Positions 1 through 64,000 of a DNA stretch of 64,000 nt are shown here, one piece after another. A program made the translations under genes and the position numbers. Every line of letters begins with the position of its first letter. The first letter of the stretch is position 1. This DNA is from Acidobacteria bacterium RIFCSPLOWO2_12_FULL_68_19. Lineage in GTDB: Bacteria > Acidobacteriota > Vicinamibacteria > Vicinamibacterales > UBA2999. The notes below the pieces were generated by a model, which worked only from the letters and a program-made list of their open reading frames with translations, ran no database searches and was not told the DNA's origin. The stretch covers positions 1 through 64,000 of the forward strand of contig MELF01000024.1 of assembly GCA_001767525.1 (NCBI GenBank). Direction: 5' to 3'.

Positions 1-55
1 CACCACGATCCGTTGAGGCGACGTGATCACCGATAGGGATATCGGGTCATCAACC

Positions 56-340
56 TCAGTTCACATTTGTGCGCTTTTCGATGAGCGCCAACACGCTCGT
101 CGGCCACCAGCGAAAGCGCCCGCGAGAGAGCCGCTTGTGCGCGAGCCAAAACCCCTGGCCGTCATAGCACAGCAGCCGCAGCGCGGTTTGCCGCCGGTTC
201 CGGAACACGAACACGCAGCCCGAGAACGGATCGGCCACCAGGACCTCGCGGCAGACGCGGGCCAGCCCGTCGATGCCCTTCCGGAAGTCCTGCGGCTCCA
301 CTGCCACCAACAGCCGCATCTGCGGCGTCAACTGGATCAC
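56..340 (-). pseudogene. tnpB: IS66-family TnpB (Orf2), C-terminally truncated
   Basis: The first roughly 80 residues match IS66 Orf2 (TnpB), an accessory protein needed for transposition. The recognisable core includes DFRKGIDGLA, DPFSGCVFVFRNRR and KRLSRGRFRWW. After the FRWW segment the sequence stops resembling the family, and the frame ends at about 94 residues where roughly 115 is usual, so the 3' end has been lost. The GTG start at 340 overlaps the TGA stop of the upstream tnpA gene (GTGA), the usual IS66 coupling. The transposase gene that should follow tnpB on this strand is missing, so this is a dead remnant. Confidence 0.75.
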
Positions 341-738
341 CCCTCGGGCCCCCACGCCGCGTGGACGAGCGCGAGGAGATCGGGCACGCGCAGATCCGAC
401 ACCTCCAGGCGCAGACGCCGGCCGCGCGATCCGTCCACCGCGATCACGCTGGGTCCGAGGCCCACCGCGGGCGCTGCGCCGACCTCCACGAACGTGGGCC
501 GCGCCGCGCGCGCGTCGTCGGGCGGCGCGCCGACGCGGATCTTCAGTGTGCCCTGATCGACGCGCAATGCCCGCGCCGTCGGGCCCACGCCGTGGCGCCG
601 GGCCAGGCGCACCGCCGCCGCCCACAGCGCCGCCGGCATCGGCCCGCCCCGATGCGGTCGCGTCTCGCGCCAGCGCGCGATCCGCTGCCGCACGGCCGCG
701 CCGCCCGGCGCGGTGTCGATCGATGTCCGGTGGGCCAT
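337..738 (-). CDS. tnpA: IS66-family accessory protein TnpA-like
   Basis: This 133-residue basic protein sits directly upstream of, and is coupled to, a TnpB remnant. It has the IS66 TnpA arrangement: a helix-turn-helix-like N-terminal half (residues about 20-65, with VRLARRHGVGPTARALRVD) and a C-terminal segment ending in a VIAVDGSRGRRLRLEVSD-type strand. Such proteins assist IS66 transposition, probably as DNA-binding factors. The frame looks intact but the rest of its element is broken, so it is probably non-functional. Overlapping frames on the plus strand are high-GC shadows. Confidence 0.65.
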   Translation of the reverse strand: MAHRTSIDTAPGGAAVRQRIARWRETRPHRGGPMPAALWAAAVRLARRHGVGPTARALRVDQGTLKIRVGAPPDDARAARPTFVEVGAAPAVGLGPSVIAVDGSRGRRLRLEVSDLRVPDLLALVHAAWGPEG

Positions 739-800
739 CAGTCCGTCCTCCTGGCTCGCACGAGCCGACGGACCAACGGTAGCAAGGACGGTCAGGTCAA

Positions 801-1346
801 TTCACGCAGGCTTGCCGGAAGGACACGAAGCAGTGGCCGTCGGCCTGTGCGGAGATTGGGGCGCTGATTGGCGAGTTGTATGCGGTCGAGCGCCTCGTGC
901 CGGGGCCGTTTCCTGGCGACGCGGCGGCGCAGGCCCTTCGGCAGCAGCTCCGACACGAGCGCTCGAAGCCGCTCCTCGATCGGATCTGGCACTGGGCCAC
1001 CGTGCAGGTCGGCCTCCCGCGCAGCGATTTCGGCAAGGCCGTGCGCTACATGCTCGAGCGCTGGGACGGCCTGACGCGCTTCGTCGACGATCCGCGGGTC
1101 CCGCTGGACAACAACGCCGCCGAACGCGTGTTACGCGGACCGGTCGTCGGCCGCAAGAATCACTATGGCTCGCGGTCGTTGCGGGGCACCCAGGTCGCCG
1201 CGCTCTTTTACACGCTCTGCGAGACCGCCAAGCTGGTCGGCGTCGATCCCCGCGCGTACCTGCTCCGGGCGCTCTCCACCGCGATCGCACAGCCCGGTGC
1301 GGTCACGCTGCCGGACGATCTCCTCGCCTCGACGCAAGCCGCGTAG
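801..1346 (+). pseudogene. IS66-family transposase (TnpC), C-terminal fragment
   Basis: The frame from about 801 reads as the C-terminal third of an IS66 DDE transposase. IGELYAVERL is followed by the hallmark PLDNNAAERVLR, then GRKNHYGSRSLRGTQVAALFYTL and the small IS66 C-terminal domain. The annotated start is only where the similarity becomes readable: the N-terminal zinc-finger region and the first catalytic aspartate are absent. The catalytic Glu of the DNNxxER motif is present. It lies on the opposite strand to the tnpA/tnpB remnant, so the two pieces come from an inversion or from two elements. The junction is near 740-800, where GGCTCG and CGAGCC form a short inverted repeat. Confidence 0.8.
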
Positions 1347-1352
1347 TCCCTC

Positions 1353-1458
1353 GACCGACCGACGCCGCTCGACGGGGACGCCGACGGGGTGCGGCGAGGT
1401 CATACGACCGACCGACGCCGCTCGACGGGGACGCCGACGGGGTGCGGCGAGGTCATAC
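1353..1458. repeat. Perfect 53-bp tandem duplication
   Basis: Positions 1353-1405 and 1406-1458 are identical, beginning with GACCGACCGACGCCGCTCG. The repeat lies just after the transposase fragment, so it probably arose by slippage or repair at the broken transposon end. The rest of 1459-1625 shows no convincing gene. Confidence 0.9.
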
Positions 1459-1625
1459 CATTGCTTCGCATCTCTGAATATCTCTATCGCCATGTCCGGT
1501 CCTGATGATCTTGGCCTGTCAGTTCCTGTATCCGCACCGCGAGGCCCGCCCCTGGAATGAAAGGAAGCCGCTCCGCCGGTACGAGCGTCGGCCTTTGGAG
1601 AACATAGGGCTTGATAAGAATCGCA

Positions 1626-2552
1626 TCATCGATAATCCTGCCAGACGTCGACTCCCCTCCCTGCCACGCTCAAGTAGCCTGTCCGATAACTTGTGGTTGG
1701 ATTCGCCGTCGCGGAGACCGTCACAGTCCCGCTGCCGCTGCCGGTCGCCCCGCGAGTAATCGTCAGCCAGCTTGTCGCGCTCGTTGCTGTCCAACTGCAC
1801 GTGCTATAGGTGCTGACGTTGATGGTCCTGGTACCACCAGCCTTCGGTATCATGTCGGAGAATGTCGATGTCGGCGACACGCTATACGTGCACGCTGTCT
1901 GGGTGACCGTGATTCTCTGCCCTCCCACAGTTAGTGTGCCAGAGCGCTGAGCCCCGGTATTCCCACTTACCGAGAATGTCACGGTCCCGTTGCCGCTGCC
2001 CGTCGCTCCCTGTGTAATGGCCAGCCAGCTTGCCTGGCTTGTCGCCGTCCAGCCGCACGCGCTGGTAGTTCTGACACTGACAGTTCCAGTCCCGCCCGTC
2101 GCCCCCACGTTGACCGACGTCGGCGATACGGTGTAGACGCACCCGCTGGCTTGGGTAATCGTGAAGCTGCGCCCGGCGATTGTCAGGATACCTGTTCGAC
2201 CTTCCCCCGCATTGGCTGCAACCGAGTAGTTGACGGTGCCATCCCCCTTGCCACTATTGTTCGCGAGCGTGACCCAGCTCAACTCGACACCAGCCGCCGT
2301 CCAGTCGCAGGCGCCCGAAGAGGCCGTCACGATCACTGTTCCAGTGCCGGCCCCGGACCCGTGACTGCGGGAGGCCGGTGTAATCTCAAAGGTGCAAGTC
2401 GGCATGGTCGGGTAGCCTTCGAGTCTGTCTTTACATGCAGCAACGAGGCCGATTACCAAGACAGCGCCGAGGCAGGCAAGAGATTTCCGACCATTGGCGC
2501 AAAGCGCATGAGTAACGGCACGACGCCCTTTGCCTTGACAGTTACGAGCCAC
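1626..2552 (-). CDS. Secreted lipoprotein with three BACON-type domains
   Basis: The GTG start at 2552 is preferred because CGGAGGG lies about seven bases upstream; the frame also extends 14 codons further. The N-terminus is a lipoprotein signal with a basic n-region, a hydrophobic stretch and a lipobox ending VAAC, so the mature protein should be lipid-anchored outside the cytoplasm. Three roughly 80-residue repeats follow, each with a CxWTA core (CDWTA, CGWTA, CSWTA), a SWLxIT-type strand and a closing GxLTVGGxxxxVTQ-type strand. These are hallmarks of BACON, an Ig-like fold linked to carbohydrate, mucin or protein binding. It is the last gene of the minus-strand operon and is likely a surface binding module of that system. 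The ligand is unknown. Confidence 0.75.
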   Translation of the reverse strand: MARNCQGKGRRAVTHALCANGRKSLACLGAVLVIGLVAACKDRLEGYPTMPTCTFEITPASRSHGSGAGTGTVIVTASSGACDWTAAGVELSWVTLANNSGKGDGTVNYSVAANAGEGRTGILTIAGRSFTITQASGCVYTVSPTSVNVGATGGTGTVSVRTTSACGWTATSQASWLAITQGATGSGNGTVTFSVSGNTGAQRSGTLTVGGQRITVTQTACTYSVSPTSTFSDMIPKAGGTRTINVSTYSTCSWTATSATSWLTITRGATGSGSGTVTVSATANPTTSYRTGYLSVAGRGVDVWQDYR

Positions 2553-2607
2553 CTTCGTTCCCTCCGTGATCCAAAGAGGAGGATCCAGCCTCACTGGGAC
2601 CGCAGCA

Positions 2608-3582
2608 CTACCTTCCTGCCAGGCGCCACACGAGGTGGACGCCCCTGGTTGACGGCTCGACGCTCACTCGCACGTTCGATTCGTTCGCGGGGCTCCCGAT
2701 GGCCTGCCGTAAGACGAGATAGGCGACAGAGAAACTGGCAGTTGCGATAGATGCCCGCCGCCAGGTGTCGCGCCGTTCTTGGATCGGCTCGAGGTCAGAC
2801 CTCGGTAACTGTCGCTCGGCTACGGCCTTCTTGAGCTTGTCGTCTTCGACCAACGCCATCGCCAGGGTTCCACCGGCACCAATGAGGCCCAGCGTGAACG
2901 GTACCAGCGACAGGCGGCCGCGTCGAACCTCGATCTGGACGACCTGTGTCGCACCGCGTCCGACCTCGACCTGTTGGCGCACTGTCTGCTCGCCGCGGCG
3001 CAACGCCACCTGATGAACGCCGGGCTTGACCACAACGGGATTTGATACGTCCACCAGCACATCGTCCACCGTGACCTGCGCATCTCGCGGCGAAACCGTG
3101 ATTGTCAGCCAAGCCACCTGACAGATCTGATTGAAGCGGTCGACCAGACGTCGAGACATGAATCGCTGATCGATGACGAAGCTTGGTGCCACGGCGCACA
3201 GCGTTCGCAGGTCCTGATCCGCCTGATCCGGCTGGCCAAGATTCAATCGGATCTCGGCCCGATAACTGAGACTACACGCGAGCACCGCGGTCTCCACGAC
3301 GGTTCTGCGCGCATCTCGTGCGCGAAGACCGTCGATGATTTCTGAGAAGAGAGGGATCGTCTGAGGCTGGTCTTCGGTGCCGAACACTTTGACCGCGCTC
3401 GCGAAGTTTGGCGGGGCGGGCTGGCCGCCGGGCTGACTGCAGTTCGTAGCCGAGATCAGAACGCCAGACGGTCCTGCTCCGACCTGGGCCCGCGCGGGTC
3501 GGACGGTTGCTGGTACCAACATCACTGCAACAATCAGGAGGACGGCGCCCGCTGGAGTCGCAGTGAAGAGAGCGCTATGCAC
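2608..3582 (-). CDS. Secreted PEGA-domain protein
   Basis: The start is taken as GTG 3582 because a GAGGGAGGG ribosome-binding site lies immediately upstream; the frame extends further but that part looks non-coding. The product has an N-terminal signal peptide (VLLIVAVMLVPATV then a PARAQ cleavage region). A helical, TPR-like segment (about residues 75-150) leads to a PEGA domain (about 160-230; the WLTITVSPRDAQVTVDD strand and the KPGVHQVALRRG turn are typical). Next come a hydrophobic segment (LVPFTLGLIGAGGTLAMAL) and a charged tail. PEGA modules are found in surface and envelope proteins. It lies between the PPC-repeat protein and the BACON lipoprotein, so all three probably act on the envelope side of one complex. 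Confidence 0.6.
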   Translation of the reverse strand: MHSALFTATPAGAVLLIVAVMLVPATVRPARAQVGAGPSGVLISATNCSQPGGQPAPPNFASAVKVFGTEDQPQTIPLFSEIIDGLRARDARRTVVETAVLACSLSYRAEIRLNLGQPDQADQDLRTLCAVAPSFVIDQRFMSRRLVDRFNQICQVAWLTITVSPRDAQVTVDDVLVDVSNPVVVKPGVHQVALRRGEQTVRQQVEVGRGATQVVQIEVRRGRLSLVPFTLGLIGAGGTLAMALVEDDKLKKAVAERQLPRSDLEPIQERRDTWRRASIATASFSVAYLVLRQAIGSPANESNVRVSVEPSTRGVHLVWRLAGR

Positions 3583-3723
3583 GTCCCTCCCTCGTATTTC
3601 TACCGATCGAGACGATGCACACCTATGGTTACGTGTGGCCAGCCAAGCCCAGAGATGGTACGCAGGGCAGCGTGGAGAGGAGGCAAAGCACATCAACATA
3701 CGGCAGTCCTCATATCACCTTTC

Positions 3724-6480
3724 CTATGGCCGCCTTCCCATGATCTGCTGGCCGTCGGTGGTGACGTCTCTGGATATTTCTGTTCCACTCCCATCAGGCC
3801 ACCTGAACCGGAAATTGTGCGCGCCAACCGTGAGCGGCACCTCGTACGGTGGCTCATTACCCACGTAGACGCCGTTGATCCAGACACTGCTGGTGTTGGG
3901 ATTGCCGACTACGTTCACGCGACGTACTGGCGGCAGCGTGTGAACGAAGGTCTGACCCGCAGCCAGAGTCAGTGGGAGAGTCGTCGGGCGTACATAGAGC
4001 AGACTCGGCGCTCGAATTTCGACCTCATAGTTTCCGGCCGGCAGGCTCCTTTCGTGACTGAGGGCAGGTCCCGAGAGCTCACGGCCGAGCGTCACCCGAA
4101 TTGGATAATCTGCACGGATGATCAACCGTGCCGGAGCGGGCGGCGGAGGCGCCACTGGTGGAACCGGTGCCGGCGATGGCAGTGGAACCGGAGCTGGCGG
4201 TGGCAGAGGGTCGGGTCCGAACACCGCGGGCGGCCCGACTCGTGGCGTCCGCAGCAGACGCCCAAGCTGGTCGGGTCCGAACACCGCGGGCGGCCCGGAC
4301 CTGTCGGCGCTGCCGGGGGTCGGGACCGAAGGGGCGCTGCCATTCAGCGACAGCGTGTAGGCCCCACGTTGATTGGCCTCGTAGGCCTTGGCTTCAATCC
4401 GATAGGTTCCGGTGACTGGGAGCCGAATCGCGATGCGGGAATCGGTGCCGTCCGCATCGTCGTTCTCGGCCACGACCTTTCCGTCTGGGCCGACCAGAAA
4501 GAGGTACGCGTCGAACGAGGCTCTTAGTGCAATCGTCAGGCTCTGGCCAGCGCTGCCCTGGAAGGTGTATTGGTCTCCTTTGGAATTCCTCCACCGCGGA
4601 GTCTCGCAGTCGGCATCCGCCAGGACGCCCTTCACGGTCTGGCCAAGGCTGATCGCAAGCGGTGTGCAGGAGTCGAAGCGGTCGACTATGTCGACTATGT
4701 CGACTGACGACGCTCTCAGCGTGTAGGCCCCCCTTGCCTCGTCGCCATAGCCGACGGCTTCGACCGTGTATGTGCCCGTGGCCGGAAGCTGTGTCTGGAT
4801 CCGCGAATTGGTGCCGTCCGCATCGTCGTTCTCGGCGACGACGCCTCCATTCGGGCCGACGAGGAACAGGTATGTGTCGAACGGCCCCGTCATCGTAATC
4901 GTCACACTTTGGTCGGCGCTGCCCTGGAAAGTGTATTGGTCTCCTTTCGAGTCCCGCCGCCGTGGCGCCCAGCAGTCGGACTCGGTCAAGCTGCCGGCTA
5001 CTGTTTGTCCGAACGCGATTGCAGTTGACGTGCAGGGCGAGGTCATGCTCAGTGTATACGTCCCGCGCGCGTTGCCATCGAAACCAATGGCTTCGACCGT
5101 GTACGTGCCGCTGCTCGGGAGCTGCGTCTGGATACGTGAATTCGTGCCGTCCGCATCATCGTTCTCGGCCATGACGGTTCCGTCAGGGCCGAACAGCAAG
5201 AGGTACGTATCGAACGATGCCTTCATCGCGATCGTCGTACGCTGGCCCGCGCTGCCTTGAAAGGCGTAGCGATCACCTTTCGACGGCGGACGGCGTGAAG
5301 CGGCGCAATCAGCATCGCTGAGCATTCCCGTAATCGACTGGCCAGGTGTGATCGCCGCCACGTCGCACGGTGGGGGCGGAGGAGGTTCGACCGGAGTGGT
5401 CGCCGCCGTCAAACCCGTCGCGCCGGACACGGTCAATGTGTAATCGCCCTCTCCGTCGGAATAGGCCATTGCTTCGATGGTGTAGGTCCCGGCGGTCGGC
5501 AGGCGTATCTGAATGCGTGAGTTCGTGCCGTCCGCATCGTCGTTCTCGGCGACCACCCGCCGATCGGGACCGAGCAGAGCGAGATACGTGTCGAACGGAC
5601 TCCTCATGGTGACCGTGACGTTGTCGCCACCGGCGCCGTCGAAGGTGAAGATGTCGGCCCTGCCTCGTCGCGATGTCGCCGTGCAATCGTCGTCGGCGAG
5701 GTTGCCGGTGATTGGTTGGCCGGACACGATCGTTGTGGGAGCACATCCGGGGCTTGCAGGCGCTGGCGTAGACATCGAGCTTTCGGGAACCGACGAGGGC
5801 GTCGAGCTGAAGAGCCTCGAAACAGAGATGGCGAATATGACGACGGCCGGTCCCGCGCCGGCATACAGCGCGAACCTGGATTTCTTCCGAGTCGAAGGAC
5901 TCGGAACTGCGGCGGGGGGAGGGAGATCCGGGTCGGGGGCGACCTGTATCGAGCGTCGCGTCCGTCGGCGCGCGGCGGGCCGCTCCGGCGCCCCCTGGGC
6001 GGCGTTCTCGAGGCGTGCAAGCAGCTCGTAGGCGCGCGGGTGCGCCGGATCGATCTGGATCGCGTTCTCGGCCTCAGCCCGCGCGGCGCTCCAGTCCTGC
6101 CTCCGGAGCGCCTCTTCCGCGCCCGTCAGATGGCGATCGAGCCGTGCTTTCAGCTCCTCGCCCGGGGCCCCGTACCTAGTGGGAGGATTACTTGCCATCG
6201 GCCAGCATCCTGGCGCGCGCGATTGCGCGAGCTGCAACGAGTGGACCGGAGATGCTCCCGAGTCCGCCACGGCCGTGTGCTGCAGCTCATCGGCAGCGAT
6301 CGCCTTGACGAGGTGATCTGGTTCGGCCGGCAGCTCACGCTCGCGATGAGGCCAACCACAGAATCCACAGGTAGGCCCCTCATCGGAAACCCAGCACACG
6401 GCGCCGTCGTTGGGACAGTGCACAGGCGGCTGCTGAGACGAGACGTCCCAGGAGGAAGAAGTGTCGCCAGATGCGGTCAC
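3724..6480 (-). CDS. Zinc-ribbon/TPR/TM protein with four PPC domains and PEGA-like tail
   Basis: This is a 918-residue mosaic. Residues 22-41 hold a CxxxxxxC...CxxC zinc-ribbon-like motif (Cys22, 29, 38, 41). About 105-160 is TPR-like helix. A single transmembrane helix spans about 202-223. Four pre-peptidase C-terminal (PPC) beta-sandwich repeats follow between about 245 and 690, each with the signature AENDDADGT and a GTYxxEA strand. A Pro-rich linker carries a duplicated GPPAVFGPD segment, and two PEGA-like units end the protein (VWINGVYVGNEPPYEVPLTVG). No signal peptide is visible, so it should be a bitopic membrane protein with the ribbon/TPR part in the cytoplasm and the PPC part outside. 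The ATG overlaps the previous stop (ATGA), so translation is coupled. Zinc binding is inferred from cysteine spacing only. Confidence 0.7.
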   Translation of the reverse strand: MTASGDTSSSWDVSSQQPPVHCPNDGAVCWVSDEGPTCGFCGWPHRERELPAEPDHLVKAIAADELQHTAVADSGASPVHSLQLAQSRAPGCWPMASNPPTRYGAPGEELKARLDRHLTGAEEALRRQDWSAARAEAENAIQIDPAHPRAYELLARLENAAQGAPERPAARRRTRRSIQVAPDPDLPPPAAVPSPSTRKKSRFALYAGAGPAVVIFAISVSRLFSSTPSSVPESSMSTPAPASPGCAPTTIVSGQPITGNLADDDCTATSRRGRADIFTFDGAGGDNVTVTMRSPFDTYLALLGPDRRVVAENDDADGTNSRIQIRLPTAGTYTIEAMAYSDGEGDYTLTVSGATGLTAATTPVEPPPPPPCDVAAITPGQSITGMLSDADCAASRRPPSKGDRYAFQGSAGQRTTIAMKASFDTYLLLFGPDGTVMAENDDADGTNSRIQTQLPSSGTYTVEAIGFDGNARGTYTLSMTSPCTSTAIAFGQTVAGSLTESDCWAPRRRDSKGDQYTFQGSADQSVTITMTGPFDTYLFLVGPNGGVVAENDDADGTNSRIQTQLPATGTYTVEAVGYGDEARGAYTLRASSVDIVDIVDRFDSCTPLAISLGQTVKGVLADADCETPRWRNSKGDQYTFQGSAGQSLTIALRASFDAYLFLVGPDGKVVAENDDADGTDSRIAIRLPVTGTYRIEAKAYEANQRGAYTLSLNGSAPSVPTPGSADRSGPPAVFGPDQLGRLLRTPRVGPPAVFGPDPLPPPAPVPLPSPAPVPPVAPPPPAPARLIIRADYPIRVTLGRELSGPALSHERSLPAGNYEVEIRAPSLLYVRPTTLPLTLAAGQTFVHTLPPVRRVNVVGNPNTSSVWINGVYVGNEPPYEVPLTVGAHNFRFRWPDGSGTEISRDVTTDGQQIMGRRP

Positions 6481-7625
6481 GGGGTCCTCATCACGCCCTT
6501 GATGACGTCTAGAGGGGTTCCGTGATCGAATCTCGCGATTGCCGGCTTCGTGGTCAGGATCCTTTCTCCCACAAGCGGTTCACGTTCATCCTTGAGTTCA
6601 AAAAAGAGCGTGAAATCAGGATTCCAGATCGTTCCTTCACCGAGCACAAGCCAGAACTCACTTGCTTTGGTTCTTCGAAATCCGATCAACTTGTTTGCGC
6701 TCGTGCCTTCATTGAACTCGAATTGTCCGCCGCGAGTCACAAAAGAGCCCCAACGCACGCCCTGCCGAGTCGCCTGTTCTGTCAGCGATTCAAGAGTCAT
6801 GGAACCCTGACAGTACGCATCGAGTGGCAACTCCGTCTGGCGACTTGAGCCTCTGGGCGAGTCGGCCGAGGTGGCAATGGCGGGAGTTTGCCAACTCTTG
6901 GGTATCTCACCATCGCCGAAAGATTCCGATTCGATTTCCTTTGGCGTGCGTGTACCTGCTTTGGGCTCGATGCGATCATCAAGACTTTTCAGGGCGCGCA
7001 GGATGTCATCGGTGGCCTGAGAGCGCGCGACGTGCTTATCTAGGTAGCTAATGGTGACACCAAGGTTGGCCAGCTTGCCACCAAGGTTGGCCAGCTTGCT
7101 TTGTTGCTTGAACGAGATGACGATAAGCGCGAGTATCCCAACTGAGCCCAGCGCACCCAGCACCAAGAGCAATACGGATACAAATTCAGTTTGTTGATCG
7201 CTTGGCCGTGCAGCTACGCCGTTGCCGGAAAGCCTGATCCTCATGAGATCGTCGTCCACCGTCAGCTCAGCGTTGTGACGCCCTTCATCTGTTGGAGAGA
7301 ATGTCACAGCGATCTCGCACGTAGTGCTCTGATCAGGCCAGGCGCACGATGGATTGGCGGCGACGAATCCATGGTCCGGGGTGACTTTGATCGCCAATGC
7401 CGGCAGCTTTTGGCCATCTTGGTCGGTCAACGTGATTGTCTTCTCGGATGCCGTGTTTACCGGCTGGTCACCAAAGTCGATTGCGGATACGCCTAGCGCT
7501 CGTGGCTCTAGTGCGTCAGCGGACCCGGCACCCTCCTGAGCAGCTCCTAGCGATGCTCCCCAGGTGACAAACGCGAGGCTCAGAACGAGACCAACGGTCG
7601 AAATGACAACGACGAGACGGGCCAT
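6477..7625 (-). CDS. Membrane protein with signal sequence and ASPM/SPD-2/Hydin-like Ig domain
   Basis: The 382-residue product starts with a signal peptide (LVVVISTVGLVLSLAFV). Residues about 45-135 form a choice-of-anchor/ASH-type beta-sandwich (VSAIDFGDQPVN, then TCEIAVTFSPTDEGRHNAELTV). A transmembrane helix follows at about 150-170 (VSVLLLVLGALGSVGILALIVI). The C-terminal half starts with a short coiled coil containing a duplicated KLANLGGKLANLG segment and continues into an unrecognised 200-residue domain. Topology is therefore outside-Ig, one helix, inside domain. It follows the Hsp70-like gene by three bases and overlaps the next gene by four, so it belongs to the same transcript. I do not recognise the cytoplasmic domain. 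Confidence 0.65.
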   Translation of the reverse strand: MARLVVVISTVGLVLSLAFVTWGASLGAAQEGAGSADALEPRALGVSAIDFGDQPVNTASEKTITLTDQDGQKLPALAIKVTPDHGFVAANPSCAWPDQSTTCEIAVTFSPTDEGRHNAELTVDDDLMRIRLSGNGVAARPSDQQTEFVSVLLLVLGALGSVGILALIVISFKQQSKLANLGGKLANLGVTISYLDKHVARSQATDDILRALKSLDDRIEPKAGTRTPKEIESESFGDGEIPKSWQTPAIATSADSPRGSSRQTELPLDAYCQGSMTLESLTEQATRQGVRWGSFVTRGGQFEFNEGTSANKLIGFRRTKASEFWLVLGEGTIWNPDFTLFFELKDEREPLVGERILTTKPAIARFDHGTPLDVIKGVMRTP

Positions 7626-7628
7626 GGC

Positions 7629-10091
7629 TTATACGCTCACCAACTGCTTCTGCAGCTCCGCCTTCAGGCCATCAGTGACTTTACGAACCGGGTGGCTAGG
7701 CGCGCCGTCCTCGTTGGCTAGGATGGCAGCAAGCCCGGCGCGATAGTTAAGTTCCACGTCCTTATGAATTTGGGCCTCGTGTCTAGCATCCGGGTGGAAC
7801 CCCAGGAACCCCACAACGTTATGCAACGAGTCTCGCAGGCACTGATCGAGTTGCGCCGTTGTAGAAGCGTCCACGTCACGGCGTTGAAGGCGCCTTGCGG
7901 CGGCTTTGTCGTAGCGCGAGGCCCAGGCAATCGGAGGAGTTGCCGTCTTGACGTCGGCCCACCAGAGCGTGTTAAGCGCTAGGCTGTCTATAGATTCTGG
8001 AACAAACAGGGCGCCCTTGCAGACGGAGAGCTTGGCGTCGTTACTAGACCCCCAATTGAACGTCACGTCTGCGTTTGGCGCGACGGCCTTCGCCGCGCTT
8101 GTCAGGATGCGGCGCGAGACCTCGACACGATTCATCAGGCCCTTGACTACAGGAGCCAATTCAAACAACCGCGATCCCAAACCCGAGAACCAGACCCACA
8201 TTCGCTGCGCCTCAGGAACCTCGCTGCGACTGGTCGTGCCTGGGAGCGCGGCCATCTTGATCCCATACGACGTCGCCAAGGTGAGCAGGATGAGCATCTC
8301 TGCGAGGGTCCCCGACAGGCCAGCCATGGCCATCCTCGAGGCGATGGCTTCCAAGCCATCTCTTGCGGCCATGCGCCGCACAAGCAGTTGCTGCACAATG
8401 CGGGCCTCCGGTTTTGGGTTGGGAGGCGTCTTGTCAAACAGACGCTGCCAGACCTGATCGGAGTTTGCGCCATTCTTGTCAGCGTACGAGATCAACATTG
8501 GAGCGAGATCCTTACCCCCTATGTAGAGCGAATCCAGGAACAGTGGATCCCCTTCGCCTGTAAAGACGCTGATGTCTGTGGTTCCGCCACCAATGTCTAC
8601 GACGACGTGGCGTTCCGCTGGCGACCGGCTTCCTTGGTTCTTGACGGTCGTGCGAATGAGGTAGTAGTTCGCAAGGCTTTCGGAGACGAGGCTGTCGCGA
8701 CTGGTGACACGGAGGCCGCAACTGGTAAGGCTGTCTCCAAAGGCGATGGTCGCTTGCTTCAGGCTCTCCATTTGGTGGTACGTGAAACTGAGTGGGCAGG
8801 TAAAGACGATGTGAACGTTCCTCATCGTTCGGTAGACTTTGTTGGTGCGAAGCTCGCAGGCGACGATGAGTCCCAGATTTTCTAGAAACGCAGAACGGTA
8901 GTCGGCGCCAGCCTCGTCGTCCTGCCACTTGAACTCCTGCTTTAGACTATTCTGTCTCTTGGACGCCAAAGTCCAGATATCATCGTCGGTGAACGTATCT
9001 CCGGGGATGCACCGCGCAGGCAGGAGTTTGGAATTGCTGAAAGTGCGGTCGTCGAACTCGACAAGCAGCGTTGACAGCGGGTTACGAAGAGGAGTTGAGA
9101 AGGGAAAGAAGCCCTGTCGGCTGATGGGCCAGATGCGGGGATTGAGGCCTGCTTCCTCAGTAAGGTTTACGGCGAGAGTGTTCTCTGAGAACGACAGGAC
9201 TTCCGATTCTCCATCGTCCGTGCCGATGGCCACAGCGGTGTTCGTTGTGCCGAAATCCACTGCGACGTTAAGGCGGCGGCCCGCCTCTGTTTGGGCAGGG
9301 AGCCTTAGGTCGCCAAAGGAGGATCGCTTCGCGCTGATACGAGAGAGACTGATGATACCGTCCGGAGGGGAGACCACGATCGGCAGTAGGCCATGGCATA
9401 GGCCATGGTTCTCCCGATCGAAAAAGCCGATGGCCCGCGGAACCGTCTCAGAACGACACACAGCCTGCACGTCGTCATTTGATACGGCGGTCTCACCTCG
9501 AAGGAGTTCTCCGTCGCGGCCCAAGTACAGAATCGACGGCTCAATAGCGGACCTGTCGGCGTCGAGGGGCCGCGCGAAGGTCTTTACCTGCTGGCTCACG
9601 AGCTCCGGGGTCCCTGTGCTGAACATGAAATAGAAGCTCTTCCACTCGGGGATCACCCGTCGAGGCCACGCCGCCACTCCCAGGGAGAACTCGGCGACCT
9701 GGTACTTGCGAGTGATAAGAACTCCACCCCAGTTGATCTGAAACGATGCTTCCGGCTGCTGGGTTCGCCAGTTCGTGGCCATTCGCTGAATCACAAGGTC
9801 GATGAGCTCTCCAGGGAGTTTTTTGAACAACGCTTGATTGATGGGATAGCAGGGGAAGCCCTGGACGGTGTACAGAAGCTTGGTGTCGGTCCAGACCTCT
9901 CGCTCGAATACCGGCACAGCTCCTTGCACCGGCACACCACCGACGTCGATGAATTTCTGGCCGTCCTCGGTGAGCGGTGGGTTGGAGTCGATTGGGACGT
10001 CCGTACGCCACTCCTGCCCCTTTGTCGCAGGCGAGACGCTCTCCGGGATCAGCCAGAATTCCTTGTCGTTGAGCTTCAAGACTCCAGGCAC
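7629..10091 (-). CDS. Hsp70/actin-fold ATPase with extra N-terminal domain
   Basis: The 820-residue product (GTG 10091; the frame could also start at 10145, overlapping the upstream gene by 47 bp) contains an actin/Hsp70 ATPase core. The phosphate-1 loop is VAVDFGTTNTAVAIG (about residues 278-292). Phosphate-2 is VVVDIGGGTTDISVF (about 496-510). A later segment, VWFSGLGSRL, fits the adenosine-site position. The first roughly 270 residues are not Hsp70-like and I do not recognise them. There is no recognisable substrate-binding domain, so it is closer in architecture to SrfB-like or ParM-like ATPases than to a DnaK chaperone. The gene lies directly behind a tubulin-like gene, giving one operon with both actin-fold and tubulin-fold NTPases. 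The nucleotide-binding call is secure; the role is not known. Confidence 0.7.
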   Translation of the reverse strand: MPGVLKLNDKEFWLIPESVSPATKGQEWRTDVPIDSNPPLTEDGQKFIDVGGVPVQGAVPVFEREVWTDTKLLYTVQGFPCYPINQALFKKLPGELIDLVIQRMATNWRTQQPEASFQINWGGVLITRKYQVAEFSLGVAAWPRRVIPEWKSFYFMFSTGTPELVSQQVKTFARPLDADRSAIEPSILYLGRDGELLRGETAVSNDDVQAVCRSETVPRAIGFFDRENHGLCHGLLPIVVSPPDGIISLSRISAKRSSFGDLRLPAQTEAGRRLNVAVDFGTTNTAVAIGTDDGESEVLSFSENTLAVNLTEEAGLNPRIWPISRQGFFPFSTPLRNPLSTLLVEFDDRTFSNSKLLPARCIPGDTFTDDDIWTLASKRQNSLKQEFKWQDDEAGADYRSAFLENLGLIVACELRTNKVYRTMRNVHIVFTCPLSFTYHQMESLKQATIAFGDSLTSCGLRVTSRDSLVSESLANYYLIRTTVKNQGSRSPAERHVVVDIGGGTTDISVFTGEGDPLFLDSLYIGGKDLAPMLISYADKNGANSDQVWQRLFDKTPPNPKPEARIVQQLLVRRMAARDGLEAIASRMAMAGLSGTLAEMLILLTLATSYGIKMAALPGTTSRSEVPEAQRMWVWFSGLGSRLFELAPVVKGLMNRVEVSRRILTSAAKAVAPNADVTFNWGSSNDAKLSVCKGALFVPESIDSLALNTLWWADVKTATPPIAWASRYDKAAARRLQRRDVDASTTAQLDQCLRDSLHNVVGFLGFHPDARHEAQIHKDVELNYRAGLAAILANEDGAPSHPVRKVTDGLKAELQKQLVSV

Positions 10092-10098
10092 GGTCAGT

Positions 10099-12372
10099 TC
10101 AGCCTCTCTGTGGCTCTTCGAACAGCCCACGAATCCAGCGCGCAACGCCAGGGATCGGGAATTCCGTATAGAACGGCGGGAGCGTCTCCGCGACGGTCCG
10201 GGCCTCGAAATTGGCGAGAAATCTTAGGAAACGCTCGCCTTGCCGATCGGCGTTCGGAACCTGGGAGGCCCGGAGGGCCTGCACCCAGTCTCGCTCGATG
10301 CGAACGCAAAGCTGGCGAGGAAAACCGCGACGAGCCACATAGAGGCCGAATCGTTCGATCTCGGTGCGTCGCTGGCTCGACAGCCCCATCGCCGGCACCA
10401 CGACGGTGTCGGGGTAGAAGAAACCGATCACATCCTCTTCGCTCGGCACCCCGTCGTCTTCCAGCGGCACGGTCGTGTCGAAGAGCACCAATAATCCGCC
10501 TTCGGCCACGACGCTCTTGTCGTACGCGGGAATTGGACACGTCTTCGAGAGCGATTCCCTGAACGTCTCGTTGAGCTGTCCTTGCCTCAACAGCCGCACG
10601 GGTACGGCCGCGCTGCCGGGACGTTGCAACATCGCGATGGCGAGCAGGCCTAAGTGGAGGTAGCGACGATCGTCCCGGGCCTTGCCCGAGTACAGGATGT
10701 CGCGGTGCACAATCGCAGGCGCCCACGCGGACGGGTACTCCGAATGACTGCGTCGCGAATTCCGCTCGCTCCACTTTCCGAGTGCGAGTGACGTCAGCTG
10801 CCGTTTGGTGTCCTTCGCCGAGTGGAATTCGTCGTTCGGAGTCGTCGGCAGTTGCAGTGGTTGATTGTCGACGTCGCGATCGTGCGCCTGCCACCGAAGC
10901 TGATAGCCGCCTGCTCTCGCTTGTCCACCTGGTGCCTCGAGAGCCAACGCCCCTGCAACCCAGCGCCAGAGCGAGCGTGCGACCACCTCGGCGTCGCCCT
11001 GCAGCGTATAGTCGTCAAACAGCGCGAGAGGATCGCCAGCACCAATCAGCGTGGGCGCGGAAAGGCGCTCCATCAGCGGCAGGAAATCTGGCGGGAACGA
11101 CTCCCTCGTGATCCGAACACGACGTTCGAGTCGCTCGCGCTCCTCGTCGGAAGGCGATGCAGACAGCAACTGGTCGTGTGGATAAGCTCCCGAATTGATG
11201 AGGATTTCCTTGAGAAGCGCTCGAACCTCGCCGAAGTGCTCTTTTAATTGAGCGGCGGTCATCCCACCGGTGGCGCATACTCGATGAACCCAAGGGTGCC
11301 CGGGCAGTACTCCGTCGTCGTCAACGTGGTCGAGCAGTGGGATGAAATAAGAATCCAATAGGCGGCATGACACCGCCGCGCGAAACAGGACGGTGCGCAG
11401 ATCTGCCAGCGGACCTTCGTAAGGTTGAACCGGGAGCCTTCGGATCCGGACGTCGTCTGTCAGCTCCTTGTGATTGAGGACGAAATCCCTCGCCGCCAGT
11501 GCCCCGAGATACTCAAGGAACAGATGCGGGTTGTCCTGCTGGTCTCGAGCAAACCACTCGGGTGGAAACGCGGCTGGGACCGGCGTGCCTAGAGGGTAGA
11601 TGGCTTGACAAGGCAGGTTGCCCGCCTGGGCGAGGTTGTCGAGAAACTCGTACGCCGCGCCCGTCCGGCTTTCAAAGCTTTCCGGCAGGTTAACGAATCC
11701 GCCTGTGCCGTCGTTGCCAGATGAATCGGGCTCGAAGTACGGCTCGAGCTGAATGATCGCGATCGGCACCTTGACCGGCTTGAGCTGTGGATCGTCGCGC
11801 AGCAAGCGAGCAATGTGCAATAGGCCGGCGGCGCCCGTGCCCCCGAACCCGCTTCCAAAGAGCACCACGCAGCCGTCGCCAGAAAGCAGATGCTCCCGGA
11901 TGGCGGCCAAAATACTGTCTCGGCCCTTCGGGTCGTTGAAGAAACACACACCTGCGTTGACACGACCGTAGTATCCGTTTGCGAAGTCGCGCCCGCCAGG
12001 AACGCCGATCTCGCTGCCGTCGAAAAGGAGTCTGGCGGCAGCCTTCGCCTGTCGCGAGTCCGCGAGACCGAGCAAGTCGAAGAGGCTTTCGTGCGTGCTT
12101 GGCTGGAGCACGTTCGAACCCACGACGCGCGAGATGGATAAACCGAAGAGGCCTTGGCCACTCAAGGTGGTCGCCCTTCGCGCTGCCCGCACCGCGAGGT
12201 ATCGGTCGATGAACCTTGTCGTCGCGGTAATTCGCGGGTGCTGCTGATCCTGGTCCACCATCACCGGGATGAGGTTCCATCCGTCCGGAAGCAGGCCGAG
12301 GGCCGACAAATGAGTCAACGTTTCCGTACAGGCGGCGCCGCTACCTCCTACCCCGACGCATATGAGTTTCAT
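10099..12372 (-). CDS. Large tubulin/FtsZ-like GTPase
   Basis: The 757-residue protein opens with a Rossmann-type strand and glycine loop (ICVGVGGSGAA, residues 4-14) and carries the tubulin/FtsZ signature loop as GSGFGGTGAAG (about 173-183), preceded by the strand GCVVLF. These correspond to the T1 and T4 nucleotide loops of the superfamily. The protein is about twice the length of FtsZ, with a long C-terminal half I cannot assign. To my knowledge the closest described group is the FtsZ-like family (FtsZl-1) reported in operons with vWA and membrane proteins and proposed to act in membrane remodelling. The neighbours fit: a vWA lipoprotein and a membrane protein lie immediately upstream and an Hsp70-like ATPase downstream. 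Polymerisation and GTP hydrolysis are inferred from fold only. Confidence 0.75.
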   Translation of the reverse strand: MKLICVGVGGSGAACTETLTHLSALGLLPDGWNLIPVMVDQDQQHPRITATTRFIDRYLAVRAARRATTLSGQGLFGLSISRVVGSNVLQPSTHESLFDLLGLADSRQAKAAARLLFDGSEIGVPGGRDFANGYYGRVNAGVCFFNDPKGRDSILAAIREHLLSGDGCVVLFGSGFGGTGAAGLLHIARLLRDDPQLKPVKVPIAIIQLEPYFEPDSSGNDGTGGFVNLPESFESRTGAAYEFLDNLAQAGNLPCQAIYPLGTPVPAAFPPEWFARDQQDNPHLFLEYLGALAARDFVLNHKELTDDVRIRRLPVQPYEGPLADLRTVLFRAAVSCRLLDSYFIPLLDHVDDDGVLPGHPWVHRVCATGGMTAAQLKEHFGEVRALLKEILINSGAYPHDQLLSASPSDEERERLERRVRITRESFPPDFLPLMERLSAPTLIGAGDPLALFDDYTLQGDAEVVARSLWRWVAGALALEAPGGQARAGGYQLRWQAHDRDVDNQPLQLPTTPNDEFHSAKDTKRQLTSLALGKWSERNSRRSHSEYPSAWAPAIVHRDILYSGKARDDRRYLHLGLLAIAMLQRPGSAAVPVRLLRQGQLNETFRESLSKTCPIPAYDKSVVAEGGLLVLFDTTVPLEDDGVPSEEDVIGFFYPDTVVVPAMGLSSQRRTEIERFGLYVARRGFPRQLCVRIERDWVQALRASQVPNADRQGERFLRFLANFEARTVAETLPPFYTEFPIPGVARWIRGLFEEPQRG

Positions 12373-12375
12373 GGC

Positions 12376-12885
12376 CTACCTGCCCCGGAGAAGCGTGTTG
12401 GTTGAGCCGAACGCAAGAACGGCCATGAAGAACTCGACCGCGCCGAAAGCAGCGATTGCGCTCACGATGACCACCCAGCCAACCACGGGGACATCCCGCA
12501 GGTCTTGGCCCAGCAGAATCGCAGTGGTCGCGAGCGTGCCCGACGCAATGAACACCAAGCCAAGATCGCGGTAAACGAGGCCCTTAAATCTCAGAACTTG
12601 GCTGACCTGGAACGATCGCAAACGCTTGCGCCAGCGGTACGCAAGCCAAAACCGAGCGGCGAAAGCGACGACAGCGGCTGCAACGAGCAACCCGATAGTC
12701 CACAGGCGAAGCGTTGCAGCAAACAGGCGATAGCCGTCGGTGCCGAGAAGGCTAGCGCCGAACCACTCCGGCCAGAATCCTTCGCTGTAGTTCCCGAGTC
12801 CTGGCGACAGGACGTACGCGAACAGTCCAGGCGGAGGCAGTAGCAGCAGCCACCACGCCATTGAATGTCGTTTCCAAGAGGCCAT
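12376..12885 (-). CDS. Multi-pass membrane protein of the tubulin-like operon
   Basis: Starting at ATG 12885, eleven bases after the vWA stop, the product has 169 residues and about four hydrophobic helices: WWLLLLPPPGLFAYVL, then WTIGLLVAAAVVAFAARFWLAY, then LGLVFIASGTLATTAILL, then VVGWVVIVSAIAAFGAVEFFMAVLAF. A basic loop (RWRKRLRSFQ) lies between helices two and three. It has no family name I recognise. The gene ends three bases before the tubulin-like start, so the two are almost certainly co-translated. It is a good candidate for the membrane anchor of the GTPase. Confidence 0.7.
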   Translation of the reverse strand: MASWKRHSMAWWLLLLPPPGLFAYVLSPGLGNYSEGFWPEWFGASLLGTDGYRLFAATLRLWTIGLLVAAAVVAFAARFWLAYRWRKRLRSFQVSQVLRFKGLVYRDLGLVFIASGTLATTAILLGQDLRDVPVVGWVVIVSAIAAFGAVEFFMAVLAFGSTNTLLRGR

Positions 12886-12896
12886 CGTCGTTGTTC

Positions 12897-14492
12897 CTAG
12901 TAGTCGATATGCAGCAAGAAGCGCATGACTGGACCCCTCTGAAGCAAGAAGTCGAACTGCTGACGAACCTGATTCCAGTTCACGCATCCTGTGGATTGGT
13001 AGCTCTGAAGCGTCTCGAGCAGATAGCGATTCTGTTCTCGGACGGGTGCGGTCACTTCGACGAGAAACCAAGCGCAGCCCTTTCCGTTGGCCGTTGTCCT
13101 CCGAACGCGGAGACGCAGCGGCGACAGTTGCGGCTGGCCTGCATCTGCCGGCGACTCGGTGGCCTGCGCGAGGAATCGCAGCGTGCGAGACACACGGCCT
13201 CCAGGTGCCACGCCCGACGCCGCATTCGAGCCTTCGGTGGGCACCTCCGTGTTCACCAGGCGCACGAGAGACAAACCGTCGGCGGTCGTGACGTTGCCTT
13301 CGCTGTCCAAGGCCATCGGATCCTGCCAGTCGAATCGGGCCTTCGACCAGTCGATCTGCTGGAACGCGGAGAGTGCACCGGTCTGGAAGGTTGTTTTTTC
13401 AAGCCTAAACTCGACGATGGCTTCATCGCTTTCCGCGAGCTCTATCGCAACACGTGGAAGGGAGCCCACTCGCCTTGGATTCAAATCAGAGATATCATCT
13501 CGAAAAATCAGCGATGGGTCGCGAGCGTCTGTCTCCGCAATCGCACGTACCTCGAAGGCCACAGCCGGGCGCGGCAGGAGGGGTACGTAGGACAAGGGTC
13601 GGACAGATTGCCAGTAGTCCCTGAAGTGAGCATAGACACGCTCGGCTGATTTGGGCGAGGGGGCCAGGACATAGATAAACAGTAGCTTCTCGGCGCAGGC
13701 GCAGTAGTTCGCGACTCCCGGCGATTGCCACGGCTGATATTTGATGCTGGCGACGATCAACGCCGCAAAGCCCCCGCTCTCAGTCCATTTGTTGAGATAG
13801 GACTGAATCGTGCTGGGGTTCAGTCCATTTGGGCACGAGGGGTCATTGACAGGTGCATTTTGCTCGGCATCCGTCAGGATAACGTTCAAGCGGTCGGTGC
13901 CGCCCTTGAGCGCCGCCTCGAAGACACGATCGAGACAGGTCGTCCGATCAGCGTAAAACTGATCGATCCGCCCCCGTAGCAGGGCCCCGCCGGCCCACAC
14001 TTGAGGCCGGGCGCAATCAGTCGACGCAGGGACACCCGGCCGTGTGCGAGCGGGCGCTTCCACCCTGACCGAGGCTTGCTCAATGAACTAATCAAGCCCA
14101 ATTGGCGCGTCCACAACGGCGCCAAAAGTGGCGGCGTGCCCGGGAGGTTCGGTTGCTTCGGCCGCAGGCGCGGCGCCGGGCCGTGCCGGGCGCGCGACCT
14201 GCGTGGGCAGCGAGCGGAGAGCATTTAGGAAAGAAAAGTACTCGGGTGCCGCAGATCGATCGTTGGCCGCCGCGGCGAGGGCGAAGCCTCGCATGCTCCC
14301 GGAGACGTCAAAATAGATGTCGACCGCAGCCGGGTCACCGCCCTCGGTGGACAGGGTGAGGCTGACCGCGTCGGCTTGAGACGCCGTCATCAGTTCCGTC
14401 CGTCCGCTCCCACAACCCAGAGTGATGAACGAGATGGCCACGAATCCCCAAAGGCCAACACAGGAAGAATCCAAGCACACACGTCGAGCCAA
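12897..14492 (-). pseudogene. vWA-domain lipoprotein interrupted by an in-frame amber codon
   Basis: Two frames that look separate are one reading frame broken by a single TAG at 14088-14090. The upstream part (TTG 14492, GGAGG six bases before it) encodes a lipoprotein signal (VAISFITLGC) followed by a vWA MIDAS strand, AVDIYFDVSGSMRG, with the DxSxS metal site. The downstream part continues with DRLNVILTDAEQN, the second conserved vWA strand, and a 300-residue C-terminal region. The join reads FGAVVDAPIGLD, stop, FIEQASVRV, with no shift in frame. Without the stop the protein would be about 531 residues. TAG ends other genes here, so it is unlikely to be recoded. The options are a real nonsense mutation, a sequencing error, or a split into two polypeptides with a GTG restart at 14063. 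vWA proteins typically partner such NTPases. Confidence 0.75.
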
Positions 14493-14590
14493 AAGGAACC
14501 TCCGAATCTCTGTAATTCCGATGGGCGTGAACTCAGAGGTCAGACAGACTTGTGGACGAGTTTGCTTACCTATCACGCGCAAAGGGCTAC

Positions 14591-14645
14591 TGTCAACTGT
14601 CACGTTGGGCCCTTGTCAACGTTGGGCCCTGTCAACGTTGGGCCC
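14591..14645. repeat. Triplicated GTTGGGCCC-containing repeat
   Basis: A unit close to TGTCAACGTTGGGCCC occurs three times in tandem; the last two copies are exact and the first carries a small change. It overlaps the 3' end of the small membrane-protein gene and lies in the leader of the vWA gene, where it could affect transcription or simply be slippage. Confidence 0.75.
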
Positions 14646-14910
14646 TTCCTGGCTTGTCTTGTGCCGCCGATTTCCTCACGTGCCGCTCGCTTAGAGCCGC
14701 CGTAACCACAACCCATAGCACCACAGCCACGATGGCTGACTGAAGAGCGTGCCCAGCCATCCAGACCAACGCCTCACCGATCACGGCTGGACCACCGAGA
14801 CGATCGAAACCCACAGCGAATCCCCGCAAGACCAACTCGTCGCGGATAAGGTCCCAAAGATAGGGCAGGACGCCGCTGGCAAGGAACGCGACCGTCGAGC
14901 GAGTGGCCAT
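14632..14910 (-). CDS. Small two-helix membrane protein
   Basis: From ATG 14910 the frame gives 92 residues with two hydrophobic segments (TVAFLASGVLPYLWDLI and AIVAVVLWVVVTAAL) and a strongly basic tail (SERHVRKS). No family is recognised. It lies about 140 bp upstream of the vWA lipoprotein on the same strand and may be the first gene of the tubulin/Hsp70-like operon. Coding potential is moderate because the gene is short and its end overlaps a tandem repeat. Confidence 0.45.
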   Translation of the reverse strand: MATRSTVAFLASGVLPYLWDLIRDELVLRGFAVGFDRLGGPAVIGEALVWMAGHALQSAIVAVVLWVVVTAALSERHVRKSAAQDKPGRAQR

Positions 14911-15001
14911 TGTGATACCGCCAAATGACAAGTTCGCCTATGTGACCAACAAGGAGGGCGAGAGCGTTTCGGTGATTGATCTCACGACCAACCCGCAGTT
15001 G
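14903..15001 (+). pseudogene. Fragment of a YVTN-type beta-propeller blade
   Basis: In the plus frame from 14903, the stretch PNDKFAYVTNKEGESVSVID is a clear match to one blade of the YVTN beta-propeller repeat family, with the family's eponymous YVTN. Only about one blade remains; the sequence after DLTTN is not propeller-like and the frame ends at 15106. It overlaps the start of the minus-strand gene slightly. It looks like a scar of a deleted secreted propeller protein between the two divergent operons. Confidence 0.5.
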
Positions 15002-15083
15002 CCCTCATCTCAACCAGAGGTCTTCGTCGAACGCCTACATCTTGACGACGATCGCCTCCGCTCAATGGTCGGGGCGGCTGCCG

Positions 15084-15632
15084 TCATCGCCAGCCGTTGG
15101 TCTTGAACGACACTCCTATCGGTTGTGCGACCAAGAGGTGCACATCAGCCGTATCGGGCTCCATATTCTGGAAGAAGAGATCGATGTAGGCCACGCTTGC
15201 TTTGGCCGTGGCGACGCCTGTGGTTGCGCCTCCCAGGCCCATGCTAAACAGATTCATCGGCCGATCGACGCTTTCATCGACGGAGAACGTTGAGACCCCG
15301 CTGCACTTGGCTACGTCCGACCTCGTGCCGTACCTGTAATGCAGCACCATGTCCTGGGCATTCACCGTCAGTGCCTCGCCAGCAGGCTTCGTGATCTTCA
15401 GCATCAGCACAAGGCCGCGGTACATGTCGGTCCGCGCTTGGTTGAACGAGGCGTTCACGCCCTTCAATTCCTTGACGAACAGCGCGCCGACGATCTCGAT
15501 CTTCACTTTGCTCGAGTCAAATACTTGTGGCGCAATTGTGTTGCCTTGGTCTTGGGCCCTGGCGTTTTGGCCAGCCATCAGCAGTCCGCCAACCATCACG
15601 CAGAGAACGCCCGGTTGCATTCGAGCTCTCAT
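15084..15632 (-). CDS. Secreted protein of unknown function
   Basis: The start ATG 15632 follows a strong GGGGAGG site and opens a signal peptide (VLCVMVGGLLMAGQNARA, probable cleavage after ARA). The 182-residue product has a mature part of about 155 residues with alternating strands (KVKIEIVGALFVKEL, LVLMLKITKPAG, MVLHYRY, ASVAYIDLFFQ, VHLLVAQPIGVSF), suggesting one periplasmic beta-sandwich. The frame extends far upstream but that part overlaps the sigma-factor gene and lacks coding character. It lies between the two divergent operons and is transcribed with the tubulin-like side. No family recognised. Confidence 0.6.
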   Translation of the reverse strand: MRARMQPGVLCVMVGGLLMAGQNARAQDQGNTIAPQVFDSSKVKIEIVGALFVKELKGVNASFNQARTDMYRGLVLMLKITKPAGEALTVNAQDMVLHYRYGTRSDVAKCSGVSTFSVDESVDRPMNLFSMGLGGATTGVATAKASVAYIDLFFQNMEPDTADVHLLVAQPIGVSFKTNGWR

Positions 15633-15843
15633 CACACACCTCCCCTGTTGTTTCACATGTCCCTCATACCGGCCGGACGGCCAGAGTTGGCATGGAAACC
15701 AAGCTGACCAACTACTCGGCGGCCGGTCATCTTCGCCAAACCAATACGACAGTTGCCGTGAAATACGGGATCTGACTACACTTCTGGCCTCGTAAAGAAC
15801 AAGACGGGGCTGTTGCAGAAACCCGAGATCGAAAGTCTGACGA

Positions 15844-16584
15844 ATGTCTCTGCCGTCCGATGCCGGCCGTGCACGCGCTAAGGCGGAGACGCGCTTCCCG
15901 CAAACGTCGTGGGAGCTGCTCACCCAGGCTGCGGCCGGGGACGAGCAGGCGGCGCCTGCCCTCAACGAGTTTTCCGAGCGCTACTATGCGGCGGTCCGTG
16001 CGTACATTGCGGCCATCGTTCGGGATCCGGCCGAGTACGAGGACACGACGCAACGTTTCTTTCTGACCGTCGTCCTGTCGCGCGGCCTGCTCGCACATGC
16101 CGACAGCAAGCGGGGAAGGTTTCGTACATACCTGAAACAAGCAATCCGCCACTTCCTGGTCGATGAACTCCGGAAGCGTGGCCGCAAGAAGGCGCGTGGC
16201 GCGGAACCCGACCTCCGTCCCGATGCACTTCCGGGCGGATGGGACCGCCTTCTCGACGGTGCGTCCCCAGCACCCGACCTGGCATTCCAGCGGGCATGGA
16301 CGAAGAGCCTCGTCAACATCGCCCTCGTCCGCGTAAACCGCATTTGCGAGGAGAAGGGGCAGAACTCGCACTTCCGCCTGTTCATCGGCCGCTTTCTGAG
16401 CACGCCCGAAAAGGGATGGCAGGAGCTCGGCGCGGCGTTCGGTCTCGATGAGAAGACCGCCAGGAGCCGAGCCGACACCGTCGTCCGACACTTCCGCCGC
16501 ATCCTTCGCGAGTTGCTAGCCGCCGAGCTCGAGTCCGAGGCAGATGTCGATGACGAGATCCGCGCTCTTATTGCCCTTCACTGA
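15844..16584 (+). CDS. ECF-type RNA polymerase sigma factor
   Basis: The 246-residue protein has a sigma-70 region 2 (about residues 40-120, from FSERYYAAVRAYIA to HFLVDELRKRGR) and a region-4-like helix-turn-helix near residues 190-225 (WQELGAAFGLDEKTARSRADTVVRHFRR). This extracytoplasmic-function type is often encoded next to Ser/Thr kinases in Acidobacteria and Planctomycetes, and a kinase gene follows two genes downstream. It is the first gene of the plus-strand chaperone operon, so it probably controls that operon and perhaps the divergent one. No anti-sigma factor gene is visible; control by the kinase is an inference. Confidence 0.75.
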   Translation: MSLPSDAGRARAKAETRFPQTSWELLTQAAAGDEQAAPALNEFSERYYAAVRAYIAAIVRDPAEYEDTTQRFFLTVVLSRGLLAHADSKRGRFRTYLKQAIRHFLVDELRKRGRKKARGAEPDLRPDALPGGWDRLLDGASPAPDLAFQRAWTKSLVNIALVRVNRICEEKGQNSHFRLFIGRFLSTPEKGWQELGAAFGLDEKTARSRADTVVRHFRRILRELLAAELESEADVDDEIRALIALH

Positions 16585-16610
16585 GGCACTTCTGGAGGAC
16601 AGAGCCGACC

Positions 16611-17078
16611 ATGCGCAAACCGCCCTTGGATGACTCCGCCAACGTTTCTGTTGACGACATCTCGCCGAGCCAAATCGCTAGGCTGCTGGGCCTCGCTCTC
16701 GACGACGCGTGGTCCCGCACCGGCACTGGCGATGGGATTGCCCTGCTCGAGCGCTCGCTCGCGCAGTTGTGTGGCGGCCGTGAGTCGTCGGACCTGCTGA
16801 TGTCGGCGCTTTCCGATACCACCCCTCTCGAGGGGCTGCGTTACATCAAGGCGGAGGCCAAACGGCTCCTGGAACGGGCCCCTCGCGGACCCCAGCGAGA
16901 CGCGGCCAAGGTCTTGTATCACCTCTCGATCGCCCAGGCGCTCGTTCGGTTCGGCGTCGCCATTTCCCGTATCCCGCCGGCGAAGCGGTGTCCCCTCTAC
17001 CGTGCGTTTGCGGAAGCCTTCGGAGATCATCCCGTGGGCCAGGTTTTCGCACGAGCCGCCAAAGGTCGGCAGGGTTAG
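16611..17078 (+). CDS. Conserved-looking helical protein of unknown function
   Basis: The 155-residue, mostly helical and charged product starts 26 bp after the sigma factor, with GGAGG upstream. No signal peptide or membrane helix is visible. Its position between a sigma factor and a Ser/Thr kinase would suit a regulatory partner, but nothing in the sequence shows that. The strong coding look, including IARLLGLALDDAW and LYHLSIAQALVRFGVAI helices, supports a real gene. I do not recognise a family. Confidence 0.6.
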   Translation: MRKPPLDDSANVSVDDISPSQIARLLGLALDDAWSRTGTGDGIALLERSLAQLCGGRESSDLLMSALSDTTPLEGLRYIKAEAKRLLERAPRGPQRDAAKVLYHLSIAQALVRFGVAISRIPPAKRCPLYRAFAEAFGDHPVGQVFARAAKGRQG

Positions 17079-17148
17079 TCTTGTACCCCGGGTTGATTCG
17101 GTATTTGCGGATGGATGACGTAATGGGTGGTGAAGGCGGTACCCCCCG

Positions 17149-17165
17149 CCGCCGGCAGCCGGCGG
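17149..17165. other. GC-rich hairpin before the kinase gene
   Basis: CCGCCGG and CCGGCGG flank a three-base loop, giving a stable stem about 20 bp upstream of the GTG start of the kinase gene. There is no U-tract, so it is more likely an RNA-processing or translation-modulating hairpin than a terminator. Confidence 0.5.
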
Positions 17166-17184
17166 GGACACATAGGAGGGCTCG

Positions 17185-18288
17185 GTGAGTCTGCTGCGCG
17201 AAGGCCAGATGATCGGCGGAACCTGCGAGGTCGAACGGTTCCTCGGTGAGGGGGCGTTCGCGGAGGTCTATCGCGTCAGGCACCGGTTCTTGGGCCGGCA
17301 GGCGATGAAGGTTTTCAAAGCAGTCGGCATGACGATGGAAGAGATGGAGCGGATGCTGTTCGAGGCGATCCTGCTGTCGCGACTCAGCCATCCCAATATC
17401 ATCCACGTCTTCGACGCCGACGTTACCGAGACGTCCCTGGGCACCAGCGGATTCTTCACGATGGAATACGTCGCGGGAGGCACTCTCGAGCAGTTCTGGC
17501 GGTCTCACGGCACCCAGTTCGTCCCGGCCGAGGCGACGGTAGAGATCATGCGCCAAGTCTGCCGAGGCCTCGCAGTAGCGCATGCCGAGAATCCACCAAT
17601 CGTTCACCGCGACATCAAACCGCAGAACGTGCTGGTCGGGTACGACACGAGCGGACTCAACGCGAAGGTGTGTGACTTCGGCCTCGCGAAGCAAGTCAAC
17701 CCGCTGACGATGCTGGCCAGCGCGCGCGGCACCCGCTGTTTCAAAGCTCCGGAGACGATCCTCGACTGGCAGAATGACTCCCGTGCCGGCGACGTGTGGG
17801 CGATCGGATCCACGATGTACCTTCTCCTCACGGATCGGCTCCCTTACTCCGAGCTCGGTGATGACGGCACCCTCGACCCGCGGCGCTTCGAGCGGCCGCT
17901 GATTCCTCCCAGCCGGTTGAATGTGCAGGTCGATGGTGGCCTGGACGAGATCGTGTTCCGGACCCTCGATCGGCGGCCGGATTGCCGCTACCAGACCGCC
18001 GCTGAACTGTTACGGGATCTGAACAGCTGGCGACCGCGGTTGCGCTCGACGAAGGACCGGGCGTTGTCGCTCGGCTCCTCTGCGATTTCAAAGACGGCGC
18101 TCGGCGTCCATTCACCGGCCGACCAGGAGGCGGCTCCCCGCATGATTCGCAAGGCCTTGCGGCTGGCCAAGGGGGCGCGCTTCGCCGACGCGGCCGACGT
18201 GATGGAAGAAGCGTTCAACGAGCAGCCGGAACTGCGGACTCGATACGAATATCAGGTCAAGCTGTGGCGGCGCGGTGTTGCGATGTGA
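17185..18288 (+). CDS. Serine/threonine protein kinase
   Basis: The 367-residue cytosolic kinase has all key elements: a glycine loop GEGAFAEVYRV, the ATP lysine in QAMKVF, the catalytic loop HRDIKPQNVLV, the DFGLAK metal site and the activation-segment end KAPE. The kinase domain spans about residues 12-285. The tail of about 80 residues has a helical, TPR-like look and lacks the transmembrane and PASTA or propeller modules of receptor-type kinases. GTG start, with AGGAGGG upstream. In an operon with a sigma factor and Hsp70-type genes it may phosphorylate the sigma factor or a chaperone component; this is inference. Confidence 0.9.
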   Translation: MSLLREGQMIGGTCEVERFLGEGAFAEVYRVRHRFLGRQAMKVFKAVGMTMEEMERMLFEAILLSRLSHPNIIHVFDADVTETSLGTSGFFTMEYVAGGTLEQFWRSHGTQFVPAEATVEIMRQVCRGLAVAHAENPPIVHRDIKPQNVLVGYDTSGLNAKVCDFGLAKQVNPLTMLASARGTRCFKAPETILDWQNDSRAGDVWAIGSTMYLLLTDRLPYSELGDDGTLDPRRFERPLIPPSRLNVQVDGGLDEIVFRTLDRRPDCRYQTAAELLRDLNSWRPRLRSTKDRALSLGSSAISKTALGVHSPADQEAAPRMIRKALRLAKGARFADAADVMEEAFNEQPELRTRYEYQVKLWRRGVAM

Positions 18289-18295
18289 GGCGGTG

Positions 18296-19900
18296 ATGAC
18301 GAATCTGCAGGATCCATCGGCGGCGTCGTCAGGTCAGGCCTCGGATCGCAGCACCGAGCTTGCGGCGATGATCCTTGGCATGGCCGACGCGACCCTCTAT
18401 CGCACGAATGCGTTCCGCCTCGTCGGCGCCCCGGTTCATGCGACCGCACGCGAGATCGCACGACGGTTCGAACGGCGAAAGCTGGCCCACCAAGTGGGGA
18501 CGGCCGTCGCCGCCGCGGCGGGTCCGCTCGCGCTCGATCCGCCCCCGGATGCGGCCACGGTCCATCAGGCCGTGCACCGGATCCACGACCCGGAGCGTCG
18601 CCTCATCGAAGAGCTCTTCTGGTTTTGGCCGGTCGATGACACACAGGGTCCGGATCCTGCGCTGGAGGCTCTCGAGCGCGGCGACACCACTACGGCGATT
18701 GCCATCTGGCGGGGCAATGATTCCGACGGGATCGGCGTCCACAATTTGGCCGTGCTCTTCCACGCGCTCGCGCTCGACCTCGAATCGTTGCCGCAGTCGC
18801 TCGCGCGCGACCCGCAGCGGCGGCGCGATCGCTGCTGGCGGGAGAGCTTCGCCCACTGGCAGCAGACGATCGATCGCGAGCAGTTCTGGAGCCGGTTGAC
18901 CCAGCGTATCCGCGAGCTGGACGACCCGCGCCTGACCACGGGCACGACGCGGAGCATTCGCGCCAGCCTTCCGACCGCACTTCTCTGCATCAGCGCGCGC
19001 CTGGCGATCTCGGCCGCCGAACGGGGCGCCGACGAGGACAGCGCCCGCCACGCCGGCTTGATCGAGGAAAGCGGGTTGGGTGCGGATGCCGCCGAGCGCG
19101 CACTCGAGACCATCCTCGAGCCGATCCGCCAGCGGGTCCTCACCCTGTGCCGGGTCGCCGAGCCGGCCGCGTCGGCCGATCCCGCGAACGCGCACCGCAT
19201 TGCCGAACAACTGCTCGATCAGACGACACCGCTGCTCGACTCGCTGACGTTCCTGCGCGACGGCCATCCGATGCGCGAAAGCGCTCATGACGAGGTCGCG
19301 CATTGCGCACTGGCGTGCCAGATCACGTACGGCAACAAGACGCAAGACTGGGAGACGTCGCTCCGGCTGCTGACGTGCGTCCTCGCCGTGTGCAGCAGCG
19401 CCTCCGCGCGCGCTCGGGTTGAAAGCAACCTTCAGGTCGTCAAGGAGAACGTCGCCTTCGCTCGGGAATCCGGCCGGTGCTGGTTCTGCGGCACCGCCAA
19501 CGCTGTCGAATCCGCCGCGGTGGAGGTGAAGCTCCACGGCAACGAACGTCGTGTCCAGGAGTGGGACGGGGAGCGCCTCCTGTGGAACACGCTGACCGTG
19601 AAGGTGCCGCGGTGCGGCACGTGCAAGACGACGCAATCTCGCGCAACCGGGTGGGCGGTTGTCATCTTCATCGTGTCCACGGCCATGGGCTTCATTTCGA
19701 GCGGTGCGGGGCCTGAAGACGCCGGTGCTGCGGTTGTTGGGTTTGGAGGCCTGATCGCCGGCGGGATCGCCGCTGCGGTGACCCACAACTTCCTCATGGG
19801 AGGCGTGAAGCCGAGCGGGGCCGCCCCGTCGTTCCCCGCGGTCAAGCGGAAGCTCGATGAAGGCTGGAAGCTGGGCGAGAAACCAGAGGGGGCGCAGTGA
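18296..19900 (+). CDS. J-domain-like protein with zinc ribbon and membrane segment
   Basis: The start ATG 18296 lies eight bases after the kinase stop, behind GAGGCGG. Residues about 25-95 (LYRTNAFRLVGAPVHATAREI to IHDPERRLIEELFWFWP) resemble the J-domain-like module used by cryptic Hsp70 partners, although the HPD tripeptide is not obvious. A long helical middle (about 100-380) follows. A zinc-ribbon pair (CWFCGT, then CGTCK) brackets a short beta segment near 395-450. A hydrophobic region near 455-495 looks like one or two membrane helices. Together with the GrpE-like and DnaK-like genes next door it suggests a dedicated, membrane-attached Hsp70 cycle. The J-domain assignment is tentative without an HPD motif. 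Confidence 0.55.
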   Translation: MTNLQDPSAASSGQASDRSTELAAMILGMADATLYRTNAFRLVGAPVHATAREIARRFERRKLAHQVGTAVAAAAGPLALDPPPDAATVHQAVHRIHDPERRLIEELFWFWPVDDTQGPDPALEALERGDTTTAIAIWRGNDSDGIGVHNLAVLFHALALDLESLPQSLARDPQRRRDRCWRESFAHWQQTIDREQFWSRLTQRIRELDDPRLTTGTTRSIRASLPTALLCISARLAISAAERGADEDSARHAGLIEESGLGADAAERALETILEPIRQRVLTLCRVAEPAASADPANAHRIAEQLLDQTTPLLDSLTFLRDGHPMRESAHDEVAHCALACQITYGNKTQDWETSLRLLTCVLAVCSSASARARVESNLQVVKENVAFARESGRCWFCGTANAVESAAVEVKLHGNERRVQEWDGERLLWNTLTVKVPRCGTCKTTQSRATGWAVVIFIVSTAMGFISSGAGPEDAGAAVVGFGGLIAGGIAAAVTHNFLMGGVKPSGAAPSFPAVKRKLDEGWKLGEKPEGAQ

Positions 19901-19901
19901 G

Positions 19902-20429
19902 ATGTACGGCGTTGCCGATCTGAGACAGCTCCTGTACCCACGCGAGTTCCGAATCGCCCCGCCGCCCTGGTCGGCGGACCTCTCGGCCTTGCTTGGGCAG
20001 TTGGCGCAGCAGGCGCCCGCTGTTCGTGGGACGGAGGCCGACGCGGCGTCCCCGGCCGTCTCGGTCGAGTTCCTCGCCGACGTCTGCACTGGTCTTTGGA
20101 GGCTGCGGCAGCGGATGTTCCAGCCGGGTACCGATCGCCCGCTCGACGAGATGAAGCGTGCCTATCGGCATCTGGAGTCGACATGGGACGCGCTCACGCA
20201 GGCTGGCGTCGAGATCATCGACCATACGGGTGTTCCGTTTGACGCCGGGCTGGCGCTCAAGGTCATCGCCTACCAGCCGCTGCCGGACGTCAGCCGCGAG
20301 CGCGTTCTCGAAACTCTGAAGCCCACGGTGTACTTCCGGCAAGAGCGCCTCCAGATGGGCGAGGTTATCGTCGCAACACCCGAGGTCACGGCCGTTGAGT
20401 CGGATCAGGACCGGTCAGCACGGACGTAA
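19902..20429 (+). CDS. GrpE-like nucleotide-exchange factor
   Basis: From ATG 19902 (one base after the previous stop) the product has 175 residues. Its C-terminal part has the GrpE head-domain pattern: a GVEIIDHTGVPFDAGLALKV segment matching the GrpE motif with PFDP, then strands ending in LQMGEVIVATPEV. A helical N-terminal half (LAQQAP to LESTWDALTQAG) would take the place of the GrpE coiled coil. It sits directly upstream of the DnaK-like gene, as grpE often does. Sequence identity to housekeeping GrpE is clearly low, so it is best seen as a specialised exchange factor. Confidence 0.6.
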   Translation: MYGVADLRQLLYPREFRIAPPPWSADLSALLGQLAQQAPAVRGTEADAASPAVSVEFLADVCTGLWRLRQRMFQPGTDRPLDEMKRAYRHLESTWDALTQAGVEIIDHTGVPFDAGLALKVIAYQPLPDVSRERVLETLKPTVYFRQERLQMGEVIVATPEVTAVESDQDRSART

Positions 20430-20452
20430 GGCGCACCGCAGGAGAGACGCGC

Positions 20453-22954
20453 ATGGATCGTACGACAATCGACTACGGCATCGACCTCGGAACGACCAAC
20501 AGTTCTATTGCAATCATTAGGGGTGTCAGGCCCGAGGTGTTCCGGAACAATGAGGGGTCCGAGTACACGCCGTCGGCCGTATGGATCGACTCGAAGGGCA
20601 CGCTGCATGTAGGGCGGCGCGCCAAGGAGAACATCGAGAAGGATCCGGAAAACGGCTTCTGCGAGTTCAAGAAGGCGATGGGCGCGCATCGCGAATACGT
20701 CTTTCAGCGGAGCGGCCGGCGCTTCACGCCTCCCCAGCTCTCCGCGGAGGTCCTCAAGTCGCTCAAGGCCGACGTGGAGCAGCGCAGCGCCGAACAGATC
20801 ACAGCAGCGGTGATTACGGTTCCGGCGGGGTTTGACCTGCCCCAGAACGCCGCAACCAGCGAAGCGGCCAGCCTCGCCGGATTTGCCGAAAGTTCGCTTC
20901 TCCAGGAGCCTGTCGCCGCGGCGCTCGCTTACGGATTCCAGAGCGACAGCGACCGTGTCTTCTGGCTCGTCTACGATTTCGGAGGGGGCACGTTCGACGC
21001 TGCGCTGGTGCACATGCGAGACGAGTCTATTCAGGCGCCCAACCACGGAGGCGATAACGATCTCGGGGGGAGCCACTTGGACTGGGCGATTGTCGAGCAG
21101 CTTTGGATTCCTGCACTCTTGAAGGATCGGCGCCTGACAGACTTTCGTCGTGGCAACCGAAAGTGGATTGCGGCCATTGCAAAGCTGAAGTGGGAGGCTG
21201 AAGAGGCGAAGATCCGGTTGTCACGTGAATCTACGGTCGACGTCTGTATCGAAGATCTGTGCGGCGACGATCGCGGTGAGCGGGTCACGTTCGAGTGCGA
21301 ACTCACCCGTCAGGACGTGGAGCGACTGGCTGAACCGCTGATCCTCCGCTCGATCAACATTTGCAGAAAGGTCCTGGCGGAGCAACGCCTGGGCGCGGGC
21401 GATGTCGAAAAGGTGCTGGTCGTCGGCGGACCAACGCTCGCCCCTTACTTCAGGGTCCGCCTGAGCCATGAACTCGGTATTGCCCTCGATTTCGAGAAGG
21501 ACCCGATGACGGTCGTCGCGCAGGGTGCCGCTGTCTTCGCCGCCATGCAGCCCCTGAAGACGGGGCCGACACGCCCGGTGGCGTCAGGCAGCTTCACGCT
21601 GCACCTGCTCGACTTCAAACCGGTCGGTAGCGACCCAGAGCCACCGATCGGCGGACGCGTCGAAGCACCGGACGCCCGGGATTTTGGGGGCTGGACGATC
21701 GAATTCGTCAACAGCGACGCGCGTCCCGAATGGCGCAGCGGCAAAGTGGGCCTGGGTCCTTCAGGTGGTTTCATGACGAACCTGTGGGCGCAGAAAGGCT
21801 GTGCCAACACTTTCCTTATCGAGCTACGGGACCCGTCGGGGCGGTTGCAACCCGTTCATCCGAACAGTGTGACCTACACAATTGGCATCGGCATTTCCGA
21901 TGCCCCGCTGACCCATTCCGTGGGCGTCGCCTTGGCGAACAATGAGGTCGAGTGGGTGCTCAAGAAGGGAACGCCGCTGCCTGGCCGAAGACGCACGGTC
22001 CTTAGGACGGTGCGGGAAGTCCGCCGTGGAGAGACAGGCCAGATGATCCGGATTCCGGTCGTCGAGGGACAAAACCGCCGTGCCGATCGGAACCAGTTGA
22101 TCGGGCAGCTTCAAATCGCAGGCTCACAGGTCGAACGCGACGTCCCCGTTGGGAGCGAGGTTGAAGTCACCATCGCGATCGACGCCTCGCGCCTTGTCCT
22201 GACCAAGGCCTATCTTCCGATTCTCGACAAGGAGTTCGACGCCAAGATCAGCTTCGACGACTACCGAAAGCGTGCCGCGGACCCTGCGGAAATGGAGATG
22301 GATCTGCAGCGTCAGAAGAAGCGGCTCGAGGAGGCACGGCGCAAGGCGGCGGAGACGCCTGACGCGCGGGCATCGGCGGCGCTACAGCGGATTGACGGCG
22401 AACGGCTCGTGTACCAGGCCGAGACCGCGCTTGCCGCCGCGGAGGGCGATCCCGATGCCGCCGACCTGTGTAGCAAGCGGTTGCTCGATCTGAAGGCAGC
22501 CATCGACGAGGTTGAGGATGCGCTCGAGTGGCCGGCGCTCGTCGCGGAGGCGGAGAAGGAAATCGAGGTGGAACGTAGGATCATTGCCGAGCCGAGCCAC
22601 AACGCCATCCCCGAGGAGAAGGCAGCGTTTGCGACGCTCGAACGGGAAATCAGGGAGACGTTTGCGACACGCGACGTCGAGGCGTTGAGACGGAAGCTCG
22701 TCGAGATGGATCGGCTCGGCCTCATCATCATGTTCAGACAGCCCGGCTGGTGGGTCGGGCAATTTCAACACCTGGAAAAGAAGAAGGCGACGATGACCAA
22801 CGCTGCCCAAGCCGACCAGTATTTGGCCCAAGGCCGTCGCGCGATCAACAACGATGACTTCGACGGGCTCCGCGCCGCTGTGCGGCAGCTCGCCGGCTTG
22901 CTGCCGGCAGACGATGCCGAGCGTGATCGGCTGTTTTCGACAGTGGGCAGGTAG
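20453..22954 (+). CDS. DnaK-like Hsp70 with an insertion and long C-terminal coiled coil
   Basis: The 833-residue protein is much longer than housekeeping DnaK (about 640). The ATPase domain (about residues 1-375) is canonical: YGIDLGTTNSSIAI, VPAGFDLPQNAATSEAA, LQEPVAAALAYG, VYDFGGGTFDAALV and VLVVGGPTLAPYFR. A substrate-binding-like beta domain follows, recognisable at TIGIGISDAPLTHSVGV and KKGTPLPG, but about 100 residues containing a separate beta-rich insert lie between it and the ATPase core. The last 230 residues are charged helix (EMDLQRQKKRLEEARRKA). GGAGAGACGCGC precedes the ATG. With the GrpE-like and J-like genes upstream it forms a private Hsp70 set; ATP-dependent client binding is predicted. 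Confidence 0.8.
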   Translation: MDRTTIDYGIDLGTTNSSIAIIRGVRPEVFRNNEGSEYTPSAVWIDSKGTLHVGRRAKENIEKDPENGFCEFKKAMGAHREYVFQRSGRRFTPPQLSAEVLKSLKADVEQRSAEQITAAVITVPAGFDLPQNAATSEAASLAGFAESSLLQEPVAAALAYGFQSDSDRVFWLVYDFGGGTFDAALVHMRDESIQAPNHGGDNDLGGSHLDWAIVEQLWIPALLKDRRLTDFRRGNRKWIAAIAKLKWEAEEAKIRLSRESTVDVCIEDLCGDDRGERVTFECELTRQDVERLAEPLILRSINICRKVLAEQRLGAGDVEKVLVVGGPTLAPYFRVRLSHELGIALDFEKDPMTVVAQGAAVFAAMQPLKTGPTRPVASGSFTLHLLDFKPVGSDPEPPIGGRVEAPDARDFGGWTIEFVNSDARPEWRSGKVGLGPSGGFMTNLWAQKGCANTFLIELRDPSGRLQPVHPNSVTYTIGIGISDAPLTHSVGVALANNEVEWVLKKGTPLPGRRRTVLRTVREVRRGETGQMIRIPVVEGQNRRADRNQLIGQLQIAGSQVERDVPVGSEVEVTIAIDASRLVLTKAYLPILDKEFDAKISFDDYRKRAADPAEMEMDLQRQKKRLEEARRKAAETPDARASAALQRIDGERLVYQAETALAAAEGDPDAADLCSKRLLDLKAAIDEVEDALEWPALVAEAEKEIEVERRIIAEPSHNAIPEEKAAFATLEREIRETFATRDVEALRRKLVEMDRLGLIIMFRQPGWWVGQFQHLEKKKATMTNAAQADQYLAQGRRAINNDDFDGLRAAVRQLAGLLPADDAERDRLFSTVGR

Positions 22955-22957
22955 AGC

Positions 22958-23857
22958 ATGGCAGGCGCAGACCTGACAGCGGCCGGCGGCGATAGCACCG
23001 CACAGTTCGCCTTGAGTCAAGTCGTCCGGACCCAGGCCGCAACACTGGCGCGGCACAGTCGATATGCGGCAGCCGAAGCGTTGATCACGCAGAACGGGCT
23101 TCTCGGCGGGGCACCGGACCTGCTCGACCTGCTCGCGCGCGTCTATGCCCAGCAGGGGCGGTGGCGCGACGCGGCGGAGGCATGGACGCGCGTACTGGCG
23201 GTCAATCCTGGACACGCTGATGCGCTGGCGGGCCTTCGACGTCTCACGGCCTTGCAGGCGCGCGCCGGGCGCCGTGGTACGCGTGTCGTGTTCGCGCTTG
23301 GTTGGGGGATCCTCGTTGCCGCATTAGTCGCATCCGGGTGGTCCGCCACCGAATCCTTCCGCCTGCTGAGGGCAGACCTTACGCGAGCGCTCACTCGAAA
23401 CGCGCCAGCCATACCGGCTCCCCAGCCCGCCGGCGCGCCGGACATCCCGCTGTTGGAGCCAGGGACGCGTGTGACGGCGAACGGCTCGGAGCTCGTCGTG
23501 TCATTCGACGACGCGCTGTTCCAGCGCGGCACGCGGTTGGCGTCAGGTGCTCGCCAACGGCTGCTCGCGCTCGGAAGTCGACTGGAGCCGTACGGAACCT
23601 CCATTTCAATCGTTGTCGTTGGGTACACGGACGCGCTCCCGGTTCCCCCCGGTAGGCGGTATCGCGACAACGCTGCTCTGGCGCTCGCGCGCGCCAGCGT
23701 CGTGGTCGACGTCCTGCGCGAGGGGGGAAGTCTGCCGCCTCAGGTATTCTCGCTGCGGGCGTTCGGCCCGGCAGGCGGAACGGAGCGCGGGCCCCAAGCG
23801 CGCAGGACCGCCGAGATTTGGATTACACCGGCGCGAAGCTACGAAAGCGCGCCGTGA
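22958..23857 (+). CDS. TPR / transmembrane / OmpA-like protein
   Basis: The 299-residue product starts three bases after the dnaK-like stop. Residues about 15-100 form TPR-like helices (YAAAEALITQNGLL; RWRDAAEAWTRVLAVNPGHADAL). One membrane helix follows (about 112-132, VVFALGWGILVAALVASGW). The C-terminal domain (about 185-295) is OmpA/MotB-like, with a GYTDALPVPP loop, an RDNAALALARASVV helix and a final RRTAEIWI strand. Predicted topology is TPR in the cytoplasm and the OmpA-like domain in the periplasm, where it would hold peptidoglycan. That makes it the likely wall anchor of the chaperone complex. Its end overlaps the Clp ATPase start (GTGA). Confidence 0.75.
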   Translation: MAGADLTAAGGDSTAQFALSQVVRTQAATLARHSRYAAAEALITQNGLLGGAPDLLDLLARVYAQQGRWRDAAEAWTRVLAVNPGHADALAGLRRLTALQARAGRRGTRVVFALGWGILVAALVASGWSATESFRLLRADLTRALTRNAPAIPAPQPAGAPDIPLLEPGTRVTANGSELVVSFDDALFQRGTRLASGARQRLLALGSRLEPYGTSISIVVVGYTDALPVPPGRRYRDNAALALARASVVVDVLREGGSLPPQVFSLRAFGPAGGTERGPQARRTAEIWITPARSYESAP

Positions 23858-26124
23858 CCACCGGCAGTGCTCCGATGCCCGTCACCCACAACGCCGTCGC
23901 CGTCGCACTGGCGCTTTCGAACCTGGAAGCGTGCCTCTCGGGAGGCGCTTCAATCGAGCCGATTCATTTATTTGCCTCGGTGCTGAGCATCGTCGACGGC
24001 GTGTTCGTCAACGAAGCGCGGCGCATCGGCCTCTCGTCCGAGTTGATCGCCTCTGCGGAAGCGGCGGGCCGTTCCGCGCGCGAAGTCGCGGGCTTGTCCG
24101 ATCAGGATCTCACCGGACTTCGACGCCGGGTCTGGACGAGCCTGCGCGCCGACCGCCAGACCCATCCGGTAGGGCCCCTCGAGCTATCGCCCGCCACGAG
24201 GGACGTGATCCGGCAGGCGTCGGGCCTGGCCCGCGAAGCCGGTGATCGGACGGTCACTGTTCGTCATCTGCTCCTGTTATTCCTCCGCCAGCCTCCAGCG
24301 GTCGTGCGGCCAGACATATCGCCCGGAGAACCCGGCCGCACCCGTGGGTCGGCCGTGCCTGTCGAAGTCGTCGCCGGCACGCCAGTTCGAGATCTGACAT
24401 CCCTCGCGAAGGCGGGTCGCCTCGCGCCCGTCGTGGGCCGGCGCCGCGAGATCAAGGCGCTGGCTCGATATCTCCAGCGCACGTCGAAGCGTAACGTCCT
24501 GCTGCTCGGGGAGGCTGGTGTCGGAAAGACGGCCGTTGTCGAGGGGCTCGCGCAACGCCTCGCCGAGCCGCGCGCGCCGGAGTTTCTTCGCCGGCTCAAA
24601 CTCGTGCAGATTGAAGTCGCGGATCTTGTGGCGGGAACCGCCCATCGCGGCGAGCTCGAGCGACGACTTCGCCAACTGATTGACCAGGCGACCTCCGATC
24701 CCGATCTTGTGCTGTTCGTCGATGAGATCCATCTGATTATGGGTGCGGGTGCCAGCCAAGGTGCGCTCGATGTCGCCAATATTCTCAAGCCCGCCCTGGC
24801 GCGCGACACCATCCGGTGCATCGGCGCTACAACCACGGACGAATTCGAGCGACACATCAAGCCCGATGCCGCGCTCTTGCGGCGGTTTCAGGTGCTCCAC
24901 GTCAGCGAGCCCTCGCCGGAGGAGGCGCTCGAGATGTGCCGCGCGTGGGCGCGCCGCATCGAGGCCGCGCAGCAGGTCGTCATCGACGACGACGCCATCG
25001 AAGCGAGTGTGACGCTCGGGGCGCAGCTCATCGTCGGGCGGGCCCTGCCGGACAAGGCGATTGATCTCCTCGAGAACGCGGCAGTGTTCGCCAAGATCTC
25101 GTCGATCTCGTTCCAGGCGGTCGCGCCGACCAAGGACCCGCCTAGAATCGGCCGCGCGCACATCGAATCCGTGTTGTTCGAACAGTACGGTGTCTCCGCC
25201 AGGGCGGCGGAGGCGCTTGACGCGGCGACGATCGAATCCGAGCTTCGCCGCGAACTCGTGGGGCAGGACGACGCGATTGTTGCCATTCGGTCAACCCTGG
25301 AACGCATCCATCTTCGGTCGCCTGAGGCAACGCGGCCGCTTGCAGTGCTCCTGTTCGTCGGCCCGACGGGCGTCGGGAAGACCTTTGCTGCGGAGCTCCT
25401 GAGTCGTGCGATGTTCGAACACAGCGCGCAGCACTTCGCGCGAATCAACATGAGCGAGCTCAAGGAACATCACGAGCTTGCCCGACTGATCGGCGCGCCG
25501 CCGGGATTCATCGGACATGATCGGCCTGGCGCACTCTTCGAGTTCACCGAACGCCACCCGCAAGGGGTAATTTTGCTCGACGAGATGGAAAAGGCTCACC
25601 CCGCCATTCAGGACTACTTCCTACAGATCTTTGACAAGGGCGAGGCAGCCGACTCACGCGGTCGCAAGGTCACGTTCGGCCGGTACATGTTTGTGTTGAC
25701 CTGCAACCGCATACGCTCCGGCGCGGTGGCACCGATAGGATTCTCCGCCAACACCCCCCCAACCGTGACGCCGGCAGCCGTCGACGATCTGGCCGTGCAC
25801 TTCCGTCGTGAGTTCCTCGCGCGGATGGACAATATCGTGACCTTCCGGCCGCTCGAACGGCCCGATTATGCCAGGATTCTCGATCGACAGCTGTCGCGCC
25901 TTACCGCTGAAGTGGCATCCCGGACCGGCGCACGCCTTGAGGTGCCCCAGGCCGCCTGTGAGCGCTTGGTCGACTTGTGTATGCCTGGACAGGAAGGGGT
26001 GCGCGGCTTCGTCAGGCAGCTCGAACAGTTGCTGGCTGTACCGCTGTACGCATTCTTGAGTGAGAAGTTGGTCCCGACGGTGTCGGTCGACGTCGCAGAT
26101 GATCACGTGATCTTCGCTACATGA
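23854..26124 (+). CDS. Two-ring Clp/HSP100 AAA+ ATPase
   Basis: The GTG at 23854 overlaps the upstream TGA, giving 756 residues. A Clp-N-like helical domain occupies about 1-135. AAA ring 1 has Walker A GEAGVGKTA and Walker B LFVDEIH; ring 2 has GPTGVGKTF and ILLDEME. The region between the rings is short and lacks the long coiled-coil M-domain of ClpB. In ring 2, at the position of the ClpP-docking loop of ClpA and ClpC, there is an IGF tripeptide (APIGFSANT). It could therefore be a ClpA/C-type unfoldase that docks to the housekeeping ClpP, or a ClpV-like motor. It closes the Hsp70-like operon. ATP-driven unfolding is a safe prediction; the substrate is unknown. Confidence 0.85.
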   Translation: MTTGSAPMPVTHNAVAVALALSNLEACLSGGASIEPIHLFASVLSIVDGVFVNEARRIGLSSELIASAEAAGRSAREVAGLSDQDLTGLRRRVWTSLRADRQTHPVGPLELSPATRDVIRQASGLAREAGDRTVTVRHLLLLFLRQPPAVVRPDISPGEPGRTRGSAVPVEVVAGTPVRDLTSLAKAGRLAPVVGRRREIKALARYLQRTSKRNVLLLGEAGVGKTAVVEGLAQRLAEPRAPEFLRRLKLVQIEVADLVAGTAHRGELERRLRQLIDQATSDPDLVLFVDEIHLIMGAGASQGALDVANILKPALARDTIRCIGATTTDEFERHIKPDAALLRRFQVLHVSEPSPEEALEMCRAWARRIEAAQQVVIDDDAIEASVTLGAQLIVGRALPDKAIDLLENAAVFAKISSISFQAVAPTKDPPRIGRAHIESVLFEQYGVSARAAEALDAATIESELRRELVGQDDAIVAIRSTLERIHLRSPEATRPLAVLLFVGPTGVGKTFAAELLSRAMFEHSAQHFARINMSELKEHHELARLIGAPPGFIGHDRPGALFEFTERHPQGVILLDEMEKAHPAIQDYFLQIFDKGEAADSRGRKVTFGRYMFVLTCNRIRSGAVAPIGFSANTPPTVTPAAVDDLAVHFRREFLARMDNIVTFRPLERPDYARILDRQLSRLTAEVASRTGARLEVPQAACERLVDLCMPGQEGVRGFVRQLEQLLAVPLYAFLSEKLVPTVSVDVADDHVIFAT

Positions 26125-26240
26125 TGCCCAAGCCGAACTCGCACAATCGGCGGACGTGGATCGACAATTCCACCAATCCGGTGACAATCTGGTACGTCGA
26201 TCACAACGGCTATGTGGTGCGGATCCAGCCGCTCGAGTAA
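26121..26240 (+). CDS. 39-residue ORF coupled to the Clp gene
   Basis: The ATG at 26121 overlaps the Clp stop (ATGA) and opens a 39-residue frame ending at TAA 26238. The product begins MMPKPNSHNRRTWID and contains an aromatic core (VTIWYVDHNGYVVRIQPLE), giving a basic, single-sheet-like microprotein. Overlap with the upstream stop and the end-of-operon position argue that it is translated. No family is recognised. Possible roles include an adaptor or a client of the Clp ATPase; both are guesses. Confidence 0.45.
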   Translation: MMPKPNSHNRRTWIDNSTNPVTIWYVDHNGYVVRIQPLE

Positions 26241-26250
26241 TCGAGCCGCC

Positions 26251-26688
26251 CTAGACGGCGATGTGCCGCGGCGTCATCCCGACCGCCGCGGCCGCCGTCG
26301 TCTGTCGGGCATCGGCGCTGACGAACATCAGCTTCGGCATGCCGATGCGAGTGGCGAAGAGTTGGGCCGAGGCCACATGGATGGCGTCGAGCGCGCGGAG
26401 CGGGTGCGTGGCGACGAGTGTCTCTGCGGTCGCCAACGACTCGCGGCTCGCGTCGACCAACGCCCACGAACCACGCTCCGCAGCGAGCTGTTTCAGGATG
26501 TGCGGTACGTGCTCTTCGTCGAGCGCGCCATCAGCGACACGCCGCCTGAATGCGCTCCGCAGCTCGACTGGCGCAAGAGCTGATGTCACGACCTCGTACA
26601 GTCGCAGCAGCCGCAGCACGTCCCGGCGGCCGGTTTCGTCGACGTAGCGCTTTACGAGCGCGCTCGTGTCGAAATAGGCCCATGCCAC
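26251..26688 (-). CDS. PIN-domain toxin (VapC-like)
   Basis: The GTG at 26688 lies two bases after the antitoxin stop and gives a 145-residue PIN-domain protein. The acidic active site is visible: YFDTSALVKRYVDE (Asp in FDTS), a conserved Glu in PVELRSAF, Asp in LRALDAIHVASA and Asp in MFVSADARQ. PIN toxins are Mg-dependent ribonucleases, usually acting on tRNA or mRNA, and are neutralised by the upstream antitoxin. The gene converges on the end of the chaperone operon and may help to keep the island. Confidence 0.85.
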   Translation of the reverse strand: MAWAYFDTSALVKRYVDETGRRDVLRLLRLYEVVTSALAPVELRSAFRRRVADGALDEEHVPHILKQLAAERGSWALVDASRESLATAETLVATHPLRALDAIHVASAQLFATRIGMPKLMFVSADARQTTAAAAVGMTPRHIAV

Positions 26689-26690
26689 GG

Positions 26691-26978
26691 CTATGCGCGA
26701 TCCTCGCGATCGTCGATGATCGTCTGTGACAGCGGCTTCCCCTTGACCTTCGGCGGCCGCCACCGCTGCGCAGGCATCGGTCCTCTGCGCAGCGGCAAGG
26801 TGATCAACCCCTCCTCAGCCATGGCCTGTAGCGCAGCCTCTTGCGTACCCTCGTCCTTGATCGGCTCGATCACGGCGATGGGGCGCCCGCGCTCCGTGAG
26901 GATGACCTTCTTGCCGGCGCGCACGGCCTTCACGGCCTTCGAGAACCGCTGGTTCGCCTCGCGCAGCCCGAGCTTCAT
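26691..26978 (-). CDS. Phd/YefM-type antitoxin
   Basis: The 95-residue protein has the Phd fold signature: MKLGLREANQRFSKAVKAV, then KKVILTERGRPIAVIEPI. A disordered, basic C-terminus (MPAQRWRPPKVKGKP) would wrap the PIN toxin encoded directly downstream. Antitoxins of this type bind their own promoter; the palindrome at the start codon is the likely operator. Confidence 0.85.
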   Translation of the reverse strand: MKLGLREANQRFSKAVKAVRAGKKVILTERGRPIAVIEPIKDEGTQEAALQAMAEEGLITLPLRRGPMPAQRWRPPKVKGKPLSQTIIDDREDRA

Positions 26979-26995
26979 GTAGTGATGATACTACA
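26978..26995 (-). promoter_or_regulatory. Operator/promoter of the PIN-Phd pair
   Basis: TGTAGT and ACTACA form a perfect 6-bp inverted repeat around GATGAT, touching the antitoxin ATG. A TAGTAT -10-like hexamer on the minus strand overlaps it, so the transcript may be leaderless and directly repressed by the antitoxin. Confidence 0.55.
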
Positions 26996-27001
26996 TTCGC
27001 T

Positions 27002-29272
27002 TCAGAAATCGACCAGCCGCGTGTACTTGACGATGAAGGAGCGGCCGAGGAGCGCGTCGCTGGTGATGTCGGCGGTGTCGCGGCGCTCGTTGTAGACGGC
27101 GAAGAGGCCCGTACCGCTCCGGTCGAGCAGCGCCAGGCGGATGTTCGACGAGATCGTCGACGACTGCCGGTTGTACTGAATGAGCCCCTGCAGGCTCGCC
27201 AGGCTCGTGAACGAATAGCTGACGTTCAGCGGGACGAGGTCGTTCTTGAAGCTGCCGAACGGCAGCCTGATGTCGTCGCGGTTCCACCCGGCCGAGGAGA
27301 TGAGCCGCGCGCCGAGCCGGGCGCCCAGGGCGAACTCCCAGCCGAGGTGATCGCCGTCGTAGTACCGGCCGTTCTTCGTCTGCAGCGCGACGTTCACCGG
27401 CGCGCTCGGATCGGAGATGTACTCGATGCCGCCGGTCCACGAGACGTACTCACCCTCCGGAATGATCACCCGCCGGCCCGCCACGTCCTGGTACACGGTG
27501 AAGGGCCGCTTCGGGCGGTCCTGGCCGAAGTCCATCGTGTAGGTGATGCGGCCGCCGCGCAGCGGTTGGACCTCGAACACATGCCAGTGGCCGTAGGTGC
27601 TCTCGAGCCGGTTCTGCAGGTCCAGGTAGGCGTTGTAGTTCAGGGATGACAGGAGCCGGCGAATCGACGGCCACCGCTTCGGCTGATACGAGAAGACGTA
27701 CCGGCTTTCGACGCGCCGATAGGCCTTGCGCTGCAGGAAGCCGACCTCCGGGTTGAACCGCTCGCCCACCTGCGAGTAGCCGAGCGCGCTCGTCCAGACC
27801 GGGCCCGCGTAGTTGTAATAGGCGCGGCCGGCATAGTCCGACCCGCCCTTGCGGGCGGGCGAGTCCGTCCGCGCGAGGAACGCGAACAGGCGGCCGTTGG
27901 TCGTGGTCTGCCACGCCGCATCGACGGCGTACGCCCGGTTGAAGTCGTCTTCCGGCGCCAGACCGCCGACGCCCTGCCGGTTCACGAAGATGCCGCCGAA
28001 GTTCGATCGTCCCGCTTCGCGCTGGAGGCGCATGACGGTGAAGTTGGTGAACGGAGCGAGCGCCCTGCCGGTCCGGTGGTCGAGCGCCTCGTCGGTCTGC
28101 AGGTTGAGCAGACCGACGTTGTAGCCGCCGCCGAGCTTGCCGCTCAGCCGGGCGCCGCCGATGATGTCGATCGGCTGGCCGCTCGGATCCAGGCCGATGC
28201 GGCGCGAGAAGAACAGGTCCACCGCCTGCGGCTGGCCCACCTGGAAGAGCTGCGCGTTCTCGAGGAAGAAGGGGCGCTTCTCCGGAAAGAACAGCGCGAA
28301 GCGCGTCAGGTTGACCTGTTCCTCGTCGGCTTCGACCTGCGCGAAGTCGGTGTTCACCGTGGCATCGAGCGTCAGGTCGGCCCGCACGCCCCATTTCACG
28401 TCGAGCCCGAGACGTCCGCTTCGATCGACGCGGCCGGTGCGGAGCGTCTTGTCGTCGTTGAGCGCGCCGGCTACGTACGGGATGAACCGGAGGTCGCGCC
28501 GCGTCGGCAGGGCGAGGCCGATCAGCTTGCCGGCCGAGGAGACGCGGTACAAGGAGGAGCCGCGTGGAACGGGCGAGAGGAAGACCTGCTCGTTCTTCCG
28601 CCGGATGTTCCGCATCACGTTGACGCCCCAGGTCCGCTCCGCGCCCGGGTTGTACCGCAGCGTCCGGAGCGGAATGGCGAACTCCGCTTCCCAGCCGCGC
28701 TCGGTGATGCCCGCGCGCACCGTCCAGTCGGCGTCCCAGTTGGCGTTGAACCCGCGCACCTGGCCGCGCTGCGATCCGCCGATGCCGGAGGTGATGAACC
28801 CGCCGCTCGATGTCTGGCCTTCCCCCATCACCTGGCCGTCCAGCTCGATGCCGAACGGGTTGGTGCCGAACACGAACGCGTTCTGCCCATCGTTGAACGT
28901 GTCGAGGAGGATTTCAATCGAGTCGGTATCCGCCAGGCCCGCATCGCGGCGGCTCTCGCTGACGACGATCTCGCCGGGCGCGGAGTCGTAGCAGACAACC
29001 GCGATGTAGAGGCTGCCCCGGCCGATCAGAAACCGGACTTCCGTGCGCTCGGTGGCCGGCTGGCCTTCGTTCGGCTCCTGCTGGAGGAACGCGCTGAAGG
29101 GTTCGACCAGCGACCAGACCGCCTCCTCGACGCGGCCGTCGATCTGAGGCACCTCCTCGCCGCTCAGGCGGCCGGCGCCGAGCTGCGGCACGCCCTGGGC
29201 GAGCGCGATCGACGCGCCGGCCAGCAGGATGGTGCCGGCGAATCCGAGAACCCTGGACCCGAACCTGAGCAC
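27002..29272 (-). CDS. DUF5916-family outer-membrane protein with CBM9-like N-domain
   Basis: From GTG 29272 the product has 756 residues. A signal peptide (VLGFAGTILLAGASIALAQ) is followed by a CBM9/DOMON-like sandwich (about residues 35-210: EEVPQIDGRVEEAVWS, then RTEVRFLIGRGSLYIAVVCYDS and IEILLDTFNDGQNAFVFGTNP). The remainder is a DUF5916-type beta-barrel ending in an aromatic residue (RLVDF). Landmarks are WGVNVMRNIRRKNEQ and FFPEKRPFFLENAQLFQVG. Such proteins are common in Bacteroidota and Acidobacteriota and are thought to bind or import glycans or other polymers. The 5' leader contains two inverted repeats. The frame extends upstream of 29272 but that part overlaps those repeats. Confidence 0.8.
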   Translation of the reverse strand: MLRFGSRVLGFAGTILLAGASIALAQGVPQLGAGRLSGEEVPQIDGRVEEAVWSLVEPFSAFLQQEPNEGQPATERTEVRFLIGRGSLYIAVVCYDSAPGEIVVSESRRDAGLADTDSIEILLDTFNDGQNAFVFGTNPFGIELDGQVMGEGQTSSGGFITSGIGGSQRGQVRGFNANWDADWTVRAGITERGWEAEFAIPLRTLRYNPGAERTWGVNVMRNIRRKNEQVFLSPVPRGSSLYRVSSAGKLIGLALPTRRDLRFIPYVAGALNDDKTLRTGRVDRSGRLGLDVKWGVRADLTLDATVNTDFAQVEADEEQVNLTRFALFFPEKRPFFLENAQLFQVGQPQAVDLFFSRRIGLDPSGQPIDIIGGARLSGKLGGGYNVGLLNLQTDEALDHRTGRALAPFTNFTVMRLQREAGRSNFGGIFVNRQGVGGLAPEDDFNRAYAVDAAWQTTTNGRLFAFLARTDSPARKGGSDYAGRAYYNYAGPVWTSALGYSQVGERFNPEVGFLQRKAYRRVESRYVFSYQPKRWPSIRRLLSSLNYNAYLDLQNRLESTYGHWHVFEVQPLRGGRITYTMDFGQDRPKRPFTVYQDVAGRRVIIPEGEYVSWTGGIEYISDPSAPVNVALQTKNGRYYDGDHLGWEFALGARLGARLISSAGWNRDDIRLPFGSFKNDLVPLNVSYSFTSLASLQGLIQYNRQSSTISSNIRLALLDRSGTGLFAVYNERRDTADITSDALLGRSFIVKYTRLVDF

Positions 29273-29279
29273 CGATGAA

Positions 29280-29329
29280 CCAGCCAAGGGGCTCCGCCCC
29301 GTGATATCCCCGCGGAACCCCTTGGCTGG
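29280..29329. promoter_or_regulatory. 12-bp inverted repeat in the DUF5916 leader
   Basis: CCAGCCAAGGGG (29280-29291) is perfectly repeated in reverse at 29318-29329 with a 26-base loop, just before the GTG start. A hairpin here could control translation or terminate the upstream transcript; no U-tract is present. Confidence 0.6.
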
Positions 29330-29363
29330 TCGCCAGTATCTTCTGCCGCGCTTGGCGCGGCCA

Positions 29364-29424
29364 GGACCGCTATGGGGTGCACGCAACGAGTACGAAATTC
29401 GCGTTCCGGGCCGCATAGCGGTCC
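29364..29424. promoter_or_regulatory. 11-bp inverted repeat downstream of the DinB-like gene
   Basis: GGACCGCTATG (29364-29374) pairs perfectly with CATAGCGGTCC (29414-29424). It lies between the DinB-like stop (29437) and the DUF5916 leader, so it may be a terminator-type hairpin or an mRNA stabiliser. Confidence 0.5.
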
Positions 29425-29436
29425 AATGAACCGGTT

Positions 29437-29973
29437 CTACGGACGCTGGCTGGCTGGCGGCACCAGACCGCTCAGCCGAAGATAGACCGCCATCTGGCCG
29501 TAGATGTCCCACGTGTGTCCGATGAGGAACGTGAACATGCGTGCGCGTGTCGACGGGCCGAGAAATCCCGGAGGGTTGGCCACCGGCTGGAGCAGCGACT
29601 GATCCGTCTGCTGCGTCAGCATCGCCGCTCCGTACTCGAAAGTGTCGTTCATGGCCTTGAGGACTGCCGCCTTGCCCGTCGCCTTGGGATCGACAGCCGG
29701 CGCGGGCGCGCTGGCGCCGAGCATGCCGAGGAAGCGCGCGTTGACTTGCGCCACATGCAGGATCTGCTGCCCGTAGTCGCGCTGCGGCGGCGTCGGCTTG
29801 AAGGAGAACTTGTCCTCCGGCATCTCCGCCGCGATCTTCGCCATCGTGTCCCTGAGCGCCGTCCAGTCCTTGAGCATTTCCGCCTGAAGCGACACCGCCT
29901 GCGCCGAAGCGTCGAGCGTGCCGAGCACGAGCGCCGCAGCCATGAGTCCCACCGTCCGACCGAATCGAATCAT
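29437..29973 (-). CDS. Secreted DinB-like four-helix protein
   Basis: ATG 29973 is chosen because GGAGG lies six bases upstream. The 178-residue product has a signal peptide (VGLMAAALVLGTLDASAQA) and a DinB/YfiT-type helical bundle: ALRDTMAKIAAEMPEDKFSFKPTPPQRDYGQQILHVA carries one metal-ligand His, and FLIGHTWDIYGQMAVYLRL ends the bundle. Members bind a divalent metal; exported forms like this are frequent in Acidobacteria and have no established substrate. It has its own leader and is separated from the downstream gene by hairpins. Confidence 0.75.
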   Translation of the reverse strand: MIRFGRTVGLMAAALVLGTLDASAQAVSLQAEMLKDWTALRDTMAKIAAEMPEDKFSFKPTPPQRDYGQQILHVAQVNARFLGMLGASAPAPAVDPKATGKAAVLKAMNDTFEYGAAMLTQQTDQSLLQPVANPPGFLGPSTRARMFTFLIGHTWDIYGQMAVYLRLSGLVPPASQRP

Positions 29974-30243
29974 CAGAACCTCCACGAAGCGACGGTTAGT
30001 CTACCGCGTCCCGAAGACGATGAAAGGGCGAAGCACGGGAACCGCGTTCAGATTCGACTGCTCGAACGTTACGTATGTGAAGGCCTTCGACGGTGGCCCT
30101 GGGAGCGGTCCGATAACACGCCGGCAGCGGCTCAATCACGAACTGGGTGTGCCGCGTGTGCCAGGGTGGAACAGGCTCCCGGCCATCTCGCACAGCGACT
30201 GGAGGTTCACCGGAGGTCACCGGCGCCTGCAAGGGGACGGTTT

Positions 30244-30735
30244 ATGACACAAACGCTCTGGCGGCGATCTTGCTCAATTCTGCAGGCAGTGATGAGACCG
30301 ATTTCACGCTTTAGGCCGACGTGTGCGCTGGCGTGTCTGCTGCTCGTTGCCACGGGAGCTGTCCGCGCCACCGCGTCCGTCGTGACCGACCCCAAGCCCG
30401 CCGGGGAGGCTCTCTCCTCCGGTCGCGCCACCTTCCGGCAGTTCTGTGCGCCGTGCCACGGGCCGAACGGCAAGGGAAACGGGGCGGTGGCGCCGCTCCT
30501 GCGGAAGGCTCCCGCGGACCTCACGCAGATCCGCCGCCGGTACAACGGCATCTTTCCTCAGGCCGACCTGGAAGCCACGCTGCTGGCGACTTCCCGCGAC
30601 CGGACGCCACTGCGGCTCGGAACCGACGAACTCCTCTGGGGTCCGGTGTTTCAGTCGCTGAGCGCCACGCCCGAGTCCGCCCGCGCGCGTGTCGTGGAGT
30701 TGCTTACCTACCTCGAGTCAGTCCAGGAGCGGTAA
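30244..30735 (+). CDS. Secreted mono-heme c-type cytochrome
   Basis: From ATG 30244 (AAGGGG upstream) the 163-residue product has a signal peptide (CALACLLLVATGAVRATA) and one class-I c-type heme site, CAPCH, followed by GPNGKGNGAVAPLL. The axial Met is not securely placed. It would be a periplasmic electron carrier, or a fragment-type cytochrome as seen in many Acidobacteria. The preceding 29974-30243 region holds no gene I can support. Confidence 0.8.
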   Translation: MTQTLWRRSCSILQAVMRPISRFRPTCALACLLLVATGAVRATASVVTDPKPAGEALSSGRATFRQFCAPCHGPNGKGNGAVAPLLRKAPADLTQIRRRYNGIFPQADLEATLLATSRDRTPLRLGTDELLWGPVFQSLSATPESARARVVELLTYLESVQER

Positions 30736-30829
30736 GGCTGACGACGGCGCCCGGCAACGACGGCCACTCGTTCAATTGAGGAGGTTGTCTAGGTTTGGCG
30801 CAACAATGGCGAAGATGCGCGACCTTGCG

Positions 30830-30873
30830 GGGTTGACTGCCAGTCAACCCTGTCCGGCCGATATACTGTGCGC
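30830..30873 (+). promoter_or_regulatory. Palindromic operator and -10 box of the small gene pair
   Basis: GGGTTGACTG and CAGTCAACCC form a perfect 10-bp palindrome with a one-base centre (30830-30850). A TATACT hexamer follows at 30862-30867, seven bases before the ATG, so the transcript is probably leaderless. The layout suits autorepression. Confidence 0.6.
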
Positions 30874-31377
30874 ATGATGACCGAGCAGGCACTATCACCG
30901 GCCATCGGGACCAAGTACCCCCTGCTATTCACTTACCGGGACACCCTTTTCGGCAACGGGTTCCTGGTCGAAGTACAGGCCATTAACGGTCGCGCACTGT
31001 GCGTTCGCGAGGAGGATGCGTACTGGATCTACGGGATAAATCCGGGCGGCATGGCGGCCCATGGAGAACACCCAGACGCCGCGCACTCCGCGTTCCGAAA
31101 GACTTTCTCACGTATTCTCGTCGACTTGGCTCTTGGCTCCAGCAACTTTGAGGCCTTCCGAGACGCCGTGCGGGCGTTCTTCGAGGAAACAAACGAGGGG
31201 TACGAGGGAGAGTGGCGCGACGCCATCGCGGGCGTACAGCGCGGCGAAGTAAGCCTCGAGGGAATACCAACGGTGCCCGCCAACTCACCGCGCTCCATCG
31301 CGGTATCGGTAAAACAGGTAGAGCAGGTTACACCACAGGACAATAGCGCGAACGTGCAATACTTGCTGGCGGCCTGA
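30874..31377 (+). CDS. Hypothetical protein, first gene of a possible toxin-antitoxin-like pair
   Basis: The 167-residue product starts MMTEQALSP and has an N-terminal beta region (YPLLFTYRDTLFGNGFLVEVQ; RALCVREEDAYWIYGINPGG) and a helical C-terminal part (FSRILVDLALGSSNFEAFRDAVRAFFEE). I do not recognise the family. A palindromic operator, a leaderless-type start and an immediately following small gene make an autoregulated two-gene module likely; a toxin-antitoxin role is inference. Confidence 0.6.
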   Translation: MMTEQALSPAIGTKYPLLFTYRDTLFGNGFLVEVQAINGRALCVREEDAYWIYGINPGGMAAHGEHPDAAHSAFRKTFSRILVDLALGSSNFEAFRDAVRAFFEETNEGYEGEWRDAIAGVQRGEVSLEGIPTVPANSPRSIAVSVKQVEQVTPQDNSANVQYLLAA

Positions 31378-31380
31378 GGC

Positions 31381-31613
31381 ATGGCACACGTCGTCAAGCT
31401 TGACGATGTGTGGAAGATGTTTGCGGATTGCGCCCCCGGCACACCAAGAAAGCCAGTCGCGAGTACTGGTCCGTGAGCTTCAACGACAAGACCTATCGCT
31501 CCCTTCCATTGGGTCCCCACGGCCGACGGCAGAATCCGGACATTGAGAGCGGCCACGTCAGATCACTGCTGCGACATCTCGAATTTCAAGAAAGTGCGCT
31601 GATAGACACCTGA
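31381..31613 (+). pseudogene. Small HicA-like gene broken by a 1-nt frameshift
   Basis: ATG 31381 opens MAHVVKLDDVWKMFADCAPG, three bases after the upstream stop, but the frame stops after 31 codons. Shifting by one base at the CCCCCGG run (about 31430-31436) continues it as HTKKASREYWSVSFNDKTYR and on to a GPHGRRQNPDIESGHVRSLL segment ending at 31613. That would restore a roughly 77-residue basic protein. The last part has a small mRNA-interferase-like (HicA-like) look: aromatic strand, LPLGPHG turn, GHVRSLLRHL helix. Either a one-base deletion killed the gene or the run was misread. Confidence 0.55.
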
Positions 31614-31737
31614 ATCTCAGCTGAGCCCCAACTGACCGACTACCAACGGTACGGACGACCCTTTGAGCCGCACCCGCCTGCGCGGTCGGGGCGGCGGTGC
31701 CGCACGCCAGAGGCAGCGGGGAGATGGACGGCCGGTC

Positions 31738-33399
31738 TCATCGTGCCTGGTAAGCGCGGCCGTAGAGCACCGCGCCCGGCCGCGCGCCGGTGTGCTCGCC
31801 CTTGTCGATGACGAGCTGGCCGCTCACGAGCACGTACGGGACGCCGGACGCGTACGATTTCGGCTGCTCGAACGTGGCGGTATCGCCGACGGTCGCCGGA
31901 TCGAAGATCGCGAGGTCGGCCACCAGACCGGTCCGGATCTGCCCGCGGTCCTGCAGCCCGAGAATCTGGGCCGGGTAGGACGACATCTTCCGGACGGCCT
32001 CCTCGAGCGTCAGCACCTTGTGCTCGCGGACGTAGTAGCCGAGGACGCGCGCGGCGGTGCCGAACGCCCGCGGGTGCGGGAAGCCGCTCGCCTGCACGTT
32101 CATCGCGCCGGCGTCGCTCGCGATGGCGACCCACGGCTGCCGCATCACGAGCCGGACGTTCTCCTCCGACATCGTGTGGAACACGCCGCCGATGTTCCCG
32201 CCGGCCTCCGCCATCAGTTGCACGCACGTGTCGGCCGGATCGGCGTCGCCCCGGAGCTTCGCGATCTCGGCGAGGCGCATCCCTTCGTATTTCCGGTGGT
32301 CCGGGAAGCTGGCGCGGGCGTACACGATCCCGTCCCAGCCGCCGTGCTCGTACGCCCACTCGCGGAAGTCCCGATCCGTCTTGATGCGCTCGCGCACGGC
32401 GGGATCCTGCAGGCGTCGGGCGAAGGCGGCTGGTCCGCCCTCCTTCGCCCACAGCGGGAAGAAGTCGTTCCAGCCGTGGTTCATCGCCGTGTAGGGGTAC
32501 TGGTTGACCGTGATGTCGAGCCCTTCCTCGCGCGCGGAGGCGACCCGGTCGATGAAGTGCTGCATCCGCGGCCAGTTCTCCCTCGCGCGGATCTTGAAAT
32601 GGAAGACGTGCACCGGCACGCGCGTCTCCCGGGCCAGCCGGATTATGAAGTCGAGCTCGCGATCCTGGTTGTAGCCTTCGCTGCCGATGTGCGAGGTGAA
32701 GGTGCCGCCGCGGGCGCCGACGACCTTCGTCAGCTCGACGATCTCCTCCGGATGGGCGGGGCCGCCGCTGTCGAAGCGCGCCACCAGGCCCCACGCGCCT
32801 TCCTCCATCGAGCGGGCGACGAGCTGCTTCATGCGTTCGATTTCCGCGGGCGTCGCCGTGCGCGAGGTGTAGCCCATCGCGACGCGCCGCACCGTCTGGT
32901 ACGACACGTACGCGACGAGGTTCATCGAGATGCCCCGGCTCTTCAGACGCTCGAAGTAGCCGGTGAAGTTCGTCCAGTCCTGCCGGACACCACCCTCGCC
33001 GCTCTCCGGCTCCAGGCCGTCGCGCGGCGCCACCGATGTGCCTTCTCCCGTCACGTCGAGCGTGACGCCCTGGCGCACCTTGCTCTGCGCGGTACCATCC
33101 TGGAGGAGCGTCAGGTCCGAATGCGTGTGCAGGTCGATGAAGCCGGGTGCGACCACCAGCCCGGAGGCGTCGATGACGCGCCGGGCGGAGGCGTTCCCGA
33201 GCCGTTCGACCGCGGCGATTCGATTTCCGCGGATGCCGACGTCGCCGGAAAACCACGGGTTCCCCGTGCCGTCGACGATCCGGCCGTTCCGGATGAGCAC
33301 ATCGTAGGGCTCGGACGGGGCCTGGGCGTACCCGGCGACGACGAACGCGGCAAGCGACGCGGCCGCGAGCAGCGGCACGGCACGGAGCTTCATCGGCAT
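31738..33399 (-). CDS. N-acyl-D-amino-acid deacylase-like amidohydrolase
   Basis: ATG 33399 follows GAGGAGG. The 553-residue exported protein has a signal peptide (VPLLAAASLAAFVVAGYAQA) and the amidohydrolase TIM-barrel: the composite sandwich strand YDVLIRNGRIVDGTGNPW, the metal site GFIDLHTHSD, and a later GTFTSHIGSEGY. The C-terminal half has VRLVMRQPWVAIASDAG with the late Asp, then HPRAFGTAARVLGYYV. D-aminoacylases hydrolyse N-acyl-D-amino acids and sit in the periplasm when exported. Stand-alone gene, divergent from the three-paralog cluster. Confidence 0.8.
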   Translation of the reverse strand: MPMKLRAVPLLAAASLAAFVVAGYAQAPSEPYDVLIRNGRIVDGTGNPWFSGDVGIRGNRIAAVERLGNASARRVIDASGLVVAPGFIDLHTHSDLTLLQDGTAQSKVRQGVTLDVTGEGTSVAPRDGLEPESGEGGVRQDWTNFTGYFERLKSRGISMNLVAYVSYQTVRRVAMGYTSRTATPAEIERMKQLVARSMEEGAWGLVARFDSGGPAHPEEIVELTKVVGARGGTFTSHIGSEGYNQDRELDFIIRLARETRVPVHVFHFKIRARENWPRMQHFIDRVASAREEGLDITVNQYPYTAMNHGWNDFFPLWAKEGGPAAFARRLQDPAVRERIKTDRDFREWAYEHGGWDGIVYARASFPDHRKYEGMRLAEIAKLRGDADPADTCVQLMAEAGGNIGGVFHTMSEENVRLVMRQPWVAIASDAGAMNVQASGFPHPRAFGTAARVLGYYVREHKVLTLEEAVRKMSSYPAQILGLQDRGQIRTGLVADLAIFDPATVGDTATFEQPKSYASGVPYVLVSGQLVIDKGEHTGARPGAVLYGRAYQAR

Positions 33400-33517
33400 G
33401 AGGTCCTCCTCGTCGTCGGCGATCATAGTATGCGCGCCCGCGAGAGGTGCAGCCGCGGCGACGGGTCGCGCCCCGAGTGTCAAAGAGCGTAGAATCAGCC
33501 CGGAAGGAGCCGTCGTC

Positions 33518-34453
33518 GTGACCCACCGCGTCGCTCGCTGGATGCTGCCGTCGATGATCGTGGCGCTGACCGTGTCGGGCCTGGAGGTGCCAGCCTTCGG
33601 CCAGCGTCCCTACTACGCGACGCCGCCGCCGGGATCCGGGCCGGTGGAGATAGAGCCGTACGAGGAGTTTGGCGGCTGCTCGGAGGAGCCCGCCGTCCTG
33701 CAACGCTGCGGGCGCGAGAAAGCGAAGGCCTTCACTCCGCCGCGGACGCCCGAGGGCGTGCCGGACTTGCAGGGCTTCTGGGGACGCATCGGCGCGCGCA
33801 CTGCGAACAACATCGAAGAACATGCCGCCGGGTACGACGGTACCGGCGGCAGGAGCCTCATCATCGACCCGCCGGACGGCCGGATTCCCTATCAGGCGTG
33901 GGCCAGGGCCAAGGTGGACAATCACTGGGAGATCTACTGGAATCCGATCCAGGAGTGCATACCCGACACGCCCCCGAGGGAGTCGTACACGGCTGGCGCC
34001 ATTCAGGTCGTGCAGTCCCCTGGCTACGTCTTCATCATGACCGAGCAGGTCGGCACCTACCGCGTGATCCCGACGACCCCTCGGCCGCACGTCGGGTCGA
34101 ACATCCACCTCTACATGGGCGACCCGCGCGGCCGTTGGGAGGGGAACACGCTCGTTGTCGACGTCACCAACATGAAGGATCGCGTGTGGCTGGACCACAT
34201 GGGCAACACGTTCAGCGAGTCGGCCAGCCTCGTGGAGCGCTTCACGATGTTCCACCAGGATGTGATCCTCTACGAGGTGACGATCACCGATCCGGCGGTC
34301 TACACCCGGCCCTGGACGATGGCGTTCGGGTGGCGGCGGAACAGGACGCGCGGCTACCAGTTGATGGAGAGCTCGTGCTGGGAAGGCGTCCAGAGCTGGC
34401 TGCGGTTGTTCGGCAGCCAGAAGGCGATGTACCGAGGCGGCTTTGCGCGATAG
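33518..34453 (+). CDS. Secreted protein of a tandem three-copy family, copy 1
   Basis: GTG 33518 has GGAAGGAG about eight bases upstream. The 311-residue product has a signal peptide (SMIVALTVSGLEVPAFG) and then the family landmarks GVPDLQGFWGRIGAR, GRIPYQAWARAK, TPRPHVGSNIHLYMG, GRWEGNTLVVDVTN and YTRPWTMAFGWRR, plus conserved Cys pairs near residues 50-65 and close to the C-terminus. I associate the pattern with secreted proteins expanded in Acidobacteriota; no enzymatic residues are evident. Two closely similar copies follow. Confidence 0.75.
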   Translation: MTHRVARWMLPSMIVALTVSGLEVPAFGQRPYYATPPPGSGPVEIEPYEEFGGCSEEPAVLQRCGREKAKAFTPPRTPEGVPDLQGFWGRIGARTANNIEEHAAGYDGTGGRSLIIDPPDGRIPYQAWARAKVDNHWEIYWNPIQECIPDTPPRESYTAGAIQVVQSPGYVFIMTEQVGTYRVIPTTPRPHVGSNIHLYMGDPRGRWEGNTLVVDVTNMKDRVWLDHMGNTFSESASLVERFTMFHQDVILYEVTITDPAVYTRPWTMAFGWRRNRTRGYQLMESSCWEGVQSWLRLFGSQKAMYRGGFAR

Positions 34454-34489
34454 GCCACGTAGAAACGGGGCGCCCGGGACCCTGTTGTC

Positions 34490-35428
34490 GTGACTCACCA
34501 CGTGACCCACCGGATCCTGCCGTCGCTGGTCGTGGCGCTGAGCGTGTTGGCGATGGAAGTATCGACATTCGGCCAGCGTCCGGACTACGCGTCGCTGCCG
34601 CCTGGATCAGGGGCCGTCCCGATGCGGCCATACGGCGAGTCGGCGGGTTGCTCGGAAGAGCCGGCGATGCTGCACCGCTGCGCGCTCGAGAAGGCGCGGA
34701 CGTTCAACCCGCCGCGGACGCCCGAGGGTGTGCCGGACTTCCAGGGCTTCTGGGTGCGCATCGGCGCGCGCAATTCGGACAACATCGAAGAGCATCCGCA
34801 GGGATTCGAGGGCCCCGGCGGCAGGAGCCTCATCATCGACCCGCCGGACGGCAGGATTCCATACCAGCCGTGGGCCAGGGCAAAGGTCGAGACCCACTGG
34901 GCCACTTACTGGAGCCCGGTTCAGCAGTGCATGCCCGACACGCCGCCGCGGCAGGCGTACACGAACGGCGCCTTCGAGGTCGTGCAGACGCCCGGCTACG
35001 TGTTTGTCATGGCCGAACAGTTCGGGACCTACCGCGCGATCCCGACGACCCCTCGGCCGCACATCGGGTCAAGTATCCATCTCTATATGGGCGACTCACG
35101 CGGTCGTTGGGAGGGGAACACGCTCGTCATCGATGTCACCAGCGTGAAGGACCGCGTGTGGTTCGACAACATGGGCAACACGTTCAGCGAGTCGGCCCAC
35201 GTCGTCGAACGTTTTACGATGTTCCACCAGGACGCCCTGCATTACCAGGCGACGGTTACCGATCCGTCGGTGTTCACCCGGCCCATGACGCTGGCGTTCG
35301 GCTGGCGGCGGAACAAGACCCCCGGCTTCCAGATGCTGGAGACGGCGTGCTGGGAAGGCATCCAGGGGTGGCTGAAGCTGTTCAGCAGCTTGAAGGAGAC
35401 GTACCGAGGCGGATTCACCAAACAATAG
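34490..35428 (+). CDS. Secreted protein of the tandem family, copy 2
   Basis: The 312-residue product starts at GTG 34490 or GTG 34502 and aligns with copy 1 over its whole length: GVPDFQGFWVRIGAR, GRIPYQPWARAK, TPRPHIGSSIHLYMG, GRWEGNTLVIDVTS, FTRPMTLAFGWRRN. The signal peptide is LPSLVVALSVLAMEVSTFG. The similar length and lack of disruptions suggest recent duplication with all copies kept. Only 36 bp separate it from copy 1, so the three probably share a transcript. Confidence 0.75.
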   Translation: MTHHVTHRILPSLVVALSVLAMEVSTFGQRPDYASLPPGSGAVPMRPYGESAGCSEEPAMLHRCALEKARTFNPPRTPEGVPDFQGFWVRIGARNSDNIEEHPQGFEGPGGRSLIIDPPDGRIPYQPWARAKVETHWATYWSPVQQCMPDTPPRQAYTNGAFEVVQTPGYVFVMAEQFGTYRAIPTTPRPHIGSSIHLYMGDSRGRWEGNTLVIDVTSVKDRVWFDNMGNTFSESAHVVERFTMFHQDALHYQATVTDPSVFTRPMTLAFGWRRNKTPGFQMLETACWEGIQGWLKLFSSLKETYRGGFTKQ

Positions 35429-35438
35429 GAGGCGTCGC

Positions 35439-36374
35439 GTGAATCTTCCCGTTGCTCGCTCGGTCCTGACGGTGACCGTCGTGGCGCTCGTCCTCCCGGG
35501 ACTCGACGTGCCGGCCCTCGGCCAGCGGCCGTACTACGTGACGCCGCCGCCCGGGTCCGGGCCGACGCCGATGCGGCCCTACGGCGACTCGGGCGGCTGT
35601 TCGGAAGAACCCGCCCTGTTGCACCGCTGCGCGCTCGAGAAGGCGAAGACGTTCACTCCGCCGCGGACGCCCGACGGCGTGCCGGACTTCCAGGGCTACT
35701 GGGCGCGCATCGGCGCGCGCAACGCGGAGAACATCGAAGAGCATCCCGAAGGGATGGACGGGTCCGGCGGCAGAAGCCTCATCGTCGATCCGGCCGATGG
35801 CCGGATTCCGTACCAGCCGTGGGCCCGGGCGCGGGTGGAGACTCACTGGGCCACCTACTGGAATCCGGTCCAGCAGTGCATGCCCGACACCCCGCCGCGG
35901 CAGGCATACGCGGCCGGCGCCCTTCAGATCGTGCAGGCGCCCGGCTTCGTGTTCTTCATGGCCGAGCAGCTCCACACCTACCGTGTGATTCCGACCACGC
36001 CGCGGCCGCATCTGGGGTCGAACATCCACCTCTTCATGGGAGATTCGCGCGCCCGGTGGGAAGGGAACACGCTGGTCGTCGACGTGACCAATCTGAGGGA
36101 CCGCGTCTGGCTCGACCACGTCGGCAACACGTTCAGCGATTCGGCGCGCCTCGTGGAGCGCTGGACGATGTTTCACCCCGACGTGATTCACTATCAGGCG
36201 ACCATTGACGATCCGAAGGTCTTCACGCGCCCCTGGACGATGGCGTTCGCGTGGCGGCGGAACGCCGAACCGGGCTTCGAGCTGCTGGAGAGCGCGTGCT
36301 GGGAAGGCGTCCAGGTCGGCCAGCGGCTCCTGAGGAACGAACTGAGGGTGTACACCGGCGGTTTCGGGCGATAG
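35439..36374 (+). CDS. Secreted protein of the tandem family, copy 3
   Basis: GTG 35439, with AGGAGGCG upstream, gives 311 residues: signal peptide (VVALVLPGLDVPALG), GVPDFQGYWARIGAR, GRIPYQPWARAR, TPRPHLGSNIHLFMG, ARWEGNTLVVDVTN, FTRPWTMAFAWRRN. Copies 2 and 3 share TPPRQAY and HWATYW with each other more than with copy 1. It ends 30 bp before the lytic transglycosylase gene. Confidence 0.75.
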   Translation: MNLPVARSVLTVTVVALVLPGLDVPALGQRPYYVTPPPGSGPTPMRPYGDSGGCSEEPALLHRCALEKAKTFTPPRTPDGVPDFQGYWARIGARNAENIEEHPEGMDGSGGRSLIVDPADGRIPYQPWARARVETHWATYWNPVQQCMPDTPPRQAYAAGALQIVQAPGFVFFMAEQLHTYRVIPTTPRPHLGSNIHLFMGDSRARWEGNTLVVDVTNLRDRVWLDHVGNTFSDSARLVERWTMFHPDVIHYQATIDDPKVFTRPWTMAFAWRRNAEPGFELLESACWEGVQVGQRLLRNELRVYTGGFGR

Positions 36375-36403
36375 AGGTGCCGTATCATGGACGTCGCGTC
36401 TTG

Positions 36404-37915
36404 ATGCGGACGACAGCCTTCCTCGCGCTGGGGCTGGCAGCCCTTCTGGCCCTTCCCGGCGGCCTGACGACGCGCGTCGATGCGCAGGAGGGCGGCGGCG
36501 CCGGCGATCTGCTCGCGGCCGAGCTGGCCTACGCGCACGTGCGGGCGCGGCGGGATGACGACGTGGCGGCGCTGCAGCAGTTCAGGCCCGGCTACTCGTT
36601 CTGGCAGCACATCTTCACCATCCCAGACGGACACATCGCGTTCGGCAGCGCCGCGGATGGCCGTCTGCTGGCGGTGTTTCCGACGCGGGGGAACTGGGCG
36701 CGCGACGGCGTCTGGACCGATCCTGCCCATGCGGATCTCCTGGCGGGACGCCGCCTGCAGCGAAACCTCGACCAGCGGCGCGACCTGGTGGCGGCCCTTC
36801 TCCAGGAGGTTGCCGGTCCGGTCGTGCACAACCCGACACGGGGGCTCTTCGTGCTGCCGAACGCGCGCCGCTACGGCGCGTTTCTCCAGGAGTGGGGGGC
36901 GATCTACGAACGGTTCGGTGTGCCGGCGGAGATCGGCCTGGCGCAGGCGACCGTCGAGTCCGGGCTGAATCCGACGCGGCGCTCTTCGGCTCGGGCGGTC
37001 GGGTTCTGCCAGTGGCTGCTCGGCAACTGGCGCCGGCTCGATCGGCTCACCCCCGACGTCCTCGAGGCGAACAACCAGACGACACAGGCCGCCTACTGCG
37101 CGGCGTACCTGACAGTGCTCGCCACGAAATACGGCTCGTTCATCCCGGCGCTCTCGGAGCACCACAGCGGCGGCACCAACATCGGCCGGACGCTCGTCAA
37201 CGGCGTCCGGCTCGGCGGAGGGGACGTGCGCGAGCGGTATTTCCTCGGGTCGCAGCTCGCCCGCGATCTGCGGCAGATCTCGCTTTACGGCTACCGTGAC
37301 TTGTACCGCACCTACGGACCGCGGTCCTACTACTACTCGGAGATGGTTTTCGGGAGCACGGCGACCCTTGCCGCGCTCGTCGCGTCGGCGCCGCAGGTGA
37401 AGATCTACGCGATGCGGACGCCCCGGGCGATTCCGCTGGCGGAGATCACCCGCCGCACGAAGCTGTCGGCGGACGAGGTTCGGCGGTTCAACCCCGCACT
37501 TCGCACGCGCGTGCCGGCCGCCGCCGCGCTGTACCTGCCCGTCTACGTGGCGGAGTTCGGCCGCGACGTGTCGTTCTGGCACCGGCCGCCCGCTCCCTCG
37601 TTCGCGGCGGTGCTCAACGAGTTCCTGCGGCTCGGCGCGGGGGAGGAGCGGTGGGACGACCGGAGGTTCGAGCCGGTGCTGCGCGGATTCGAGCGGCGCT
37701 TCGCCGGGACCAACACCGAGGAAGGCCGGATCATGGCCGCGGTGCTCGCCTACGCCGTCGACGAGGCGTACCAGAGCCGGCGCGGGACGATTCTGGCGGA
37801 GTTCCGCACGAGCCCGGCGATCCAGCGGTTGTTCGACCGGGCGGTCCTCGCGCGCGGCGCGAGCGGCCCGATCCGCGCGTCGCTCACCGACCTCGACGAC
37901 GCGTCGTCGCGATAG
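36404..37915 (+). CDS. Exported lytic transglycosylase-like protein
   Basis: ATG 36404 starts a signal peptide (FLALGLAALLALPGG). The 504-residue protein has an SLT-type domain in its middle (about residues 160-260): GVPAEIGLAQATVESGLNPTR contains the catalytic Glu, followed by ARAVGFCQWLLGNW and AYLTVLATKYGSF, as in MltD/Slt enzymes. The C-terminal part has a LysM-like piece (AIPLAEITRRTKLSADEVRRFNP) for peptidoglycan binding. It should cleave peptidoglycan in the periplasm. Confidence 0.75.
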   Translation: MRTTAFLALGLAALLALPGGLTTRVDAQEGGGAGDLLAAELAYAHVRARRDDDVAALQQFRPGYSFWQHIFTIPDGHIAFGSAADGRLLAVFPTRGNWARDGVWTDPAHADLLAGRRLQRNLDQRRDLVAALLQEVAGPVVHNPTRGLFVLPNARRYGAFLQEWGAIYERFGVPAEIGLAQATVESGLNPTRRSSARAVGFCQWLLGNWRRLDRLTPDVLEANNQTTQAAYCAAYLTVLATKYGSFIPALSEHHSGGTNIGRTLVNGVRLGGGDVRERYFLGSQLARDLRQISLYGYRDLYRTYGPRSYYYSEMVFGSTATLAALVASAPQVKIYAMRTPRAIPLAEITRRTKLSADEVRRFNPALRTRVPAAAALYLPVYVAEFGRDVSFWHRPPAPSFAAVLNEFLRLGAGEERWDDRRFEPVLRGFERRFAGTNTEEGRIMAAVLAYAVDEAYQSRRGTILAEFRTSPAIQRLFDRAVLARGASGPIRASLTDLDDASSR

Positions 37916-37938
37916 TCCGCGGTCTGGTTGGAGCGGGG

Positions 37939-40608
37939 CTACACCACCTCGCCGAACGCGCCGCGGCGCGCCAGCGCCTTCACCCCCTCGACCACCGGCA
38001 CGATCGTGAACGCCAGCGCCACTGTCAGCAGCCAGTCGCCGCCCGTCAGGCCGAAGGTGCCGAACGCACGCTGGAAGAATGGGATGTACACGATGCCGCA
38101 GAGCAGCAGCAGTTCCCACCCGACGGCCGCGTTCAGCCACCGGTTGGCCAAAGGGCGATGGAACGCGGAGAGGCGATCGGAGCGGCAGTTGTAGGCGTTG
38201 AAGAACTGGATCAGGACCAGCGCGACGAAGACGATCGCCATCACGTCCTGCACGGGGCGGCCCGAATTGAGCAGCCACGTGAAGAGCGTCATGTTCACGA
38301 GCCCCGACCAGAGTCCGGCGGCGAGCAGGATCGCGACGACGGGCCGCGTGAACACGCCGATGCGCGGGTCGCGCGGCTTCCGCCACATCAGGTCGCGTTC
38401 GGGGGGATCGACCGCCAGCGCCAGCGCCGGGAGGCCGTCGGTCGCCAGATTCACGTAGAGGATCTGTACGGCCGTGAGCGGCAGCGGCAGCCCTGCGATG
38501 ACGGCGCCGGCCAGCAGCACGATCTCGCCGACGTTGCACGACAGCAGATACATCAGGTACTTCTTGATGTTGCCGAAGACGATCCGGCCTTCCTCGACGG
38601 CGGCGACGATCGTGGCGAAGTTGTCGTCGAGCAGCGTCATGCCCGCGGCTTCCCTGCTCACGTCGGTACCGGAGACGCCCATGGCGATGCCGACGTCCGC
38701 CTTCCTGAGCGCCGGCGCGTCGTTGACGCCGTCGCCGGTCATCGCCACCACCTCGCCGCGGCTCTGCCAGGCGTCGACGACCCGCAGCTTGTCGGCGGGC
38801 GACACGCGCGCGTAGACGGCGATGTCGGCCACCTCGCGCCTGAGCTCGTCGTCGTCCATCGCCTCGAGGTCGCGGCCGGAGATGACGCGGCGATTGTCGA
38901 GCAGGCCGAGCTCGCGCGCGATCGTGCTCGCCGTCAACGGATGATCGCCGGTGATCATGACGGAACGGATACCGGCGGCCTCGCACGTCTCTACGGCGGC
39001 GCGCGCCTCGGGACGCGGCGGGTCCATCATTGCCACCAGGCCGAGCAGCGTCATCCCGCGCTCCGCGTCCTGGATCGCGGCGCCTCTCTTCCGCGCGACC
39101 GCGAGGACGCGCAGCCCGTCCAGGGCCATGCGATGCTCGACGGCGCGGATCGCGTCGCGCTGCGGTTCGGTCAGCGGCGCCTCGCCGTCGGCCAGGAGCT
39201 GCCGCGTGCAGGAGGGCAGCAGCTCCTCGGCCGCGCCCTTGCAGTAGGCGACGATGCCGCCGGCCGTCGTGTGGAGCGTCGTCATCCGGCGCCGCTCCGA
39301 CGTGAACGGAATCTCCGCCGTGCGCGGCTCCTGTTCGTTGAGCGGCTCGGGGTGCAGCCCCCCTTTTCGCGCCGCGACAATCAGCGCGCCTTCGGTCGGG
39401 TCGCCTTCCACCTGCCACCGGCCGTCGCGGGTGACGAGGCGGGCGTCGGAGGCGAGCGCCACCGCGCGCAGCAGCGCCCGCACCGTCTCCGGCGGCTCCG
39501 CCCCGTCCGGCTCGCCCAGAATCTGCCCGGTCGGGTCGTACCCCGCGCCGGTCAACTCGAAGACGCGGTCGCCGGCGTAGATCTGCCGCACCGTCATCTC
39601 GTTCCGAGTGAGCGTCCCGGTCTTGTCGGAGCAGATGACCGACGTGCTGCCCAGCGTCTCGACGATCGGGAGGCGGCGCACCAGCGCGTTGCGCCTGACC
39701 ATGCGGCGGACGCCGATCGCCAGCGAGATCGTGACGACCGCCGGCAGCGCCTCCGGCACCACCGCCACCGCCAGCGCGATCCCGAACAGGAACATGTCGA
39801 TGACCGGCAGCCCTCGGCCCAGCCCGATCGCCACGACGAGCGCCACGACCGCCAGCGCGGCCTTGCCGAGCGTCGCGCCGAGCCGGTCCAGGTTCTCCTG
39901 CAGCGGCGTGCGGCTCGCTTCGATCGTCTCGACCATCCGGGCGATCCGGCCGAACTCGGTCGACATGCCGGTCGCGACCACCACCGCCTGCCCGCGGCCG
40001 TGCACGACCATCGTGCCCGCGTAGGCCAGATTCACCCGGTCCCCGAGCGCCAGGTGCGCGTCCTCGAGCGGAGCGCTCGTCTTCTCGACGGCGGTCGACT
40101 CGCCGGTGAGCGGGGCCTCGTCGATCGCGAGGTTGTGCGCCTGGATGACCCGGGCGTCGGCCGGCACGCGATCGCCGGCGCGCAGCACCACGACGTCGCC
40201 GGCCACGAGCTCGCGCGCCGGCACGACCGCCTCCTGGCCGTCGCGCAGCACGTGGGCCATGGGGGCGGCCATCCGCTTCAGCGCCTCGAGCGCCCGGTTC
40301 GCGCGGTGCTCCTGGATGAAGCCGAGCAGCACCGCGAACAGGACGATCACCGTGATGACGATCGCTTCGAGCGTATGGCCGAGAAAGCCGGACACGACGG
40401 TGCCGGCGAGCAGAATGACGATGAGGACGTTCTCGAACTGGGCGAGGAAGATGCGCCAGGCCGATTCGCCCCCGGCCACCTGCAGCTCGTTCGGACCGTG
40501 AGCGAGGAGGCGGCGCCGGGCCTCCTCGCCGGTCAGTCCCAGCGGACCCCCGCCGAGGTCGCCGAACGTCTCGTCGATCGACCGGGTGTGCCAGGTCGGA
40601 TTCGTCAC
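37939..40608 (-). CDS. Cation-transporting P-type ATPase (Ca2+/PMR1-like)
   Basis: The 889-residue protein has the full P2-type layout: cation ATPase N-domain, A-domain with PLTGEST, helix M4 with VVPEALPAVV, phosphorylation site CSDKTGTLTRN, N-domain, and the hinge TGDGVNDAPALRKADVGIAMG, then a C-terminal group of helices. The PEALP motif fits Ca2+/Mn2+-type pumps. The GTG start is at 40608. It is divergent from a NhaR-like regulator with only 72 bp between them, so the regulator may control it. Confidence 0.9.
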   Translation of the reverse strand: MTNPTWHTRSIDETFGDLGGGPLGLTGEEARRRLLAHGPNELQVAGGESAWRIFLAQFENVLIVILLAGTVVSGFLGHTLEAIVITVIVLFAVLLGFIQEHRANRALEALKRMAAPMAHVLRDGQEAVVPARELVAGDVVVLRAGDRVPADARVIQAHNLAIDEAPLTGESTAVEKTSAPLEDAHLALGDRVNLAYAGTMVVHGRGQAVVVATGMSTEFGRIARMVETIEASRTPLQENLDRLGATLGKAALAVVALVVAIGLGRGLPVIDMFLFGIALAVAVVPEALPAVVTISLAIGVRRMVRRNALVRRLPIVETLGSTSVICSDKTGTLTRNEMTVRQIYAGDRVFELTGAGYDPTGQILGEPDGAEPPETVRALLRAVALASDARLVTRDGRWQVEGDPTEGALIVAARKGGLHPEPLNEQEPRTAEIPFTSERRRMTTLHTTAGGIVAYCKGAAEELLPSCTRQLLADGEAPLTEPQRDAIRAVEHRMALDGLRVLAVARKRGAAIQDAERGMTLLGLVAMMDPPRPEARAAVETCEAAGIRSVMITGDHPLTASTIARELGLLDNRRVISGRDLEAMDDDELRREVADIAVYARVSPADKLRVVDAWQSRGEVVAMTGDGVNDAPALRKADVGIAMGVSGTDVSREAAGMTLLDDNFATIVAAVEEGRIVFGNIKKYLMYLLSCNVGEIVLLAGAVIAGLPLPLTAVQILYVNLATDGLPALALAVDPPERDLMWRKPRDPRIGVFTRPVVAILLAAGLWSGLVNMTLFTWLLNSGRPVQDVMAIVFVALVLIQFFNAYNCRSDRLSAFHRPLANRWLNAAVGWELLLLCGIVYIPFFQRAFGTFGLTGGDWLLTVALAFTIVPVVEGVKALARRGAFGEVV

Positions 40609-40650
40609 TTCTCTGACGATAGCGATCGGAGCGCACAGAGGACAAATAGA

Positions 40651-40680
40651 TAGTTATGAGCTCAATGTAAGATTTTCCTT
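40651..40680 (+). promoter_or_regulatory. Divergent promoter with TGAGCTCA palindrome
   Basis: TGAGCTCA (40657-40664) lies in the short gap between the P-ATPase and LysR-type genes, followed by TAAGAT (40668-40673), a -10-like hexamer seven bases before the regulator ATG. A leaderless transcript and autoregulation are plausible. Confidence 0.4.
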
Positions 40681-41598
40681 ATGCTTGGGCTCAACTACCA
40701 CCACCTGCTCTATTTCTGGACCGTCGCCCGCGAAGGCGGCGTCTCCCGCGCCGCCGAGAAGCTGCGGCTGTCGCAGCCGGCGGTGAGCGCGCAGATCAAG
40801 GCGCTCGAGAAGGCGCTCGGCGAGCGGCTGTTCCAGCGGCAGGGACGGACCCTGGCGCTCACCGAGGTCGGCCGGCTCGTGGATCGCTATGCAACCGAGA
40901 TCTTCACGACCGCCAACGAGATGCTCGAGACGCTGAAGGGGCGGCCGTCGGGCGGCGCGCTGCGCCTGGCGGTCGGCGTGGCGAACGCGGTGCCGAAGCT
41001 CGTGGTGTACCGGCTGCTGCGGCCGGCCATCGAGGGCGCCGCGCCCGTGCAGATCACCTGCAGCGAGGGCGACCCCGAGCAGCTGCTGGCGCAGTTGGCG
41101 ACGCATGCGCTCGACGTCGTCATCAGCGACACGCCGGCGGCGCCGCGCGTGCGCGTCAAGGTGTTCAATCATCTGCTGGGCGAATCGGGGACGACGTTCT
41201 TTGCCGCGACGGCGCTGGCGCGGCGCCTGCGGCCGCGCTTCCCGCGCTCGCTCGACGGCGCGCTGATGCTGCTGCCGACGGCCAATACGTCGGTCCGGCG
41301 CGCCCTCGAACAATGGCTCGACGGCGAAGGCGTGCGTCCCCGCGTCGCGGGGGAGTTCGAGGACCCGGCGCTGCTGATGGCGTTCGGCGAAGGGAGCCGC
41401 GCCGTCTTCGCCGCGCCGACGGCCATCGAGGGCGAGGTGCTGCGCGGCCACCGGGTGGCCGTCATCGGCCGCACCGCGGCCGTCCGCGAACGGTACTACG
41501 CCATTTCGGTGGAGCGGCGTCTGACGCACGCCGCCGTCGCCGCCATTACGAGCGCGGCGCGGACCGAAGTGTTCGGCGAGCGGAGGGGCTCGCCGTAG
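40681..41598 (+). CDS. LysR-family regulator, NhaR-like
   Basis: The 305-residue protein begins MLGLNYHHLLYFWTVAREG, the NhaR-type start, with the winged helix at residues 5-65 (GGVSRAAEKLRLSQPAVSAQIKALE). An effector-binding domain follows (about 90-300: LRLAVGVANAVPKLV, LDVVISDTP). NhaR regulates Na+/H+ antiport in Enterobacteria; here it is divergent from a cation ATPase, which would be a sensible target. Ligand unknown. Confidence 0.85.
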   Translation: MLGLNYHHLLYFWTVAREGGVSRAAEKLRLSQPAVSAQIKALEKALGERLFQRQGRTLALTEVGRLVDRYATEIFTTANEMLETLKGRPSGGALRLAVGVANAVPKLVVYRLLRPAIEGAAPVQITCSEGDPEQLLAQLATHALDVVISDTPAAPRVRVKVFNHLLGESGTTFFAATALARRLRPRFPRSLDGALMLLPTANTSVRRALEQWLDGEGVRPRVAGEFEDPALLMAFGEGSRAVFAAPTAIEGEVLRGHRVAVIGRTAAVRERYYAISVERRLTHAAVAAITSAARTEVFGERRGSP

Positions 41599-41624
41599 AT
41601 GGGTGGTTCACACTTCTCGCTTCT

Positions 41625-41776
41625 CGCTTCTCGGTTCTCGGTTCGTGTTCAGGTTCCGTTCTCGGTTCAAGTGCCGCGTTCGCGGTGCAGGTGTGGAACA
41701 TCGAACCTGGAACGGCGAACTCAGCACCAAACCCCGAACACGAACCGAGAACTACAGAAGCGTGAACCGAGAAGCG
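41625..41776. repeat. Long imperfect inverted repeat built of CTCGGTTC words
   Basis: Between two convergent gene ends, GTTCTCGGTTCGTGTTC (41634-41650) is repeated in perfect reverse complement at 41736-41752, and CGCTTCTCGGTTC (41625-41637) at 41764-41776. The arms share a stuttering TTCTCGG word. It could act as a bidirectional terminator or be a mobile palindromic repeat. Confidence 0.8.
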
Positions 41777-41792
41777 TGACCGACCATCGTTC

Positions 41793-42968
41793 CTACTGAA
41801 TCCGTCCCCCGACCGGCAGGCCGCTCGGTACGCGCGAGGGCGTCGTCCGGTCGAACGCCGGATCGCTCAGCGCGCCGAGGAACGCGATCAGATCCTCGTC
41901 GTCTTCGTCGACGCCCCGCAGCTGCCGCAGCAGCGGATCGAGCTCCTCGCGGTTCACGTTCGGGTTGCGATCGCTTCGGCGCCGCGAATCGACGTCGTCA
42001 TAGAACTCCAGGACGTCCCCGAGCGTCTCGAAGAGGCCGTTGTGCATGTAGGGGGCGGTGAACGCCAGGTTGCGCAGCGACGCGGTGCGGAACGCGTATC
42101 GCTCTCCGGTCCCGCGCTCCCCGGCACCGGTATCCGACGCGGGGAGCGCCGGGTTGTCGGGGACGCCGAGGACGTGCAGCTTGTAGTCGGAGAACATCGG
42201 CCCGTTGTGGCACCTGACGCAGCCGACGCGCTCGAACCGCCGCATGCCGCGGAGCTGCGAGGCCGTCATCGCCTCGCCCTCGCCCCGCATGTACCGATCG
42301 AACGGGGCGTTGGCCGCCGTGAGCGTCCGCTGGAACGCCGCCAGCGCCTTGCCCAGGGTGGCCGCCGTCACGGCGCGCTCGCCGGGGAAGGCGGCCGCGA
42401 ACAGGCGCCGGTACTCGGCGTTCGCCTCGAGCCGCGCCACCACCGCCTGCACCGCCTGATCCTCGGCGTAGGTCTGGCCGCGCATTTCCTCGAGCGCTTT
42501 GAGCGGCTCGAGCGCCTGCGCTTCGAGGCCGCGCGCGCGGACGTCCCAGAACATCGGCGCGGCCGCGGGGTCGTACTGGCCGGTGACGTCGCTGCCGTTG
42601 AAGGCGACGTTCAGGATCGTCTGGCTATTGCGCTTGACGGGCGAGATCGCGCTGCCGGCGCTGAAACGGCGGCGATGGCCCAGTCCGGCTCCCGTCACGC
42701 CGATAGAGAGATCCCGGTTCTCGGCGTAGCCGAACTGCGGGTGGTGGCACGTCGCGCACGCCACGTCGCGCGGCCCCGAGAGCATCGGATCCCAGAAGAG
42801 GAGCCGGCCCAGCGACACCTTCGCCGGTGTGGTCGGATTGTCGGCGGGCGCCCGGGCCGCCCGGGGCAGCGGCGTGCCGATCTCCTGGCTTCCGGCCTCG
42901 CCGGTGAAGGAGAGCAGCGCGACGCATGTCGCGCCGATCAGCAGTGCACCGGCAATCAATCTCCCCAT
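41793..42968 (-). CDS. Di-heme cytochrome c peroxidase / MauG-family protein
   Basis: The 391-residue exported protein has a signal peptide (IAGALLIGATCVALLSF) and two heme sites, CATCHHPQFGYAENRD and CVRCHNGPMFSD. The order and spacing, with SLGRLLFWDPMLSG upstream and a FRTASLRNLAFTAPYMHNG segment downstream, are those of the bacterial di-heme peroxidase/MauG family. It should reduce peroxides or oxidise a protein partner in the periplasm. Confidence 0.85.
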   Translation of the reverse strand: MGRLIAGALLIGATCVALLSFTGEAGSQEIGTPLPRAARAPADNPTTPAKVSLGRLLFWDPMLSGPRDVACATCHHPQFGYAENRDLSIGVTGAGLGHRRRFSAGSAISPVKRNSQTILNVAFNGSDVTGQYDPAAAPMFWDVRARGLEAQALEPLKALEEMRGQTYAEDQAVQAVVARLEANAEYRRLFAAAFPGERAVTAATLGKALAAFQRTLTAANAPFDRYMRGEGEAMTASQLRGMRRFERVGCVRCHNGPMFSDYKLHVLGVPDNPALPASDTGAGERGTGERYAFRTASLRNLAFTAPYMHNGLFETLGDVLEFYDDVDSRRRSDRNPNVNREELDPLLRQLRGVDEDDEDLIAFLGALSDPAFDRTTPSRVPSGLPVGGRIQ

Positions 42969-43053
42969 GGCTCTTTCGGAAGCCTGACAGCTCTTCGCCT
43001 ATCACACCCTACGACAGCGGTCGCGAAGTGTTGCAGCGAAGGGGTGGCGGAAG

Positions 43054-43710
43054 TCAGAGGTAGCGCTCGAACCACTCGCCCGCGAGGCGCTGGACTTCTT
43101 CCAGCGTCCCTGGCTCCTCGAACAGGTGTGTCGCGCCCGGCACGATCCGGAGTTCGACGTGGGCCGCCCGCATCTGCCGCTCGGCGGCCTCATTCAGCTC
43201 GATGACCGGCTCATCGTGGCCGCCGACGATGAGCAGCGTCGGCGCGGTGACGCGCGGCAGTGCCGCCCCGGCCAGGTCGGGACGACCCCCGCGGGATACC
43301 ACGGCGCGGACGGCCGACGGACGCGCGGCCGCTGCGACGAGCGCCGCGGCCGCGCCGGTGCTGGCACCGAAACAGCCTATTGACAGCGGACGCAGGTCAT
43401 CGCGCGCGTCCGCCCAGTCGACGGCGACGACCACACGCCTGGCGAGCCGGTCGATATCGAACCGGTATTCGCGGGTGTGCACGTCGGCCGCTTCCTCGTC
43501 CCGCGTCAGCAGGTCGAGGAGCAGCGTGCCGAGCCGCCGCCGATGGAGCGCGGCGGCGACGGCGCGGTTCCGCGAGCTGAATCGGCTGCTGCCGCTCCCG
43601 TGCGCGAAGACCACGAGCCCGCCAGCCCGCTCCGGCACGTACAGGTCAGCCTCGACTCGACGGTCCGCTTCGACCGGTATGACGACGGATTCCGTGATAG
43701 CGGTCGCCAT
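43054..43710 (-). CDS. Alpha/beta hydrolase, dienelactone-hydrolase-like
   Basis: The 218-residue protein has the fold's landmarks: oxyanion strand LVVFAHGSGSSR, nucleophile elbow GCFGASTGAAAAL (Ser), acid strand LLIVGGHDEPV (Asp) and late His in VPGATHLF. It has no signal peptide. Family members act on small esters or lactones; the substrate is not evident. Confidence 0.8.
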   Translation of the reverse strand: MATAITESVVIPVEADRRVEADLYVPERAGGLVVFAHGSGSSRFSSRNRAVAAALHRRRLGTLLLDLLTRDEEAADVHTREYRFDIDRLARRVVVAVDWADARDDLRPLSIGCFGASTGAAAALVAAAARPSAVRAVVSRGGRPDLAGAALPRVTAPTLLIVGGHDEPVIELNEAAERQMRAAHVELRIVPGATHLFEEPGTLEEVQRLAGEWFERYL

Positions 43711-43770
43711 CGACCTGCGCTGCCTTCATGATGTGGCAACCGGGGTGCCAACCGCTAGGATGAACCTCTG

Positions 43771-44763
43771 ATGCTCAGAACCGTCCTGCTGCTCCTTGGC
43801 TTCGCGGTGCTGGCGATCCTGTCGTGGCGGCTGGGACCGGCCGACATCGCCATGCTCGTCGGCCGGGTCGGCTGGTTCTTCGTTCCCGCGCTCGCCCTCT
43901 ACGCCGGCCATCAGGCGCTGCGGGCGCTGGCGCTCCACGCGTGCGTGCTCCGGCGCGGCCTGCTCGGCTACGGCGATGCGCTGGCGATCCGGTTGTCGGG
44001 AGAGGCGATTCAATCGCTCCCCTTCACCGGGCCCGTGCTCGCCGAGCCGACACGGGCGTGGCTCCTCACGCGGCGCGGGTTGACGCTGCAGGAGGGTTTT
44101 GCGGCCGCGCTGACCGAATACCTGATTAGCGCGTTCGTGACGGCCGCCCTGTCCGTCGCGGGCCTGCTGTATATCGTCGGGCGGTACGCACTGCCACCGA
44201 TTGTCGCGAGCATCACGGGCGTCGTCGTCGGGCTGTTCGCGCTGTTCCTGGTGGCGTCAGGGGTGGCGATCGCACGGCGGTTCTACCTGATCGGCACCTT
44301 CATTGGCGGCATGGCCGGCATGGGGCTGCTCCGCGGCCGCCTGCGACCCGACCTCGGCTGGATCAACCGGATGGAGGATCTGCTGCTCGCGATCCTCCGC
44401 GACCGCCCCGGCCGTTTCGCGGCGGTCGCGCTCGTCGAGCTTGCGGCACAGGTCCCGCTCGTCCTCGAATTGTTCGTCCTCCTGCACGCGCTCGACCTTG
44501 GCGCGCAACCGGCCGCGGCGCTCCTGATCGAGGCCTCGGCCAAAGCGATCGGCATCGTCTTCATGGTCGTTCCCCAGCAAATGGGGGTGGCCGAAGGGAG
44601 CTACGCGCTCATCTTCGACGTGCTGCTGCTGCCGGCGGCCTCCGGCTTTGCCGTAGCGCTGCTCCGGCGCATCAGGGCTCTGCTGGTGACCGGCGCCGGC
44701 CTCGCGATGCTGGCGCGCCTGACGAAAAGTGAGGCTCCTGTAGCCAAGGCCGGGATCGAGTAG
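43771..44763 (+). CDS. Flippase-like / lysylphosphatidylglycerol synthetase TM family protein
   Basis: The 330-residue membrane protein has about eight helices and the UPF0104/LPG-synthase TM landmarks: GEAIQSLPFTGPVLAEPTRAWLL and the late VPQQMGVAEGSYALIF. Such proteins move lipids or lipid-linked sugars across the membrane. No catalytic LPG-synthase domain is fused. It lies 57 bp upstream of the SUF regulator but has its own reading frame and spacing. Confidence 0.7.
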   Translation: MLRTVLLLLGFAVLAILSWRLGPADIAMLVGRVGWFFVPALALYAGHQALRALALHACVLRRGLLGYGDALAIRLSGEAIQSLPFTGPVLAEPTRAWLLTRRGLTLQEGFAAALTEYLISAFVTAALSVAGLLYIVGRYALPPIVASITGVVVGLFALFLVASGVAIARRFYLIGTFIGGMAGMGLLRGRLRPDLGWINRMEDLLLAILRDRPGRFAAVALVELAAQVPLVLELFVLLHALDLGAQPAAALLIEASAKAIGIVFMVVPQQMGVAEGSYALIFDVLLLPAASGFAVALLRRIRALLVTGAGLAMLARLTKSEAPVAKAGIE

Positions 44764-44779
44764 CGCAACGGTCGGGATT

Positions 44780-44819
44780 CCGCTAATATAGGACTAATCA
44801 GGTCGGAGTTGGGACCTCC
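44780..44819 (+). promoter_or_regulatory. Promoter/operator region of the SUF operon
   Basis: TAATAT (44784-44789) is a good -10 hexamer. It overlaps an ATAGGACTAATCAGGTCGG segment resembling the spaced ATA, GACT and GGTCGG elements seen at Rrf2/IscR-type sites. Autorepression by the first gene product is likely. Confidence 0.5.
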
Positions 44820-45287
44820 ATGCTAAGGCTCTCGAAGAAGACGGATTACGGTCTGCTGGCGCTGCAGTATCTGGCGACCGACGCGCCGGCGGGCGGCGCG
44901 AGCGCCCGGGCGATAGCGGAGCGGTACGGCATTCCGGCCGAGCTGCTCGCAAAGGTGCTCCAGCACCTGGCGCGGCTCGGGTTCGTCGCCGCGCAGAAGG
45001 GCGTCCACGGCGGCTATCACCTGGCGCGCCCCGCGCGGACGATCTCGCTGGCCGAGATCGTCGAGGCGATCGATGGCCCGCTGGCCATCACCGCCTGCGG
45101 GCGGCACGAGGAGCCGTGCGAGCAGTTCGGGGCGTGCACCGTCCGCGATCCGCTGGCGCGAATAAAGGATCGGATCACCTCGGTGCTGCAGACGATGACG
45201 CTCGCCGAGCTGACCGACGAGGAACAGACGATTCCGATCGTGGTGAGGGGACGAGGCGAGGCGGACGCCCGCCTCGAGGCGCGATGA
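44820..45287 (+). CDS. Rrf2-family Fe-S-responsive regulator of the SUF operon
   Basis: The 155-residue protein has an Rrf2 winged helix (LSKKTDYGLLALQYLA; GIPAELLAKVLQHLARLGFV) and the three-Cys cluster motif CGRHEEPCEQFGACTV expected to hold an Fe-S cluster, as in IscR and SufR. It is the first gene of the SUF operon and its stop overlaps the sufA-like start (ATGA). It should sense Fe-S status and repress or activate the operon. Confidence 0.85.
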   Translation: MLRLSKKTDYGLLALQYLATDAPAGGASARAIAERYGIPAELLAKVLQHLARLGFVAAQKGVHGGYHLARPARTISLAEIVEAIDGPLAITACGRHEEPCEQFGACTVRDPLARIKDRITSVLQTMTLAELTDEEQTIPIVVRGRGEADARLEAR

Positions 45288-45610
45288 TCGAGATCACCGA
45301 GAACGCCGCCAAGCACATCCGCCGGATGCTGGCCAAGCGCCAGCAGGGCGAGACCGGACTGCGCGTCGGCATCAAGGCCGGCGGCTGTTCGGGCTACGAG
45401 TACACGTTTCGGTGGGAAGCGGTGCCGAAGCCGAACGACGCCGTGTTCGAGTCACCTGACGGCGCGAAGGTCTACGTCGACCCCAGGAGCCTCCGGCTGC
45501 TCGACGGCACGGTGCTCGACTACGACACGAGCCTGTTGAGCAAGGGATTTCTGCTGAACAATCCGAACGCCAAGGGCACCTGCGGGTGCGGCGTGTCCTT
45601 CAGCGCGTAG
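45284..45610 (+). CDS. A-type Fe-S carrier (SufA/IscA/HesB-like)
   Basis: The 108-residue protein begins MIEITENAAKHIRRML and has the three conserved cysteines of A-type carriers: GGCSGYEY and the C-terminal GTCGCGVSF. It receives clusters from SufBCD and delivers them to targets. ATG 45284 overlaps the regulator stop and the gene lies upstream of sufB. Confidence 0.85.
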   Translation: MIEITENAAKHIRRMLAKRQQGETGLRVGIKAGGCSGYEYTFRWEAVPKPNDAVFESPDGAKVYVDPRSLRLLDGTVLDYDTSLLSKGFLLNNPNAKGTCGCGVSFSA

Positions 45611-45619
45611 GTACACCAC

Positions 45620-47831
<2,212 letters not shown>

Positions 47832-47835
<4 letters not shown>

Positions 47836-49160
47836 CGCTGCCGCTGGATCACTACAGGACCGAATACGCCCGCGCCCGCGCCGGGCGGCCGCGCGGGGAG
47901 GGGGAGGCGCTCGCACGCACCCGCGACGAGGCGCTCGGCAGGTTCCTCGATCGCGGCTTTCCGACGACCCGTCAGGAGGAGTGGCGGTTCACGAGCGTCG
48001 CGCCGATCGCCGAGCAGGCGTTCGCCCTCGCCAGGCCGCCGGCCGGCGCCGGTCCGGCCGACGTCGATCGGCTGCGGTTCCACGTCGTCTGCGCGGCGGA
48101 GCTCGTGTTCGTCGATGGTCACTATGTGCCGGCGCTCTCCACGCGGGGCGCTCTGCGCGGCTCGGCTCGCGCCGGCAGCCTGGCGGCGGCCGTCTCCGGC
48201 CACGCGCCGAACATCGACCCGCATCTGGCGCGGGTGGCCCGCGACGGGTCGGCGTTCGTGGCGCTGAACACCGCGTTCTTCGCCGACGGCGCCTATATCG
48301 ACGTGCCCTGCGGGACCGCGCTCGAGCACCCCATTCACGTGCTGTTCGTGTCGACCGGACAGGGCGGCGACACGCCGGTCGTGTCGCATCCCCGGGTGCT
48401 CGCCGTGCTGGGCGACAACAGCCAGGCCTCGATCGTGGAGACCTACGCGGGACCGGACAGCGCCCGGTACTTCACCAACGTCGTCACCGAGATCGTGCTG
48501 GGCGAGCACGCCGTGCTCGATCACTACAAGGTGCAGCGCGAGAGCACCGCGGCGTACCACGTCGGGTCGATCCATCTGAGGGCCGCGCGCAGCGCCACCT
48601 GCTCGTCGCACTCGGTCAGCCTCGGCGGCGCCATCGTCCGCAACGACGTCGTCGCCGTCCTCGGCGGCGAGGGCGGGGAGTGCACGCTCAACGGCCTGTA
48701 CCTCGCCGACGGGCAGCGGCTCGTCGACAACCACACGACGATCGATCACGCGATGCCGCACTGCGGCAGCCGCGAGATGTACCGGGGGATCCTGGCGGAT
48801 CGCGCCCGCGGCGTCTTCAACGGCAAGATCATCGTCAGGCCCGACGCGCAGAAGACCGACGCGAAGCAGACCAACCGCGCGCTCCTGCTGTCGGAGGACG
48901 CGCAGATCAATACGAAGCCTGAGCTCGAGATCTTCGCCAACGACGTCAAGTGCACGCACGGCGCCGCGGTGGGGCAGCTCGACGAGGACGCGGTCTTCTA
49001 CCTGCGCTCGCGCGGATTCGGGCTCACCGACGCGCGGCGCATGCTGATTCACGCGTTCCTCGGCGACGTGCTCCACCGGATGCCGCTCGCCGTCATCCGG
49101 ACCTCCGTCGAGCACGTCCTCGAGCGGCAGCTCGCGCGCGCGCTCGGCGCGGCCGCGTAG
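47832..49160 (+). CDS. sufD: SufD, Fe-S scaffold subunit
   Basis: The 442-residue protein has the SufD/SufB core: QEEWRFTSVAPI near the N-terminus, the HCGSREMYRGILADRARGVFNGK hairpin seen in short form, QTNRALLLSEDAQINTKPEL, and the late GAAVGQLDEDAVFYLRSRG. It pairs with SufB and SufC in the assembly complex. ATG 47832 overlaps the sufC stop. Confidence 0.95.
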
Positions 49161-49165
49161 GGCGT

Positions 49166-50413
49166 ATGGCATCTGTCGTGTCGACCCGTCGCGACGCCCT
49201 GGACGTGGCGGCCGTGCGCCGGGACTTCCCGATCCTGCGGCAGCGCGTTCACGGAAGGCCGCTCATCTATCTCGACAACGCCGCGACGACGCAGAAGCCG
49301 AGGGTGATGCTCGAGGCGCTCCAGCGGTACTACTCGGAGGAGAACGCCAACGTTCACCGCGGCGTCCATTCGCTGAGCGGGCGCGCCACCGACGCCTACG
49401 ACGCGGCGCGCGAGACGATCCGCCGGTTCCTCAACGCCGCCGACTCGCGGGAGATCGTCTTCGTGCGCGGCACGACCGAGGGGATCAACCTCGTCGCGCA
49501 GACCTACGGCCGCGCCCGCATCGGCGCCGGCGACGAGATCGTCCTCAGCGAGATGGAGCACCACTCGAACATCGTGCCGTGGCAGATCCTGTGCGAGGAA
49601 AAGGGCGCGCGCCTGCGAGTCGTGCCGATGACCGACGCCGGCGAGCTGCGGCTCGACGAGTACGAGTCTCTGCTGAACGAGTGCACGCGGATGGTCGCCG
49701 TGGCGCACGTCTCGAACGTGCTCGGCACGGTGAACCCGGTAGCCGAGATCGCTCGGCTCGCCGTGGCGCGCGGCATTCCGGTGCTCGTCGACGGCGCGCA
49801 GGCGGTCGCCCACATGCCGGTCGACGTGCAGGCGCTCGGGTGCGACTTCTACGCGTTTTCCGGACACAAGGTGCTCGGGCCGACGGGCATCGGCGTCCTG
49901 TACGGCCGCCGGGCGCTCCTCGAGGCGATGCCGGTGTACCAGGGAGGGGGCGGCCAGATTGCGTCGGTGACCTTCGACCGCACGACCTACGCCGCGCTTC
50001 CGTACAAGTACGAGGCGGGGACGCCGAACATTGCCGGCGTGATCGGCCTGGCCGCGGCGCTCGACTACGTGACGGCGGTCGGGCTCGATCGAATCGCCGC
50101 ATACGAGCGGGACCTGTCGACCTATGCGGCCTCGGCGCTCTCGGGCGTGCCTGGGCTGCGGCTGACCGGGACCGCGCGCGAGCGGGCGGCGGTGCTCTCG
50201 TTCGTGCTCGGCGACGTGCACCCGCACGACATCGGCACGATTCTCGACCGCGAGGGCGTGGCGATCCGCGCCGGCCATCACTGCTGCCAGCCGCTGATGC
50301 GGCGGCTCGGAGTGCCGGCGACGGCGCGCGCCTCGCTCGCGCTCTACAACACGCGCGAGGAGGTCGACGCGCTCGTGGCGGCGCTCGAGCGCGTCCGGGA
50401 GGTGTTCGAGTGA
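49166..50413 (+). CDS. sufS: SufS cysteine desulfurase
   Basis: The 415-residue PLP enzyme begins after ATG 49166 (five bases after the sufD stop). Landmarks are FPILRQRVHGRPLIYLDNAA, HHSNIVPWQ, the PLP-lysine motif FSGHKVLGPTG and the C-terminal IRAGHHCCQPLM loop with the catalytic Cys. It supplies persulfide sulfur from L-cysteine to the SUF scaffold, here probably through SufU. Confidence 0.95.
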   Translation: MASVVSTRRDALDVAAVRRDFPILRQRVHGRPLIYLDNAATTQKPRVMLEALQRYYSEENANVHRGVHSLSGRATDAYDAARETIRRFLNAADSREIVFVRGTTEGINLVAQTYGRARIGAGDEIVLSEMEHHSNIVPWQILCEEKGARLRVVPMTDAGELRLDEYESLLNECTRMVAVAHVSNVLGTVNPVAEIARLAVARGIPVLVDGAQAVAHMPVDVQALGCDFYAFSGHKVLGPTGIGVLYGRRALLEAMPVYQGGGGQIASVTFDRTTYAALPYKYEAGTPNIAGVIGLAAALDYVTAVGLDRIAAYERDLSTYAASALSGVPGLRLTGTARERAAVLSFVLGDVHPHDIGTILDREGVAIRAGHHCCQPLMRRLGVPATARASLALYNTREEVDALVAALERVREVFE

Positions 50414-50856
50414 CGCCGGAGCTCGACGACCTCTATCAGGAGGTCATCCTCGATCACAACCGGCGGCCGAGGAACTTCCGCGCGCTCGGCGGTGGGCGCC
50501 GGGCCGAGGGATTCAACCCGCTCTGCGGGGACCGGATTACCGTGTTCCTGACGGTCGACAACGGCGTGATCGCCGACGTGGCGTTCCAAGGGTCGGGCTG
50601 CGCCATCTCCAAGGCGTCGGCGTCGCTCATGACCGAGAGCGTCAAGGGGAGGACGGTCGACGAGGCGCAGGCGCTCTTCGAGCGCTTCCAGCAGATGATT
50701 ACCGCGCCCGCCGACGCGGCGGTCGAGAGCCTCGGCAAGCTGACCGTGCTCGCAGGCGTCCGGCAGTTCCCGGTCCGCGTGAAATGCGCGAGCCTGGCGT
50801 GGCACACGCTGCGGGCGGCCTTCGATGCCCGCGACGAGGTGGTGTCCACGGAATGA
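50410..50856 (+). CDS. sufU: SufU-type sulfur acceptor/scaffold
   Basis: The 148-residue protein starts at GTG 50410 overlapping the sufS stop. It has LYQEVILDHNRRPRNF, the first Cys in FNPLCGDR, and GSGCAISKASASLM, with the later Cys in VRVKCASLAW. The 18-residue SufU-specific insert, with the GxRxxPVR-type stretch (GVRQFPVRVKC), is present, so it is SufU rather than IscU. It accepts sulfur from SufS in a Zn-dependent manner. Confidence 0.9.
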   Translation: MTPELDDLYQEVILDHNRRPRNFRALGGGRRAEGFNPLCGDRITVFLTVDNGVIADVAFQGSGCAISKASASLMTESVKGRTVDEAQALFERFQQMITAPADAAVESLGKLTVLAGVRQFPVRVKCASLAWHTLRAAFDARDEVVSTE

Positions 50857-51254
50857 ACGACATGCCGATGATTCCGTCGTCCGGGACGCCGTCGCCTGTG
50901 CAGGGCGGGACGCTCCAGACCGATAGGATGGCGAGGGATCCCGAGCGGAGCGCGGCGCTCGCGCCGGAGATCGTGAAAGCGCTGTCGACGGTCTACGATC
51001 CGGAGATTCCGATCAATATCTACGACCTCGGGCTGATCTACGATATTCTCGTGGACGGCTCGAACGCGGTCGGCATCAAGATGACGCTGACCGCTCCGGC
51101 GTGTCCGGCGGCGCAGATCCTGCCGGAGCAGGTGCGCGCGGCGGCCGCCTCGGTCCCCGGCGTGTCCGGCGTGGTCGTCGACGTCGTGTGGGATCCGCCG
51201 TGGGGCCGCGACCGGTTGTCGGACGCGGCACGGCTGCAGCTTGGATTGCTCTGA
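50853..51254 (+). CDS. sufT: SufT-like DUF59/MIP18 protein
   Basis: The 133-residue protein has the DUF59 core: VYDPEIPINIYDLGLIYDI, MTLTAPACPAAQILPEQV and VVVDVVWDPPWGRDRLSDAA. SufT acts in Fe-S protein maturation and commonly ends SUF operons of this kind. ATG 50853 overlaps the sufU stop (ATGA), completing an unbroken eight-gene operon. Confidence 0.9.
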   Translation: MNDMPMIPSSGTPSPVQGGTLQTDRMARDPERSAALAPEIVKALSTVYDPEIPINIYDLGLIYDILVDGSNAVGIKMTLTAPACPAAQILPEQVRAAAASVPGVSGVVVDVVWDPPWGRDRLSDAARLQLGLL

Positions 51255-51265
51255 GGCGGTCTTGG

Positions 51266-51345
51266 GATCACGGAACACAGAGGCATCGAGGCACCGAGAA
51301 CATTGTTTTCATCTCGGTGTCTCAGTGTCTCGGTGTGCCGTGATC
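51266..51345. repeat. Imperfect inverted repeat of CACCGAG words after the SUF operon
   Basis: GATCACGG at the left end pairs with CCGTGATC at the right. The interior GGCACCGAGA pairs with TCTCGGTGTC around an ACATTGTTTTCA loop. It is an 80-bp near-palindrome and could serve as the operon's terminator. Confidence 0.75.
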
Positions 51346-51362
51346 TGAGTAGGCGCAACGCG

Positions 51363-52427
51363 ATGCGACATTCTTCGATCGTCCTCCTTCTCCTCGTCTC
51401 GATCGCGTGCGGCCCGCATCCGACCGCGCCGAGCGCCATGCTCGGCGCCACGGCGCCAGGCGGGGCGATCGCCCTCGAGACGGCGTCACCGCTCGAGGTG
51501 CGATCGGTGACCGGCCGCGTGACCAACGTGCTGTCAGGGGCGGCCGTCGCCGGCGTGACGGTCCGAATCGCGGACATCGGCGACATCGCCGCCGACGCCA
51601 GCGGCAGCTTCGCGCTCGACTCGGAGGCGCCCGACGGGACCTACCGGCTCACGGCCTCCGGCGCCGGCGTCGTCGACCGGCAGGCGTCGCTCGTGTTTCC
51701 GGGACAGGCCGCCGTGCTGCCGCTGATTCCCTCCACGTTCAACATGCAGGCGTTCGATGATCTCGCGCGCAGCTTCGGCGAGCCGGGGGTGCTGAAGCGC
51801 TGGGTCGATGCGCCAGGACTCATCGTCGAAACCGCCTTGCTCGATCGTGAGGCGAGTCTCGACGCGGCGGGCGCTCCGCTGGAGAGTGTCGTCGCGTCGG
51901 GCGAACAGATGAGCGACGCGGCCATCAACGAGGTCGTCGGCCAGCTGACCCGCGCGCTGCCGCTCCTGACCGGCGGCCGGTTTGCCGGGTTCAGCAGCGT
52001 GAACCTGCAGACCACCGCCGCCGGCGCGCCCGTGCCGTTCGACACCGGCTCGAACGCCATCGTCGTGGCGCGCTATCCAGGGACCGCGACTTGCAGGGGC
52101 TTCACGTCCATTGTCTATACCGGCGACTACGCGGTGGTTGCCGCGCGCCTGCTGCTGCAGGTCTGCACCGGTTCGCTGGCTGGCGCCGTTGCGGCGCACG
52201 AACTCGGCCACGCGCTGGGCTACGGCCACGTGGCGGGCGCGGCGTCGGTGATGGCAGCCACCGTGACGGTCGACGTCACCGAGTTCGACCGCCAGGCGGG
52301 CACGATCGCCCACCAGCGCGCTCCAGGCAACCGCGCGCCCGACGTCGATCCCGAGACGGCCACGGTCAATCAGCCGCTCCGGTTCCGGGCGGCCGGACCG
52401 CTCAGGGTCGTCCCGCTGACTCCGTAA
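51363..52427 (+). CDS. Lipoprotein with CarboxypepD-like domain and HExxH metalloprotease motif
   Basis: The 354-residue product has a lipobox signal (VLLLLVSIAC). An N-terminal carboxypeptidase-regulatory-like strand set follows (about residues 45-115: VTGRVTNVLSGAAVAGVTVRI). The C-terminal domain contains AAHELGHALGYGHV, the extended zinc-metalloprotease motif HExxHxxGxxH. The zinc ligands and catalytic Glu are all present, so an active extracytoplasmic metalloprotease is plausible. Its 3' end overlaps the convergent nicotinamidase gene by about 26 bp. Confidence 0.75.
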   Translation: MRHSSIVLLLLVSIACGPHPTAPSAMLGATAPGGAIALETASPLEVRSVTGRVTNVLSGAAVAGVTVRIADIGDIAADASGSFALDSEAPDGTYRLTASGAGVVDRQASLVFPGQAAVLPLIPSTFNMQAFDDLARSFGEPGVLKRWVDAPGLIVETALLDREASLDAAGAPLESVVASGEQMSDAAINEVVGQLTRALPLLTGGRFAGFSSVNLQTTAAGAPVPFDTGSNAIVVARYPGTATCRGFTSIVYTGDYAVVAARLLLQVCTGSLAGAVAAHELGHALGYGHVAGAASVMAATVTVDVTEFDRQAGTIAHQRAPGNRAPDVDPETATVNQPLRFRAAGPLRVVPLTP

Positions 52428-52995
52428 CCTTCGCCCCAGCCGCGCGCATCTCCTCGAGGGCCCCCGAGGAATCGCCCGGCTGTCGGTCGACCCCCGCAAT
52501 CGCATCCGCCAGCACCGTGACGTCGAGCCCGGCGCGCCTGGCGTCGAGGACCGAATGCTTCACGCAGTAGTCGGTGGCAATCCCGCCCACGAACAGATGG
52601 TCGATCTGTCGCGCCCGCAGGTCGTCGGCGAGCGTCCGGCCGGCCGGCGTGTGCCCTTCGAACGCCGAGTATCCCGGCTTCTCGGGACTCTGGCCCTTGC
52701 TGACCACGATCGCCGACGGCGGCAGCCGCAGGTCGGGGTGGAACTCGGCGCCCCTGGTGTGCTCCACGCAGTGGACGGGCCATTCGCCCCCATACGGCCG
52801 GAAATGACGGGTCACCTGCGGGTGCCAGTCGCGCGACGCATAGACCGGCCACCCGTGCGCCGCCGCCTGCTCGATGTACCGGTTGAGCGGCTGCACGACG
52901 CGGTCGCCTTCGGGCGCGGCCAGCGCGCCACCCGGGCAGAAGTCCCGCTGGACGTCGACGATGAGGAGCGCCGAGCGTGTATCCGCCATCGACAT
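52402..52995 (-). CDS. pncA: Nicotinamidase
   Basis: From ATG 52995 (GTG 53010 and ATG 52989 are alternatives) the product has 197 residues. The isochorismatase-like catalytic triad is present: Asp in LLIVDVQRDFCPGGAL, Lys in IVVSKGQ, Cys in GIATDYCVKHSVLDA; metal ligands fit SRDWHPQVTRHF. It hydrolyses nicotinamide to nicotinate. The nicotinate phosphoribosyltransferase gene is divergent next to it, forming an NAD-salvage pair. Confidence 0.9.
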   Translation of the reverse strand: MSMADTRSALLIVDVQRDFCPGGALAAPEGDRVVQPLNRYIEQAAAHGWPVYASRDWHPQVTRHFRPYGGEWPVHCVEHTRGAEFHPDLRLPPSAIVVSKGQSPEKPGYSAFEGHTPAGRTLADDLRARQIDHLFVGGIATDYCVKHSVLDARRAGLDVTVLADAIAGVDRQPGDSSGALEEMRAAGAKVTESAGRP

Positions 52996-53150
52996 CACAA
53001 TACAAGGCACATCTTCACAGGGGCAAAGTGTACAGTGCAGGGTGGCCGGCTAGAACACGTTGCGAAATACTGCGGGGCGGGTCCTCTTGGACCTGCCTCC
53101 CAGCCGGGTCCGAAAGGACGCGGCCTGCTGTGAGCGATGCACCTCCCGCT

Positions 53151-54497
53151 ATGTCCAGCCTTGCGCTGTCCACGGATCTCTACGAGTTGACGATGATGGC
53201 CGGTTACTACACGGCCGGACTCGAGGCGTCGGCGACCTTCGACCTGTACGTCCGGGAGCTGCCGCCGAACCGCTCGTGTCTCGTTGCGGCCGGGCTGGAA
53301 CAGGCCATCGCGTACTTGGAGGGGCTTCGCTTCACCGACGAGGACATCGCGCATCTGCGGACGCTGCCGGCGCTGCAGGGCGTTCGGCGCGAGTTCTTCG
53401 ACCAGTACCTGCCGCGCGTCGGTTTCAGCGGCGACGTATGGGCGGTGGAGGAGGGCGTCCCGGTGTTTCCACCGGCGCCGCTGCTGCGCGTCACGGCGCC
53501 GCTGCCGGAGGCGCAGCTGGTCGAAACGGCGCTCCTGGCGATCGTGGCCTTCCAGACGTCGGTGGCGAGCCGCGCCGCGCGGATGGTCGGGGCGGCGGCG
53601 GGGCGCCAGATCGTGGAGTTCGGCGCGCGCCGCGCGCACGGCATCGACGCGGGCGTGCTCGCCGCGCGGGCCGCCTTCATCGGCGGCTGCGACTCGACGT
53701 CGAACGTCGAGGCGGGCCGCCGCTACGGGATCCCGGTGTCGGGCACGATGGCCCATTCCTGGATCACCGCGTTTCCGAGCGAGTTCGCCGCGTTTCGACA
53801 GTTCGCGGAGATCTACGGCGACCGCTCGGTCATCCTGCTGGACACCTACGACACGATCGCCGCGGCGCGGTCGGTCGTTGCGGGTGGCCTGGCGCCCTCT
53901 GCCGTTCGGCTCGACAGCGGCGACGTCATCGCGCTCAGCCGGGAGGTGCGCGCGATTCTCGACGGCGGCGGGCTCCACCGGACCCAGATCTTCGTGAGCG
54001 GCGATCTCGATGAGTGGCGCATCGCCTCGATCGTCGAGGCGGGCGCGCCCGTTGACGGATTCGGCGTCGGCGCGGCGCTCAGCACCTCGAGCGATGCCCC
54101 CTCGCTCGGCGCCATCTACAAGCTGGCGGAGATCGAGCGCGGCGGCGCGCCGGTGCCGGTGATGAAACGCAGCCCCGGCAAGCAGACCTTCCCCGGCCGT
54201 AAGCAGGTGTGGCGGGTGTTCGAGCACGGCGTCGCGGTCGAAGACATCATCGACATCGAGGCCGCGCCGGGCGAGTCGATGCAGGCCGAGCCGCCGTCCA
54301 CGGTGCGGCCGCTGCTCGTGCCGGTCATGCGCGGCGGCCGCCGGGAGCATCCGCCGGTGCCGGTCGCGGACCTTCGCGCGCAGCAGCTCGCGGAGATCGC
54401 CCGCTTGCCCGCGGCCGTCCGCCGGCTCGTCGATCCGGCGCGCTACCGCGTGCGGTTCGGCAGCGCGCTCGAGAGCGCCGTCAAGCGGTTCCTCTGA
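53151..54497 (+). CDS. pncB: Nicotinate phosphoribosyltransferase
   Basis: The start is ATG 53151, with GTG 53130 also possible. The 448-residue enzyme has LSTDLYELTMMAGYY at the N-terminus, EFGARRAHGIDAG and GIPVSGTMAHSWI with the active-site His, and AVRLDSGDVIALS for PRPP binding. It turns nicotinate and PRPP into nicotinate mononucleotide, the step after the divergent nicotinamidase. Confidence 0.9.
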   Translation: MSSLALSTDLYELTMMAGYYTAGLEASATFDLYVRELPPNRSCLVAAGLEQAIAYLEGLRFTDEDIAHLRTLPALQGVRREFFDQYLPRVGFSGDVWAVEEGVPVFPPAPLLRVTAPLPEAQLVETALLAIVAFQTSVASRAARMVGAAAGRQIVEFGARRAHGIDAGVLAARAAFIGGCDSTSNVEAGRRYGIPVSGTMAHSWITAFPSEFAAFRQFAEIYGDRSVILLDTYDTIAAARSVVAGGLAPSAVRLDSGDVIALSREVRAILDGGGLHRTQIFVSGDLDEWRIASIVEAGAPVDGFGVGAALSTSSDAPSLGAIYKLAEIERGGAPVPVMKRSPGKQTFPGRKQVWRVFEHGVAVEDIIDIEAAPGESMQAEPPSTVRPLLVPVMRGGRREHPPVPVADLRAQQLAEIARLPAAVRRLVDPARYRVRFGSALESAVKRFL

Positions 54498-54908
54498 TTA
54501 CGCGGCGCCGAGCGTCGCGGCCGCCTTCTTCACGTCGCGCGGCGGCACCCAGAAGATTGCCCCGTAGCGCCCGTCGACGGTCACCGCGTCGATCGCGGTC
54601 ACGTTGATCTTCGCCGCGGCCAGCCGGTCGAGCAGCTCCGCGCAGGCGCCGATCCGGTTGTCTCCCTGCACCAGGAAGCCGCGCTTGGGCCCGACCACAC
54701 GCCACTTGGCCCGCTTGGCCGCCTGCTTGAACGCAGCCGGATCGACCGGGACGAAGTCGAGCTGCGACCGGCGCCCTTCGGGAAAACCCGAGAAGGCCAG
54801 CAGGTCGACACCGCTCTCCTGCAGCGTCTTCAGCACGCGCGCTCCTTCGCCCGGCTTGTCCGGCGCCGTGAGATAGAAATACTCGACGAGTCGAATCGTG
54901 TCTGGCAT
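54498..54908 (-). CDS. ACT-domain protein
   Basis: The 136-residue protein looks like two ACT-type beta-alpha-beta units: one from EYFYLTAPDKPGEGARVLKT to DLLAFSGFPEG, and one from KRGFLVQGDNRIGACAELLDRLAAAKINVTAI given here in part. ACT domains bind amino acids or related small ligands. No enzyme domain is attached, so it may be a stand-alone regulator or sensor. It converges on pncB. Confidence 0.7.
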   Translation of the reverse strand: MPDTIRLVEYFYLTAPDKPGEGARVLKTLQESGVDLLAFSGFPEGRRSQLDFVPVDPAAFKQAAKRAKWRVVGPKRGFLVQGDNRIGACAELLDRLAAAKINVTAIDAVTVDGRYGAIFWVPPRDVKKAAATLGAA

Positions 54909-54932
54909 TGGCGTTGTCTCCTGAGAGTGCCG

Positions 54933-55043
54933 CTATTGTACGGCGCGCTGCTCGAGCTCGCCGTCGCGCCGCACGACCGCGACACTGGCGTCGTAGGCGT
55001 ACCGGGTCAGGAGCGGATCGACGACCACCAGGCGCGGCTCCAT
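54933..55043 (-). CDS. Possible short ORF (36 residues)
   Basis: In the gap behind the propeller gene, ATG 55043 opens MEPRLVVVDPLLTRYAYDAS and ends at 54933. Its composition looks protein-like, and the frame runs further upstream overlapping the propeller gene. It may be a real small gene or the tail of a decayed one; support is weak. Confidence 0.2.
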   Translation of the reverse strand: MEPRLVVVDPLLTRYAYDASVAVVRRDGELEQRAVQ

Positions 55044-55090
55044 GCCGCGCCGGAGGTGCCGCCGGGGGATCGGCCACACGTCGGTGGCGA

Positions 55091-56212
55091 TTATCGCTCG
55101 AACTCGATGTAGTAGTCGGATCGGCCGGTCAGCAGGAAGCGTGCGCGCTGCCCCGCGCTCCTGTCGGTGCCGGTGGCCGGCTCGAGCCCGGCGACCTGGG
55201 GATACCAGGCGCCGCCGTCCATGAGCTTGCGCGGCCGGCTCCATCCGCGTGGATCCTCCAGCGTGGCCGCGTACGAGACGTAGATGCCCTCGCTGTTGAA
55301 GTGCTCGTTGGCCGCGCGATTGACCAGCATCACGTACCGATCGAGATAGTCGTTCCAGTGCACCGACGGCCCCCAGAACGCGTCGGCGGCGCCGTTGCCG
55401 TCGTGCCACGGCCGCGTCGGCGTCACGAGCGGCGTCCCGGCCGGATAGGTCCAGACGGGTTCCGCGTCTTCGGCCGGACCCGACACCTGCCGCGCCGGGC
55501 TCCACGCCCCGCTCTGCCAGATCGTGACCCGGCCGACCGGCGCGTCGCGATCGGCCCACGCCAGACGCGCCACGGCCACGCCCTGCTGCGACGGCGACTT
55601 CCCGTACTGACTGAGGAACAGGAACAGGTCCGTTCCGCTCCGGTTGAGCATGGCGCTGACGTCGCCGACGCCGCCCAGCACGTACCGATTGGTCGACGTG
55701 CAGGCTGCGCTGCCGGGCGGCGCCTCGAGGATGATGCCGAGGTGTTCCCATGTCTCGCCGCGGTCGATCGATCGCATCGCGCCAATCCGCGGAATGAACC
55801 GGTCTGCCCGTCCACACTCGTCTGCCGGGCTCTCGTGGTGGTAGTAGCCGTACCACGCGCCGTTCTCGTCCGGGATGATGCTCTCGATCCAGATGCCGTG
55901 CCCAGGATGCGCCACGACGGCCACCGGTCCCGCCTCCTGCATCTCCTCGAGCGCGGAGCCGGACAGCCGAGCCGGGATCCCCGCGAACGAGACGAGCGCG
56001 AACAGCTGCCATCGCCCGTCGACGAGATCCCACACCATCGGCACGCTGGAATCGACGCGCCCGGGCATCACGAGACGCGACGCTCGAACCAGTCTCGCCG
56101 TTGGCAACGGCTCCGACTGGGCCGCCAGCGCGGCGATGAGCGCGAGACACAGGCTGCCAGCGAGAGTCGCCCGTGCTGATCCGGCGACGAGCGAGGACCC
56201 AAGCGACCGCAC
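55091..56212 (-). CDS. Exported BNR/five-bladed-propeller-type protein
   Basis: From GTG 56212 the 373-residue product has a signal peptide (LAGSLCLALIAALAAQ) and beta-propeller strand patterns with sialidase-like Asp-box features: RSIDRGETWEHLGIIL, TNRYVLGGVGDVSAML, and VHWNDYLDRYVMLVN. It resembles glycoside-hydrolase or BNR-type propellers of unknown substrate. A longer frame upstream overlaps the cytochrome gene and is not favoured. Confidence 0.6.
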   Translation of the reverse strand: MRSLGSSLVAGSARATLAGSLCLALIAALAAQSEPLPTARLVRASRLVMPGRVDSSVPMVWDLVDGRWQLFALVSFAGIPARLSGSALEEMQEAGPVAVVAHPGHGIWIESIIPDENGAWYGYYHHESPADECGRADRFIPRIGAMRSIDRGETWEHLGIILEAPPGSAACTSTNRYVLGGVGDVSAMLNRSGTDLFLFLSQYGKSPSQQGVAVARLAWADRDAPVGRVTIWQSGAWSPARQVSGPAEDAEPVWTYPAGTPLVTPTRPWHDGNGAADAFWGPSVHWNDYLDRYVMLVNRAANEHFNSEGIYVSYAATLEDPRGWSRPRKLMDGGAWYPQVAGLEPATGTDRSAGQRARFLLTGRSDYYIEFER

Positions 56213-56331
56213 GGGCGGAAGAATACACCACCGCCCGCGTCGGGCACGTGGCCGCGCTGCCTGCTGCCTGAGGCGCGCAGGTCGGCCGCATGCTGCGAGC
56301 CGATACACCGGGACCAGCAGCGCCCCGGCGT

Positions 56332-57354
56332 CTACAGCGACGCGAGGTACGCGGCGATCGCAATCATGTCGTCTGGGCCGAGCGTGGCGACCACCGGTTT
56401 CATGATCTGGCTCTGTCGCGTCCCCTGTTGATAGTTGTAGAGCTGCCGCACGGTGTAGCTGACGCTGCGGTCGGCGATCGCAGGCACGTCGCCCATGCCC
56501 TGCAGGGTGGCTCCATGGCAGGCGGCGCACTGCACGGTCCCTCCGCCGGCGCCGGCGACGAGCGCCTTGCCCTGGGCGATCGCGCCGGCCGGGACGTACG
56601 CGACGAACCCGGCCTTGGGGTCGCGAAGTCGTTCGGTCCGGTCCGGAAACTCGGGCACTTCGATAAAGCGACGGCCGAGCGGCTCGTTTCCCGTGTCGAG
56701 CGGAATGAAGAGCCCCGCCGGTGACTGGCGCGTCTTCGGCGCCTGGTCGCTCTCCACGACCCTGACCCACGGCTTCCAGGCAATGGCGGCGTAGTACTCC
56801 GCCGCCGCCTTCATCTCGGCCTCGGTGAGCGAGCGCGCAATCCGCGCCATCTCCGCGTGGTTCGCCTTTCGCGGATCGGCGCTCGTGCGCCCGCCGCTTC
56901 CGAAGAGCGCCAGTTGTTCGAGGAAGTAGCGGACCGGCAGCCCGGCAACGTGGCCGTTCTCGGGCTTCCCCTGCCCGTTGTGATAGTGGCAGTGGGCGCA
57001 CGCGCGCAGGCGGTCGCTCTCGTGTCCGTACTGCACGATCGCCGGAACAGGCTGCGGATGCTCGTCCGGGTACCAATCCGCCGGGTCGTAGTGCGCCTGA
57101 ATCCGCCCGATGGTGAAGGTGCCTCTGCTGCCCGGCAGCGTCAGCGGAACGCCGTCCTCCACCCAGGGCTTGCCCGGCCGGGAGCAGCTGTACGGCTTCG
57201 CATCGGCCGGACACGGCGGCGGAAGCGGCTCGGGCCCGGGCGTGAGGTAGCCGTAGGCCCATGGCACCGGATTCGGTACCGGCGTCTGGCCGGCCAGCGC
57301 GGCTATGCCCAGCGCCGCGCACAGCAGGGCGACGACTCCTCGGTATCTGGTCAT
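56332..57354 (-). CDS. Exported di-heme c-type cytochrome
   Basis: The 340-residue protein has a signal peptide (VVALLCAALGIAALAG) and two heme sites, CAHCHYHNGQGKPENGH and CAACHGATLQGMGDVP, at about residues 118 and 278. Each lies in a class-I cytochrome domain with helices such as LTEAEMKAAAEYYAAIAWKP and YTVRQLYNYQQGTRQSQ. It is probably a periplasmic electron carrier. Confidence 0.85.
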   Translation of the reverse strand: MTRYRGVVALLCAALGIAALAGQTPVPNPVPWAYGYLTPGPEPLPPPCPADAKPYSCSRPGKPWVEDGVPLTLPGSRGTFTIGRIQAHYDPADWYPDEHPQPVPAIVQYGHESDRLRACAHCHYHNGQGKPENGHVAGLPVRYFLEQLALFGSGGRTSADPRKANHAEMARIARSLTEAEMKAAAEYYAAIAWKPWVRVVESDQAPKTRQSPAGLFIPLDTGNEPLGRRFIEVPEFPDRTERLRDPKAGFVAYVPAGAIAQGKALVAGAGGGTVQCAACHGATLQGMGDVPAIADRSVSYTVRQLYNYQQGTRQSQIMKPVVATLGPDDMIAIAAYLASL

Positions 57355-57369
57355 GCTGCGCCTATTGAA

Positions 57370-58791
57370 TCACGCCTCGGCGAACCCGGGCCAGTAGACG
57401 GTGCACAGGTATCCGATCGTCAGGATCGTCACGAGCGCCAGGACCGCGAGCCCGAGCCCCTTCCAGAACATCGTCTGGAGGTTGATGCCGTAGCCGGCCG
57501 CCACAGCGGGCCCTCCCGCGGACGAGGGAAGCGCGAAACCGCAGTTGCCGATCGCCGAGACGATGTAGACGAACGGAACCGGATTGATGCCGAGTCCCTG
57601 GAAGGTGCTGATCACGATCGGGACGACGATGGCGATGGCCGCGGTGTTGCTCGTGATCTGCGTGACGACGATCGTCAGCACCGAGAAGAGCGCGACGGCG
57701 GCGAAGCCGCCGCCGCTCGCGTACGGCGCCAGGGCGTCGGCCACGAAACGCGCGGCGCCGGACTGGCTGAGAATCTCGCCGAGCGCCGTGCCGCCCGCGA
57801 AGAGGTAGATCAGCCCCCACATCATGTGTGACTGCGCGTACTTCCACGTGATCAGCGGCTCGTCGTCCTTGCGGATGACGAAGCAGAGCAGCCCGCAGAC
57901 GAGGAACGTGTAGGCCGGCGCGAGCGACGGCAGGAGCGATGCGTAGAGCGGGCGCCCGAACGCCAGCGCGGTGGCGGCGAGGAAGAGCGACAGGCCCCAC
58001 GCCTCCTGCGCCGACATCGGGCCGAGCGCCCGGATGCGCTCGAGGAAGAACGCGCGGGAGCCCTCGATCTCGGTCATCTCGGGTCTGAAGGCGAACCGCA
58101 TGTAGACGATCGAGACGACGACGAGGCCGAGCGTCATCGGCAGCAAGCGCGTCACCCACGTCACGAAGAGGAACTCGCGGTGCGTCACCGAATCCTGGAT
58201 GAACTGGACCGTGAGGAGGTTCGGCGCGCCGCCGAGCGGCGTCGCGACGCCGCCCACGCTCGTCCCCCACGCGATCGCCACCATCAGTGCCGTGCCGAGC
58301 ACGCTCGTCCGGAGGTCTTCGACGCCGATGAACTTCAGCATCGCCAGCACGATTGGGCACATCGAAGCGGCGACGATGGTGTTCGGCAGGAATGCGCTGA
58401 GGACCAGGGCGAGCACGAACCACGTCATGATCTGGCGCTCGGTGTTGGTCCCCATGACGAGGAGCGAGGCGAGGGCGATCCGCCTGTCGATCCCCCACCG
58501 GGCCCAGGCCGTCGTCAGCAGGTTGGCGCCGAGCAGCAGGATGATGAGGTCTTGCGCGTAGGCCGAGAGTACGCTCGGCATCGGCACGAAGTTGAAGAGC
58601 GCCGCGACGCCGAGCGGCAGGAAACCCGTCACCGCCAGATCGACCGGTTCGGTCACCCACCACCAGGCCATCCAGAGCAGCAGGCCGAGGGCGCAGCGCA
58701 CCGGGTACGTCATCCCGCCGCCGCCAAGGAGGACCACCGCCGCGAAGAGCGCCGGTCCGAGAATCAGGTGCAGCGTGGTGCGGGAGCCCAT
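57370..58791 (-). CDS. DASS/SLC13-family anion:Na+ symporter
   Basis: ATG 58791 gives 473 residues with about 11 helices. The DASS signatures are present: LLLGANLLTTAW, SVGGVATPLGGAPNLLTV in the first half and TQITSNTAAIAIVVPI in the second (the paired SNT-type motifs that bind carboxylate and sodium). It imports di- or tricarboxylates, or sulfate. Next to malate dehydrogenase and a UxaA/SuyAB-like pair, a hydroxy-dicarboxylate or sulfonated substrate is likely. Confidence 0.85.
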   Translation of the reverse strand: MGSRTTLHLILGPALFAAVVLLGGGGMTYPVRCALGLLLWMAWWWVTEPVDLAVTGFLPLGVAALFNFVPMPSVLSAYAQDLIILLLGANLLTTAWARWGIDRRIALASLLVMGTNTERQIMTWFVLALVLSAFLPNTIVAASMCPIVLAMLKFIGVEDLRTSVLGTALMVAIAWGTSVGGVATPLGGAPNLLTVQFIQDSVTHREFLFVTWVTRLLPMTLGLVVVSIVYMRFAFRPEMTEIEGSRAFFLERIRALGPMSAQEAWGLSLFLAATALAFGRPLYASLLPSLAPAYTFLVCGLLCFVIRKDDEPLITWKYAQSHMMWGLIYLFAGGTALGEILSQSGAARFVADALAPYASGGGFAAVALFSVLTIVVTQITSNTAAIAIVVPIVISTFQGLGINPVPFVYIVSAIGNCGFALPSSAGGPAVAAGYGINLQTMFWKGLGLAVLALVTILTIGYLCTVYWPGFAEA

Positions 58792-58836
58792 AGGCCGAAG
58801 CCAAACGCCCAAAGTCCAACGCCCGATGCCCAACGC
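58792..58836. repeat. Low-complexity spacer of CAACGCCC words
   Basis: The gap between the symporter start and the mdh stop is made of near-copies of CCAACGCCC (AAACGCCCA, CAACGCCC, CAACGCC). It is a short stuttering repeat with no gene. Confidence 0.6.
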
Positions 58837-59775
58837 CTAGAGCCCGAGCACGTCGACCAGCTCGCGAACGGCGGCGGCCGACCCGTGGAGCGCCGCGCGT
58901 TCGTCCGCCGAGAGGTTCAGCTCGACGATCTGTTCCACGCCGCGCGCGCCCAGCTTCACCGGCACTCCGACGAAGACGTCCCGCAGCCCGTACTCCCCTT
59001 CGAGCAGCACGGAGCAGGGGAGGATCTTCTTCTGATCCTTCAGAATCGCCTCGACCATTTCCACGACCGCCGCCGACGGCGCGTAGTAGGCCCCGCCCGT
59101 CCTGAGCAGGTTGACGATCTCGATGCCGCCGTCGCGGGTGCGCTGGATGATCGCCTCGATCCGCTCGCGCGGCAGCAATTCCGGCAGCGGAATGCTCGCC
59201 ACGGTCGTGTACCGCGGGAGCGGCACCATCGTATCGCCGTGGCCGCCGAGGACGAGCGCGTGCACGTTGTCGATCGATACGCCCAGCTCCTGCGCGACGA
59301 ACGTGCTCATGCGGCCCGAATCGAGGATGCCCGCCATGCCGATGACGCGCTCTCTCGGAAACCCGCTCGTCCGCCACGCCGCCTGCGCCATCGCGTCGAG
59401 CGGGTTGGTGACCATGATGAGGATCGCGCCGGGCGACTGCGTCACCACCGCCTCGACGACCGTTCGGACCACCCCGTAGTTCGCTTGCAGCAGGTCGTTC
59501 CGGCTCATGCCGGGCTTTCGCGGGAACCCGGCCGTGACGACCACGATGTCGCTGCCGGAGGTCTCGCGGTAGTCGCCGGAGGCCGTGGAGATACCCCGAG
59601 CCTGCACGTCGGAGCCGACGATGGGCGTCGACTCCAGCAGGTCGAGCGCCCTGCCCGCGGGCACCCCCTCGATCACGTCGGTGAGAACAACGTCGGCGAG
59701 CTCGCGATCGACGATCCGCTGTGCCGTCGTCGAGCCGACGAACCCGGCGCCGACGACGGTGACTTTCCTACGCAT
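58837..59775 (-). CDS. mdh: Malate dehydrogenase (LDH/MDH superfamily)
   Basis: ATG 59775 opens [17 protein letters not shown], the NAD-binding loop. The 312-residue protein has [19 protein letters not shown], whose Arg-Lys pattern fits malate rather than lactate, VTNPLDAMA, and the catalytic [12 protein letters not shown] with the active-site His. It oxidises malate to oxaloacetate with NAD. Neighbours in carboxylate metabolism support the call; a related 2-hydroxyacid such as sulfolactate cannot be excluded. Confidence 0.85.
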
Positions 59776-59790
59776 AACGCTCCGGTCGCC

Positions 59791-59864
59791 CCGGGCCACG
59801 GAGGCACGCAGCCACGGAGACGATCCTGTGCTCGAGTCCGTGGCTTCGAGGCTCCGCGGCCTGG
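59791..59864. repeat. Imperfect inverted repeat of CCACGGAG words
   Basis: GGGCCACGGAGGCACGCAG on the left pairs imperfectly with CTTCGAGGCTCCGCGGCCT on the right, giving a roughly 70-bp near-palindrome between the dehydratase and mdh genes. Same style as the repeat after the SUF operon. Confidence 0.65.
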
Positions 59865-59871
59865 CGAGGCA

Positions 59872-61047
59872 TCAGGCCGATTGATAGAGCTTGGTCATCA
59901 CGAACTCGCGGTGGCCCATGACCTCCGCGCACGTGAGCCGGCCGTTGCAGGTGCGGATCACCATGTCGATGAGCAGGTCTCCCGCCTGATCCAGCGTGAG
60001 CTCGCGTCGCAGGATGCCCGACACGTCGAGATCGATGTGCTCGACCATCGTGCGCGCCGTTCTCGGGTTGGCGGTGAGCTTGATGACCGGTTCGATCGGA
60101 TTGCCGATGACGTTCCCCTGGCCGGTGGGAAAGAGGTGGACGACGAAGCCGGAGGCCGCCTGGAGCGTGACGCATTCGGCTGCGGCCGAGGAGGTGTCCA
60201 TGTAGTACAGCCCCGGGCCCCTGGCCGGCGCCTCGGCCGGTTTCAGCACGTCGATGTACTTCGTCTTCCGGCCGATCTTCGCCAGGTTGCCGAACGCCTT
60301 TTCCTCGATCGTCGTCAGGCCGCCGATGATGTTGCCCTTGGTCGGCTGCGAGTCGGAGAGGTCGCTGGTCTTGTGCCGGTTGATCACCTCCTGGTAGGCG
60401 TCAAAGACGGCCATGAACCGGGCGCCCACCTCGGGCGTCGCCGCGCGGCTGGCGCAGACCGTCTCGGCCCCGGTCAGCTCGGAGGTTTCGCCGAAACAGG
60501 TGGTGACGCCGAGCGGATCGAGCTTGTCAATCAGATTGCCGACGGTCGGGCACGAGCCGAGGCCCGACGTGGTGTCGCTCTCGCCGCACTTGACCGAGAC
60601 GAACAGCTCCTCGATGGCGCAGCGCTCGCGCCGGCGCTCGGAGGCCCACTGCATGAACTCGCGCGCCTTGCGCGAGGCGGCCGCGATGGTGCTGATGTCG
60701 CCGTTCTCCTCGATCGCGAAGCCGGCGACCGGCTTGCCCGTCGTCGCGATGCCGTCGACCACCCGCGCGGTCCAGCCGGGCTCGATGCCGATGACGACGC
60801 AGGCGGCGACGTTCGGGTTCGACCCGGTGCCGATGAGGGTGCGGAAGAACAGCTCGAGATCCTCGCCGAACTGCAGGCGGCCGTAGGCGTGGGGAAGCGC
60901 CAGCGTTCCCTTGATGTTGTGCGCCACCGCCTCGCTGGCGGCGTTCGAGAGGTCGTCGAGCGGCAGGATCACGACATGATTGCGAATGCCCACCCGGCCG
61001 TTGTCGCGCCGATATCCGTGGAAGTCGAAACGTCCCACCGCTACCAC
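59872..61047 (-). CDS. UxaA/SuyB-type dehydratase, large subunit
   Basis: The 391-residue protein has the landmarks of the altronate/galactarate dehydratase C-terminal family, shared with sulfolactate sulfo-lyase subunit beta: [39 protein letters not shown] with Cys residues for an Fe-S or metal site, and [22 protein letters not shown] 61047 overlaps the stop of the small subunit. It is a lyase or dehydratase acting on a hydroxy-acid; the exact substrate cannot be told from sequence. Confidence 0.75.
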
Positions 61048-61328
61048 CTCTTCGTCTTCAGGTTGTGGATGTGCACGTGCCGCCCCCGGTCGATGGCGGC
61101 GACCGCCCGGCCGATGTCGTGGCCGTACTTGAGCACCGTGTCGCCCGGCTGGATGTCGGCGAGCGCAATCTTGTGGCCCAGCGGGATCGCGTCGAGCGCC
61201 GTCAGCGTGATGGTCTCGTCGGTTTCCATGATCCAGCCGGTGATCGTCGTGTTCGGCTGGATGTTCTCGACAACGGCCACCCCGACCGTGTCGGCCTTGT
61301 CGTGAACGATGAAATGCGTCTGCACCAT
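61041..61328 (-). CDS. UxaA/SuyA-type dehydratase, small SAF-domain subunit
   Basis: The 95-residue protein is a stand-alone SAF domain: [34 protein letters not shown] and [13 protein letters not shown], ending in [12 protein letters not shown]. In single-chain UxaA this forms the N-terminus; here, as in SuyAB, it is separate. It is translated just before the large subunit with overlapping stop and start. Confidence 0.8.
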
Positions 61329-61349
61329 GAATGAGCTGCTCGCTATCTC

Positions 61350-61375
61350 CTACCGGCTACCGGCTACCGGCTATG
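61350..61375. repeat. TACCGGC micro-repeat at the end of the NHL gene
   Basis: Three exact copies of TACCGGC (61351-61371) span the stop codon of the downstream gene, so its last residues (AGSR then stop) are written by the repeat. Confidence 0.8.
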
Positions 61376-62505
61376 AGCACGAACTTCTGCACACGCTCGC
61401 CGGCCTGCACTTCACCCGTGTAGATGTTCCCCTTCGAGTCGGTGGCAATCATGTGGAGCCCGTGGAACTGGCCGGCCCAGTTGCCGGTGCTCCCGATGCG
61501 GCCGAGGACCTTCCCGTCCTGCCGGTTCAGGATCCAGATCGTGTTGTTCTGGATGTCGGAGATGAACATGTCGCGCTGCCGGGGATCGGCCGAGAAGGCG
61601 ACGCCGCCGGCCGAGCCGCGGTCGAGCGTTGCCGTGGCGACGAAGAATTCCTTCACGTACTTCCCTTCGCGCGTGAACACCTGGATCCGGTTGCTCGGCC
61701 GGTCCGCGGCGTACACGAGCCCGTCGCGGGAGACGTTCAGCGTGACGTGGCCGAGGAAGTCCTTCGCCGGCGTCTTTGGATCGTAGCGGCCGCCGCCGCT
61801 GATCTCGGCGATCGGTTTGCCGTAGGCGCCCCAGCCGCGCTTGAACTGCAGCGAGTCCATGTCGTAGACGAGGATGCGGCCGCCGAGGTAGCTGTCGGCG
61901 GCGTACAGCTCGCGCCGCTCCTCGTCGAGGCGCAGCTCCTCGAGGCCGCCGACGATGAGCGGGGTCGACGGCGGATACCTGGCGCGGAACGCCTTGATCC
62001 CCTCGACGTCCTTGGCGGGCGGCTGATTCTCTCCCACCCGGCCGATCTCGCCAATCTGTCTGCCGTCGCGGGTGTACTTCCGGATGCGGTCGGATCCGAT
62101 CCAGACGTTCTCCTGGCGGTCGACGACCATCCCGTGTCCCTGCGGCGCGCTGAAGGAGGCGATGACCTCCCCGGCCGGGTTGAACGCGACGATGGTCGGC
62201 GCAGCGACGCAGCATTCCGCCGTCGGCGGCTCGAGCGTCGCGTAATTCTCGGTCTCGTCCAGGTCGGCGGGGCGGCTCAGCACCCACACGTTGTCGTTGT
62301 GATCGACGTCGAGGCCCGTGATGCCGCCGAAGAACCACTTGTTCGGGAGCGGCCGCTTCGGCCAGTCGGCGTCCACCTTGTAGCGCGGCCCGCCTTCCTG
62401 GGCGCTGACGACGATCGCGAGCCACAGAGCCGCAGAGGCACAGAGCCAGATCGTCTCGGTGACCCTGGGTATCGGTGGCCGGGATCCGCTGCGGGTAGTC
62501 ATCAA
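61357..62505 (-). CDS. Exported NHL-repeat beta-propeller protein
   Basis: The 382-residue protein has a signal peptide (ETIWLCASAALWLAIVVSAQ) and six or so NHL-type blades: ITGLDVDHNDNVWVLSRP, GHGMVVDRQENVWIGSD, HVTLNVSRDGLVYAADRPSN, QFHGLHMIATDSKGNIYTGE. Such propellers resemble peptidyl-alpha-hydroxyglycine lyase-like proteins of unclear function and are common in Acidobacteria. Start is ATG 62505 or 62502. Confidence 0.75.
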   Translation of the reverse strand: MMTTRSGSRPPIPRVTETIWLCASAALWLAIVVSAQEGGPRYKVDADWPKRPLPNKWFFGGITGLDVDHNDNVWVLSRPADLDETENYATLEPPTAECCVAAPTIVAFNPAGEVIASFSAPQGHGMVVDRQENVWIGSDRIRKYTRDGRQIGEIGRVGENQPPAKDVEGIKAFRARYPPSTPLIVGGLEELRLDEERRELYAADSYLGGRILVYDMDSLQFKRGWGAYGKPIAEISGGGRYDPKTPAKDFLGHVTLNVSRDGLVYAADRPSNRIQVFTREGKYVKEFFVATATLDRGSAGGVAFSADPRQRDMFISDIQNNTIWILNRQDGKVLGRIGSTGNWAGQFHGLHMIATDSKGNIYTGEVQAGERVQKFVLIAGSR

Positions 62506-62517
62506 TGCCTCCGGTGC

Positions 62518-64000
62518 TCAGTCGCGGAATCTCACGATGAGGTGTGCCTTGTTGGACGTCCCGTGGCCCCACTGGAGCCCAATCTCCGGATGGAGCGGCC
62601 ACGGGTTGCGGACGACGAGGTCGTGCCAGCCGGCCTCTCGAAGCAGGCCGGCGTCGATCGTCACCTGGAGCTCGGAGCCGCTCACCGGCGTGAACGGCAC
62701 CGGCACCCCTTTGAAGAGCACCTGCGACCGGCGGACGAAGTTGAAGCCGCGGAGCGTGATGGTGGTCGTGGGGCTCCCCTCCGTCACCATGATGGGGCTG
62801 ATCGACTCGATGGCCGGCTGCGGCGACTCGATTGGATTCGGCAGCGGCTGGCCCGGTCCGACCGGGCGCTGGCCGTTGAAGCGTCCGCCGCTGCCGGTGA
62901 AGGCGACCGCCTTGAACGCATGCACCCACAGCAGCGCCTCCACCGGCGGATTGAGCTCCGATTCGCGCCGGAACACCGGGTTGTAGCCGGCGCTGTAGCC
63001 GCGTTCGACGCGCTTGCCGCCGAGGATCACGGTGTCGATCTGCCGCAGGTTCGCGATGTTCTGCAGCGGATCGGCGTTCACGATGACCAGGTCGGCCAGC
63101 TTGCCCGGCTCGACGGTGCCGAGGTCCCTGCCGCGGGCGATCATCTCGGCCGACCACTTGGTGGCGCCCTGGATGATCTGCATCGGCGAGATGCCCGCCT
63201 CGACGAAGATCAGCATCTCGTGAATCAGGCTGTTGCCGGGGACGCGCGTCGGATTCGTGTTCGCGCCGGGCACGACGCGGCCGCCGGCGTCGGCGAACAG
63301 CTTGTGGAAGCGCAGCGCGTTCCGGAATCCTTGCAGCCGCCGCTCGCGCACGGCGCCCGTGCCGCCGGGCCGCCCCCGATAAACGGCGAGCGCCGTCTCG
63401 ATCCGCTCGGGCGGGTAGTAGGCGAGCAGGGCGGGGTCCGCCGTCTCGAAGAAGCGCCGGTCCTCCTGGGCGAACGTGTCCCAGTCGCGTTGGAATCCCG
63501 GATAGGTGGCCCGGAAGGTCGGCGTCAGCGCCACGCCGTGCTCGACGAGGAGCTGAATGAGGTCCTTCGCCTTCGCCTCGTCCATGTCCGCGTAGAGGTC
63601 CGCTTCGTTGCGCGGGTCGTCTTCGCTCACGACGGGCGTCCGCGCCACCGAACGGCCGATGCCCGCCGAGTGCGGCAGGTTGGTCGTGCCGAGCAGCGCC
63701 GCCTCGCGCGGTCCGAGCACCGGCCCGTAGGCGCGCATGAACGTCGGCTTGCCCACCCGCCTGGCCTCGTCGGCCACGGCGCGGTTGATCTCCATGGGGA
63801 GGCCGCCTTCGGCAATCTGAATCATGTCGGCGCCGAGCTCGGCCCACGTGCGCACGAGCGCGCGCGCCTCTTCGGCCGTCTTCGGCGTGCGGCCCGGCGT
63901 GCCGGGCGTCTCGAGGCCGGTGCCGCCGATCGGATGGTTCGTGAACCGGGAAATGCCGGTGAACGGACGAGGGCCGCGGACCAGGCCCTTGTGAACGGCG
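62518..64000 (-). CDS. Amidohydrolase with C-terminal IPT/TIG domain, 5' end off the window
   Basis: The frame is open to the right edge, so the N-terminus, including the first metal-binding HxH, lies outside. The visible part (over 490 residues) has amidohydrolase barrel segments: GADMIQIAEGGLPMEINRAV, LLVEHGVALTPTFRATY, GGRVVPGANTNPTRVPGNSL and the closing GTVEPGKLADLVIVNADPL. The last 90 residues are an IPT/TIG-type Ig domain (ISPIMVTEGSPTTTITLRGF). It is probably an exported imidazolonepropionase- or prolidase-like hydrolase. Confidence 0.75.
   Translation of the reverse strand, partial: AVHKGLVRGPRPFTGISRFTNHPIGGTGLETPGTPGRTPKTAEEARALVRTWAELGADMIQIAEGGLPMEINRAVADEARRVGKPTFMRAYGPVLGPREAALLGTTNLPHSAGIGRSVARTPVVSEDDPRNEADLYADMDEAKAKDLIQLLVEHGVALTPTFRATYPGFQRDWDTFAQEDRRFFETADPALLAYYPPERIETALAVYRGRPGGTGAVRERRLQGFRNALRFHKLFADAGGRVVPGANTNPTRVPGNSLIHEMLIFVEAGISPMQIIQGATKWSAEMIARGRDLGTVEPGKLADLVIVNADPLQNIANLRQIDTVILGGKRVERGYSAGYNPVFRRESELNPPVEALLWVHAFKAVAFTGSGGRFNGQRPVGPGQPLPNPIESPQPAIESISPIMVTEGSPTTTITLRGFNFVRRSQVLFKGVPVPFTPVSGSELQVTIDAGLLREAGWHDLVVRNPWPLHPEIGLQWGHGTSNKAHLIVRFRD

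Follow-up and report, generated by a model that had tools for sequence, protein, structure and literature searches.

The gene island described here consists of two independent modules which lie side by side and are neighbours by chance in one bacterium. Taken as a whole, the explanation that we regard as probable is that of independent modules, with an envelope-anchored tubulin-actin machine encoded on the minus strand and a separate Hsp70-Clp operon on the plus strand. Within the window (the whole 64,000-nucleotide stretch of DNA that was analysed), two long divergent operons are present, spanning 1626-14603 on the minus strand and 15844-26124 on the plus strand (Table 1). In line with the sequence-only reading, an Hsp70-fold ATPase and bitopic proteins are encoded in each of them. 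That reading had further joined both operons into one island specifying a membrane-linked machine of tubulin- and actin-like NTPases. For the minus-strand core, kept across phyla, a machine of this type, with the NTPases inside and lipoprotein or envelope parts outside, has good support. This support does not extend to both operons jointly, and the co-occurrence that the same reading had named as a test comes out against a single island.

Table 1. Features of the island and its left flank, in map order
Position	Strand	Feature	Remark
56..625	-	IS66 Orf2 (TnpB)	mobile-element flank directly left of the island, beside the tub operon
1626..2594	-	secreted lipoprotein-like protein, three BACON domains	
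2608..3699	-	secreted protein, weak PEGA match	homologue downstream of the core in G167
3724..6480	-	Zn-ribbon (CGFCGW), TPR, TM, four PPC domains, weak PEGA	accessory
6477..7625	-	signal peptide, ASH/HYDIN-type Ig (match under the curated cut-off), one TM, cytoplasmic tail	bitopic accessory
7629..10091	-	actin/Hsp70-fold ATPase, DFGTTNT and DIGGGTTD	start corrected to GTG at 10091
10099..12372	-	tubulin/FtsZ-like GTPase (tub), Tubulin_2/FtsZl1-related	extra C-terminal region
12376..12885	-	small multi-TM membrane protein	constant gene directly upstream of tub
12897..14603	-	vWA-domain lipoprotein gene, split	ORFs 14088-14603 and 12897-14063; TAG 14088-14090
15084..15632	-	small secreted protein, family without assignment	between both modules; membership in either uncertain
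15844..16584	+	sigma-70 family sigma factor	first gene of the operon
16611..17078	+	small protein	kept in the G050 chaperone operon
17185..18288	+	Ser/Thr protein kinase	67-69% identical in G050 and G013
18275..19900	+	Zn-ribbon/2-TM protein, J position	no Pfam/NCBIfam J match
19857..20429	+	small protein, GrpE position	no Pfam/NCBIfam family match
20453..22954	+	Hsp70/DnaK-like protein	PF00012 1.2e-77; 63% identical in G050 and G013
22958..23857	+	TPR-TM-OmpA protein	
23818..26124	+	Clp/ClpV-like two-AAA unfoldase	

The core (about 7.6-14.6 kb) is composed of the vWA lipoprotein, the multi-TM protein, tub and the actin/Hsp70-fold ATPase. Of the 396 genomes of the phylum, 13 contained it, and at class level 2 of 193 did; it was absent from the same-genus and same-family genomes searched. 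Its gene order is preserved in the tub-positive genomes of the phylum and on a Synechococcus plasmid. Public genomes were scanned with a 5-row alignment subset as query, and relatives were picked by two peptide patterns. Among the best 80 of 195 relatives, the core was present in 79 named loci, 62 of them cyanobacterial and the remainder from Acidobacteria, Aminicenantes, Nitrospirae, KSB1, Poribacteria, Chloroflexi and Alphaproteobacteria; these per-phylum counts, drawn from that sample and those patterns, are not a census. In the tree, 60 of the 62 cyanobacterial sequences formed one broad clade, which suggests long retention in that phylum. The single euryarchaeal locus (L123) is probably a mis-binned contig, as its sequence nests among cyanobacteria. 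A plasmid or phage origin of the core was rejected, with one plasmid match only (Synechococcus NIES-970) and no phage match.

The window tub protein itself matched no Pfam model, PF13809 being absent at E up to 1, and its identity to the copies in tub-positive genomes of the phylum was 18-41%. Of 12 homologues, however, nine matched PF13809 (best 1e-11) and six PF00091. Since a first structure model of the window protein was poor (pLDDT 59), a family model (494 residues, pLDDT 90.8) was used in its place. This model aligned with FtsZ 1rlu (VIA; Z 17.6, rmsd 3.0, 196 residues) and with CetZ1 (VIA; Z 17.6, rmsd 3.4, 204 residues), and all 50 displayed structure-match rows were FtsZ, CetZ or tubulin. 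The matches of the whole-model search were confined to residues 1-335, over which identity to FtsZ, CetZ, TubZ and tubulin in the structural alignments was about 10-20%. The T1 loop GG[STN]G and the T4 loop G[GA][TS]G[AST] occurred in 77/77 full-length proteins, and their glycine-rich positions are invariant alignment columns. Hence, the assignment to tubulin is sound for the family as a whole, and the model predicts the GTPase-domain fold of the FtsZ/tubulin superfamily. Among the aligned homologues, the extra C-terminal region was common only to those of genomes G438 and G503.

An actin-like ORF was detected in 76 of the 79 named loci, directly behind tub in 72 of those 76 (best 80 of 195 relatives). 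By profile, the window ATPase was closest to MreB (1.7e-8), with DnaK weaker. The phosphate-1 motif DxG[TS] was found in 65/66 and the phosphate-2 motif in 58/66 actin-like proteins, the cyanobacterial phosphate-1 motif being DFGTSFT and not DFGTxN. Judged by these motifs, the protein is predicted to belong to the actin/Hsp70/MreB superfamily; the Hsp70/actin fold proposed earlier stands at that rank, with phosphate-2 nearest to MreB/FtsA and phosphate-1 to DnaK. These proteins differ from MreB, FtsA and Hsp70 in their size of about 760-1170 aa and in a long N-terminal region outside known families. SrfB was rejected as their family (1/11 members matched, E 0.084). In one incomplete genome only (G452), tub and actin are fused in a single open frame of 1689 aa.

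With regard to the remaining core genes, a vWA gene was located within 1.6 kb upstream of tub in 50 of the 64 loci whose upstream DNA exceeded 2.5 kb, on the same strand as tub in 21 and divergent in 29, and a multi-TM ORF lay between both genes in nearly all such loci; one small upstream protein family was shared by 72 loci (all counts from the best 80 of 195 relatives). The DxSxS motif was present in just 38 of 57 full-length vWA homologues. The envelope accessories that accompany the core are specific to lineages. TM proteins comparable in size to the ASH/HYDIN-type product are encoded behind actin in other loci, and in both G503 and cyanobacteria the core is followed by CGW ribbons like that of the PPC-domain protein.

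Two groups of predicted systems resemble the core. In the FtsZl1/Tubulin_2 (PF13809) systems, a divergent FtsZ-like GTPase, mostly coiled-coil, shares an operon with vWA and membrane proteins, frequently with a distinct P-loop GTPase and, in some lineages, with OmpA-family proteins (PMC2875224). The vWA partner is in line with this family, and PF13809 matched nine of the 12 homologues but not the window protein. In contrast, the constant partner here is an actin-like ATPase in place of the P-loop GTPase, an ORF with a GTPase signature (motifs Der/EngA-like) being found within 5 kb in only 1 of 91 loci. Further, tub is compact, without a coiled-coil middle region, the longest helix of its model comprising 32 residues. 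The main text of PMC2875224 mentions no Hsp70, DnaK, MreB or actin-like partner. The GAP1-N2/DO-GTPase systems, whose core comprises a TRAFAC GTPase, GAP1 and FNIII, include tubulin with vWA as one theme and HSP70/GrpE/DnaJ as another, non-overlapping one (Kaur et al. 2020, PMC7159879). The tubulin/vWA pairing, an HSP70, the membrane-proximal character and the Zn-ribbons are shared with the island, where GrpE and DnaJ have counterparts by gene position only, whereas the tubulin-like and actin-fold proteins occur nearly always together here, and neither GAP1 nor DO-GTPase had a Pfam match in the two operons of the window.

A third likeness is to MotAB and Zorya. Behind the core, 15 loci have a MotA/ZorA-like gene, accompanied in 13 of them by an OmpA/ZorB-like gene, and the MotB-type Asp is preserved in most OmpA/ZorB-like proteins; the Roseomonas locus L126 gave ZorA1 at 1.4e-40 and ZorB1 at 6.8e-71. 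However, besides these two no further Zorya gene was recognised at core loci, described Zorya systems are devoid of the tub-actin-vWA core, and motor genes are missing from the window and from most cyanobacterial loci; ZorB had no match in the window's genome.

From its gene content, the minus-strand core is read as a putative envelope-anchored tubulin-actin machine. The tubulin-like and actin-like proteins would together build a single NTP-driven cytoplasmic assembly, which the multi-TM protein would tether to the inner membrane. Bitopic accessory proteins would signal the state of this assembly through the membrane to the vWA lipoprotein, and the MIDAS site of the lipoprotein may bind a partner located in the wall region or at the outer membrane. 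An ion-driven stator of the MotAB/ZorAB type could, in some lineages, power or anchor the same complex. We tentatively put forward, as possible rather than probable, that tubulin-family GTPase and actin-family ATPase form an obligate, previously undescribed pair that is membrane-anchored, vWA-linked and, in several phyla, MotAB/ZorAB-driven.

What such a machine would do was considered in the light of these results. A role in envelope remodelling, vesicles or the cell surface, as proposed for FtsZl1 by Makarova and Koonin, is quite conceivable, though we stop short of calling it probable. The clustering of the vWA lipoprotein, multi-TM, OmpA/MotB-like and Ig/PPC/PEGA/BACON proteins with the core points in this direction, as do the kinship to the PF13809 family of PMC2875224 and the presence of ordinary FtsZ and MreB besides the core. 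This support is gene context only, and the sparse distribution speaks against an essential envelope role.

The window copy, for its part, may lack function on account of the split in its vWA gene. The lipoprotein gene of the sequence-only reading was identified, but it is not intact: the in-frame TAG separates both halves of the MIDAS, with DxSxS upstream and T-D downstream, while the homologues in G438 and G503 are unbroken. Recoding of TAG was rejected as unlikely, since TAG also terminates neighbouring genes as a normal stop. Decay of the copy into a remnant after horizontal acquisition is a serious possibility, though not the expected case; the IS66 flank and the lack of the core in related genomes agree with it, whereas open frames are retained for tub, actin, TM and accessory genes alike and the TAG may be an assembly error.

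Less likely than not, though still a fair possibility, is a role of the core in anti-phage defence or biological conflict, in which an envelope sensor would trigger NTPase assembly, with a Zorya-like motor in some lineages. Tubulin/vWA and HSP70 GTPase systems have been predicted as conflict systems (Kaur et al. 2020, PMC7159879), and the ZorA/ZorB-like genes, the patchiness within the class and the IS66 flank fit this view. However, PADLOC gave no match worth calling for the core proteins, so that a known defence system was rejected as their identity, no nuclease or other effector was seen, the core gene set is fixed, with no swapping of effectors, and the cyanobacterial clade suggests long retention.

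The envelope-anchored machine is read for the minus strand alone, and for the plus strand we infer a separate sigma/kinase-controlled Hsp70-Clp quality-control operon from its predicted products. The full chaperone operon occurs without tub in genome G050, and most of it without tub in G013. Conversely, none of the chaperone genes tested was found in the 79 named tub loci (best 80 of 195 relatives), and the J-position gene was missing from all 11 tub-positive relatives tested. Of the 396 phylum genomes, four carry the J-position gene, and the window's genome alone has it together with tub. A DnaK-like protein of G503 is 36% identical over its length, and the other chaperone-operon genes are absent beside it; it lies on a different contig from the tub core of that genome. 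Homologues of the window's BACON/PEGA/PPC genes were sought opposite the G050 chaperone operon, with no match. The order of the J- and GrpE-position genes beside Hsp70 is suggestive only, and the earlier 'J-like' and 'GrpE-like' calls rest solely on it. A single envelope machine in which the chaperone operon serves the tubulin/actin module, as the divergent adjacency, the shared Hsp70-fold and bitopic proteins and a Hsp70/SrfB-like protein two genes behind the tub core in G506 might suggest, is therefore largely refuted by this distribution and highly improbable.

The minus-strand core is a widespread, unstudied gene set that qualifies well as a candidate for a novel type of envelope machine. 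For bacteria, it is unusual that a tubulin-fold and an actin-fold NTPase are encoded as a conserved pair, nearly always together. The pair also broadens the Tubulin_2/vWA systems that had been predicted in 2010 and 2020, the actin-like partner replacing the GTPase. The stator link in some phyla suggests how a membrane motor might work with cytoskeletal NTPases in a single device. Since the cyanobacterial genera that carry the core include some with cultured members (Anabaena, Arthrospira, Microcystis and Synechococcus), it is testable.

The open reading frames that the sequence-only reading had proposed in both operons proved to be real. The J-like and GrpE-like identities given to two plus-strand proteins found no support in Pfam or NCBIfam, and these genes are named here by their place beside Hsp70.

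Genes of the two divergent operons, with the identity of plus-strand proteins to their counterparts in genome G050
Feature	Position	Strand	Transcription order	Remark	Identity in G050
vWA lipoprotein	12897-14603	minus	first		
Small multi-TM protein	12376-12885	minus	second		
Tubulin-like protein	10099-12372	minus	third		
Actin/Hsp70-fold protein	7629-10091	minus	fourth	GTG start refined from homologues	
ASH/HYDIN-Ig bitopic protein		minus	fifth		
Zn-ribbon/TPR/TM/4xPPC protein		minus	sixth		
Protein with weak PEGA match		minus	seventh		
3xBACON protein		minus	last		
Sigma-70		plus			57%
Small ORF		plus			39%
Ser/Thr kinase		plus			67%
Zn-ribbon/2-TM protein	18275-19900	plus		J position	43%
Small protein	19857-20429	plus		GrpE position	62%
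Hsp70		plus			63%
TPR-TM-OmpA		plus			37%
Clp		plus			49%

The two operons are separate modules. They had been read as one island, which was refuted by the co-occurrence test proposed with that reading. When all window proteins were searched by tblastn against the fetched relatives, the core genes were recovered, while the chaperone set was not found, the only matches being to the kinase and one weak match to Hsp70. At a cut-off of 1e-5, no match to seven of the chaperone-operon genes was present in any of the 79 named tubulin loci with flanks of up to 10 kb; the eighth gene, the kinase, belongs to a very common family and was excluded. The tubulin gene was present in 2/193 genomes of the class (protein search) and 13/396 of the phylum (profile search). 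The J-position gene occurred in none of 11 tubulin-positive relatives and in four of the 396 phylum genomes, among which only the window's own also carries the tubulin gene. G050 keeps all eight plus-strand genes in order, G013 has six of them rearranged, and neither has a tubulin gene nearby; the adjacency seen in the window is thus a local one. A single 2530-aa open frame in G013 (L048, contig C182) appears to join the J-position protein to the Clp unfoldase.

An IS66 Orf2 (56-625) lies directly beside the tubulin operon, on its left flank. Separate ftsZ and mreB genes lie elsewhere in the genome, which makes the tubulin-like and actin-like genes additional members of the two superfamilies. 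This genome (G000) also encodes a second FtsZ paralogue (C12; L131:5071-6144, plus strand) of 357 aa with an intact GGMGGGTGTGG loop and a Tat-like signal, MTVSRRQFLVLAGAGITSLPYLPTARG, at its N-terminus. Among the matches listed in the class (31-39% identical), nearly all start well past this segment; an N-terminus that looks exported therefore seems to be a peculiarity of this genome. Adjoining it is a 1175-aa protein with TPR repeats, STAND-like in appearance (L131:740-4267).

The tubulin-actin core occurs widely. Among 84,980 species genomes scanned, 195 relatives were found, and the locus counts cover the best 79 of these: 62 cyanobacterial, four alphaproteobacterial, three acidobacterial, three Aminicenantes and two Nitrospirae, with single loci from KSB1, Poribacteria, Chloroflexi, Sericytochromatia and one archaeal contig, which is probably mis-binned. 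With HMMs built from the acidobacterial and Synechococcus NIES-970 sets, an actin-like ORF was detected in 76 of the 79 loci, directly behind the tubulin gene in 72. Of the 64 loci whose upstream DNA exceeded 2.5 kb, 50 had a vWA gene no more than 1.6 kb upstream. It was same-strand in 21 loci and divergent in 29, and almost all of these 29 were cyanobacterial. Between the vWA and tubulin genes there was nearly always a multi-TM ORF. In G452 (L036/L037; G452:C112:18884-23953), the tubulin-like and actin-like proteins form one 1689-aa open frame with a short linker. On a plasmid of NIES-970, each of the four core genes is annotated 'unknown protein'.

At two loci (L074, L093), about 3-4 kb, perhaps an insertion, separates the tubulin gene from an unusually long actin-like ORF (1354-1388 aa). 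Downstream of four cyanobacterial cores (L066, L069, L077, L098) lie genes for Zn-ribbon proteins (CxxCGW-like) and for paralogous repeated proteins, and ribbons of a similar CGW type are present in the window (3724-6480) and in G503. Two genes past the actin-like gene in G506, an Hsp70/SrfB-like protein with Zn-ribbons is encoded (L029:3467-6343).

Among 12 tubulin-like homologues, nine matched PF13809 (Tubulin_2) and six PF00091. The family model from a 53-row alignment (pLDDT 90.8, pTM 0.93) had FtsZ as its best Foldseek match. VIA-align gave Z 17.6 both to FtsZ (rmsd 3.0, 196 residues) and to CetZ, and its list was filled by FtsZ, CetZ and tubulin, with matches spanning model residues 1-335. 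By profile, the actin-like family matched MreB (1.7e-8) and, more weakly, DnaK, and it retains the phosphate-1 and phosphate-2 motifs.

In the window's vWA gene, an in-frame TAG (14088-14090) separates the DxSxS from the T-D half of the MIDAS site. TAG is an ordinary stop codon of the neighbouring genes, and the vWA homologues in G438 and G503, whose tubulin-like proteins are 40% and 38% identical to the window's, have an uninterrupted frame. The TAG reflects either an error in the assembly or a nonsense mutation, and the window's copy of the core may therefore be dead, though the family is alive.

In 15 loci, from Acidobacteria, Aminicenantes, Nitrospirae, KSB1, Poribacteria, several cyanobacteria and Roseomonas, a MotA/ExbB/ZorA-like protein is encoded downstream of the core, followed in 13 by an OmpA/MotB/ZorB-like protein, most of which have a MotB-type Asp where the TM segment begins. 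PADLOC identified ZorA1 (1.4e-40) and ZorB1 (6.8e-71) at the Roseomonas locus and ZorB1 (8e-16) at the KSB1 locus, where ZorA matches were weak and lay mostly in the coiled-coil tail and the Pfam MotA_ExbB match (0.0011) fell under the curated cut-off. ZorB had no match in the window's genome.

FtsZl1 has been described with vWA, a P-loop GTPase, kinases and OmpA proteins (Makarova and Koonin, PMC2875224), and in the GTPase systems of Kaur et al. (PMC7159879) tubulin/vWA and HSP70/GrpE/DnaJ form distinct themes; Tubulin_2 proteins were set apart as a divergent, sparse group (Santana-Molina et al., PMC9871819). Unlike the FtsZl1 and GTPase systems, the present clade is without the GTPase (one chance match in 91 loci). 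Its constant actin-like partner goes unmentioned in the main text of all three papers. Within open-licence PubMed Central, tubulin was unmentioned in the ZorAB/MotAB papers searched, and a search for Zorya/ZorA with tubulin returned one review only. By its gene content, the clade extends the known tubulin/vWA systems, an actin-like partner taking the place of the GTPase.

What was observed is the gene set and its order, the folds or their motifs, the lipoprotein and TM features, a single fusion and a motor association in a minority of loci. In the most likely arrangement, the tubulin-like and actin-like proteins would co-assemble at the inner membrane under GTP/ATP control. The TM and bitopic proteins would tie this assembly to the vWA lipoprotein and to accessories that bind the wall, and the ion motor, where present, would supply force. 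The output of the core may be defence, envelope remodelling or a surface function.

Follow-up and report, generated by a model that had tools for sequence, protein, structure and literature searches.

Organization of the locus

The window, which is the whole 64,000-nucleotide stretch of DNA analysed here, carries on its reverse strand a rare type of gene set that pairs a tubulin relative (Z) with an actin relative (Act) and is tied to the cell envelope (Table 1). The folds of these proteins, their partnership, their domain order with its fusions, and the cassette itself are all computational results. The vWA-like frame and the gene for a 169-residue membrane protein lie directly upstream of Z, while the Act frame follows directly downstream, the two overlapping by 47 bases. 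The limits that an earlier sequence-only reading set for the module (10099-14492) enclose the vWA frame, the membrane-protein gene and Z, but omit the actin-like partner.

Table 1. Features of the cassette and its flanking genes in the window
Feature	Position	Strand	Basis
vWA-like lipoprotein frame	12897..14492	-	lipobox TLGC, MIDAS DVSGS, LTDAEQ (tblastn + motifs)
Small membrane protein, 169 aa	12376..12885	-	3-4 TM helices predicted (hydropathy) + BLAST
Z, 757-aa tubulin/FtsZ-superfamily protein, long form (Z-M)	10099..12372	-	
Tubulin-like domain of Z, ~residues 1-345	11338..12372	-	VIA, hhalign
T4-like loop GSGFGGTGAAG, Z residues 173-183	11824..11856	-	
Conserved M part in Z, residues 539-668	10369..10758	-	hhalign + shuffles
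Act, 838-aa actin/Hsp70-superfamily protein, form without M (B-A)	7629..10145	-	
Actin-fold ATPase domain of Act, residues 290-750	7896..9278	-	VIA + motifs
Fifth gene: ASH-like domain, TM helix, C-terminal stretch	6477..7625	-	Pfam, BLAST
Proposed variable ZnR-X gene: Cys-rich N-terminus, TPR, PPC domains, PEGA-like C-terminus	3724..6480	-	

The lipoprotein is termed vWA-like from its motifs (lipobox, MIDAS and the TD motif LTDAEQ), as neither Pfam nor a PDB profile search returned anything above threshold for it. Among the vWA-like proteins of the 21 loci collected by Z alone, 17 carry a lipobox by pattern and 13 a strict MIDAS. The start codon of the window frame, which is open to 14603, is uncertain, and tblastn with two relatives stays in a single frame throughout and reveals one in-frame TAG at 14090-14088, ruling out a frameshift. 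The gene is therefore a pseudogene, contains a sequence error or encodes two polypeptides, and the window copy of the cassette may, given this stop, be decaying. Both genes expected directly upstream of Z are present, but the vWA reading frame is interrupted. The 169-residue protein resembles proteins of loci L016 and L017 (BLAST 5e-15 and 4e-5). In L062, a PQQ enzyme instead of a vWA gene lies upstream; the vWA-like lipoprotein found downstream there has a degenerate MIDAS.

The ASH match of the fifth gene (2.1e-4) is below the Pfam cut-off, and its C-terminal stretch is common to the gene after Act in L017 (BLAST 3.5e-5, 37 aa); kinship with the fifth gene of other groups was not significant (P 0.061). 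The ZnR-X gene has four PPC stretches (Pfam 3.9e-34) and a Cys pattern that recurs in two L017 genes.

The tubulin-like protein Z

From its AF2 model, Z is a member of the tubulin/FtsZ superfamily. Residues 1-335 match E. coli FtsZ with a VIA Z score of 15.3 (3.8 A over 195 residues), and also CetZ and tubulin, fold calls of this kind holding among the families that VIA lists. Seven sequences stand behind the AF2 models of Z and Act, whose mean confidence is low (57.8 and 47.8). Plain Foldseek with the Z model gave no match below 1e-3 and placed two reductases on top; a PDB sequence search and a Z-profile search yielded weak matches only, including a tubulin/FtsZ chain at E 0.81. The nucleotide-binding fold includes the T1 and T4 glycine loops (VIA, alignment): ICVGVGGSGAA at the start of the protein and GSGFGGTGAAG farther on both align with the equivalent glycine motifs of 20 other loci, and G9, G10, G12, S174, G177 and G180 are invariant in all 21 sequences, so the loops are not due to chance. 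The superfamily assignment, first proposed from these loops, is thereby borne out: the reading had named a missing tubulin fold or a T4-like loop buried outside a nucleotide pocket as counter-evidence, whereas the model has the fold and the loop is kept across the Z family.

The tubulin domains of long and short Z proteins are homologous (hhalign P 2.2e-35). In a column after helix H7, equated with T7 by inference, all three long-form sequences have R and 10 of the 18 others have D, a hint that the T7 acid has been lost in the long form. MAFFT puts a conserved LIHALY-like tail at the C-terminus of long and short forms alike, but hhalign gave it no support, its long/short alignment stopping at about residue 391. 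An ordinary FtsZ is encoded elsewhere in the same genome, beside an FtsA-like gene.

The actin-like partner and the shared M domain

Act is predicted to have an actin/Hsp70-superfamily ATPase fold. Its residues 290-750 match MreB with a VIA Z score of 18.8, near the value for DnaK (17.5, against an integrative model), and both phosphate motifs are present (phosphate 1, VDFGTTNTAV; phosphate 2, DIGGGTTDIS). Foldseek ranks DnaK first, whereas Pfam HSP70 does not match the window protein at E up to 1. An actin-like part occurs in 21/21 loci, as the next gene in 19 and fused to Z in two; the suspicion that an Hsp70-like ATPase acts as a partner is thus upheld, and the downstream Act gene is the real partner of Z.

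In other loci Act begins with an M domain, and the C-terminal half of Z shows homology to it (hhalign score 49.0, compared with at most 15.7 in 150 shuffles). Two disjoint subsets reproduced this homology (43.2 and 39.5, with shuffles up to 22.9), and the conserved part in Z gave P 5.5e-6. The 11 first-collected short sequences alone had yielded an unconvincing P of 0.029, and P 0.017 against whole Act; the M signal became strong once sequences were added. By this homology, the extra length of Z is a domain that belongs to the actin-like partner in most relatives, and a single order Z-M-B-A, cut at varying places, follows. Furthermore, the Z and Act parts are fused into one protein of 1,599-1,689 aa in L059 and L062. 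Their presence in one protein in two bacteria suggests that the tubulin-like and actin-like parts work as one machine.

Distribution

The cassette was found in 15 of 396 genomes of the phylum, and copies also occur on cyanobacterial plasmids. Among plasmid records, Act queries recover the same five cyanobacterial records and one Prevotella record as Z, and the Z and Act trees contain the same main groups. A single-protein scan of genome contigs with Z found none; the mixed Z alignment was too diverse, and the long-form alignment with two peptide patterns gave no genomes beyond the two known ones. Scans of viral contigs returned one locus, on a contig already in the set. Seven weak places unrecovered by profile search (L008-L014, E 1.9e-4 to 6.5e-3) were left out, L022 and L023, around two weak places, were not used, and the 21-locus set excludes the cassette loci of G213, G250 and two further Picosynechococcus plasmids.

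Proposed function

Z and Act may constitute one envelope-tethered machine of order Z-M-B-A that serves conflict, in a defence-like sense, rather than cell division, a reading that stands about an even chance. Which nucleotides it uses, its topology, the signal, how it assembles and what its output is are inferred, as is a role in defence. Z as a GTPase and Act as an ATPase would form a single cytoplasmic machine, whose chain is split at different points or left unsplit. The small membrane protein would be the inner-membrane tether, with the vWA-like lipoprotein on the far side of the membrane, where a signal or a metal-dependent ligand would engage it. The membrane protein would then relay the signal, causing Z and Act to assemble or change state through nucleotide turnover and to recruit as outputs the variable downstream proteins, which combine a zinc-ribbon-like N-terminus with TPR, PPC, FGE-sulfatase or Ig modules.

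The conflict role is drawn from neighbours. Variable ZnR-X genes in relatives carry FGE-sulfatase, TPR and Ig/PKD modules, ZorA/ZorB-like genes follow Act in L021 and L025, and caspase and CHAT genes lie near L057 and L058; these zinc-ribbon-like, Zor-like and caspase/CHAT neighbours are indirect signs of a conflict system anchored in the envelope. The Zor-like, caspase and CHAT genes are features of the relatives and not of the window, and PADLOC defence models match neither Z nor Act. A stronger formulation, in which the cassette is an undescribed envelope-anchored conflict sensor-effector, a single enzyme with a tubulin homologue and an actin homologue as its obligate halves, sometimes in one polypeptide, is tentative and somewhat doubtful.

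Membrane remodelling, the function originally proposed, is one candidate among several. FtsZl1 is a predicted membrane-remodelling family (Makarova and Koonin 2010, PMC2875224), and in a system of this type Z filaments would bend the membrane or bud vesicles, with Act as a chaperone or accessory motor. The vWA and membrane neighbours, joined in some relatives by OmpA/MotB-like ones, resemble those described in PMC2875224, the genome has an ordinary FtsZ elsewhere, and Z is distantly homologous to canonical FtsZl1 (hhalign P 7.7e-11, with 18 of the 19 regions of the phylum in the alignment). Nevertheless, window Z does not match PF13809 (Tubulin_2), membership of which needs the gathering cut-off; 8 of the 21 cassette Z proteins match at E<=0.001 and that of L018 exceeds the cut-off, whereas canonical members in the phylum, mostly 760-1,500 aa, match the model end to end. 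An Act-like match occurs in only 2 of the 19 canonical regions (4e-8 and 0.006). The AF2 secondary structure of Z residues 362-757, of low confidence there, contains no long coiled coil. Of the DO-GTPase and GAP1 models, the search covered DO-GTPase2 (PF19993) and GAP1-N2 (PF20013), and each matched 0/15 cassette genomes, with C. glutamicum as positive control. Placement of Z in the FtsZl1 family is therefore not sustained, and the supposed likeness of neighbourhood extends to the vWA and membrane genes but not to the DO-GTPase2 and GAP1-N2 partners of related systems; remodelling of this type is unlikely.

Still less probable is a relay for envelope-protein chaperoning, with Act as an Hsp70-like chaperone, Z as a scaffold and a divergent cluster of HSP70, TPR-OmpA-like and ClpB-like genes at 20453-26124 included. 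Act does match DnaK nearly as well as MreB, but a substrate-binding domain is not among the parts identified in it, and BLAST found no cluster relatives near the cassette in other loci except one protein kinase match (window genes taken by a longest-frame rule, the gene at 18275-19900 left out). Plasmid or chromosome segregation by cytomotive filaments like TubZ and ParM is very improbable: despite the plasmid-borne copies and a weak match of Act to the phage partition family phrog_691 (E 0.0037), lipoprotein and membrane-protein genes would be unexpected, and Z matches nothing in PHROGs and no phage record.

Tubulin homologues and actin homologues normally form separate filament systems. For the envelope-tethered machine favoured here, the pairing, the movement of a domain between genes and two one-chain joins make direct coupling of both folds testable with purified proteins; if the reading is true, some bacteria possess a single polypeptide with both nucleotide-driven polymer folds. 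FtsZ-like proteins of uncertain role would also gain a partner, and a tubulin-containing envelope system would exist without the GTPase thought to define related conflict systems.

Comparison with known systems

Like the cassette, FtsZl1 combines a divergent tubulin GTPase domain with an operonic vWA gene (here motif-based) and membrane and OmpA-like neighbours, and occurs alongside ordinary FtsZ; unlike FtsZl1, the cassette has a tubulin domain followed by M, which is common to the actin-like partner, and DO-GTPase2 was not found. DO-GTPase/GAP1-N2 systems, defined by a GTPase and GAP1 and thought to function in biological conflict (PMC7159879), resemble the cassette in having tubulin, HSP70 and vWA, zinc ribbons, effectors of the FGE-sulfatase type and membrane components. 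However, the tubulin and HSP70 themes there are non-overlapping (Kaur et al. 2020, section 29, PMC7159879), whereas here the tubulin and actin/Hsp70 proteins are partners. The Zor-like genes after Act in two relatives resemble Zorya ZorAB, but ZorAB was not seen beside the window cassette, and no Zorya model matches either Z or Act. FtsZl2, compared by description, has a tubulin domain with a C-terminus of ~300 aa of alpha/beta type and no conserved neighbours, and the conserved neighbours of the cassette argue against it. In FtsZ with FtsA, and MreB, homologues of tubulin and of actin cooperate at the membrane, as proposed for the cassette; however, those are separate and far more conserved proteins.

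Gene order of the cassette

The arrangement described in the sequence-only reading, in which a tubulin-like protein (Z) lies beside a vWA lipoprotein, a membrane protein and an ATPase, is borne out by gene order and predicted folds. The vWA-like frame of the window is broken by a single in-frame TAG at 14090-14088, leaving a pseudogene, an error or a split gene; a frameshift was rejected, as the break consists of that one codon. The TAG sits in a stretch poorly conserved among relatives.

Genes of the cassette in the window
Order	Feature	Coordinates	Strand
First	vWA-like lipoprotein frame	14492-12897	minus
Second	Membrane protein, 169 aa	12885-12376	minus
Third	Z, 757 aa	12372-10099	minus
Fourth	Act (actin/Hsp70-superfamily partner), 838 aa	10145-7629	minus
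Fifth	ASH/TM protein	7625-6477	minus
Sixth	Cys-rich/TPR/PPC/PEGA protein	6480-3724	minus

Two further features lie on the plus strand: a divergent cluster at 15844-26124, encoding a sigma-70 region 2 protein, a Ser/Thr kinase, an 833-aa HSP70, a TPR-OmpA-like protein and a ClpB-like AAA protein, and three tandem open frames at 33398-36374 (about 310-350 aa each) that are alike in sequence.

Co-occurrence of Z and Act

The partnership of a tubulin homologue with an actin homologue is the firmest result of this analysis. Loci were gathered by Z alone, not by Act. Z was detected in 1 of 100 genomes in a scan of the class and, across 396 genomes of the phylum, in 13 with a single Z protein (E<=0.01) and 15 with a Z profile (E<=0.001). 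The window Z matched one plasmid record and a short Z matched six; four viral-collection contigs carried Z, and phage records gave no match. The 21 loci opened represent 13 of the 15 phylum genomes, four of the six plasmid records and the four viral-collection contigs, with L025 and L026 being near copies. In every one, an Act-like part adjoins Z or shares its frame, which supports the proposed Hsp70-like ATPase as a partner of Z. Upstream of Z, each locus also has a small gene whose product is predicted to contain TM helices. Searched in reverse with Act, the plasmid collection returned the same five cyanobacterial records as Z, and a second Act query recovered the Prevotella record, its own source.

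A vWA-like protein, assigned by position alone in several loci, is encoded upstream in 20 of the 21, with its gene inverted in L030; in the fusion locus L062 it lies downstream. Of the 21 upstream proteins, 13 have strict DxSxS at residues 58-117 and 17 have a lipobox pattern. MIDAS-like D, S, S, T and D are invariant in an alignment of 10 vWA-like proteins picked for having the motif, and profile searches for the vWA fold gave nothing over threshold. In L018, a short-Z locus, a 1,710-aa RHS-repeat gene (10915-16047) sits between the membrane-protein gene and Z.

Folds of Z and Act

Assignment of the window Z to the tubulin/FtsZ superfamily held up. An AF2 model built from 7 sequences (mean pLDDT 57.8, pTM 0.58), indicates a tubulin-type fold in residues 1-335, which match E. 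coli FtsZ (Z 15.3, 3.8 A, 195 aligned, 13% identity), CetZ2 (Z 13.5) and tubulin (Z 13.5). Plain Foldseek was weaker, with nothing below 1e-3, reductases at ranks 1-2 and tubulins from rank 3 (2.5e-3). The T1 and T4 loops are kept across the 21 loci. Sequence comparison also supports the fold: three long Z align with 11 short Z in hhalign (P 2.2e-35 across 379 columns), and PF13809 and PF00091 both recognise short Z. The strongest match is that of L018, which scores 44 bits where the PF13809 cut-off is 27; at E<=0.001, these models hit 8/21 and 6/21 cassette Z, respectively.

The window's own genome also encodes a second FtsZ paralogue of 357 aa (G000:C12:5071-6141; L056 1360-2433, plus strand; PF00091 6.5e-32). 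It begins with MTVSRRQFLVLAGAGITSLPYLPTARGQA, which resembles a putative twin-arginine export signal; 19 other relatives have one match each at 33-37% identity, and the first 34 residues are uncovered by any of the matches listed.

The AF2 model of the window Act is poor overall (mean pLDDT 47.8, pTM 0.51). Its residues 290-750 match MreB (Z 18.8, 3.5 A, 286 aligned), DnaK (integrative model, Z 17.5; crystal 2v7y, Z 16.5), actin (Z 15.9) and FtsA (Z 15.7). Foldseek placed DnaK on top (3.1e-9), a profile from 7 Act proteins found MreB among PDB sequences (2.7e-6), and both phosphate motifs are present.

Domain order and fusions

Most loci pair a short Z (465-600 aa) with a long Act (1,042-1,504 aa), and the window and two others pair a long Z (752-769 aa) with a short Act (789-838 aa). 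Combined lengths are similar in many loci (L018 1,588; L015 1,596; window 1,595; L016 1,558; fusions 1,689 and 1,599) because a domain, M, sits in either long Z or long Act; outliers include L027 (2,104) and L057 (1,722). Residues 539-668 of long Z align both with the N-terminal end of long Act and with the central part of the fusions (P 5.5e-6, score 49.0), against at most 15.7 in 150 column shuffles and 15.5 for the reversed profile. Two disjoint subsets scored 43.2 and 39.5 (shuffle maxima 22.7 and 22.9), and scores with other cassette parts were 15.1-20.7; smaller sequence sets had at first given weak results (P 0.017 and 0.029). Long-form Act aligned with B-A, the rest of Act, at P 3.9e-39 and with M at 0.072.

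Two loci on draft-genome contigs, one from a genome 65% complete, carry a single open frame in which the short-Z profile matches N-terminally and the Act profile C-terminally: L059 (1,689 codons; 7.5e-43 and 6.2e-21) and L062 (1,599 codons; 3.3e-10 and 5.1e-13). Together, M homology, the B-A alignment and these fusions indicate a single predicted domain order, Z-M-B-A, which is split behind Z in some loci, behind M in others and left whole in the fusions. The fusions look independent because, in trees of both Z and Act, L059 falls inside the short-form clade (100/100 in both) and L062, a long branch, outside it.

Genomic surroundings and possible role

In one group of loci, genes share a Cys-rich N-terminus of about 150 aa followed by differing C-termini, namely FGE-sulfatase (L058, L061), beta-helix (L058) and TPR with Ig/PKD (L061). 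In L017, whose cassette is closely related to that of the window, TPR and FGE-sulfatase genes follow the fifth gene; both begin with CPxDG...CGW, as does the window's sixth gene, the BLAST link to which (6.8e-5) is partly low-complexity sequence. ZorB-like and ZorA-like genes occur in L021 (2.5e-13 and 2.4e-4) and L025 (1.9e-7 and 6.2e-5), the ZorA matches of L062 (4.8e-9) fall in an apparent coiled coil, and a caspase gene and a CHAT gene lie near L057 and L058, respectively. No ZorAB-like, caspase or CHAT gene was found beside the window cassette. L020 encodes, near its cassette, a second actin-superfamily protein of 959 aa (16367-19246; HSP70 1e-7, SrfB just below the cut-off).

Envelope anchoring follows, as a prediction, from the lipobox and TM predictions. 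Membrane remodelling, chaperoning and segregation are possible alternative functions; we infer a role in conflict from the variable output genes, the Zor-like, caspase and CHAT neighbours, the plasmid copies and the sparse distribution.

Comparison with known systems

No prior description of a tubulin-actin cassette without the GTPase of the related conflict systems, or of the fusion, was found among the open-licence papers searched. Makarova and Koonin (PMC2875224) described FtsZl1 and, near it, genes for vWA, GTPase, kinase and OmpA proteins. The conflict systems described by Kaur et al. (PMC7159879) are built around a GTPase and include tubulin, HSP70, vWA and effectors of the FGE type. The FtsZl1 model PF13809 (E<=0.001) matches 27 of the 396 phylum genomes, mostly in long proteins covering the whole model. 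The sequence-only reading likened the neighbourhood of the window Z to that of this family; distant homology of cassette Z to 18 canonical FtsZl1 proteins (P 7.7e-11) and the vWA and membrane-protein neighbours agree with kinship, whereas the window Z has no convincing match among Pfam, NCBIfam or PADLOC models. Searching 19 canonical regions with the B-A profile of Act yielded one clear and one weak match, and, unlike the GTPase-centred systems, the 15 cassette genomes contain neither DO-GTPase2 (0/15) nor GAP1-N2 (0/15). Because canonical regions mostly lack Act, Z is distant and both GTPase-system markers are absent, the cassette is akin to, yet distinct from, both FtsZl1 and the conflict systems of Kaur et al.
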